A DNA stretch of 31,928 nucleotides. It comes from a virus. Shown piece by piece: positions 1 to 31,928 of this stretch (positions within the stretch are counted from its first letter, which is position 1; each line of letters starts with the position of its first letter). The translations under genes and the position numbers were made by a program. The DNA lies in IMG/VR virus record IMGVR_UViG_3300048587_000483, positions 1 to 31,928 of that record; one strand, given 5' to 3'. The notes under the pieces were generated by a model. It did not search any database. It saw only the letters and a program-made list of their open reading frames with translations, and was not told the DNA's origin.

Positions 1-594
1 TGCGAGCGCGTAGGTCGCCTGCAATCCGTCGGGGGCCGTGCCGAGGGTGGAAGCCCACCGGCAGGTGGTGTTGGCTGGGACGGTGCATCGCACGGTGACG
101 CGAGCGGTGTCGGCCTCCACCGAGGCCGTCGCACCAACGGCATCCGGTGCCGAGGGGGCCTTCCCACTCCCCGCACCGATCAGCCCGCACGCGCCGAGGA
201 ACAGGAGAGAGACCATCAGGCCGAGCTTTGCGTTGCCTCGCCGCCCAAGCGGTGATCCCGGCTGGACCTTGGCCAGACGGAACGAGAGTGCCGTGGGGCC
301 TCCCGATGCGACGCCACCGATCACGATCGCGCCGACGAGATCGGCCAGACCGGGGTGCACCTCACCACCCATCCATCGCACCGCGAGCACGACCAGCCCC
401 GCCGCGAGAATGTTGACCCCTCGCTTCCACCAATCGCCCAACCGCTGCACCACCGCGAGCTTGGCGAGGAAGTAGGTGAAGATCGTCGCAATTACGCCGG
501 CGATCGGGAACTGGTACATCAGGAAGAGGTCTCGGGGACTGGCCCCGATGCCGATCCCAACAGAGTCCTGCACCATCATCAGCACGTCGAGCAT
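1..594 (-). CDS. Multi-span membrane protein of the lysis module, holin candidate (partial)
   Basis: An open frame runs from ATG at 594 off the left edge for 198 codons without a stop. The ATG is preceded by GAGGAG, and the upstream endolysin stops 10 bases before it. Hydrophobic stretches lie near residues 22-49, 60-75, 80-98 and 124-139. The last one ends in a lipobox-like LFLGAC with Cys136 (codon 189-187). After it comes a Ser/Ala/Thr-rich exported-looking tail with a CTVPANTTC Cys pair. Position after an endolysin and the membrane spans suggest a holin or another lysis membrane protein. An internal in-frame ATG at 216 could start a short lipoprotein (o-spanin-like), but no good ribosome site precedes it. 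Family not recognised; the holin role is inferred from context. Confidence 0.6.
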   Translation of the reverse strand, partial: MLDVLMMVQDSVGIGIGASPRDLFLMYQFPIAGVIATIFTYFLAKLAVVQRLGDWWKRGVNILAAGLVVLAVRWMGGEVHPGLADLVGAIVIGGVASGGPTALSFRLAKVQPGSPLGRRGNAKLGLMVSLLFLGACGLIGAGSGKAPSAPDAVGATASVEADTARVTVRCTVPANTTCRWASTLGTAPDGLQATYALA

Positions 595-604
595 CCTGCC
601 CTCC

Positions 605-1048
605 TCAGTTCTCGTTGCGGGGGAGAGGCCCCCATCCATCCCAGGGCTGGTAGCGCTCCGGGCTCTTCTTCACGCACACCAGCAGCTCGTCCGTCTTGCC
701 GCTGTGGCGGTTCGCCAGGCTGAGGTGCACATGGAACCGCTCGTACGGGTAGGCGATCATCTGCCCGAACTGGGGGAAGTCCCCGCGCGCCCGCGCGTCC
801 ATGACGCGGTGGGCGATGATCACGCAGGAGACGCCCTCGATCGCGAAGTCCGCCGCGCTGCCTGTGATGTGCTGAGAGTGATCATCCGGCTTCCGAGGGA
901 GCCGCCAGCCGCTGGTGATCCGGACCGATCTGCCACCGCACAGCGCGCGCACATGCTCGAGCATCAGCGCGAGCGTGCGGACGCGATCGCGGTGCTCCGG
1001 CGGGACCGCGCCGAACTCCGCCAGCGAGAAGTGCGGGGTGAGTTTCAT
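605..1048 (-). CDS. Endolysin, peptidase M15 family (D-Ala-D-Ala carboxypeptidase/L,D-endopeptidase type)
   Basis: This 147-residue protein most likely cleaves peptidoglycan peptide bonds at lysis. The M15 zinc site is visible: SGWR at 46-49, the SQHITGSAAD motif with His60 and Asp67, and FHVHLS with His108 as the third ligand. The length is normal for single-domain phage M15 endolysins such as the T5 type. No signal peptide or wall-binding domain is seen, so export would depend on a holin, for which both neighbouring membrane genes are candidates. It overlaps the upstream gene by ATGA (1045-1048) and is followed after 10 bases by the next membrane protein. Confidence 0.9.
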   Translation of the reverse strand: MKLTPHFSLAEFGAVPPEHRDRVRTLALMLEHVRALCGGRSVRITSGWRLPRKPDDHSQHITGSAADFAIEGVSCVIIAHRVMDARARGDFPQFGQMIAYPYERFHVHLSLANRHSGKTDELLVCVKKSPERYQPWDGWGPLPRNEN

Positions 1049-1383
1049 CGGCCCCGCCGCGACGTCAGGAGGGAATCGCAGGGGATCGACATGAGGTTCA
1101 GTTCGCGCTCACTGCGATCGAGGCACTCGCCGATCAGGATCTTGTCCATTCGCGCGATGATGGCGGAGTCGCGGCGCACGCCCTGCTCGACGTGCTCGCC
1201 GAACGCCCCCAGCAGGGAATCGTGCCGCAACGTGACGGTCGCGACACCGACAGCGACATCCTCAACCCCCTGTTCCACAGCACTGAGTCGCTGTCCCGGC
1301 GTCGCCCAGGTCACACCGAGTGCCACCAGCAGAGCGACCAGCGCAGAGAGGGCGAGCCCGCCATGTTGCTTGATCCAATCCAC
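1045..1383 (-). CDS. N-terminally anchored small lysis-module protein (spanin/holin candidate)
   Basis: This 112-residue protein has one transmembrane helix near residues 8-28 (GGLALSALVALLVALGVTWA). A polar, probably helical region follows and ends in a basic tail. The layout resembles an inner-membrane spanin (Rz-like) or a single-span holin, but no family motif is clear. Its start is GTG at 1383, with AAGGAG five bases upstream. It is the first gene after terminator T1 and overlaps the endolysin by four bases, so the three lysis genes probably form their own transcription unit. The lysis role is inferred from position. Confidence 0.65.
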   Translation of the reverse strand: MDWIKQHGGLALSALVALLVALGVTWATPGQRLSAVEQGVEDVAVGVATVTLRHDSLLGAFGEHVEQGVRRDSAIIARMDKILIGECLDRSERELNLMSIPCDSLLTSRRGR

Positions 1384-1399
1384 GGCTACTCCTTGGGTA

Positions 1400-1454
1400 G
1401 AACACGAAAAGGCCCCATCTCCGAGTTGGAGATGGGGCCGTGCGCCCTCTGGGG
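1400..1454 (-). terminator. Rho-independent terminator T1 with conserved upstream box
   Basis: On the minus strand, a perfect 12-bp stem (1439-1428 with 1422-1411, 5-base loop) is followed by TTTT at 1410-1407. It lies between the tail fibre gene (stop 1563) and the lysis genes. The stem is preceded by the box CCCCAGAGGGCGCACGG (1454-1438), which also occurs at T2 and T3. The 54-base element matches T2 at 52 positions. Confidence 0.85.
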
Positions 1455-1562
1455 TGGCAGGAGTTGGGTGTAGAGACCGGTCTGCAGACCAACCGACGGG
1501 CTCCCGCCTCGTCGCACCCTTCCTGCCTATGCCTGCAATCTAGGGGGTGGACCTTCCCCCGT
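1455..1562. other. Non-coding gap before the lysis unit, with a 12-bp perfect palindrome
   Basis: No gene is seen here. GGTCTGCAGACC at 1479-1490 is a perfect palindrome, a possible operator or regulatory site. No convincing -35/-10 pair was found by eye. Confidence 0.35.
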
Positions 1563-2300
1563 CTACCGCGTGATCCGCATCGTTGCCAGCGAGTGGAGCC
1601 CTGAGGCGATCTTCACCTCTCGAATCGCCGATCGCGCTTCGTTCCCCGTGGAGGAGAAACCCCCGAGGAAGAGCCGCATCGAGCCAAGCGCGCTGATCGC
1701 TGTTGCCGCGCTGCTCGCCGAGGTCAGCCCCGCCCCAGCATCCAATGCCACGGTCCCACCCGTGAGCAGCGAGGCCAGTTGCACCACCACTTCCTGCGTC
1801 CGCGTCACCGGTGCCGCGGTGTTCTGGCTGGCGTCGGTCGTGGCCGTGTCGATCGCCGCCACGTACGTCCCGGCGTCTCCTGCCCGGCGGAGACTCAATC
1901 GCGGCACCGACGCCCCCAGCGTCCAGAGGTAGGCATCGTCACTTACTCCGCCACTCGTGGCGTACCAGGCAGGCACATGCCGCACGTAGATCGTGAGATC
2001 GGTCGGCAGCGAGAAGAGGAGGTCCGCCGTGACGACTTCGGCCACTCGCGGCGAATCGGCCTCATCGACGCGGAGCGCGATGGCATCCACCCCACTGCCA
2101 GCGCTGTCAACCATGGCGAAGCGAGGGACATCGGCCGGCACCGAGACCGTACCCGCCACCGTCACGAGATCGGCGGCGGAGTTGCGCGCGAAGGTCAGCA
2201 CCTGACCCGTGCGGGCCACGAGCGAGGCATCTTCCGCGCGCCAGTCGAACAGGAGCGAGGAGGGACGCGCGAAGGGATTCCGAGGCGTGAGGGCGCTCAT
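1563..2300 (-). CDS. Tail fibre / receptor-binding protein with lectin-like fold (predicted)
   Basis: This 245-residue protein is rich in Ala, Thr, Ser and Val. It has the pattern of phage tail proteins with a concanavalin/LamG-like jelly roll: an early FARNSAADLV segment, then VPRFAMVD, a run of beta strands, and a late SMRLFLGGF strand. The last tail gene in an operon is often the host-contacting protein. The chosen start is ATG at 2300, which overlaps the upstream stop as ATGA; a start six codons further upstream would lie inside the neighbour. It is followed by terminator T1. The fold is judged by eye and the receptor role by position. Confidence 0.6.
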   Translation of the reverse strand: MSALTPRNPFARPSSLLFDWRAEDASLVARTGQVLTFARNSAADLVTVAGTVSVPADVPRFAMVDSAGSGVDAIALRVDEADSPRVAEVVTADLLFSLPTDLTIYVRHVPAWYATSGGVSDDAYLWTLGASVPRLSLRRAGDAGTYVAAIDTATTDASQNTAAPVTRTQEVVVQLASLLTGGTVALDAGAGLTSASSAATAISALGSMRLFLGGFSSTGNEARSAIREVKIASGLHSLATMRITR

Positions 2301-3085
2301 GACAACCACCCCCGCCACGAGGTGAGCACCAGCCCGCCTTCATCGACCTCCATGGTGTCGCCCTCCATCAGCACGATCTCGCCGTCGTTCGGGTTCAGGG
2401 CGTCGAACGCATCCGTCCCCACGCCTGCGGTGAGCTTCTGGATCGGCATCGGCTGATCGTAGTCGACCTGCAGCACATCGGCCGAGGTGAGGGCGAAGCT
2501 GTCCTGGTCGAATCGCATCTGCCCCACGACCTCCCCGGTCCGGCTCCGCACCGTCACCACGGGCGCCGTGGACGTCGGCAGTAGCATGAACCGATTCCGA
2601 CCCGTCGCCGTCCCGAACGGCACCGGCACCCTGACCCCAGCCCCACCACTGGTCACGATCGGCGAGCGATCATACCAGAGCGGATCCCGGCAGACGATCT
2701 GGCCGATCGACTCCACCTGACCCGAAAGGAGCTTGATCCCGAAGGTGTCGTCTGCCGCGCCCTCGAACAGCCCGTAGCAGACCTTCCCGGGGGCGTCGAC
2801 GGTCTCGATCTCGAGCAGCCCCTGCAACGCGTAGTGCCAGGCGCCAAGCGTCTCGCGCCCCGCCACCAACGTCGAGGAGCTGGCATTGTTCGTCCGGACA
2901 CCAAGCGTCAGGGTCCGAGGCTCATAGACGGCCCCGCGCGTACTGGGGCGACTACCCCGCCTGCCCACTGACTGGACGCTGCTGTAGCGCGTGGTCGGAG
3001 GGCGGAGCCACCCAGCCAGGTCGATTGGCTCGACCCCGTACTCCTCAATGGGCACGCCGTTGATGGCGATGGATTCGAGGCTCAC
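2297..3085 (-). CDS. Distal tail protein (Dit-like, siphovirus tail family)
   Basis: The protein has 262 residues. The N-terminal part (SIAINGVPIEEYGVEP) and the central RDPLWYD segment near residues 133-139 fit Dit-type proteins, which form the hexameric ring joining the tail tube to the baseplate. The C-terminal half resembles the beta-sandwich that follows the belt domain. The order tape measure, hub, Dit, fibre is slightly unusual, since Dit usually precedes the hub. The start is GTG at 3085 with a GTGA overlap to the hub gene. Confidence 0.65.
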   Translation of the reverse strand: MSLESIAINGVPIEEYGVEPIDLAGWLRPPTTRYSSVQSVGRRGSRPSTRGAVYEPRTLTLGVRTNNASSSTLVAGRETLGAWHYALQGLLEIETVDAPGKVCYGLFEGAADDTFGIKLLSGQVESIGQIVCRDPLWYDRSPIVTSGGAGVRVPVPFGTATGRNRFMLLPTSTAPVVTVRSRTGEVVGQMRFDQDSFALTSADVLQVDYDQPMPIQKLTAGVGTDAFDALNPNDGEIVLMEGDTMEVDEGGLVLTSWRGWLS

Positions 3086-6000
3086 ACGCTCCCCTTGCTC
3101 ACGAGCTGCGCGATGAGCTCGAGTGGTCGGTTGTCGAGTTCGATTTCAGGGCGCGGGGGATCTCGGCGGACGTCCTCACCCTGCGGGAGGAGCCAGCGCC
3201 GGACCGCGATGATGCGCGGCGAGTTGGTGGCCAACCCACGTTCTGGATCACGCAACCGCACCCGTGCGCCGAGGAGGAATGGCAGGGCGCTGTCCTCTTC
3301 GGTCGCCTCCACTCGGTAGTGCGCCAGCGGGGAGGAGCGATCGACGAGGTACTCCTGCGCGGCGCGCCACAGCCACCCACCACCAGCCGACCGCCGGAAC
3401 GCCGGCAGGTCCTCGGTGCCCCACCAGATCGAGACCGTGGGGTTGTAGAGCACGACCGAGCCCTGCACGGCCGTCAAGCGGAGTCGCAGGCGATACCACC
3501 CGTAGGCCACCGGTGCGTCCGGTGTCAGCACCACATCGAGCAGCGCTGTCTCACCCGTCACGTAGTTGGAGAGCGGGATATCCAGCGTCTCATCCAGGAG
3601 CGTAACGGGCGTGCCCTGCCGGCTGGTGAGGGTCACCTGCAGCGTCGGCTGCTCCCAGTTCTGCTGCCCGAAGTGGTAGTTCGCGCAGATCGCCCCGAGA
3701 GCGAGCCGAAGGGTATGGATCGTCCGCAGGGGCTCGCTGATGTGGACGTCGAGGTACGCGTCCTGCCCCTCAACAGGACCTCCATGGTCCCAAGCGAGCA
3801 CGAACCACTCATCGAGGTCCGCGAGGCTTGCCGGGAGCGGGCGGTACAGGGTGGCAGAGGCGTTGTTGAGCGGGGAGTTGTGCTGGCTCACACACGGCAC
3901 GGTAATGGGTAGCCCAGGCGCGTCCGCAGTGGAGTTCAGGTCCGAGATGCCCCAGTAGTCCACCTCGAAGCCACGGTCCCAGAAGGTCGCATCCTGCACG
4001 AACGCGAACCCCATCCGCTCGTGGCCACCGCCCCGATAGTCCACTGCCAACGTGTGAGAGAACAGCTCCGTCTCGTTCGCCCCGGTACCCGCGTCGCTTA
4101 CATACACCGTCACAAGGAGACCTGTGACGGTGACACGGAACCGCTTGTTCCGAGGGAAATCTGGAAGCGACTCCGAATTCCCACGCGCGAAGTTTACAGA
4201 GTGGAGGGTGGCGTTCACCTCATCGTCATCTACCCCGGCCGACGGCACGCGGGTCAGGCCCACGAGCACCTGTGTGTTGACCGAGGGCTTCGGGATGATT
4301 CTGACGTAGTAGTACTCCGTGTCCCCGGAACCCGGCACATGGAAGCAGATGCGGATTTCGCCGCCCTCAATCGCGGTGCGACGGAGGTCACAGATCAGCC
4401 CGAAGTTGTCGTCGGCAATGTCGGCGTCGACGCGGCAGACCGACGTCACCCCGAACCCGCCGTTATTCTGTCGCAGCACCCCACTCGCGGTCACGATGTT
4501 CGCGAGTCCGCTGTTGTAGTCATATCCGGTGACGCCTGAGGCCCCTGGATCCGTCGGCGTATGACCGGACGCAGCGCCGGAGCTGGAGCCGAAGGTGTCC
4601 GCGAAAATCACGACGGGGCCAGCTGTCACCAGCGCCCGCTGCATGATCGTGAATGGGAACGTGGACCCCGCCGCCTTGATCATGTCGCCGGGCTGCACGA
4701 CGAAGTTTCCCGGCAGATCCTCGATGGTGATGTCCACCACCCCGTCGCTCGTTGATGGCGTCGGGGTGGTGGCTGTCAGACCAGAGACCACGGCCTGGGT
4801 GTAGCCGTCGCCCTCACGCCAGCGCCGCTCGAAGTGGTCGGTCTCGTACGCGTGCAGCTCCCACCCGTCCGGCTGCTCGTTGGCGTCGAAGGTCTCCGGC
4901 ATCGGCACGCGCACGAGGTTGCGCTCGGCACGACGATCCGGCGCACTGGTGGGCTTGTCGATGTGGCCGTAGATCCCGACGGCAAGCGGGCTCCACATCT
5001 CCCGGAACCGTGTGCCGTCGAGGTTCGTGACCCAGACGGGATCGTTCAGCCGCCAGGGGAGCAGATCCGGCAACCCTGCCAGCGTGACCCGGCTCAGCAG
5101 GTAGTTCACCGCCGTGATCTCGCGCAGGTGGTGCCCACCCCGACTGGTGGCACTCCAGAAGCGCAGGAAGAAGGTCGTGCGGGTCGTGTCCGTTCCGCCG
5201 ACGACATACCAGCCGTCACCCAGCAGGCTGAGGCAGTGCACGTCGGTCTGGGTGTCCGCGGCGCCCACTGCACCGAGCGACTGGAACCGGTCATCCACGA
5301 TCAGGTCCGCGTTCGCGTTGAAGGACGCGATGCGGTTCTCCTCCACCCCGGCATGCACCCAGCCGTCCCAGCCCACCAGCGAGGTGATCGCTCCGCCGCC
5401 GTGCACAGCAGCTGCGATCGTCGCCACGAGACTGGAGTCGGCCGCTGCGAAGAGGCTCAGATCCCCGGTGACGCTGGCAACCCAGACCTCCTCGACGCCG
5501 CTGGCATATGCGAGGAGCCGGTGATCATCGGAGGCGTCCTCGAGGTCGGCGTCGATGTCCGTGAGGTCATCGAAGGCCATGGTCGCCACATCGAACCGCA
5601 CCAGCTGCCACGCGCCCGCGAGATCGGCCAGGCACCAGAGCACCCCATCACCATCGGCAATGCGCGTCGGCGTCACCGTGGCACCGATCGTCGCGTTGGT
5701 GATCGTGGTGAGGGAGTTGTCGCTCGGATCGATCAGGACCATGCCCGCATCCGCGGTGGTCCAGATCATGTCGTTCGTGGTGTCGTGGTGGAGCCAGAAG
5801 GCCCCTGCGAGGGTGATCGTGCTCTCCACCGACCCGTCGGCCGGGTCCACCACATCGACCTCGTCCTCACCGGCAATGAAGAGCCGGTCCGCGCTCTCGA
5901 CGTACACGATCGAGGTCGGTGCCACCACGGTGAGGTCGTGCGTGGCCGTGATTGCTCCGGTGGGCAGATCCACTACCACCAGCTGGCCGACCGCGGCCCC

Positions 6001-6981
6001 GCGACGGATCGCGCACCACAGCTGATCACCGACACGAGCCGCAGCGTGCATGCGCGAGAGCTCTGCGCCGCTGTCCCCGCTGATCGTGACCTCAACGGGA
6101 GGCGGTACCAGCCCCACGAGCGCCTTGTCGGGGTAGAGCACACCGGGCGCGTCGTTGCCGACGAACTGATCGTCCTCGATCGCGAAGGGCGCCTCAGAGA
6201 GGTCGCGATCCGAGACCTCCACGATCCCCTGCGAGGGATTGGCCTCGAGGACGAACGGCACCTCCTCGATGCTCTGGGCGGCCAGATCACCACCGCTCGT
6301 GAGGCCGGTCACGCTCACGATCGTGGCCTGCAGGTCCGCGTGGATCTCGCGGTCGAGCGCCTGCACGTTCTTGCCCACGATGACCAGGGGCCGTTTGGTC
6401 GGCAACAGGACGCGGAGCGAGAGGAGGAAACCGTCGTCCCCGTCTCGGTCTGCCACGACACTCGCGAGGGTGCCCTCGACCAACCGCCGTGCCACAGCCA
6501 GGCAGGACTCACCGGCTACGGTGATCGTCGCGGCGCCATCCACCCCGATCTCCCCGACACTCCACCACCCCTTGCCGCGGCGCGCCATGTTGTCGACGAT
6601 GAGCTGACACCACCCACGGGGGGAGAGCGTGGCCGTGAACGTCTCGGTCCAGACCCCATTCACCAGCATCTGCAGCGTCACGTCGCCCAGGTCGTGCAGG
6701 ATCGGCGTCGCCTTGATGCGGGCAGTGGGGGTGAGGTCTTCGTCGTAAAGATGCTTGATGCGGTATTCCCGCACCTCGCCGAGCTCGTTGCGGAGCCGGA
6801 GGACGTTGCGGATCGCCAACGCGCCCAGGGCAGGGGAGTCCCGCCGCACCACGAGCGAGCACTCCTCCGCCCCGTCCAGCCCCTCACCGTACCGGCAGGA
6901 GACGAACTCAGAGACGTCGATGATCCGCGACCCGTTCGGGTCGGCGGTGACGTTGGTGCGGACCGAGAGGAGCGAGCTCAT
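3082..6981 (-). CDS. Tail hub / tip protein (Tal-like) with propeller-like region
   Basis: This 1299-residue structural protein belongs to the tail tip. Residues 1-290 have the beta-rich character of phage tail hub proteins. Residues about 295-615 form a series of repeats with DxxxG-type turns typical of seven-bladed beta-propellers (for example VVDPADGSVEST, LIDPSDNSLTT). The hub-like sequence then resumes near EITAVNYLLSRVTL. Residues about 790-1000 look like a concanavalin-type sandwich (GPVVIFADTFGSSS onward), and the C-terminal 300 residues are again beta-rich and may bind sugars. It starts with an ATGA overlap to the tape measure gene. Its length is within the range of phage central tail proteins. 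Domain limits are by eye. Confidence 0.7.
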   Translation of the reverse strand: MSSLLSVRTNVTADPNGSRIIDVSEFVSCRYGEGLDGAEECSLVVRRDSPALGALAIRNVLRLRNELGEVREYRIKHLYDEDLTPTARIKATPILHDLGDVTLQMLVNGVWTETFTATLSPRGWCQLIVDNMARRGKGWWSVGEIGVDGAATITVAGESCLAVARRLVEGTLASVVADRDGDDGFLLSLRVLLPTKRPLVIVGKNVQALDREIHADLQATIVSVTGLTSGGDLAAQSIEEVPFVLEANPSQGIVEVSDRDLSEAPFAIEDDQFVGNDAPGVLYPDKALVGLVPPPVEVTISGDSGAELSRMHAAARVGDQLWCAIRRGAAVGQLVVVDLPTGAITATHDLTVVAPTSIVYVESADRLFIAGEDEVDVVDPADGSVESTITLAGAFWLHHDTTNDMIWTTADAGMVLIDPSDNSLTTITNATIGATVTPTRIADGDGVLWCLADLAGAWQLVRFDVATMAFDDLTDIDADLEDASDDHRLLAYASGVEEVWVASVTGDLSLFAAADSSLVATIAAAVHGGGAITSLVGWDGWVHAGVEENRIASFNANADLIVDDRFQSLGAVGAADTQTDVHCLSLLGDGWYVVGGTDTTRTTFFLRFWSATSRGGHHLREITAVNYLLSRVTLAGLPDLLPWRLNDPVWVTNLDGTRFREMWSPLAVGIYGHIDKPTSAPDRRAERNLVRVPMPETFDANEQPDGWELHAYETDHFERRWREGDGYTQAVVSGLTATTPTPSTSDGVVDITIEDLPGNFVVQPGDMIKAAGSTFPFTIMQRALVTAGPVVIFADTFGSSSGAASGHTPTDPGASGVTGYDYNSGLANIVTASGVLRQNNGGFGVTSVCRVDADIADDNFGLICDLRRTAIEGGEIRICFHVPGSGDTEYYYVRIIPKPSVNTQVLVGLTRVPSAGVDDDEVNATLHSVNFARGNSESLPDFPRNKRFRVTVTGLLVTVYVSDAGTGANETELFSHTLAVDYRGGGHERMGFAFVQDATFWDRGFEVDYWGISDLNSTADAPGLPITVPCVSQHNSPLNNASATLYRPLPASLADLDEWFVLAWDHGGPVEGQDAYLDVHISEPLRTIHTLRLALGAICANYHFGQQNWEQPTLQVTLTSRQGTPVTLLDETLDIPLSNYVTGETALLDVVLTPDAPVAYGWYRLRLRLTAVQGSVVLYNPTVSIWWGTEDLPAFRRSAGGGWLWRAAQEYLVDRSSPLAHYRVEATEEDSALPFLLGARVRLRDPERGLATNSPRIIAVRRWLLPQGEDVRRDPPRPEIELDNRPLELIAQLVSKGSV

Positions 6982-9900
6982 GCCCGCCCCGAGGCGCCCT
7001 TGAGGAGCGAGGCCCGGCCACCGAACTCGCGGTTGATGCGGGCCGCCACGCGTTCCGCCAACCGCTCGGTGTCGCGCAGGTCATCGGAGTCCACCCGGAT
7101 CTCGATCTGCAAGACGACGTTGCCCTGAATCACGGTCCCATTGGAACCCACCCGAGCACGTGCCGCCGGCTGCTCGACCTCGGCGGACTCAGCCTCGGCA
7201 CGGCGCAGGAGGTTGACGTAGGTCTGGATCTGGTCATTCAACGCCTGCTGCTCCGGCGTGATGCCACCCGGGCCCGCCTCAGCAGTGGTGGTGAACATCT
7301 CCAACAGCTGATCGATCGACTTGCCCGTGAACCCGAAGAGGTCGCCGGTCTGCTTGACCTGCTGCTCGAGCGAGGTCTGGAAGACGTCGAACTCCTGATT
7401 CAGGGAGGCCACCGCCTGGCGCATCTTCTCGGCGGCCTCAGCGGCGGCGATCGCTGCCTCATCCATCGCCGCGACGAACTCATCACCGAGGATGTCAATG
7501 AAGCGGTCGAACTCTTCCTGCGTGATCCGGCCCGCATCGAGGAGCTTCTGGGCGGCCTCGATCTCGGCATCCTGCTGCCGCTGCAGTTCCGCGGCCCGGA
7601 CGTACCGGATCGCCTCCTCATCGCCTTCCAACTCCGCCCGCCGGCGGATCAGACCCATGCGGAAGTCGAAGTCCTCCTGCTCCCGGGTCCGGGCACGATC
7701 GGCCGCGGCCTTCTCGGCTTCGGCCTGCTGGATGATCGCCAGGCGTGCCAGCGAGGCCGCGTCCATGCCCTCGCGCACCGCCTGGTTGTATTCCTCTTGG
7801 GCAGCGATCGCCTCGCGCAGCACCGCAGCTTCTTCGGTCTTGCCGTCGAGCTCGAGCTGGCGCACATCCAGCCCCGCGTTGAAGCGCAGCTGGTTGGCGA
7901 GCTTCTCGCGGGCGCGGGCTTCGGCCTCAAGGCCCTGCGTGTACTCCAGCTGGGTGCGCATCGACTCGTCGAACGCGTCCCCGAACTCTTCCTCGAGACG
8001 CAGGCGCTCGCGGAGCTGCTCATTGGCGAACGCGGCCGCATCGGCTTCGGCGTTTCGCCCCTGCGCACGGAGGGCCCGAACCTCGAGGTCCTCACTCACC
8101 TGGGCGAGGAGGAGTGCCTGCTGCTCAAGCAGATCCTGCAGGGCCGCCTGCCCGGCCTCACCCAACTCTTCGAGACGGGCGATCAGGACGTCGATGTCCT
8201 CGGTGGACCCGACCACACCCTCAAGCCCATCGCGCAGCGCCTTGATGCCGTCGACACCTTCCTCGCGGAAGATCTTGTTCAGGACCCCGAGGTCGACGCC
8301 GAAGCGATCCCGGATCTCCCGACCGAGCGGGGAGCCGCGGAAGATCTTGACGGCCTCGGCTTGCGTGTCCTCGAACTGCTTGGCCAACCGGCGCTGTTCG
8401 CCGGTGAAGCCGTCGTAGAACCCGCTGGTGGACTTGAGGAATTCGTCGAGGCTCTCGGCGAACTGGTTGTTCACCCGATCGTACTCCCGCTGGATCGCCT
8501 CCGCCTTGGAGCCGAGACCGGCCAGACCCGAGACGATGCCGGTGACACCGCCGACGATGGCGCCGATGGGACCGCCGGCGGCGAACCCTGCAGCGGCCCC
8601 ACCGAGGGTGCTGCCGAAGACACCACCAGCCCCATCACCGCCGATATCCTGACCGATCCCGGCCCCGATGCTGCCGGCCGCGAAGCCCGCGAGAGCGTTG
8701 GCCTTGCCAGACCCCGGGCCCTCGAACCCCTTGCCGATCCCGCCGAAGGTGGTGGCGCCGGAGGTGATGTCCTTCAGGAGCTGATCAATCCCCAGGGCCT
8801 TGATCGTCATCGTCGCCGCGATCGAGGCCGCCGCCTGCTTGGCGAGGTCCTCCACGCTGGCGAAGAACTGCGAGAACCCCTCGAGCCCGTTGTCGAAGAT
8901 CCCGGCAAAGCCGCGCTGGAAGGCGTCACTCGTGGTGCGCAACGCCGCCTCGTAGCTCCGCTGCGCCTCCTGAATGTCGCGCTCACGGATCGCAGCATTG
9001 GCGTCGACGAGTTCCTGTGGGGTCTTCACCCCATCGATCCCGCGGAGCTGCAACCCACCGAAGGGCGTCCCCTGACCCACGACGCGAGGGGTGAGGGCCG
9101 CGCCAATGAGGTCCGCGCGCCGCTGCACATCCAACAGCTGCAGGAGTTCCTTCGGGACCGCCTGGCCGAGCCGCCCGAAGGACTCTCGGAGGCCGTTGAC
9201 CGTCTGCTCATACTCCAACTGAATGACGCGCGCCGTGTCCGTGTGGGCGCGTGCGATCGTGGTCGCGGCATCGAGCTGGAGATCACGCAGCGCCGTGGCG
9301 TCGCGGCGCGCTGCCTCAGCCCGGCGCTCGGCTTCACTGGCCTGCTGCTTTTCGAAGTCAGCCCGGCTCTTGGCGATACCCTGACGCTCGAGCTCTCGAT
9401 CCCGCTCCTGTTGGGCAATGGCCTTGAGCGTCTCTCCGCGCTTCTCGATCGCCTTCTGGATCGCGGCTTCGTCGATGATCAGCTGCGGTGCCGCGCCACC
9501 CTGCGACACGAACCGCCCGCGCCGTTCGGCCGCGATGCGGGCTTCGTCGGCAGCCAAACGCGCCCGCAGGTTCGCCTGATTCTCCTGCGCAGTGACACCC
9601 TGCTCGAGGTTGTAGCGCTTGAGGAGGGACTCGATCAGCTTGTCGGTCTCCTCCTTCACGCGCCGGGTCTCCCCAGTGAGCTTCTCGTACGCCGCCGAGA
9701 TCAGAGCGACGCCAGCGAGCACACCGACCGTGACCGCCCCACCTGCGGCCAGCGAGCCGAAGGCCGACACGACGCGCCCGATTGGCCCCGGGATGCCGGC
9801 CGCCGAAAGGGACAGGGTCGTGAGAGCCCGGTTCAACTGGTTGGAGGCGGAGACGGCCTGACGCTTCGCGGCGGCGGCAGCGGCCACCCGCGTCGCATTC

Positions 9901-10262
9901 TCGGCATGCGCGGCGGTCTCCGCTGTCGCGAGCACGCTGCCCTTCGCCCAGGCGGCTTCGCGTGCGGCGGCGACCTCTTCAATCAGGTTCTTCTCGATCC
10001 GCTTGAGATCGAAGAACGTGGACGTCTTGACCTGCTCGCCTCGCGCGAGCTTCTGCTCCATCTCGGCGCGCAACGAGCTCGCGGCCGCCAAACGCTGTTG
10101 CGCCTGCGCGGCCTGCGCCATCGCGTCGGCCCCCTTCTGGACCGTCGCGGTCATCCGTTCGGAGGCGCCCTCGATGTTGGCGAAGGAGCGGGCGACGACC
10201 TTCTCGCCTTCCTCCACCTTCGTCGCGTCAAGCGCGATGCCCACCGTCGCGAGGTCAACCAC
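6978..10262 (-). CDS. Tape measure protein
   Basis: This 1094-residue protein should set tail length and be expelled during DNA entry. It begins VDLATVGIALDATKVEEGEK, a typical tape-measure N-terminus. Long Ala/Glu/Arg/Gln-rich coiled coils follow. The middle (about residues 520-620) is a Gly/Ala-rich hydrophobic zone (AGFAAGGPIGAIVGGVTGIV) like the membrane-spanning part of other tape measure proteins. More helical repeats with EEFDRF-type segments follow. At about 1.5 angstrom per helical residue, the tail would be near 160 nm (inference). The start is GTG at 10262 with GGGAGG about 10 bases upstream. It directly follows the chaperone ORF. Confidence 0.93.
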   Translation of the reverse strand: MVDLATVGIALDATKVEEGEKVVARSFANIEGASERMTATVQKGADAMAQAAQAQQRLAAASSLRAEMEQKLARGEQVKTSTFFDLKRIEKNLIEEVAAAREAAWAKGSVLATAETAAHAENATRVAAAAAAKRQAVSASNQLNRALTTLSLSAAGIPGPIGRVVSAFGSLAAGGAVTVGVLAGVALISAAYEKLTGETRRVKEETDKLIESLLKRYNLEQGVTAQENQANLRARLAADEARIAAERRGRFVSQGGAAPQLIIDEAAIQKAIEKRGETLKAIAQQERDRELERQGIAKSRADFEKQQASEAERRAEAARRDATALRDLQLDAATTIARAHTDTARVIQLEYEQTVNGLRESFGRLGQAVPKELLQLLDVQRRADLIGAALTPRVVGQGTPFGGLQLRGIDGVKTPQELVDANAAIRERDIQEAQRSYEAALRTTSDAFQRGFAGIFDNGLEGFSQFFASVEDLAKQAAASIAATMTIKALGIDQLLKDITSGATTFGGIGKGFEGPGSGKANALAGFAAGSIGAGIGQDIGGDGAGGVFGSTLGGAAAGFAAGGPIGAIVGGVTGIVSGLAGLGSKAEAIQREYDRVNNQFAESLDEFLKSTSGFYDGFTGEQRRLAKQFEDTQAEAVKIFRGSPLGREIRDRFGVDLGVLNKIFREEGVDGIKALRDGLEGVVGSTEDIDVLIARLEELGEAGQAALQDLLEQQALLLAQVSEDLEVRALRAQGRNAEADAAAFANEQLRERLRLEEEFGDAFDESMRTQLEYTQGLEAEARAREKLANQLRFNAGLDVRQLELDGKTEEAAVLREAIAAQEEYNQAVREGMDAASLARLAIIQQAEAEKAAADRARTREQEDFDFRMGLIRRRAELEGDEEAIRYVRAAELQRQQDAEIEAAQKLLDAGRITQEEFDRFIDILGDEFVAAMDEAAIAAAEAAEKMRQAVASLNQEFDVFQTSLEQQVKQTGDLFGFTGKSIDQLLEMFTTTAEAGPGGITPEQQALNDQIQTYVNLLRRAEAESAEVEQPAARARVGSNGTVIQGNVVLQIEIRVDSDDLRDTERLAERVAARINREFGGRASLLKGASGRA

Positions 10263-10263
10263 G

Positions 10264-10689
10264 TTACTTCGCCTCCCTCAGCACGGTGAGTTGCAGGTCA
10301 TCGAGTCGGAGCAGGAGCGCCACTTCATTCGGCCGCACATCGCGTCGCGTGAGCGCGGCCCACGCCGCCACTTCGGTGAAGCTCAGGGGGTTGGCCCCCA
10401 TACCGCTGTTCGTTCGGCGGGCGGCCAACTCCCCGTACCATGTCCAGAGGTAGCGCAGCGCCTCAGGCGGCTCTTCGCGCACCTCCTCGTCCTGCTTCAC
10501 CACCGGGCGTCGGCCTGTCTGGCGCTCGATACTCGCCAGGTGGGCCGACATCGTACCGAGGTCCTTGGCGCCCTTCGGTCTGAGGGCGCCCTGAAACACC
10601 GATCGCGCGAACGCGATCAGGTCGTCGTCGAGGCCCCGAGAAAATGCGAACGCTCGTCGATGAAGCCCTGCGCCTGATCCGCCGCCCAC
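10264..10689 (-). CDS. Tail assembly chaperone, distal ORF (GT-like extension, possible -1 frameshift product)
   Basis: This 141-residue frame overlaps the preceding chaperone ORF by 73 bases and lies in its -1 frame, directly before the tape measure gene. That is the classic place of the lambda T or GT extension. The C-terminal part (EALRYLWTWYGELAARR, then SFTEVAAWAALT and a final LLLRLDDLQLTVL) matches the general pattern of GT-type or DUF1799-like tail chaperone ends. The frame is open upstream to about 10740. The only in-frame start, GTG 10689, has a poorly spaced AGGAG. The segment before LDDDLIAF looks like read-through of a non-native frame, which favours translation by frameshift. 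Could also be a separate protein. Confidence 0.65.
   Translation of the reverse strand: MGGGSGAGLHRRAFAFSRGLDDDLIAFARSVFQGALRPKGAKDLGTMSAHLASIERQTGRRPVVKQDEEVREEPPEALRYLWTWYGELAARRTNSGMGANPLSFTEVAAWAALTRRDVRPNEVALLLRLDDLQLTVLREAK
10601..10618 (-). other. Perfect hairpin with TTCG tetraloop at the chaperone overlap
   Basis: On the minus strand, GATCGCG-TTCG-CGCGATC forms a 7-bp stem closed by a UUCG tetraloop. It begins inside the stop codon of the first chaperone ORF. It lies 22 bases downstream of the TTTT run (10644-10641), the only homopolymer run in the overlap that allows clean -1 re-pairing. It may slow the ribosome. Confidence 0.45.
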
Positions 10690-11033
10690 CGCTCCTGCAG
10701 GTAGAACTGCCGCGCCAGCGCCGGGGAGAAGGTCGACTCACCCTTGTAGGTGAAGTTCTGCCAGCCGAGCGTGCAGGCCACCAGCAGAGACAGCGCCTGG
10801 TCCCGCAGCTGCTCCGGCGTCAGGCGATAGCCGCGCGGATTCCGCTTGGCCTCCTCCAGCTGGCGACGCTGCAGATCGAGCTCCGCCGCGCGGTACTGCT
10901 CGGAGTCCTTGCCCGCCAGGATGAGGGTCGCGGGCCCGTCGTCGTCCCGCAGCTCCTCCCCGGTGACGGGGTGACGGAGCACGCACGGTGCGCCGGCGGT
11001 GGCCTTCTCGGTCAGGTTGAAATGCAGTTCCAC
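10617..11033 (-). CDS. Tail assembly chaperone, proximal ORF (G-like)
   Basis: This 138-residue protein lies between the tail tube and tape measure genes, where siphoviruses encode the chaperone that coats the tape measure protein. It is a mixed acidic/basic helical protein. The start MELHFNLTEKA is followed by VLRHPVTGEEL and a helical core (EQLRDQALSLLVACTLGWQN), as in G-like chaperones. It begins at ATG 11033 with AAGGAGT upstream. Its 3' end overlaps the next ORF by 73 bases in the -1 frame. Assignment rests on synteny and general pattern. Confidence 0.7.
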   Translation of the reverse strand: MELHFNLTEKATAGAPCVLRHPVTGEELRDDDGPATLILAGKDSEQYRAAELDLQRRQLEEAKRNPRGYRLTPEQLRDQALSLLVACTLGWQNFTYKGESTFSPALARQFYLQERWAADQAQGFIDERSHFLGASTTT

Positions 11034-11057
11034 ACAGACTCCTTGGGGCGTGGCCCC

Positions 11058-11085
11058 GATGGCCCCCCGGCATCACGCCGGGGGT
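11058..11085 (-). other. GC-rich intercistronic hairpin after the tail tube gene
   Basis: An 8-bp stem of the type CCCCCGGC/GCCGGGGG with a short ATCAC-type loop lies just downstream of the tail tube stop. It lacks a T-run, so it more likely stabilises the abundant tube mRNA or weakens read-through than terminates transcription. Confidence 0.4.
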
Positions 11086-11092
11086 GCCGTGG

Positions 11093-12286
11093 TTACGCGG
11101 CGGTCGAGTCCTGAATCGCCAGGGTGGTGAGGTCGGTGGATGCGGAGGCTCCACCCGCGACGTTGAGCAGCGCGGTGAACGGCAGGGTCTGGATGATCCC
11201 CTGATCCCCGTCGCCCTTCGACGCCCCGCCGACCTTCACGCGCGGCATCACGAACGAGACGAAGTCCGCATCGTCCTCGTTGTTGGTGGTGAGCACCACC
11301 TGCAGGGCCGCTTCGGTCTCGTTGATGAAGAGGTCCCGCAGGGTCTCATCCTCGAAGTAGGCGGTCATCTGACCACTCACCCGAGACCGGCCGTAGAACT
11401 GGCTGGGGATCGTGTTGGACCCGACCACCGGGTCGCCACCGACGCCGAGATCCACCGTGATCTCCATCCCCGTCACGACCGCGACGTCTGCACCCGCGAG
11501 GCGGAGCGAGCCATTCACGGCGGCCGTGAGGCCCGTGGTGGTGACGGCGGTCGGGGTGGTGAAGTACTGGGCGGTGCCGTACGAGGCGTCCTTCGCGATC
11601 AGCCCGAAGGAGATCGTCGCCATGCCCGTCGCCGGGAGCGAGATCCGCACCGAGGCGATGCGCACGTCGATGAAGCGCTCCGACTGCGCGATGTCCGAGA
11701 ACCACTTCTCGAACGTGTACGCGTCCGCCGTGAGGCCAGTGGTGGGCATCCACGACTTCCGACCCACCACCGTGCAGGTGACCGCATCGGTTTCCACTTC
11801 GGTGGACACCGGCTCGGCGACGGTGAGCACCAGCGCGGTCACGTCGGTGACGCGGAAGTTCTTGTTGTTGTTGTTCGCGCCCGCGAAGCCGGTCCACCGC
11901 ACCACGTCACCGACCTTGATGCCGTCGGTGATGAACGAGCCCGCCAGGCGCGTGAAGGTGCCCGCCGAGTTCGGGGTGACGTCGTTGATGGAACCCGTGT
12001 CCTCGCCGGCGGTGAAGTCGCGCCGGAGCAGGGAGCCGAGGAAGTCCACGTAGGTGCCCGGGGAGAGCTCGCCATCGAGCGCCCCGCCCCCACGACGCAC
12101 ACCGTGGCGGAAGTCCACCACCTGGGCGTGCTTGACCTTCTCGTTGGACTCGTAGGTGTCCTTCGAGATGTCCAGCGTGCAGCTGACCCGCCGGATTTCC
12201 TTGCCGCCCGTCTCGCCGGAAATGGTGCCGAGCGCGGACTGCTTCTTGTAGGCGACGACCGTGTTGATACCGGATGCGATGGTCAT
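11093..12286 (-). CDS. Major tail tube protein
   Basis: This 397-residue protein has the features of phage tail tube proteins. The N-terminus IASGINTVVAYKKQSALGT describes a position-fixed sample, followed by strand-rich segments. A mid-protein FGLIAKDASYGTAQYF segment and a C-terminal GQMTAYFEDETLRDLF strand are typical of the tube family. It polymerises into rings that form the tail lumen. It is longer than minimal tube proteins and may carry an extra surface domain near residues 100-170 (a GANNNNKNF turn is visible). It starts at ATG 12286 with a GGAGAGAG ribosome site. A strong GC hairpin without a T-run (about 11063-11085) follows its stop. Confidence 0.85.
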   Translation of the reverse strand: MTIASGINTVVAYKKQSALGTISGETGGKEIRRVSCTLDISKDTYESNEKVKHAQVVDFRHGVRRGGGALDGELSPGTYVDFLGSLLRRDFTAGEDTGSINDVTPNSAGTFTRLAGSFITDGIKVGDVVRWTGFAGANNNNKNFRVTDVTALVLTVAEPVSTEVETDAVTCTVVGRKSWMPTTGLTADAYTFEKWFSDIAQSERFIDVRIASVRISLPATGMATISFGLIAKDASYGTAQYFTTPTAVTTTGLTAAVNGSLRLAGADVAVVTGMEITVDLGVGGDPVVGSNTIPSQFYGRSRVSGQMTAYFEDETLRDLFINETEAALQVVLTTNNEDDADFVSFVMPRVKVGGASKGDGDQGIIQTLPFTALLNVAGGASASTDLTTLAIQDSTAA

Positions 12287-12321
12287 GACTCTCTCTCCTC
12301 AGTGGCGCGGCGGTGCCGCGA

Positions 12322-12753
12322 TCAGGTGATCAGGTTTCGCGTGTGCACATGCCAGGCGATGTCCACCGGCACCACGTACCACGCCGCATCGATGTCTCGC
12401 CCTCCACCCCACCGCCGGGCACCATCGCAGTGCACCGTCGTGTCGCCACTCACCAGCGTCTTGCCGCGCGGAAACGCATCCACCACCGCCTGGGCGAGGT
12501 CGTCCGCTGTTGTGGTCCCGCCCTGCAGCGGGAAGTGCAGCAGGATCCGCCACACCCCTCGCCGTTCCACCCAGCCGTTCTGGGCTGGCATGGTCAGGAG
12601 TCGTTCCGGGCCATATGCCAACCGATGCCGTAGCCACGCTGTGCCGGGTTCCGGCTCAAACGCCGTGTTTTCCTCCGCCCGATCGGCCGGGATCCCACTC
12701 ACCAGGGCGAGCCGCGCCTCAAGGGCGGCGCGCACCTCGGCGTAGACGCTCAC
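12322..12753 (-). CDS. Tail terminator protein (predicted)
   Basis: A 143-residue protein in the slot between the tail completion protein and the tail tube, where tail terminators (lambda U-like, DUF4128-like) are found. It starts with a helix (VYAEVRAALEARLALVSGIP), then has alternating strands and helices. It includes GVWRILLHFPLQGGTTTADD and a late AWYVVPVDIAWHVHT strand, consistent with the alpha/beta fold of that family. The family caps the tail tube once it reaches full length. The start is GTG at 12753 with a GTGA overlap. Assigned from synteny and pattern. Confidence 0.6.
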   Translation of the reverse strand: MSVYAEVRAALEARLALVSGIPADRAEENTAFEPEPGTAWLRHRLAYGPERLLTMPAQNGWVERRGVWRILLHFPLQGGTTTADDLAQAVVDAFPRGKTLVSGDTTVHCDGARRWGGGRDIDAAWYVVPVDIAWHVHTRNLIT

Positions 12754-13178
12754 GAGTCACCCATCACCGCAGTCGCGACCTCGTCGACAATCAGCTGGAT
12801 CGCTTCCGCTGCGGGCCGCACGAAGCCGTCCGGGGCTTGGGGGGACCAGCCGTCGAATTCCAGCCTGCGAATCGCCGGGCCGTTGTTGGTCAGGTACAGG
12901 GTCGAACCCGGCGTGAAGGTCTCGATCGCTGCCTCAACCCGTGCCTCCGCACCGGCCTGATCCGCTGCCGGGGGACCCTCAGGTGGTCCATCCACCGAGG
13001 CATCCCAGTGCGAGCGGTGGAAGCCAGTGCGGATCGGGGTACCCACGGAGTAGTTGCCGCCGGAGATCGCCTCGTCCGCGAGGACGCGTGCGGTGCCCTG
13101 CACGAGCTGCCGCGACTTCGTGGCAACGACCTCCTGCAGTCGACTCAGATCGGCACCGAACTCCTTGGGGCCGTTCAT
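12750..13178 (-). CDS. HK97 gp10-like neck / tail completion protein
   Basis: A 142-residue protein. An N-terminal helical part (LSRLQEVVATKSRQLVQGTA) is followed by GTPIRTGFHRSHWDAS and LTNNGPAIRRLEFDGW. These are the usual motifs of the gp10/minor tail Z-like family, in which a channel protein joins the neck to the tail. Length is normal for the family. ATGA overlaps exist on both sides. Function follows from family knowledge and position. Confidence 0.72.
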   Translation of the reverse strand: MNGPKEFGADLSRLQEVVATKSRQLVQGTARVLADEAISGGNYSVGTPIRTGFHRSHWDASVDGPPEGPPAADQAGAEARVEAAIETFTPGSTLYLTNNGPAIRRLEFDGWSPQAPDGFVRPAAEAIQLIVDEVATAVMGDS

Positions 13179-13525
13179 CGTCCGAGGGTCACGCGATAGA
13201 GGAGCACGTCAGTGCCACCAGCAGGCGTCACCGGACTCACGCCGAGCACGTTCCACTTCAGGTCTTCCCACATGGCGGTCTGGCCGGCCTCGGGGGCGAA
13301 GGCCAATCCCTCGGGGAGCACGGCGAGTCTACGGTGCTTCTGGCGCACGGTCGTCGCTGCGCGGAAGTCGTCAGCAGATGCGTCCCGGCCACCGAGTGAG
13401 GGAGGGCCGCCCGTCGCTTCTGCGCGCGCAGTCGCCCCCGTCGTCGGATGGGTGAAGACGACGACACCCTTGGCTTGCGAGGGGGCCATGCGGTGCGCAG
13501 CCTGCGCGATCGCGGCGAGGTTCAT
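13175..13525 (-). CDS. Head closure / head-tail connector (predicted)
   Basis: This 116-residue protein lies between the adaptor region and the gp10-like gene, the usual place of the head-closure (stopper) protein that seals the portal after packaging. The visible pattern is short N-terminal helix, strands around GVVVFTHPTTG, then a strand-rich C-terminus ending in VLLYRVTLGR. No diagnostic motif. It starts at ATG 13525 with an ATGA overlap. Call is by synteny. Confidence 0.5.
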   Translation of the reverse strand: MNLAAIAQAAHRMAPSQAKGVVVFTHPTTGATARAEATGGPPSLGGRDASADDFRAATTVRQKHRRLAVLPEGLAFAPEAGQTAMWEDLKWNVLGVSPVTPAGGTDVLLYRVTLGR

Positions 13526-13872
13526 GCGATTACCTCACCCGGGTAGCGACGGCGCGCGTAGTCCCGGAGCCATGCCGGGGCATCGTCGTTCAACCGGATC
13601 TCGACGACGCCGTAGCGGATGTGCTGACTCCGTAGCTTCTCCGAGGTCCACTCGCGCACCCAACCACCCCGAGGGCATGCCGCCGCGATGAGGTTGGATT
13701 GCACGCCATCGACCGTCGCAGTGCTGTTGCGCATTATCTCCAGGTCCTCGTACCACTCCACCGTTTCCATGTCGAACACCGTGACAGCCGCAGGCGCCCC
13801 CAGCGGGATCATCCCGCAGGAGCCCGCCACCACACCGGCGAGGACGGAGAGTGCCGCGCGACGCGTGATCAC
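13522..13872 (-). CDS. Tat-signal lipoprotein-like protein within the head-tail module
   Basis: A 116-residue protein that starts ITRRAALSVLAGVVAGSC: twin Arg residues, a hydrophobic stretch and a Cys at position 19, as in Tat-exported lipoproteins. The remainder is charged, with TVEWYEDLEIMRN and EKLRSQHIRYGVVEIRL segments. An exported lipoprotein between connector genes is unusual. Superinfection-exclusion lipoproteins are a known phage class, so that is one possibility. Alternatively it is a connector accessory whose N-terminus only mimics a signal. The lipobox (AGSC) is not fully canonical. The start is GTG at 13872 with a GTGA overlap. Confidence 0.5.
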   Translation of the reverse strand: MITRRAALSVLAGVVAGSCGMIPLGAPAAVTVFDMETVEWYEDLEIMRNSTATVDGVQSNLIAAACPRGGWVREWTSEKLRSQHIRYGVVEIRLNDDAPAWLRDYARRRYPGEVIA

Positions 13873-14390
13873 CGGACCACCGTCGGCTGGCTGGCGTAGA
13901 CGAGCCCGCGCAGAATCGGGCGGATCACCTCGCGCATGTACTGCGCGCCGGTGCTCTGCGCGGTCGCGCTGGCGTCGAAGCTCATCGAGAGTTCGCTGCC
14001 GAAGTCGATGCGCGTGAGACCCTGCTGCGCGTTCGGCGCGAACGGGTCCGGGCGACAGGCTTCCGCGGCAAGGAAGAAGCAGAGCCGTGCATGGGCCTGC
14101 TTCAGGGCGATGGGGAGTTCTGTGGTGGTGTAGTCGCCGAAGCCGTCCCCGCGACTCACCCCACGACGGGGGCAGGCAAGGGCCTGCGTCTCCGTGGCCG
14201 GCCAGCCGACGAACGCCAGCTGGTCCAGCAGCTTGGTGGCCCCGATGGCGATGCGTACCTGATCATCCTCCTCAGCCATGATCCACGTCGTCGGAGATGG
14301 GAACAGCTGATCCGCCACCGTCGCCAGCTCGGCGAGGGTGTTGTAGCTGTTCGCGTCCGCGGCGCCGATCGTGGCGATGAGGGTGGGCAC
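13869..14390 (-). CDS. Head-tail adaptor, DnaT-like / gp6-like
   Basis: This 173-residue protein has the adaptor pattern: an N-terminal ADANSYNTLAELATVADQLF segment, then AIGATKLLDQLAFVGWPATE, then CPRRGV and a long helix IALKQAHARLCFFLAAEA. Such proteins (annotated as DnaT-like or gp6-like) form the ring beneath the portal. Here the segment before PRRGV is ALACPRRGV, close to the family's typical W-P-R-x-G-V. It starts at GTG 14390. The preceding small gene stops three bases upstream. Confidence 0.7.
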   Translation of the reverse strand: MPTLIATIGAADANSYNTLAELATVADQLFPSPTTWIMAEEDDQVRIAIGATKLLDQLAFVGWPATETQALACPRRGVSRGDGFGDYTTTELPIALKQAHARLCFFLAAEACRPDPFAPNAQQGLTRIDFGSELSMSFDASATAQSTGAQYMREVIRPILRGLVYASQPTVVR

Positions 14391-14393
14391 GGG

Positions 14394-14558
14394 CTACTTC
14401 GCCTTCGCGTCCTTGGCCTCACCCTTGGCGGCCTTCGCGGCCTCCCACGGCTCGGTCTGGTGCACCTTGGGGTCGAAGGCGGCGGCGTCGATGCGCACCG
14501 GCTGCCCGGCGAACTTGTCCTTCCAGTAGACCAGGCGTGTCGCGGTGGGGTTGCTCAT
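14394..14558 (-). CDS. Small basic protein downstream of the coat gene
   Basis: A 54-residue protein that starts at ATG 14558 with GGGAGC upstream. It begins SNPTATRLVYWKDKFAGQPV and ends in an Ala/Lys-rich tail (KGEAKDAKAK). The same slot after the coat gene often carries a small head protein of unknown role. Not recognised as a known family. A hairpin separates it from the coat gene. Confidence 0.55.
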   Translation of the reverse strand: MSNPTATRLVYWKDKFAGQPVRIDAAAFDPKVHQTEPWEAAKAAKGEAKDAKAK

Positions 14559-14582
14559 GTGCTGCTCCCGTCGATGTGGAAC

Positions 14583-14620
14583 GGGGCGCACGGCGATCCT
14601 CGCGGACCACCGTACGCCCC
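14583..14620 (-). other. Intercistronic hairpin after the coat gene
   Basis: On the minus-strand RNA, GGGGCGUACGG (14620-14610) pairs fully with CCGUGCGCCCC (14593-14583), including one U-G wobble. The loop is 16 bases. There is no T-run. It lies six bases after the coat stop, so it may protect or attenuate coat mRNA. GGGCGYACGG in its stem is the same as in the box upstream of T1-T3. Confidence 0.5.
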
Positions 14621-14626
14621 TCAGGC

Positions 14627-15760
14627 TCAGGCCCGCAGGCGGGCCGCGAGGTTGCCGTCGAGCACCTTGACGCCGAACAGGCAGTCCAGGGCCACGTGGA
14701 CCTCGGACGAGTTGCCGACGTAGTAGACACGGCTGCGGACCGAGATGCCGGACCGCTCATCGGTGACGGTGGCGATCTGCGCACCGAGGTTGTTGCCCAT
14801 CTCGGAGAGCGGGGCCATCGCGAGGGCAGCCCAGTTCCGGTGGAACGCGAGGTTCGACACGTGGGTGTCGAGGTTGATGGTCACCACCGCACCGGACGCG
14901 TAGTCCTGCACGAGTGCCGGGTAGATCCCGACGCTGGTGATCGCGCCACCCGAGGCGGTCTTGTCCTCGGTGAAGACGTAGCGCTGGGTGTTGCCCGCGA
15001 TGACGAACGAGTCACCGGCCTTGATGGTGCCGTCGGTCGTGATCGACCCGATGGCGATCGAGGTGGCCCCCTTGTCGGCATCCGCCGTCAGGGCACCGAC
15101 CGGGTCAGCCGCGACACCCGGGGTGTGGCTCGGGGTGTTCTGGTTGACGAAGAACTCCATGCCGAGACGCTGGCCGAGCGAGCCGCGCATCACGCCGTCG
15201 GTGGTGCCCGACGCATCCGCGCGGGTCCACTCCGGCAGACCCAGCACCCCGGCTTCGCCGGTGCCGTCGAGCATGAAGTGCATCATGCCCTCGTCCTCGA
15301 GCGGGACGTTGTTGTTCCGGAGCACCTTGCGGGTGGCGGTGATGTCCGCCCACGCGATCGCCGCGGCCGCCTGATCGTGGTACCAGGGGACGTACTTGTA
15401 GAGCGCGGCGAGGCTCTCGTCGATCTTGTTCGCCAGCGCGTAGGTCGCCGGGCGGATGTGCTCGCGGATGATGTCGTCACCCGTGAAGCTCAGCTCCTTG
15501 TCGGTGAGCTTGAACTTCACTTCCTTCCACTCGGTCAGCTGGATGTCGACGTTGCCCGCGTCGATGTCCTGCGCGGTGCTCGGCGCGTTCTCGGCCGTGA
15601 AGGTCGAGGGGCGACGAATGGAGATCGTGGAACCCCGCGACTGCGGGGTCTTGTCGTAGCCGCGGTAGACGCGGCCGGCGAGTCCGAGATTCTTCTCGAG
15701 GGCGATGATCGCCTCGTTCGCGTAGAAAATCGGATCGTAGACACTCAGGACGTTCGGCAT
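14627..15760 (-). CDS. Major capsid (coat) protein, P22 coat family
   Basis: The protein has 377 residues. N-terminal features match P22-type coat proteins: an ANEAIIALEKNLGLAGRVYRG helix, RGSTISIRRPSTF, then QDIDAGNVDIQLTEWKEVKF with DKELSF, and the helix PATYALANKIDESLAALY. Residues about 210-285 form a beta-rich insertion (GATSIAIGS, IKAGDSFVIAG), consistent with the accessory domain placed in the HK97 fold of this family. C-terminal FHRNWAALAMAPL is also typical. It starts at ATG 15760 with GAAGG upstream, directly after the scaffold gene. P22-type coats are best known from podoviruses but are common in siphoviruses as well. Confidence 0.85.
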   Translation of the reverse strand: MPNVLSVYDPIFYANEAIIALEKNLGLAGRVYRGYDKTPQSRGSTISIRRPSTFTAENAPSTAQDIDAGNVDIQLTEWKEVKFKLTDKELSFTGDDIIREHIRPATYALANKIDESLAALYKYVPWYHDQAAAAIAWADITATRKVLRNNNVPLEDEGMMHFMLDGTGEAGVLGLPEWTRADASGTTDGVMRGSLGQRLGMEFFVNQNTPSHTPGVAADPVGALTADADKGATSIAIGSITTDGTIKAGDSFVIAGNTQRYVFTEDKTASGGAITSVGIYPALVQDYASGAVVTINLDTHVSNLAFHRNWAALAMAPLSEMGNNLGAQIATVTDERSGISVRSRVYYVGNSSEVHVALDCLFGVKVLDGNLAARLRA

Positions 15761-15879
15761 GATGAAACCCTTCGTGCGAGAGGTTGCTGCGCCCCGCGAT
15801 GCGGGGCAGTGATTGCGTTCCGGGCACCTGACCCGTCATGCGCTCGGCCTCTCGCCTGCGCCCTGTCCTGCGTGTGCTG
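15761..15879. other. Gap between scaffold and coat genes with a short GC hairpin
   Basis: No gene is seen. CCCCGC-ATC-GCGGGG near 15793-15807 is a small hairpin on the minus strand, without a T-run. It may balance scaffold and coat expression. The ribosome site of the coat gene lies at its left end. Confidence 0.35.
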
Positions 15880-16638
15880 CTACCCGTCGATCAGCTTCAG
15901 CGGGCGCCCTTCCTTCTCGGCGCGCGCCTTGGCGGCCTGGTACTTCCGAGGATCCTTGGCGTCGGTGCGGGTGATGGTCATGTCGCCCGTGGCGACCCCA
16001 CCACCACCACCGCTCCCAGCGCCCATCCCACCAGCATCAGAGCCCTCGTAGACCCGGGGCTTCTTCGCCTTGTAGTAGTCCTTCCAGTACTTCTCGACCG
16101 TCATGGTGTCGGGGCGGCCGTCCTCATCGAGGACGATGACCTTCCCGTCCTTCATGTCGAACCGGTGACGGTTGAGGCGCAGCTGGTCCTCGATCTCATC
16201 CCGGCGCACCTTGGCGTCGATCATCGCCAGGCGCACGGTGTCGGAGATGTCGCGATCGAGGAGCTTCTGCTCGAACTCCTGCGCCCGCTGCTCCGCCGCG
16301 GTGACCTTCGTGCCGTACTCGGTCTCGAACTTCTTCCGGAGGCTCTCGATGGTCTCGGCGTCGCCGCCCTTGCCCTTGTTCTTCAGCTCGTCGTGCTCGC
16401 GCTTGAGCTCGCTGATCTGCTGCGGGGTGAAGCCGAGCGACTCGAACTCCGCCGCCTTCTGCTTCCAGGTCTTCACGCTGCCGCGCTCCTCATCGAGCGC
16501 CTTCCGCAGGGCGAGCGTGTCGGGATGCTCCCGCACGTTCACCTTGAGCACGAAGCCCCCGTCCCGTTCCTCGTACAGCGGCCGCAACGACTCGGCGACC
16601 TTTTCCAGTGAATCCACCACCGGTGACAACGCGTCCAT
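15880..16638 (-). CDS. Capsid scaffolding protein
   Basis: A 252-residue highly charged helical protein with a central coiled coil (residues about 45-125, FESLGFTPQQISELKREHDE, then KKFETEYGTKVTAAEQRAQE). A Gly/Ala-rich linker (GGMGAGSGGGGGVA) and a basic C-terminal tail (KYQAAKARAEKEGRPLKL) follow. Scaffolds use a basic C-terminal helix-turn-helix to bind coat protein, which fits this tail. It is directly upstream of the coat gene, as expected. It starts at ATG 16638 with GGGAG upstream and is the first gene after terminator T2. No protease domain is fused to it. Confidence 0.82.
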   Translation of the reverse strand: MDALSPVVDSLEKVAESLRPLYEERDGGFVLKVNVREHPDTLALRKALDEERGSVKTWKQKAAEFESLGFTPQQISELKREHDELKNKGKGGDAETIESLRKKFETEYGTKVTAAEQRAQEFEQKLLDRDISDTVRLAMIDAKVRRDEIEDQLRLNRHRFDMKDGKVIVLDEDGRPDTMTVEKYWKDYYKAKKPRVYEGSDAGGMGAGSGGGGGVATGDMTITRTDAKDPRKYQAAKARAEKEGRPLKLIDG

Positions 16639-16682
16639 CGGTCACTCCCTGGGAGTCTCTCCCGCTGGTTCCGTTTCTCGCG

Positions 16683-16736
16683 GAACACGAAAAGGCCCCA
16701 CCTCCGAGTTGGAGGTGGGGCCGTGCGCCCTCTGGG
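16683..16736 (-). terminator. Rho-independent terminator T2 with conserved upstream box
   Basis: A perfect 12-bp stem on the minus strand (16722-16711 with 16705-16694, 5-base loop) is followed by TTTT at 16693-16690. It separates the portal/MuF block from scaffold and coat. It is identical to T1 at 52 of 54 positions. The two differences (C16701, G16715) form one base pair and are compensatory. Confidence 0.85.
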
Positions 16737-16785
16737 TGCGGGTTGCCCCGCGTATGGTGCCGGGTCTCCCCGGCGCTGTCACAAT

Positions 16786-17013
16786 CTACGAACTGTCGCC
16801 GTCATCGCGCAACTGTTCGTCGAGCCACGCCTGCAACCGGGGGGTCGCCTCCATGCCGAGATGCACACCGACAGCCCCTGGGAGATACCTGCACCCGAAG
16901 ACGAGATCCGCATCGTCCAGGTGCTGCACGCGGTAGAGCGCCTGACCCTTGCAGCGCCAGCAATCGTCATCGGCGCCGAGGCATTCCCGGCAGACCGCGA
17001 AGTAGAGGTCCAT
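16786..17013 (-). CDS. Small zinc-finger protein
   Basis: A 75-residue protein starting at ATG 17013. CRECLGADDDCWRCKG places Cys8, Cys11, Cys18 and Cys21 as a compact zinc knuckle like those in DnaJ-type fingers. The C-terminus (LQAWLDEQLRDDGDSS) is acidic. A longer frame upstream is rejected because it overlaps the MuF gene and has a random look. It is the last gene before T2. No clear ribosome site is visible and the function is unknown; a head-related accessory role is possible from position. Confidence 0.6.
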   Translation of the reverse strand: MDLYFAVCRECLGADDDCWRCKGQALYRVQHLDDADLVFGCRYLPGAVGVHLGMEATPRLQAWLDEQLRDDGDSS

Positions 17014-17056
17014 GGGCCGAGCATACCGGGTCGGCCCCGTGCCGCCAAGCCCGCGA

Positions 17057-17998
17057 TCAGCGACCACGGCGCCCCAGCTGCTCGAGGAGCCGATCCCGGG
17101 CGGCGGTTGCTGGCTGTCCCCTGCGGAACCCTCTTGGCACCAGCCGCTCGATGCACATGCAGTTCGGGTGCTGGATCGGGCCGACGGAAACGACGCCATC
17201 GCGGGAGGTGTACGACCCACCGATCTCGGCGCGCTCCCCATGGAATGGCGCGCAGATCTTGCAGACCATCTCCAGACGAGAGGTGACCCACTCCCGTTCC
17301 CATTCGGCCGGATTCAGGGTGCCTTCGGCGACCAGCCGGGCCCACTGCAGCCGCCGTCCCTCGGACTGCGCCCGCATGACCTCGGTCCGGGCAATCGTCT
17401 CGGCACGTTGCCGGAGCTTCTTCGCGGCGAACTTCGCGACCATGCGGTCCACCTGGTCAGGCTTCCGCCCCTCGCCCTCGAGGCGGGTTCGGTACCGCTC
17501 GACCTGCTCGGCTTGCTGTCGCGTGAGGCCGATCATGTCCCGGATCTCGCGCGCCAGCTTGGTGGGATGGGTGCCATTGGCGATGCCGCGGCTGATCGCC
17601 TCACGCAGGGCCGCCTCGCCCTCAGTGGTGATCCCCTGGATGCGTCGCAGATCCGCCTCCCGAATGGCTTGCTGGGTGTCCGGTCGCTCGAGCGCGTGCC
17701 GTGCCCACGAAACCCGCACCAGCTGCTCCGCCTGCAAGGGTGCCGGCAGGCTGGTGCGCGCGGCGTCCCAGGCGGCTTCGCGGATGGGGCTCAGCTGGGT
17801 GATCATCCGTGCGAGGGCGTTCCGCATCGCCGTGTCGTCGACGGCTCGGACCGTGGCCTCGATGTTCCGCACCAGAAGATACCGCTCCACCGTGGCGAGC
17901 CAGTTCCCGGCCTTGGCATCGGCGACCGCGCGCAGCAGCTCGCGCCAGAGCCGCCCGATGGTCTTCTCGACGAGGAGGTCCAGTTCGCGGGGGGTCAC
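17057..17998 (-). CDS. MuF-like minor head protein
   Basis: The protein has 313 residues, with long helices in the N-terminal part and a MuF-type C-terminal part. ARTEVMRAQSEGRRLQWARL lies near 203-222, then CKICAPFHGERAEIGG (Cys246, Cys249) and a final HPNCMC (Cys280, Cys282). In related phages these proteins sit in the head next to the portal and are injected or assist head assembly. The start is GTG at 17998, overlapping the upstream stop as GTGA; a longer version would overlap the upstream gene in full and reads as random sequence. Confidence 0.85.
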   Translation of the reverse strand: MTPRELDLLVEKTIGRLWRELLRAVADAKAGNWLATVERYLLVRNIEATVRAVDDTAMRNALARMITQLSPIREAAWDAARTSLPAPLQAEQLVRVSWARHALERPDTQQAIREADLRRIQGITTEGEAALREAISRGIANGTHPTKLAREIRDMIGLTRQQAEQVERYRTRLEGEGRKPDQVDRMVAKFAAKKLRQRAETIARTEVMRAQSEGRRLQWARLVAEGTLNPAEWEREWVTSRLEMVCKICAPFHGERAEIGGSYTSRDGVVSVGPIQHPNCMCIERLVPRGFRRGQPATAARDRLLEQLGRRGR

Positions 17999-18471
17999 GC
18001 GACGACCCGCCGGCGGTGGTCGACCGCATACCAGGAGATGACCTTGGCATCGAGGAGCGAAGCGCACTCTCGCGCGTAGACCTTCACCGGCACCCACGCC
18101 TTGGTGTTGTTGTCGATCACCCGCCCGTTGTGGTAGACGAGGACATGGCGCTCGATGAAGAGCGCGATCGCCAACCGCCGGCCGATGGGAGGCGGGGCCT
18201 GAAGCCACGCCGAGAGGGTGGGCTCCTTCCCCTCCTCGTACTCATCCCAGCGGACGCAGAAGGAGCGGAACAGGTTGAGGGTCCGGGTCAGGTACTTCAT
18301 CTGGACGCGTTGCGTCTTCCGCACCTGCCGGCGGCGGTCCGGGTAGGTCGCGGCAATCAGCCGAGCGGCGAGGTCCACACTCGGAATCCCGAGCACCACG
18401 GCGATCATCCACGGGCCGCAGAACCGATTGCGGCCCGTAGGCGTGAAGCGGGGGAAGACCGATCGGCTCAC
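17995..18471 (-). CDS. Candidate papain-fold (C39-like) cysteine peptidase in the head module
   Basis: This 158-residue protein starts at GTG 18471 (GTGA overlap). NRFCGPWMIAVVLGI at 15-29 resembles the catalytic Cys region of C39/papain-like proteins (usually CGP followed by a small residue; here CGPW, Cys18). RHVLVYHNGRVIDNNT puts His109 followed by Asp120 or Asn121, as in the His and Asn/Asp part of that fold. The spacing is plausible for a catalytic triad. It lies between portal and MuF genes, where many phages encode a maturation protease or internal head enzyme. Substrate unknown: coat processing, lysis or an injected role are all possible. Confidence 0.55.
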   Translation of the reverse strand: MSRSVFPRFTPTGRNRFCGPWMIAVVLGIPSVDLAARLIAATYPDRRRQVRKTQRVQMKYLTRTLNLFRSFCVRWDEYEEGKEPTLSAWLQAPPPIGRRLAIALFIERHVLVYHNGRVIDNNTKAWVPVKVYARECASLLDAKVISWYAVDHRRRVVA

Positions 18472-18671
18472 CACTGCCCCTGATAGATGAACGCCTCGAT
18501 GGTTTCCCCTGGAGGAGACCACGGCGCCTTGCCGCGCACGTAGCGGTGCCGGGTCTTCGGCGCGTGGGCGGGATAGTCGCACGCGGCTGCTGCCAATGCT
18601 TCCGCCCGCGCACGTTCCCCGTCCTTCGGGCCCCCGAAGTAGCTCAGTGGGTCGGGTCGATCCTCGGTCAT
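18468..18671 (-). CDS. Small head-module protein of unknown function
   Basis: A 67-residue protein with DPLSYFGGPKDGERARAE, then KTRHRYVRGKAP and GETIEAFIYQGQW. It resembles a short conserved phage type with FGGPxDG near the N-terminus and HRY followed by an aromatic end, but the function of that type is not known to me. It overlaps the portal stop by four bases and the next gene by GTGA. Confidence 0.6.
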   Translation of the reverse strand: MTEDRPDPLSYFGGPKDGERARAEALAAAACDYPAHAPKTRHRYVRGKAPWSPPGETIEAFIYQGQW

Positions 18672-20110
18672 GCCACCATCTCCACGGGCTCGGTGGGCGA
18701 CTGCCTCAGGTCGATCTCCTCCTGCTTCACGTCGATCCGCTGCAGCAACCGCCCCCCACGCCGAATCTCGTTCATGAGGGTGGTCCAGGTGAGCTTGCCC
18801 TCGCTCTCCATGTCGTTCAGCACCCGGATCTCATCGACCGTCAGGGTGATATCCCGGAACGAGCGTTCCATCGTGATGGAGCCGCCATCCGGCTCGCCGT
18901 AGAAGGCGGCCATGGAGCCGAACGCGGCCTCGAGGGCGTCGTTCAAGGACCGAATCGCCCGGGCGAGCTTGGACTCCTCGCGATCGGCCTTGAGTTCGGT
19001 CTCGGTGGCCGTCTGCTCCACCGGGGCGTCCCGGCGGATCATGGAGTACCCCATCGACCCCATCAGCCGCTCGATGTCCATCCGGTCCTCGCGGAGCGGC
19101 TCGAGGGCGTTGCCAACCCCCTCCATGAACTTCGCGTCCCCGCCGACGCCCACATCGATCCCGGTGTCGGAGTTCATCTGGATCACTTCGCCCGGGACCG
19201 CGTTCACCCGGCCGATCCAGACGGGGATCGCGATCGCGGTCTTGTGCATGGAGTAGGCACGCGCGCTCTTCAGCTGCGTGTGCTCGAGGTTGGCGTAGGC
19301 CATGCCACGGAGCGGAGGTCGCGAACGGAAGAGCCCTCGCTTCTCGCCCCCGTAGAACGGGTGGACCGGGATCCACCGGGGGCCGCGCAGTCGACCCGAC
19401 TCGATGATCGCAAACTCCTGCTTGCCACGGCCCTTCCTCGGCATCTCCTCGTGCACCTCGAAGGTCACGTACGGCACGGGATCGCCCGCCTCGGTGATCT
19501 CCACCGCCTGGCGGAGCACGCGATACCGGAGCTTCTCCACGTACCCGAACCCGTCGTCGAGCTGGGCGTCTTCCTTGATCTTGACCATTGTCGGCACCCA
19601 CCGACCCAACACCCGCCCTTCATGCCAGGCGTCGATCTGGTCAGCGCTGAGGCGCACCATGTAGGCGCGGAGGCCGAGCCGCTGTTCCTGCTCGAGCGTC
19701 AGGTCAGGTGGCGCCGGCGGGTAGTCCACGAGGATCGCCCCGTGCCCGTCCTGCAGGCTCCAGTCGAGGCACTCCTGCGTGAAGACGTCCCCATGGGTGC
19801 CGCGGAGGTCGATGTCTTCCCAGTCGCTTCGGATCCGGTCCGGCACGTCGTCACCCAGCTCCGGCGGATGCCGGGTGCCCAGCCCCACAAGGGACGCAAT
19901 GGTCTCGTCCAGGGCTTCGAAGCCGAACGTGAGCTTCTTCCGCGTCTCGTAGTTGTTCAGCCCCTCCGTCTTGCCGCGGGGGATGATACGGTCAGGGTCG
20001 TTCTGGATGCTCTCATTGAGGTTGCGCACCCGGCGGATCAGTTCCCATCGGGGCCGCATCTCGCGGAACGCTGCGCACTCATAGGCGGGCGAGTTGGTGT
20101 CGGCGCTCAT
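18668..20110 (-). CDS. Portal protein, DUF4055-type
   Basis: The protein has 480 residues and follows TerL directly. It begins with an ECAAFREMRPRWELIRRVRN helix, has ENLNNYETRKK-type early features (EGLNNYETRKKLTFGFEAL), and a central beta region with PWIPVHPFYG-like RWIPVHPFYGGEKRG. The later long helix region (NALEPLREDRMDIERLMG, SLNDALEAAFGSMAAFYG) is typical of portal stems. This pattern fits the DUF4055 portal group. It forms the dodecameric DNA gate at a capsid vertex. It starts at ATG 20110; the GAGG of its ribosome site follows the TerL stop immediately. Confidence 0.82.
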   Translation of the reverse strand: MSADTNSPAYECAAFREMRPRWELIRRVRNLNESIQNDPDRIIPRGKTEGLNNYETRKKLTFGFEALDETIASLVGLGTRHPPELGDDVPDRIRSDWEDIDLRGTHGDVFTQECLDWSLQDGHGAILVDYPPAPPDLTLEQEQRLGLRAYMVRLSADQIDAWHEGRVLGRWVPTMVKIKEDAQLDDGFGYVEKLRYRVLRQAVEITEAGDPVPYVTFEVHEEMPRKGRGKQEFAIIESGRLRGPRWIPVHPFYGGEKRGLFRSRPPLRGMAYANLEHTQLKSARAYSMHKTAIAIPVWIGRVNAVPGEVIQMNSDTGIDVGVGGDAKFMEGVGNALEPLREDRMDIERLMGSMGYSMIRRDAPVEQTATETELKADREESKLARAIRSLNDALEAAFGSMAAFYGEPDGGSITMERSFRDITLTVDEIRVLNDMESEGKLTWTTLMNEIRRGGRLLQRIDVKQEEIDLRQSPTEPVEMVA

Positions 20111-20117
20111 CGGGGCC

Positions 20118-21326
20118 TCAGTAGGAGACGGTGACGGTGCGGAAGTCGCGCTGCCGGATCAGCGGCGCGAGGGCGTAGCGGATAGCGTCGATGTCATGGT
20201 TGTGGGCGTCGACCAGCTGCGGGAGGACGTCCCCCGTCCGCTTGTCGACCTTGTAGCGGTAGAGCCGCATCTCTTCGGCGGTCCGCTTGCAGCGGGGGTG
20301 CACGACGATCTGGTCATAGCTGCGCAGGTGCTCGATCCCGTCCTCGACGGAACCAGACCACTTCGGCGCCGCCTCCACCCGCCACCCACGGCGCACCATC
20401 TCGGCGATGGTCTCCGGTCGCGCGCTGTCGGCACGGATCACGTAGCGCTTAGCGTCGGGGACGCGGGACCAGCTGCGCTCGAGGTCGTCCAGGGTGAGAC
20501 CGATCCCACCCTCGGAGTACTCGATCCAGAGTCGACCATCCCCGATCCACATGCGCACCAGCACGGCAGGGTCGCGCGCGAAGCCCCAGTCCGCTCCGTA
20601 GTAGGGGCCCTGCCACCCGGACTGCGGTTCGAACTCGTCCACGATGTAGCGGCCGGCGAAGACCTGGGCATCAGAGCGGGTGAGCGGCTCGCCACCCCAG
20701 ACGTGGGCATAGGCTTCCGGGTCCCGGCGCTTGAGCTCGCGCGCCTCTTCAGCCAGCACATCGGGGAGCCACGGGTTGTCACGGTACCCGACGCGGTGCA
20801 CCAGGGCACGCGCTGGCGGGTCAGCGACGAAGCGCTGATAGGTCGGGTCGGTCGGTTCAGCGGGGTTGAAGGAGACCCAGATCTCGGAGTCGGGCTTCCG
20901 GATCGTCGGGATCAGCACCTTCCACGAGGTATCCGAGACGGCCTCCGCCTCCTCGATCCAGCAGACATCGACGCCCTCCGTCGACTTCACCTCGTTCACG
21001 TCCCGGCGAAGTCCCTTGAAGAGGAACTCCGTGCCGTTGGAGCCGAAGATCCCGGTCTGCTGCACGGTGTAGCACCAGCCCAGACCCAACTTCTCGATCT
21101 GGTCACTGAGGAGCCGGTGTACCGAGTCCTTGATGGACGCCTGGAACTCGCGGGCGCAGAGGATGCGGAGGGAACTCCGCGCGCCGAGGATCAGAAGCGC
21201 GCGGCCGAACTGCCACGACTTCGCCGACCCTCGCCCACCATAGGCGACGCGGTACCGCGCACCGCCCAGCGGAGGGTCGAAGAGGAAGCCGAAGGCTTCG
21301 GGGATCTCGACCGCGAGGCTAGTCAC
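20118..21326 (-). CDS. terL: Terminase large subunit (ATPase and nuclease)
   Basis: The protein has 402 residues. Walker A is YGGRGSAKS (about 29-37) and Walker B is VDVCWIEEAE (119-128). The nuclease domain has YYGADWG with Asp246, VIRADSARPE with Asp300, and AHNHDIDAIRYAL with Asp380, the expected acidic metal-binding residues. It fits the Terminase_3/PBSX-type family. It translocates DNA into the prohead and cuts it. The start is GTG at 21326, overlapping the TerS stop by eight bases. Confidence 0.95.
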   Translation of the reverse strand: MTSLAVEIPEAFGFLFDPPLGGARYRVAYGGRGSAKSWQFGRALLILGARSSLRILCAREFQASIKDSVHRLLSDQIEKLGLGWCYTVQQTGIFGSNGTEFLFKGLRRDVNEVKSTEGVDVCWIEEAEAVSDTSWKVLIPTIRKPDSEIWVSFNPAEPTDPTYQRFVADPPARALVHRVGYRDNPWLPDVLAEEARELKRRDPEAYAHVWGGEPLTRSDAQVFAGRYIVDEFEPQSGWQGPYYGADWGFARDPAVLVRMWIGDGRLWIEYSEGGIGLTLDDLERSWSRVPDAKRYVIRADSARPETIAEMVRRGWRVEAAPKWSGSVEDGIEHLRSYDQIVVHPRCKRTAEEMRLYRYKVDKRTGDVLPQLVDAHNHDIDAIRYALAPLIRQRDFRTVTVSY

Positions 21327-21942
21327 CCTTGGGCCTCACGAGGACGACCTCGATCGAGGCGGGCGGGAGAGGGGCGCCATCCTTGCCGGTGTGCTCGTGC
21401 TTGTTCACCAGCATCCCAAGGTGCTGGGCGATCAGGTTCAGCGCCGGCGTCTTCGCGTGGAGCTTGAACTTCGTCTTCCGCACCGGCTCAGGGAGGCCGT
21501 CCGCGCCCTTCTGGTAGACCACCTCCTGCGTGATCTCTGAGATGGCCCGGGTCGCCTCCTCAGGCATGTGCGACCAGTCGAGGGCGATCTCCCCATTCTC
21601 ATCGAACCGCACGTAGTTCCGCATGTCCGCGAGCCCGATGATCGCGAGCTCACGCAGCACATCATCCGCCTTGACCCGAGCTCGCTCCCGCCGCGCCTCC
21701 AACTCTTTTTCCACAATTGCGGCGATCTGGGGAGTTTTCAACAATCGCGCGCCTTGGGAGTAGGCTGCCTTCGGGGCGTATCCACACCGGATGGCTGCCT
21801 GCGTCGCGTTGAGGTCGACCAGGTACTCCGCAGCGAACCGGGCGCGGTCCGGCTTCGGCCGGCGAGGGCGGGGGACGCGCTTCGGCGGCGCCTTCGGGGC
21901 GGCCTTGGTCTTCTGGTTGGGAGCGGTCTTCCGCTTGGTCAT
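21319..21942 (-). CDS. terS: Terminase small subunit
   Basis: The protein has 207 residues with start ATG 21942 and GGAG eight bases upstream. The frame extends further to 21969 but that part lies in terminator T3. A basic, Pro/Lys-rich N-terminus is followed by FAAEYLVDLNATQAAIRCGY, the hallmark of the Terminase_2 family DNA-binding domain. Then comes a helical oligomerisation part and a C-terminal tail. It recognises the packaging site and activates TerL, whose gene overlaps this stop. Confidence 0.92.
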   Translation of the reverse strand: MTKRKTAPNQKTKAAPKAPPKRVPRPRRPKPDRARFAAEYLVDLNATQAAIRCGYAPKAAYSQGARLLKTPQIAAIVEKELEARRERARVKADDVLRELAIIGLADMRNYVRFDENGEIALDWSHMPEEATRAISEITQEVVYQKGADGLPEPVRKTKFKLHAKTPALNLIAQHLGMLVNKHEHTGKDGAPLPPASIEVVLVRPKGD

Positions 21943-21956
21943 CTCGGCTCCAACGC

Positions 21957-22005
21957 ACAAAAGCCCCACCGCGTCCTGCGCGGTGGGGCCGTACGCCCTC
22001 TGGGG
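21957..22005 (-). terminator. Rho-independent terminator T3 with conserved upstream box
   Basis: On the minus strand an 11-bp stem (21989-21979 with 21973-21963, 5-base loop) is followed by TTTT (21962-21959). It lies between the small-gene block and TerS. Its stem differs from T1 and T2, but the upstream box CCCCAGAGGGCGTACGG (22005-21989) is shared apart from one base. Confidence 0.85.
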
Positions 22006-22027
22006 TCAACGGTCGGAAGCTACCGAT

Positions 22028-22288
22028 TCACGACACATCCAACAAGCGGAGCGCGCGCACCGCGACCTCGAGCACGGTGTTGCACTTGCGGTGGCGGTAG
22101 CTGAAATGGATCCAACCCTTGATGTCGGGGGTGGGCCCTCTGCCCGTGCCGGGCTTGACCCTGAGCCGCACGGGTCGGTCCTCTCCGAAGACGTACGGCA
22201 TGAGATATCCACAGACCGGGCAGGTGGGTTGGGCGCCGAGCGTGCAGGGGTGCCAGGCGTGGGGGTCGTGCGGGGCAGGGTGGGGCAT
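22028..22288 (-). CDS. Small zinc-ribbon-like protein upstream of terminase
   Basis: An 86-residue protein with His-rich start (MPHPAPHDPHAWHPCTL), then CPVCGYLMPY and a final KCNTVLEVA. The Cys pattern suggests a metal site. The chosen start is ATG 22288 with GAGAGG just upstream. An alternative GTG at 22321 overlaps the HNH stop as GTGA and would add 11 residues. It is the last gene before terminator T3. Function unknown. Confidence 0.6.
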   Translation of the reverse strand: MPHPAPHDPHAWHPCTLGAQPTCPVCGYLMPYVFGEDRPVRLRVKPGTGRGPTPDIKGWIHFSYRHRKCNTVLEVAVRALRLLDVS

Positions 22289-22317
22289 GGTCCTCTCCGC
22301 GAGGTGAGGGAGTGCGG

Positions 22318-22659
22318 TCACAGTGCGTCCAGGAAGTCGGAGGGTGGAAGAGGAGAGGCGTGTGCCTGGACATGGCAGCGCCGGCAGACCGCGACGAGCT
22401 GGTCAAGCGGGACGATGAGTCGGCGCCAGCCGGACTCTGGCCCATAGCTGAGGTGGTGAGGATCTCCCGTCGCCGGATCACCCGCGCAGGCGATCCGCAT
22501 CTCACAGACGCCCTTGGATCTGAGGCGAACCTTGCGAGCGAGGGCGCGCCACTCCGGCCGGCAGTAGGCGTTGCTCTTCGCGAGCGTCTTCCGACGCTTG
22601 AGCTTCGCCGAGGAACGGGGCAGAGGCTTCTTCCGCTTGATCGGACCGGAGCGCTTCAT
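22318..22659 (-). CDS. HNH endonuclease
   Basis: A 113-residue protein with basic N-terminus (KRSGPIKRKKPLPR). It carries the HNH core: Cys52 and Cys58, GDPHHLSYG with His68/His69, and LVAVCRRCHVQAH with Cys92, Cys95, His96 and His100. HNH proteins next to terminase genes help cleave at cos in several siphoviruses (HK97 gp74 type), so a packaging role is likely. It overlaps the upstream gene by ATGA. Confidence 0.87.
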   Translation of the reverse strand: MKRSGPIKRKKPLPRSSAKLKRRKTLAKSNAYCRPEWRALARKVRLRSKGVCEMRIACAGDPATGDPHHLSYGPESGWRRLIVPLDQLVAVCRRCHVQAHASPLPPSDFLDAL

Positions 22660-22961
22660 GCGGCCCCCCGGCCGTGCTGGCAGTGATACTCGATGTGCTG
22701 TTCAAGGGACTCCCACCCGAAACCGGACGAGCCGGACGAACCGTGACCGACGATCTTCCAGTGGGGGTGCTTCTTCTTCCCACCACGGACCTTCACGATG
22801 AGGCGGACGCGGATGAGCGGGCGCCCGGTGGTGAAGATCGTCCACCCGCCATCGGCTTCTGGGAGGGCATCCCAGACGCCGGTCCGGACGATGCGGGCCA
22901 CGTGCATGGCCAGCCTCCGCTCACGAGCCTCGCGACGGTGCTCGAGAGTATGCACGCTCAC
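22656..22961 (-). CDS. Unknown protein
   Basis: A 101-residue protein starting at GTG 22961 with a GTGA overlap (the longer frame runs into the upstream gene). Its N-terminus is helical and basic (TLEHRREARERRLAMHVARI). The C-terminal half contains VRGGKKKHPHWKIVGHG and SLEQHIEYHCQHG. The basic character hints at nucleic acid binding. No family recognised. Confidence 0.6.
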   Translation of the reverse strand: MSVHTLEHRREARERRLAMHVARIVRTGVWDALPEADGGWTIFTTGRPLIRVRLIVKVRGGKKKHPHWKIVGHGSSGSSGFGWESLEQHIEYHCQHGRGAA

Positions 22962-23410
22962 CGCAGCACCTCGAGCGGCTTGGTCAGTGGCACCCACGGG
23001 GCTTCATGACCGTTCAGGCAGTGCGTCCCGGTCTGGGTGGTGTCGCAGTCCCAGCAACGCCACTTGGTCTGCCCCGCGGCGAGGTCCTGTACAGGCGTCT
23101 CGATGCGGGCCTGACCCCAGTTGTCCGGCCGGCGGGTGCCGTACTTCTTCGCCCGGCGCTCGCGATAGAGGCGATCGCTGATCCGCCGGCGCTCCCGCGC
23201 CTCTTCGACCGACGTGGTCCTGGTGTTGGGGAGCACGTCCGGGGCGAGGGAGGGCGCACCAATGCGCGCTGCGATGCCATGGTCATTGGCAATTCGGGTG
23301 ATGGTGCGGTCCGAGTAGCCGTAGCGCCTGGCGAGCTTCTCGCGAGAGGCTCCGGAGCGGAGCTGGTCGACGATCTCGGCCTCGATGAGGGCGGGCATGC
23401 GCCTGGTCAC
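22958..23410 (-). CDS. HTH DNA-binding protein with C-terminal zinc motif
   Basis: The 150 residues contain a resolvase/transposase-type HTH at about 20-46 (SREKLARRYGYSDRTITRIA), a basic linker (ARERRRISDRLYRERRAKK) and a C-terminal CWDCDTTQTGTHCLNGH with Cys119, Cys122, Cys131 and His135 as likely zinc ligands. A role as regulator or packaging-site recognition factor near the HNH and terminase genes is possible but unproven. The start is GTG 23410 overlapping the upstream stop; ATG 23398 is an alternative. Confidence 0.7.
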   Translation of the reverse strand: MTRRMPALIEAEIVDQLRSGASREKLARRYGYSDRTITRIANDHGIAARIGAPSLAPDVLPNTRTTSVEEARERRRISDRLYRERRAKKYGTRRPDNWGQARIETPVQDLAAGQTKWRCWDCDTTQTGTHCLNGHEAPWVPLTKPLEVLR

Positions 23411-23673
23411 CCCTCCCCCCTGATCTTGCGGACGCGGGCGAGGGCGGCGGACATACGCTCTGCCGCTTTCTCGTATCGTTCGACGTGCGCTTCCATGGCG
23501 GTGCCCTCGTCGGATGCCTTGTTGCCCGCGTCGTCCGCATCATGGACCTCGATCAACGCCTCCGCGAGCTGCATCATGGCCTCGGTGAGCGAGCCGGGGG
23601 CGGCGACCGTGTACTCGCAATACGGCTCGCGGCGGCACCAAACCACCTCCACGCGGATCGGGGCGTCAGTCAT
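23407..23673 (-). CDS. Small acidic helical protein, unknown
   Basis: This 88-residue protein begins TDAPIRVEVVWCRREPYCEY and becomes helical (EAMMQLAEALIEVHDADDA, then HVERYEKAAERMSAALARV). It ends in RGEG, formed by the ribosome site of the next gene. The start ATG 23673 overlaps the upstream stop by eight bases. No family recognised. Confidence 0.6.
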   Translation of the reverse strand: MTDAPIRVEVVWCRREPYCEYTVAAPGSLTEAMMQLAEALIEVHDADDAGNKASDEGTAMEAHVERYEKAAERMSAALARVRKIRGEG

Positions 23674-24025
23674 GGGGCACCTCGCTGCCGTTTGCCAGCT
23701 CGATCCCGGCGCTGCGGGCGGCCTGAATGACTGCGAACAAGTCCCCCCAAGTGAAGCGATGTTGCGGCCACGACGGTTCTAGCCAGCCGAACGCGATGCC
23801 CTCGGATGAACATTGGACGCCGACCGGGCCGTTTTCCTCCGGGTCGCTGGACGTAGCAAACAGGCGGAACTTGAGCGTGGTGTCGTCGGCCACCTCGTGG
23901 AAAGCGTGGTCGCGATTCTTTTGGGCCTGCGTGCGGCCTGTCAGCTTCTCGCCGCACTGGTAGCACATCGGCGCGTGTCGCCATCCCGGCGTCGGGCGAA
24001 TGGCCAAACCCTTGCGCTCACCCAT
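23666..24025 (-). CDS. Small protein with C2H2-like zinc motif
   Basis: This 119-residue protein has CYQCGEKLTG near 21-30 and NRDHAFHEVAD near 37-47, so Cys21, Cys24, His40 and His43 could form one zinc site (C-x2-C-x15-H-x2-H). The rest has PEENGPVGVQ and a strand-rich part ending WGDLFAVIQAARSAGIEL. Unknown function. Start ATG 24025 overlaps the upstream stop by eight bases, with GGGAGGTGGGGG before it. Confidence 0.6.
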   Translation of the reverse strand: MGERKGLAIRPTPGWRHAPMCYQCGEKLTGRTQAQKNRDHAFHEVADDTTLKFRLFATSSDPEENGPVGVQCSSEGIAFGWLEPSWPQHRFTWGDLFAVIQAARSAGIELANGSEVPHD

Positions 24026-24329
24026 CCCCCACCTCCCTGTATTTGTGTCCGTCCCATGTGACGCCGACCGCCGACAAAGCGGCGGCGTAGAACCGGGGTG
24101 GCTCCATGCGCTCGAACTCCTCCGCTTCGACGTTCCGGTACCACCGCAGCAGGGCGTCGTCGTACTCGCGAGAGTGCCGCGAGGGGATGCCGCGCAGCGT
24201 GTCCCACATCCGGCGGCACCACCCGGCGAAGCTCCTCTGGTTCATCACTCGGAAGGCCCCCACGATCATCCGGACCTCCACGTCTCCCTCGGTCAGCACG
24301 CGGTCAGTCGGCACGGGGATGTCGGTCAC
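24018..24329 (-). CDS. Unknown protein, Arg/Trp-rich helix
   Basis: 103 residues from GTG 24329, which overlaps the upstream stop (GTGA) and has a well-placed GGAGG five bases before it. ATG 24341 is a possible alternative. The core RSFAGWCRRMWDTLRGIPSR and DDALLRWYRNVEAEEFERM suggest an amphipathic helical protein. Family not recognised. Confidence 0.55.
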   Translation of the reverse strand: MTDIPVPTDRVLTEGDVEVRMIVGAFRVMNQRSFAGWCRRMWDTLRGIPSRHSREYDDALLRWYRNVEAEEFERMEPPRFYAAALSAVGVTWDGHKYREVGDG

Positions 24330-24511
24330 TCGGCCCTCCATGCTGACAGGGTGATGACGAGCCACAGAGCCACAAGGGCTCCGACAGCCCACCGGGGACC
24401 GCCTACAATCAGGAGTGCCACCACACTGTGAACGCTCCACGCAACAATCGCGACGGCAATCGTGAACAAGAACGTGCCCGCACTTAACTTGACCAATGAC
24501 GGCTTAGGCAT
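24326..24511 (-). CDS. Small two-helix membrane protein
   Basis: 61 residues from ATG 24511. Two hydrophobic spans, about residues 11-32 (GTFLFTIAVAIVAWSVHSVV) and 38-56 (PRWAVGALVALWLVITL), are separated by a short GG turn. A longer frame to 24898 overlaps the upstream gene and is rejected. The start overlaps the upstream stop by one base (TGATG). It may be a membrane-anchored exclusion or early protein. Confidence 0.6.
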   Translation of the reverse strand: MPKPSLVKLSAGTFLFTIAVAIVAWSVHSVVALLIVGGPRWAVGALVALWLVITLSAWRAE

Positions 24512-24939
24512 CACCCCTCCCCGGAGAGCGCGGCGAGCTGGGCGCGGATGTCCGTAAAGTCCCGGTTTCTCGCCCACGCACCGCTTGCCAACCCCACCGC
24601 CTCCCTCGCAATCGCCACGGCGGCGTCGGCTCGCTTCTCCGCTTCCGCCAGCCGCGCCTCGGTCGCGGTGAGGGTGGCGCGGAGCTGGTCGATGCAAACC
24701 CAGCATACCGTGGAGGACGCGAGGGCATCGCCGCACTCGCAGACTGCCTCCTCCCCCCGCGCCGGGGGATGGGGGCGTTCGGCTCGCAACGCCAGCACTT
24801 CGCGGGCGAGATCGTTGCGCTGGATCATGACTTCGGCGAGGTCGTTCACATGGGGCTGGTTTCCCCACCGCACGCAGGGGCTTTGATCGTCGGCCCATCT
24901 CTGCACCACCTCGTCGCTGATTCGCTCATTCGTCGCCAT
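24511..24939 (-). CDS. Unknown protein with coiled coil and CxC/CxxC motifs
   Basis: 142 residues from ATG 24939. An N-terminal ERISDEVVQRWADDQSP segment is followed by a helical region, then CECGDALASSTVCWVC (possible zinc site), then a coiled coil LRATLTATEARLAEAEKRAD. The stop is followed by ATG in the TGATG form with GGGGAGGGG before it. Not recognised. Confidence 0.6.
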   Translation of the reverse strand: MATNERISDEVVQRWADDQSPCVRWGNQPHVNDLAEVMIQRNDLAREVLALRAERPHPPARGEEAVCECGDALASSTVCWVCIDQLRATLTATEARLAEAEKRADAAVAIAREAVGLASGAWARNRDFTDIRAQLAALSGEG

Positions 24940-25327
24940 CGTGCGCCTCCGGGGTGGGGGTGGGGACCACGCGCATTGCCATCCTGCGAGCCGCCGCACG
25001 GTCCTCGTCTGAGAGCCAGCCCATCCGCTCGACCGTAGCCAGCCCCTTCTCGGTGATCCGGACAGCCGCGTCCCGACCACCGGCCCACGCCGCCAGATGG
25101 CGGGCAAGCTCTGAATCCGACTCTCCGGTGATGACGCTCATCTCGATCTCACCGATTGCGGCCGCTTCTTTCGCGGCGAGCCACGCGTTGTCCCAACCAC
25201 CTTCCCATTCCCCCTCGGAGAGCGGGATGTGGGTTGGTCGGCCAACGTCGCCCTCAGGGCGAGACAACTCCATCAGGGCGAGAGTTGTCAGTAGTTCGCG
25301 ACGCGGCGCGACGATGACCTCACCCAT
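24926..25327 (-). CDS. Unknown acidic protein
   Basis: 133 residues from ATG 25327, which overlaps the stop of the small gene upstream by eight bases. The middle is helical (NAWLAAKEAAAIGEIEMSVI) and a later segment RDAAVRITEKGLATVERMG resembles a winged-helix end, but this is weak. C-terminus VPTPTPEAHDGDE belongs to the repeated junction type. Family not recognised. Confidence 0.55.
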   Translation of the reverse strand: MGEVIVAPRRELLTTLALMELSRPEGDVGRPTHIPLSEGEWEGGWDNAWLAAKEAAAIGEIEMSVITGESDSELARHLAAWAGGRDAAVRITEKGLATVERMGWLSDEDRAAARRMAMRVVPTPTPEAHDGDE

Positions 25328-25499
25328 CCTGTCCCCCCTCCTCTGGGGTGGCGAGCGCGGCCACCTGGTCCGCAATGGCTTCGAGTTCTTCGCCCTGCCG
25401 GGTCTGACCCGAGCAGTAGATGTGGTGCGCCACGTCGCGCAGTTCGTTGGCGATCCGCCGGAAGGCATTCGCCCGCTCCTTCTGTGTCAGGTCAGCCAT
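25320..25499 (-). CDS. Small helical protein, 59 residues
   Basis: A complete short frame with ATG 25499 and stop at 25320. It reads ADLTQKERANAFRRIANELR onward and is helical, charged, with a CSGQTRQGEELEAIA segment. The ribosome site GAGGAGCAGG is located in the last codons of the upstream gene. Both ends overlap their neighbours by eight bases, which supports it as a real gene. Function unknown. Confidence 0.6.
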   Translation of the reverse strand: MADLTQKERANAFRRIANELRDVAHHIYCSGQTRQGEELEAIADQVAALATPEEGGQDG

Positions 25500-25809
25500 C
25501 GTCCTGCTCCTCTGTTGGGGTGGCGACAGGGGCGGGCTCGGGCTTGCCGTAGTCCATGACGTACTCCTTGGCCCGCTCTTTCGAGACGTGCTCGCCGTCC
25601 CAATCGAGGTACACCGTGTCGAAGTCGCCCGCGTCGATCATCTCGCAGATCAGTTGCTTCTGTTCTGGGGTGTCCCGCTGTTCCATCGCGCTCCATGTGG
25701 AGCCGAGCGCGTGGTATCGCTCCAACAGGTCACGCATCTTGGGCTGCTTGAAGCGCCACGCCTTGAGCGTGCCCCACTTCAGCGTCAGGCTCTCTCCCTC
25801 GTCAGCCAT
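25492..25809 (-). CDS. Unknown small protein
   Basis: 105 residues from ATG 25809, with GGAGGAGAAGG embedded in the end of the gene upstream. A strand-helix layout is suggested by LTLKWGTLKAWRFK and AGDFDTVYLDWDGEHVSKER. The C-terminus VATPTEEQDDG nearly equals that of the upstream gene. No family recognised. Confidence 0.6.
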   Translation of the reverse strand: MADEGESLTLKWGTLKAWRFKQPKMRDLLERYHALGSTWSAMEQRDTPEQKQLICEMIDAGDFDTVYLDWDGEHVSKERAKEYVMDYGKPEPAPVATPTEEQDDG

Positions 25810-26146
25810 CGTCCTTCTCCTCCGTGTCTGGGGTGGCGACCTCGACCACACCGAGGCGCACCGCGTGGTGGCCGGGGCCGCGATTCCGGTTGAGCCACTC
25901 CACCGTATCGCCCACAGTGGCATGGAAAAAGGGCTGACGCCAACTGCCATCGGGTTTGCGGATAACCCATGCGTCCTCCAACCCCATCCCCTCGACCTCG
26001 CGCAGGCGCGGCACGGCGGACAGGGCGGCGAGGATGGATTCGGCCAACTGGTCAGCCAACACGGGGGTCCGTGTCCCCATCAGGGAGTCGGCCCAGGCAT
26101 TGAGCAGCGTAGTCCTCTCATCCGCGCTCAGGGTCGGGGGCGTCAT
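25802..26146 (-). CDS. Unknown small protein
   Basis: 114 residues from ATG 26146 (ATGA overlap). An early helix DERTTLLNAWADSLM precedes LADQLAESILAALSAVP, then a strand-rich half with AWVIRKPDGSWRQPFFHATV and VEWLNRNRGPGHHA. The C-terminus is VATPDTEEKDDG. No family recognised. Confidence 0.6.
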   Translation of the reverse strand: MTPPTLSADERTTLLNAWADSLMGTRTPVLADQLAESILAALSAVPRLREVEGMGLEDAWVIRKPDGSWRQPFFHATVGDTVEWLNRNRGPGHHAVRLGVVEVATPDTEEKDDG

Positions 26147-26367
26147 GGGTCCACCGCCGCGTCAAAGAGCGTGGCGGGGACCGGGGCCACCGCCTCGTGC
26201 CCATCGCACCACTTCCCGCCGCGCACCGATTCGGTCTCGCGCTCCTCTAGCCGGTACCCGCGCTTCACGCAGTCAGCGGCGAACTTCACCTGTCGCGCCT
26301 TGGGCATCTCCGATGAAATCCACGCTCGGACGCCGCCGCACTTGCGGCAGATCATCACCTGGTCCAT
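26143..26367 (-). CDS. Small zinc-ribbon-like protein
   Basis: 74 residues from ATG 26367. ICRKCGG (Cys7, Cys10), a later Cys33, and WCDGH (Cys54, His57) suggest one or two metal sites. Basic residues cluster in PKARQVKFAADCVKRGY. It overlaps the upstream stop by one base (TGATG), with a GGGGGGAG ribosome site just before. Function unknown. Confidence 0.6.
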   Translation of the reverse strand: MDQVMICRKCGGVRAWISSEMPKARQVKFAADCVKRGYRLEERETESVRGGKWCDGHEAVAPVPATLFDAAVDP

Positions 26368-26726
26368 CACTCCCCCCCCTCTCTCCGCAGCAGGGCGGCG
26401 ACCGTGGTGAGGTCCACACGGGACAGCGCGACCATTTCCCCGGCCAGCGCAACCCATCCGTGACCGTAGGGCTCGCGCTCCTGTAGCTCCACGAACCCGT
26501 TGCGCCACCTGTACCGTGTGCCGGACGGCCCAACCACCTCCGGGATCGGCTCCTCGACCCGCTCGGCGGTCAGGCGGACGAAGGTGTGCGGGGCCAGTCG
26601 TGGATACAATTCGTCGTACCTTTCGACCGTTTCGCGAGCATCCGCCTCGTCGGCGTGCACGGTGAAGTACCCGCTCTGGTCCACCACCGCGAACGGCCTC
26701 GCCAACTCCACGCGCTCACTCGCCAC
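26367..26726 (-). CDS. Unknown protein, strand-rich
   Basis: 119 residues from GTG 26726 (the longer frame overlaps the upstream gene). It has RPFAVVDQSGYFTVHADEAD, then DELYPRLAPHTFVRLTAERV and SGTRYRWRNGFVELQE: alternating strands suggest a small beta-rich fold. Family not recognised. Confidence 0.55.
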   Translation of the reverse strand: MASERVELARPFAVVDQSGYFTVHADEADARETVERYDELYPRLAPHTFVRLTAERVEEPIPEVVGPSGTRYRWRNGFVELQEREPYGHGWVALAGEMVALSRVDLTTVAALLRREGGE

Positions 26727-27291
26727 GGGGCACCCCCTTCCGCACGCGCTCCACCACGTCGAGGTCGGAGGTCGCCACAATGTCTGCCGCGTGCCATGTG
26801 CACCAATGCTCGGTGCCCTTGCGTTCCAGCACGCCGCCCCGCATACGGAAGCACCACCCACTCGGCCCCCGCTCCCCCTCCTCGGCGGCGCGGCGCTGGG
26901 CGAGGGTGTCGAGTGATTCGAGAATCCCCGATAGCGCGGCGACGTTGCACGCGCCCGCTGGCAGCGTGTTGCAGGGCGGGGATCGGTCATCCCGACACGT
27001 CTCTGGGTGATCCCGCCACCGCCGCACCAGGCTCCCCAGCTCCGCGTCGGCCTCATATTCGTCCATGTCGGCCAGTACGCCTCGCAACTGTGCTGCGAAG
27101 TCGGGTGCAGCCCCGTTGCCCGCCGCCTCCGTTTCCGCCACCTCCCCCTCCAGCCGACGGATCGTACGGGCAGCGCTGCGATAGGCCCACGGGACATCGC
27201 CCTGTCCCTGCCTCTCGCGCGCATCGGCCCACATTTCCAACTCTCTGGCCGAGATTTCGTATCCCTCCGTTGTGATCTCCTGCTCGCTCAT
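26716..27291 (-). CDS. Unknown Cys-containing protein
   Basis: 191 residues from ATG 27291 (ATGA overlap with upstream). It begins SEQEITTEGYEISARELEMW, is helical at first (AARTIRRLEGEVAETEAAG) and later contains CRDDRSPPCNTLPAGAC and WCTWHAADIV. The Cys cluster might bind metal. No family recognised. Confidence 0.6.
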   Translation of the reverse strand: MSEQEITTEGYEISARELEMWADARERQGQGDVPWAYRSAARTIRRLEGEVAETEAAGNGAAPDFAAQLRGVLADMDEYEADAELGSLVRRWRDHPETCRDDRSPPCNTLPAGACNVAALSGILESLDTLAQRRAAEEGERGPSGWCFRMRGGVLERKGTEHWCTWHAADIVATSDLDVVERVRKGVPRGE

Positions 27292-27533
27292 CCCTGCCTC
27301 CCCTGTGGGTTCTCTGCCTGTTCCATCGCGTGCCACCGTTCCCATGCCGCACGTTCCGCTAGACACGCCTTCGTCGCCTTCAACCACATCTTGTAGGGCC
27401 AGTGCTTCCGCTCCCCCCACGGGTACGCCTCGGAGAGCAGCCGGCGCATGTCGGCTTCGCTCTTCCCCGCAGGCAGGCCGCGCAGCAGCGCCTTGATCCG
27501 CAGGCAGGCAGAGTCGTACCAGCTACTCACCAC
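27288..27533 (-). CDS. Small phage protein of unknown function
   Basis: 81 residues from GTG 27533, or 80 from GTG 27530. AGKSEADMRRLLSEAYPWGE followed by HWPYKMWLKATK resembles a recurrent small phage protein type with a P(F/W)GER...PYKxWL motif of unknown role. The stop overlaps the next start as ATGA. Confidence 0.6.
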   Translation of the reverse strand: MVSSWYDSACLRIKALLRGLPAGKSEADMRRLLSEAYPWGERKHWPYKMWLKATKACLAERAAWERWHAMEQAENPQGRQG

Positions 27534-27681
27534 CGCGCCCCTGTTGGTCCACCTGGTCGGGGTCCGATTCGTCGAGCTCGATGACATGATCCCAGTCCGT
27601 GAGCGCGTTCAGCGCCCAGGCGACCACGAGGCCCACCACGATGGAGCCCGCGAGCCAGAGCACCAGCTGCAGAACGCTCAT
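27523..27681 (-). CDS. Small membrane-anchored protein, 52 residues
   Basis: ATG 27681 overlaps the upstream stop as ATGA. One hydrophobic span (LQLVLWLAGSIVVGLVVAWA, about 4-23) is followed by an acidic tail (ELDESDPDQVDQQGRGGE). Single-span type II-like layout. It could be a membrane anchor or a small inhibitor; no family recognised. Confidence 0.6.
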   Translation of the reverse strand: MSVLQLVLWLAGSIVVGLVVAWALNALTDWDHVIELDESDPDQVDQQGRGGE

Positions 27682-27944
27682 GCCGCACGCTCACAGCGCG
27701 TGCACAGCCACACCTTGCGGTTGACGCCATCGACCTTCCGCCGCACCCGCTTCGCTGCGATGCGGTGGGTCTTGCAGGCGCGGCCGAGGGTGAGGCCGGG
27801 CTCCTTCACCCGGCCGTGGATGGGCACCTGACGCGGGGTGTGGTCCGAGGGCCGCTGCCAGGGCTTCGCCTCACGGCGCTGGCGGACCTTGAAGAGCTTC
27901 GCCAACCCGGACTCCCGGGCAGGGCGTTCAGGAGGGACGTTCAC
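27678..27944 (-). CDS. Small basic protein with C-terminal CxxC
   Basis: 88 residues from GTG 27944 (GTGA overlap). It is very basic (KLFKVRQRREAKPWQRPSDH, then THRIAAKRVRRKVDG) and ends in WLCTRCERAA. The charge suggests nucleic acid binding. Family not recognised. Confidence 0.55.
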   Translation of the reverse strand: MNVPPERPARESGLAKLFKVRQRREAKPWQRPSDHTPRQVPIHGRVKEPGLTLGRACKTHRIAAKRVRRKVDGVNRKVWLCTRCERAA

Positions 27945-28150
27945 CGTCCCGCCTTCCGGCGCGCGCGCTTGAGCGCGAGCACCGAGTCGCCGTCAATCAG
28001 GTGCGCGTTCGCTGCGCAGCCGAGCCGCTGCCGATCCTTCGCGCTGGGACGGCGCAGGAGCTTGAGTTTCTTCTGCTGGACGAGCCGGCGGACCTGTCGC
28101 TCAGAGAGGTCGAGTCGCGCGGCTGCTTTTTCGGTCGTCGTGCTTGCCAT
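27941..28150 (-). CDS. HTH protein next to attP, excisionase or regulator candidate
   Basis: 69 residues from ATG 28150 with a GGAGG exactly five bases upstream. AAARLDLSERQVRRLVQQKK (about 8-27) is a typical HTH, followed by a basic stretch KLLRRPSAKDRQRLG and a basic C-terminus. Directly beside attP and as the first gene left of it, it could be the recombination directionality factor (Xis/Cox-like) or an early regulator. The alternative start at 28162 has a worse ribosome site. Confidence 0.6.
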   Translation of the reverse strand: MASTTTEKAAARLDLSERQVRRLVQQKKLKLLRRPSAKDRQRLGCAANAHLIDGDSVLALKRARRKAGR

Positions 28151-28160
28151 GCCATCCTCC

Positions 28161-28184
28161 ACTGGTACCCGAATTGGACCCCGG
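28161..28184 (+). repeat. Left arm-type direct repeat of attP
   Basis: ACTGGTACCC then G then AATTGGACCCCGG. It matches the right copy at 23 of 24 positions in the same orientation, 93 bases to the left of the tRNA-like core. Likely an integrase arm site; a shared regulatory site is an alternative. Confidence 0.65.
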
Positions 28185-28208
28185 ACCGGTGTGGTTCGAG
28201 GGAAATCG

Positions 28209-28226
28209 GTGGCGCAGTGTGGCGCA
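28209..28226 (+). repeat. Short direct repeat GTGGCGCA x2
   Basis: Two copies of GTGGCGCA start 10 bases apart (28209 and 28219), one helical turn. They are located between the left repeat and the core, so they are candidate Xis or integration-factor sites. Confidence 0.4.
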
Positions 28227-28277
28227 TGGTTTCAGGTGGAGTGCGGATTGTCGCGGGATTGGAGAGGCTGGACGCTT

Positions 28278-28319
28278 CTCATAATGCCGGGGTCGCGGGT
28301 TCGAGTCCCGCCCCAGCTA
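28278..28319 (+). other. attP: attP core: 3' half of a tRNA-Met(CAT) gene
   Basis: The plus strand shows the anticodon loop CTCATAA (anticodon CAT, 28280-28282), then a variable region and a T arm (GCGGG-TTCGAGT-CCCGC, 28295-28311). The acceptor 3' strand CCCAGCT and discriminator A (28319) follow, with no encoded CCA. The upstream sequence has no D arm or acceptor 5' strand, so the tRNA is incomplete. The pattern is an integrase core that restores the 3' end of a host tRNA-Met gene on integration. Confidence 0.8.
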
Positions 28320-28322
28320 TTC

Positions 28323-28345
28323 CGCAACACGTTCACACGCAACAC
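28323..28345 (+). repeat. Short direct repeat CGCAACAC x2
   Basis: CGCAACAC is at 28323-28330 and again at 28338-28345, immediately right of the core. Near-inverse copies (GTGTGGCG) lie left of the core around 28217-28224. Candidate accessory protein sites. Confidence 0.4.
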
Positions 28346-28388
28346 CTTAGCGATTGCCCCACCCCGCACCACCCACCCCAAGGGCCCT

Positions 28389-28412
28389 ACTGGTACCCAA
28401 ATTGGACCCCGG
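28389..28412 (+). repeat. Right arm-type direct repeat of attP
   Basis: ACTGGTACCC then A then AATTGGACCCCGG. It is 69 bases right of the core, in the same orientation as the left copy and with one difference. It sits between the core and the stop of the first gene of the integrase cluster. Confidence 0.65.
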
Positions 28413-28423
28413 GGTGAACCAAA

Positions 28424-28639
28424 TCAGCTTTTCCGGGCCATCCGCTCCCGCCTCAACTGCGCCTTCAGTGCTTCCAGCTCCACCCTCGCCTTCATCTTTC
28501 GGTTCCTCGCCGAAAAGACCCAGTCAAAGGCTTGCTCAAGAGCGGCCTCGCTGGTCACCTCAAAGCGAGGGAGGGGTAGCGAGTCGTTGGCGATCTTGAT
28601 GTTGGCCGCGATGATGGCTGCCACCTGGTAGTCCTTCAT
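28424..28639 (-). CDS. Small helical protein at the end of the integration operon
   Basis: 71 residues from ATG 28639 (GTG 28642 is a weaker alternative). YQVAAIIAANIKIANDS and VELEALKAQLRRERMARKS suggest a helical, basic C-terminal half. Last gene before attP. Function unknown. Confidence 0.55.
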   Translation of the reverse strand: MKDYQVAAIIAANIKIANDSLPLPRFEVTSEAALEQAFDWVFSARNRKMKARVELEALKAQLRRERMARKS

Positions 28640-29079
28640 CACCCCTCCGACTTCGACGTGGCGGTCGACTTTGGGGGAGGCCCGATCTCCACCCTGCGGA
28701 CCGGTGCGACCCGAACCGCCTTGGGGTGGCGCTCCATCTCACGATCAGCGTCCCCTCTCGCCGCGTGCTCACTCAGCACCGACCCGTCCAGAGCCAGCAC
28801 CGCGAACACCTCAGGCGCATTGATTGGCTGGGGCTCCCTCAACCCCGACAGCGCCATTGCCAGATTCCGGGTATTGATCGGATCCACCACGAAGGCATGG
28901 CCGGTCTCCGACCACTTCGGGATCACTTTCAGCCAGGCGGACTGAGTCCCCTTGTGCTCGATGATCTGGCGCACAAGCCGACCGAGGTACGCGTCTGCGC
29001 TCTCCTGATTGAGCCGCTTGGTGGGGTCGAAAGACTCGACCTCGATCCGGAGCGCATCGGCCAACGTCTCTATTCCCAT
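28639..29079 (-). CDS. Unknown protein of the integration operon
   Basis: 146 residues from ATG 29079, with ribosome site GGGGAGGGG and TGATG junction. It has a helical N-terminus (IETLADALRIEVESFDP, then DAYLGRLVRQIIEHKG), then INTRNLAMALSGLREPQP and a basic, Pro-rich tail. The region upstream to 29133 reads as noise and is not used. No family recognised. Confidence 0.6.
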   Translation of the reverse strand: MGIETLADALRIEVESFDPTKRLNQESADAYLGRLVRQIIEHKGTQSAWLKVIPKWSETGHAFVVDPINTRNLAMALSGLREPQPINAPEVFAVLALDGSVLSEHAARGDADREMERHPKAVRVAPVRRVEIGPPPKSTATSKSEG

Positions 29080-29447
29080 CACCCCTCCCCGGTGAGCGAC
29101 TTCAGTTTCGCACGGGCGCTCGAACCTTCCCAATCCCTCCTATAGTCCTCCTTGCCGATTGAGGCGAGGGGGATGCCGCCGGTCATGCTATCAGCCACCC
29201 AGCACCCTTCCTTGAACGCGTCTTCCACCAGATCGGGGATTCTCAGCACCCATCCAGCGAGAGCCAGGAGTTCGGCGCCCGTGATCCCAGTGGAGTCTCC
29301 GCCCTCGAGGCGGAGGTCACCGGCTTGGACTTGAGTCCAATCGGGGTTTTCAGGCAGGGACCGCACGAACTCGTGCATTTGGTTCGCGATCTCCTGCGCC
29401 CGTTCGGCGCTGATCTCCGGACAATCGAACCATTCCACCTTTTCCAT
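29079..29447 (-). CDS. Unknown acidic protein of the integration operon
   Basis: 122 residues from ATG 29447 with ribosome site GGAGGGG inside the integrase end. EISAERAQEIANQMHEFVRS is helical; AELLALAGWVLRIPDLVEDA is a second helical part. The end is KLKSLTGEG. No family recognised. Confidence 0.6.
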   Translation of the reverse strand: MEKVEWFDCPEISAERAQEIANQMHEFVRSLPENPDWTQVQAGDLRLEGGDSTGITGAELLALAGWVLRIPDLVEDAFKEGCWVADSMTGGIPLASIGKEDYRRDWEGSSARAKLKSLTGEG

Positions 29448-30553
29448 CACCCCTCCTTTGCGCGGCGTACCGCTTCGGTTTCTGCCATCTGCTCCATCCG
29501 CGCGAGCTCGTCATGCCGCGGGAGGAAGCGCCCGTAGACCTTCAACACCATCTGCCCGTTGGCGTGGCCCAGCTGCCGAGCAACGGCCTCCACCGACCAC
29601 CCTCCCCGAAGGGCTCGCACCGCCCAGTGGTTCCGGGTGGCGTGCAGCTTCATGTGCCGGATCTCGAGCTGCTCCAGTATCGCCTTGTGGGTCTTCGTCG
29701 CCTGCCAGCGGTCCATCCCGAAGAGCTTCGCGTCGGGCAGCAGATCCTTGCACGCCTGGGCGAGGTAGGGTCGCGCCCACTCCGCCACGATCACGACCCG
29801 ATCCCGGTTGTAGGTCTTGGTGCCGGGGAGGCGAACCATCCAGGTGCTGAGGTCCACGTCCCGACGGCGGACCTGCAGGGCCGGGGTGATGTCACCCCCC
29901 GTGCCGTAGAGCAACGCGAAGAGCTGCGCGTACTCCGCCGGGGAGCCCTTCACCAACCGCTCGACCTCATCGCGTTCGAGGAACTCCGCCTCCGGCTCCT
30001 TCGCCTTCGGGACCAGCACCTCGGCCAGCGGGTCACTCGTCAGGTGACCTACCGAGCGGGCGTACTTCACGAAGGAGGCGAGCGCCGCGGCATGGGTCCG
30101 CTGGGTGGCGCCGGAGACGCCCAGCCCGGCCAGCCAGCTCGCGATCGCGGGGCTGGTGAGGGTAGACCGCCACCACGGGGACTTGTCGCGGTGGAGGGTC
30201 GCCAGGCGCTTCACGTAGCGATCGGCGCTCGCGACCCGGTTGTCATTCAGCCACGCCTTCCAGTCCGGGAGGGTGAGGGCGAGGTCTCGGTCGTCCAGGC
30301 GGGCCTTCAGTCCGTCGAGGTCACGCGCGCGCCAGGCATCGAAGAGCTCGGCCAGCTTCAGCCGCCCCTCGACCACCGGCTCGAGCAGGTCCCACCGACG
30401 GGAGCCCTTCGGTCCCAGCTCGTGGAGCATCACTTCGTACAGCTTCGCCGTCCCCTTGTCGCGGGTGCCGGTGTACCGCTTAACCGATCCCGTGGGGGTG
30501 GGCACGGTGACCCGATAGGTCTTGTGGCCCTTCACTCGATGCGCTGCGCTCAT
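29447..30553 (-). CDS. int: Tyrosine recombinase (integrase)
   Basis: 368 residues. An N-terminal arm-binding-like part (YRVTVPTPTGSVKRYTG), a core-binding domain near 100-185, and the catalytic part follow. Lys246 (LPGTKTYNRDRV), HATRNH with His304 and Arg307, LGHANGQ with His330, and VYGRF with Tyr340 fit the RKHRHY set. The first catalytic Arg, expected where YGTGGDITPAL stands (residues 216-226), is replaced by Asp221. It catalyses integration at attP/attB; attP lies about 1.1 kb downstream. Start ATG 30553 overlaps the upstream stop as ATGA. The Arg change may be a subfamily feature or cause loss of function. Confidence 0.88.
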   Translation of the reverse strand: MSAAHRVKGHKTYRVTVPTPTGSVKRYTGTRDKGTAKLYEVMLHELGPKGSRRWDLLEPVVEGRLKLAELFDAWRARDLDGLKARLDDRDLALTLPDWKAWLNDNRVASADRYVKRLATLHRDKSPWWRSTLTSPAIASWLAGLGVSGATQRTHAAALASFVKYARSVGHLTSDPLAEVLVPKAKEPEAEFLERDEVERLVKGSPAEYAQLFALLYGTGGDITPALQVRRRDVDLSTWMVRLPGTKTYNRDRVVIVAEWARPYLAQACKDLLPDAKLFGMDRWQATKTHKAILEQLEIRHMKLHATRNHWAVRALRGGWSVEAVARQLGHANGQMVLKVYGRFLPRHDELARMEQMAETEAVRRAKEG

Positions 30554-30735
30554 GCCGCCTGCCCTTCCAACGCATAGAAGAACCCAACCAACAACGTGAC
30601 GACCCGCACCGTCCAGATCGTCGGCGCCGCGAGAAGGAGCTCAACGGCGACCCAGCTAATCGTGGCGAGGAGCACCGTGATACTAGAGACGATCAACGCA
30701 TTCACCAGTCGACGTGCGAAACTCTTCTTCCTCAC
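30550..30735 (-). CDS. Small two-helix membrane protein before the integrase
   Basis: 61 residues from GTG 30735 (GTGA overlap). A basic start VRKKSFARRLVN is followed by hydrophobic spans IVSSITVLLATISWVAVELL and a second TVRVVTLLVGFFYAL. A longer frame to 30852 overlaps the HTH gene and is not used. It may be an immunity or exclusion membrane protein (inference). Confidence 0.58.
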   Translation of the reverse strand: MRKKSFARRLVNALIVSSITVLLATISWVAVELLLAAPTIWTVRVVTLLVGFFYALEGQAA

Positions 30736-30935
30736 TGTGCCCACCCTCGGTCGCTGTGGAACTTCCGGAGCCAGCCCTCCACCTCGGCTGGCGAGTACCG
30801 AATAATGGGCCGGCCGCCCGGCTTGAGGCTCGGGAGGAAGGTCTTCGGGCATCCTGACGCCCGCAGGTATGACACAGACACCCCGAGTCGAGCAGCCGCT
30901 TCCTTCTGGGTCCAGAGCTTCTCCGCGACCATCAT
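30732..30935 (-). CDS. AlpA/excisionase-like HTH protein
   Basis: 67 residues from ATG 30935 (ATGA overlap). LWTQKEAAARLGVSVSYLRA is the HTH of the MerR-like/AlpA family. The following GGRPIIRYSPAEVEGWLRKF is the usual wing and C-terminal helix. Close upstream of int, such proteins act as excisionase or regulate the integrase gene. Confidence 0.78.
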   Translation of the reverse strand: MMVAEKLWTQKEAAARLGVSVSYLRASGCPKTFLPSLKPGGRPIIRYSPAEVEGWLRKFHSDRGWAQ

Positions 30936-31180
30936 CGCAGGTACTCCGAGAGGCCGTCCAACTGGATCCGGACCAGCGCGTTCTTCGCTTCCATCTGCTG
31001 AACCTCCGATCGCATGCGCAGCAGCTCCTGCCGGAGCTTCAGGTTCTCATCGATCATGTCGCCCAGGTGCTTCGCCACCCGGATCCCGGGGCTGGTGTGC
31101 AGCGGGATCGGGGCGTTGAAGAACGCGTCATGCGCTGCCTGCGCTCGATGCAGGGCACGAGTCTCCGAGAGGCGGATCAT
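30932..31180 (-). CDS. Coiled-coil protein, unknown
   Basis: 82 residues from ATG 31180. LSETRALHRAQAAHDAFFN precedes a coiled coil ENLKLRQELLRMRSEVQQM that continues to the end. Both ends overlap neighbours by four bases. No family recognised. Confidence 0.6.
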   Translation of the reverse strand: MIRLSETRALHRAQAAHDAFFNAPIPLHTSPGIRVAKHLGDMIDENLKLRQELLRMRSEVQQMEAKNALVRIQLDGLSEYLR

Positions 31181-31407
31181 CCGGACATCGCCTCGAGCTG
31201 GGCGAGCAGCTCACGCGGGACATCGTCCGCGGGGAAGGTCTTCGCCCACCGCTCCCCGAAGCCGGGGCGGTACTCCCAGCGCCGGCGACGGAAGCGGTAC
31301 ATCGCCACGACCGTGTCGACGACCTTCTCACCGAAGGCGCCGGGGGTGTAGCCCCAGAGTTCCTTCGCGCCGGACTCCGTGGTCTGGATCTGCCAGCGGC
31401 TCACCAT
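31177..31407 (-). CDS. Small protein with strand-rich N-terminus, unknown
   Basis: 76 residues from ATG 31407. SRWQIQTTESGAKELWGYTP is strand-rich, followed by VAMYRFRRRRWEYRPGFGER and a helical end. The upstream extension to 31467 would overlap the previous gene and is rejected. The start overlaps the upstream stop by seven bases. No family recognised. Confidence 0.6.
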   Translation of the reverse strand: MVSRWQIQTTESGAKELWGYTPGAFGEKVVDTVVAMYRFRRRRWEYRPGFGERWAKTFPADDVPRELLAQLEAMSG

Positions 31408-31601
31408 GGTGCCACCTCGTAGCCGCTCTCGGTCGGGGTCACCCGATCGAGGTTGTCGCGCACCCACTTCGCCCAGGCAGCCCAGTAGACGGTGGCGTCG
31501 CCGAGCTTCAGCGAGTGCTGCGGAGTGACCGCCAGGGTGCCCCCATGCATCAGGGCCTCATCGAGGGCTTGCACCGTGCGGAGCTTCGTGAGGGTGGTCA
31601 C
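31401..31601 (-). CDS. Small protein, unknown
   Basis: 66 residues from GTG 31601 (GTGA overlap). TLTKLRTVQALDEALMHGG is helical, LAVTPQHSLKLGDA follows, and WAAWAKWVRDNLDRVTP is a second helix. No family recognised. Start chosen for the overlap with the upstream stop. Confidence 0.58.
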   Translation of the reverse strand: MTTLTKLRTVQALDEALMHGGTLAVTPQHSLKLGDATVYWAAWAKWVRDNLDRVTPTESGYEVAPW

Positions 31602-31928
31602 CGGCTCACCTTCTTCCGAGCCCATGCTGCGCCGCAGTTGCCGCACGGATCCGTGAGGGTGATGGCCTGGCAGTCGTCGCAGCGCCGCTTCACGCCGGCG
31701 GGCTTCGCCGCCTTCTTCTTCTTCTCCCAGCCGTAGCAGGTCATCGGATCGATCCCGGCCTCGCGCGCGGCCTTGGCGACCTTCATGCCGGTGGCACGGA
31801 GCTCTTCGTACTTCGCGCGCTTCTCAGCCGAGACACGGCCACCGCGGCGGTCGGTCTTCACGGGCGCGGTGGTCTGCAGCTCAGCCTCGACAGCCGGGTC
31901 GGCCCCGAACGTCGACTCGGTGGCGAGT
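31598..31928 (-). CDS. HTH and zinc-ribbon DNA-binding protein (partial, open at the right edge)
   Basis: The frame stays open from its stop at 31598 to the right edge (109 residues seen). A GTG at 31861 is a possible start, but the codons before it (ATESTFGADPAVEAELQTTA) are high in GC3 and protein-like. So the true start likely lies outside. It contains an HTH (EELRATGMKVAKAAREAGID), a basic hinge (KKKKAAKPAGVKRR) and a CDDC...CGNC zinc ribbon. A regulator or replication-related DNA-binding role is plausible. Confidence 0.6.
   Translation of the reverse strand, partial: LATESTFGADPAVEAELQTTAPVKTDRRGGRVSAEKRAKYEELRATGMKVAKAAREAGIDPMTCYGWEKKKKAAKPAGVKRRCDDCQAITLTDPCGNCGAAWARKKVSR

Follow-up and report, generated by a model that had tools for sequence, protein, structure and literature searches.

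The window analysed here is a whole IMG/VR virus record of 31,928 bases (67% GC), and every reading frame in it that looks coding is on the minus strand. Matches to PHROGs bear out the block layout proposed in a sequence-only reading of this DNA, namely small genes, then the terminase small subunit (TerS), TerL, portal and minor head, then scaffold, MCP and tail, and then lysis. Three similar elements, T1, T2 and T3, are intergenic and on the same strand as the genes, occupying the gaps 1384-1562, 16639-16778 and about 21943-22019, respectively. T1 lies between the tail-side genes and the lysis pair (605..1383, minus strand), which starts 27 nt past the T1 stem and comprises a holin-like ORF (1045-1383, minus strand, no family match) and an endolysin (605-1048, minus strand, phrog_894, Peptidase_M15_3). 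T2 separates the head-morphogenesis region from the gene of the head scaffolding protein (15880..16638, minus strand, phrog_206), which starts 55 nt past the T2 stem and is followed by the gene of the major head protein (14627-15760, minus strand, phrog_283). T3 stands between an ORF (22020-22505) with no family match, a low coding score and an uncertain end, and the TerS gene (21319..21942, minus strand, phrog_51), whose ATG start is 19-20 nt past the T3 stem. The genes neighbouring T1, T2 and T3 belong to unrelated families. A tRNA search found none.

The gaps and the early region hold some further features. The gap ahead of T1 (1454-1562) contains a perfect 12-bp palindrome, GGTCTGCAGACC, which is possibly an operator. 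In the gap before T2 (16723-16778, minus strand) are two small GNRA-tetraloop hairpins, CCGGG-GAGA-CCCGG and GCGGG-GCAA-CCCGC, and after T2 (16639-16693, minus strand) are the hairpins GTTCCG..CGGAAC and GGGAG-AGA-CTCCC; T1 and T3 are without such an arrangement. When the early region (22958-28162) was compared with contig L123, up to 97% DNA identity was seen, in short stretches, with the group of contigs to which L123 belongs (G014, comprising L112, L123 and L124), and the structural block is unrelated. The phage is a mosaic, and its early region is patchy and recombined.

Read on the minus strand, the three elements share one layout, a 14-nt box, a 12-bp GC-rich hairpin with a 5-nt loop, and a short U-tract, with the consensus CCCAGAGGGCG[C/T]AC, a stem starting GGCCCC, the loop and a T-run. 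T1 consists of the box CCCAGAGGGCGCAC (1440..1453), the hairpin GGCCCCATCTCC-AACTC-GGAGATGGGGCC (1411..1439, 12 bp, -25.8 kcal/mol) and the tail TTTTCGTGT (1402..1410). T2 has the same box (16723..16736) and the same tail (16685..16693), and its hairpin GGCCCCACCTCC-AACTC-GGAGGTGGGGCC (16694..16722, 12 bp, -27.8 kcal/mol) has C-G at pair 8, where T1 has U-A. In T3, the box CCCAGAGGGCGTAC (21991..22004) carries one change from that of T1 and T2, and is followed by the hairpin GGCCCCACCGCG-CAGGA-CGCGGTGGGGCT (21962..21990) and the tail TTTGTGCGT (21953..21961). The 14-nt box pattern CCCAGAGGGCGYAC occurs three times in the window against 0.24 expected by chance, each time directly 5' of a hairpin as transcribed and nowhere else. 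The outer flanks of the three sites have nothing in common; the unshared flanks and the unrelated neighbouring genes show that a short cassette was copied.

Terminators were scored by a method of the d'Aubenton-Carafa kind, which combines hairpin energy per length with the U-tract. On this scale, which was calibrated on E. coli and may not transfer to the phage's own host, the perfect-stem scorer gave 50, 56 and 42 for T1, T2 and T3 on the minus strand (next best, 1.4), and the folding scorer gave 50, 56 and 52, with no other minus-strand site reaching 10. The best score on the plus strand was 14. As intrinsic terminators, T1-T3 rank far above all other sites of the window, and every strong terminator of this phage has the box. 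The hairpins are stable and GC-rich (12 bp, -25.8 to -27.8 kcal/mol), and fold far better than shuffled sequences (z from -4.4 to -5.7). A U-tract directly follows the 3' arm, UUUUCGUG in T1 and T2 and, past the terminal G-U pair, UUUGUG in T3; it is short but present, with a score of 4.0-4.5. With a tract this short (UUUU then CGUGU), the elements may terminate only weakly in the natural host. The stem, the U-tract and the scores agree with the sequence-only reading, in which T1-T3 were taken as terminators. That reading gave the base pairs on the plus strand; the transcribed strand is the minus strand, and the plus-strand sequence after the hairpins is GTGCGCCC or GTACGCCC, with no T-run, so that the hairpins are one-directional. 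An Rfam search with the elements gave no match.

As noted earlier from the sequence, T1 (1400-1453) and T2 (16683-16736) share 52 of 54 positions, and the two that differ form one base pair. On the plus strand these are T1418/A1432 in T1 and C16701/G16715 in T2, corresponding to pair 8 of the 12-bp stem; the chance that two random differences in 54 positions land on one pair and stay complementary is about 0.003. T3 was correctly said to keep the upstream box, but the stem then called different is that of T2, altered by two double changes and one G-U pair. Nine of its 12 pairs are identical to those of T2, and the others are pair 1 (G-U, not G-C), pair 10 (G-C, not U-A) and pair 12 (G-C, not C-G). 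In the three copies, all 36 pair cells hold standard pairs, 12 of 12 pairs form in each copy, and three of the 12 pairs covary by double changes; when the partner was slid by 1-3 columns, pairing was 39-58%, with 0-1 double changes. A covariation shuffle test, on the small counts of only three copies, reached the observed score in 20 of 500 shuffles. The evidence from these three related rows that pairing was kept while the sequence changed is modest but clear. The covariation shows selection on the stem pairing and does not show it for the flanks. The three copies also show what is tolerated, since the loop, the upper stem (with compensation) and the tail changed, and the box and the lower stem did not.

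Relatives were fetched by TerL (up to 72% identity), MCP (up to 58%) and endolysin (up to 75%), and scaffold relatives were added. The earlier reading had proposed looking in them for the stem pairing, and a paired stem of other sequence is held at the T2 place by L022 and L023, two nearly identical contigs (TerL 65%, portal 40%, scaffold 32-39%). Their minor head-scaffold gap contains GGCCCC-CCGGA-GTGAG-TCCGG-T-GGGGCC-TTTTCGT (GGCCCCCCGGAGTGAGTCCGGTGGGGCC-TTTTCGT), in which the stem base and the tail are the same as in T2, the upper stem is different and the box is missing. Together with the three double-change pairs, this stem supports the proposal that RNA structure is under selection. In addition, L090 has a strong terminator just ahead of its scaffold gene, and L085 has one just ahead of TerS. 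Four annotated relatives that carry a scaffold or structural gene here have only 22-44 nt ahead of it and no terminator in that gap; the placement is not universal among relatives. The recurrence of a terminator in two lineages is suggestive of a conserved slot, although it is no proof, since gaps are where terminators are found in any case. L112 (endolysin 75%) has no terminator at the T1 place. The gap before the lysis genes of L112 (2600-2640) has an 8-bp hairpin, GCTCCGGG/CCCGGAGC, whose 3' arm includes GGAG, probably the ribosome-binding site for the holin-like gene, and this hairpin is possibly a translational brake in place of T1.

The box itself, which the earlier reading had likewise proposed looking for in related phages, is absent from the relatives searched: in its register it was found in none of the fetched TerL, MCP, scaffold or endolysin relatives, and 0 of 50 terminators scoring at least 25 in relatives carry it. 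An exact box scan of the IMG/VR viral contigs gave two matches (L004 and L005), no more than chance, neither with a terminator stem, and a scan of viral contigs for box plus stem gave none. Among GTDB contigs, the box-plus-stem match in L091 falls within an ORF of the opposite strand, and that in L092 (beta-proteobacterium AAP51) is a box-like string ahead of an unrelated stem, with no genome-wide excess over a reversed-pattern control. The L092 string, GAGGGCGTACGGCCCCACCGCG (within 58-113), is the same as T3 over 22 bases, probably by chance, before an unrelated terminator stem, and follows the apparent end of what we take to be rpmA. A relaxed box-stem-tail pattern matched 11 times, and in none of these does a strong stem begin at the box. 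A covariance model run on 87 phage loci plus L091 and L092 gave E < 1e-10 for the window copies only; the next matches were L091 and L092, both originally fetched via the box pattern itself. When the model was run on 13 complete phage records (11 relatives, Braxoaddie and CcrKarma), good matches were generic hairpins in the latter two. BLASTN searches of phage and plasmid collections with the elements gave partial matches only, mostly to the stem. A literature search found no report of this box.

The claim that the flanks too are under selection is weakly supported by the comparison of T2 with T3, in which the box agrees at 13 of 14 positions and the loop at one of five (Fisher p = 0.006, rising to 0.035 when the tail is pooled into the loop; the data had been seen before this comparison was picked). 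This difference hints at a constraint on the box. However, since the box was found in none of the relatives searched, recent copying within this genome may account for part of the flank identity, as the refuting case named in the earlier reading had allowed for.

We consider it probable, with good confidence, that T1-T3 are three copies of one intrinsic-terminator cassette, copied within the phage and giving partial termination at block borders. The cassette of about 52 nt, composed of the box, the 12-bp GC-rich hairpin and the U-tract, would be of the Rho-independent type, and would have been copied twice within this genome and set at three borders of a one-directional gene series. From its anatomy, RNA polymerase transcribing the minus strand would make the hairpin, pause at the U-tract and be partly released. 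Point changes in the stem stood only where the partner base changed too, which conserved the pairing. Because there is no room for a promoter after T1 and T3 (27 and 19-20 nt), these hairpins would not be complete stops throughout infection unless transcripts for TerS and the lysis genes start before them. TerS and the lysis genes would be reached via read-through, antitermination, or transcripts begun before the hairpin; partial read-through or antitermination at T1 and T3 is likely. The likely role of the elements is a stepwise drop of transcript between blocks, together with a brake on run-through from early to late genes. The main yield is a clean annotation of terminators and operon borders in an uncultured phage.

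Some other explanations have to be weighed against this one. The T1/T2 identity might be a very recent duplication only, with the paired change made in one step by hairpin-templated (quasipalindrome) correction and no selection on RNA. The 52/54 identity with its sharp edges and a box without homologue elsewhere would suit such an origin, but T3 is more diverged and has two further double changes with every pair still formed, and in relatives the T2 place is taken by a stem of different sequence that still pairs; we regard such an origin as quite unlikely. We give still less credence to the elements being linkers that promote homologous exchange of modules, the terminator fold being secondary. 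They do lie exactly at module borders, and G014 shares early genes and the endolysin with this phage while its structural block is unrelated. However, G014 has no copy of the element, the shared DNA near T1 covers the endolysin (600-1050) and stops short of T1, and compensatory stem changes would be unexpected, with divergence lowering exchange.

Other explanations give the box a function. It might be a cis signal, acting as RNA or as DNA, through which a factor of the phage or the host modifies RNA polymerase for read-through late in infection, so that the three terminators act as one co-regulated switch. The box precedes each of the three terminators in one register and occurs at no other site of the window, it is more alike than the loop between T2 and T3, and without promoter room after T1 and T3 something must pass them. 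Against this, the box was found in no relative, none of the window proteins tested was recognised as an antiterminator, and with three copies from a single genome, constraint and recent copying cannot be told apart. Put-, nut- or qut-like antitermination calls for a site whose loss abolishes read-through and for a factor or RNA acting on polymerase; the comparison with such systems gave the box as a candidate site, no recognised factor and no Rfam match. We think such a signal unlikely, and the narrower version, in which CCCAGAGGGCGYAC is a putative dedicated site of a phage-encoded factor switching all three terminators from stop to read-through, very unlikely. If it were true, the packaging, head-tail and lysis blocks would be under co-regulated antitermination rather than promoters; a functional box would suggest that the phage governs its late blocks through read-through. 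It is highly improbable that the box forms an attenuator, its GGGC pairing with GCCC of the 5' stem arm in an alternative hairpin that delays the terminator. In the 5' half of the element alone this pairing reaches about -8 kcal/mol, but shuffled sequences fold as well as this alternative (z -0.05 and -0.69), and the full terminator stem, at -25.8 to -27.8 kcal/mol, is far more stable. Covariation cannot test the pairing, since the three copies hardly differ in either segment.

Among known systems, T1-T3 resemble the bacterial intrinsic (Rho-independent) terminator in that a U-run directly follows a GC-rich 12-bp hairpin and the elements occupy gaps that separate codirectional genes. They differ from it in that one genome has three near-copies, each with a 14-nt box of nearly constant sequence ahead of its stem, and in their short U-tract. 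The same stem base and a near-identical tail are found in generic high-GC GGCCCC...GGGGCC-TTTTC terminators of Rhodococcus phage Braxoaddie and Caulobacter phage CcrKarma, the CcrKarma copy being annotated as a predicted terminator. However, these have no box and do not occur as several copies with common flanks, and the Braxoaddie terminator, unlike T1-T3, lies between convergent genes. The SAS/ESAS elements of cluster K mycobacteriophages are also short repeated elements with an inverted repeat, in gaps before start codons of one genome. ESAS are imperfect 17-bp inverted repeats with a variable spacer, just upstream of the 13-bp start-associated repeat (PMC3203893). In contrast, T1-T3 form a perfect hairpin with a U-tract and carry a conserved box before the hairpin. 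The 13-bp SAS consensus GGGATAGGAGCCC (PMC3203893) is absent between the T1-T3 hairpins and the start codons, which places T1-T3 outside SAS/ESAS. By their anatomy, T1-T3 belong to the ordinary class of intrinsic terminators, and their unusual part is the shared 14-nt box.
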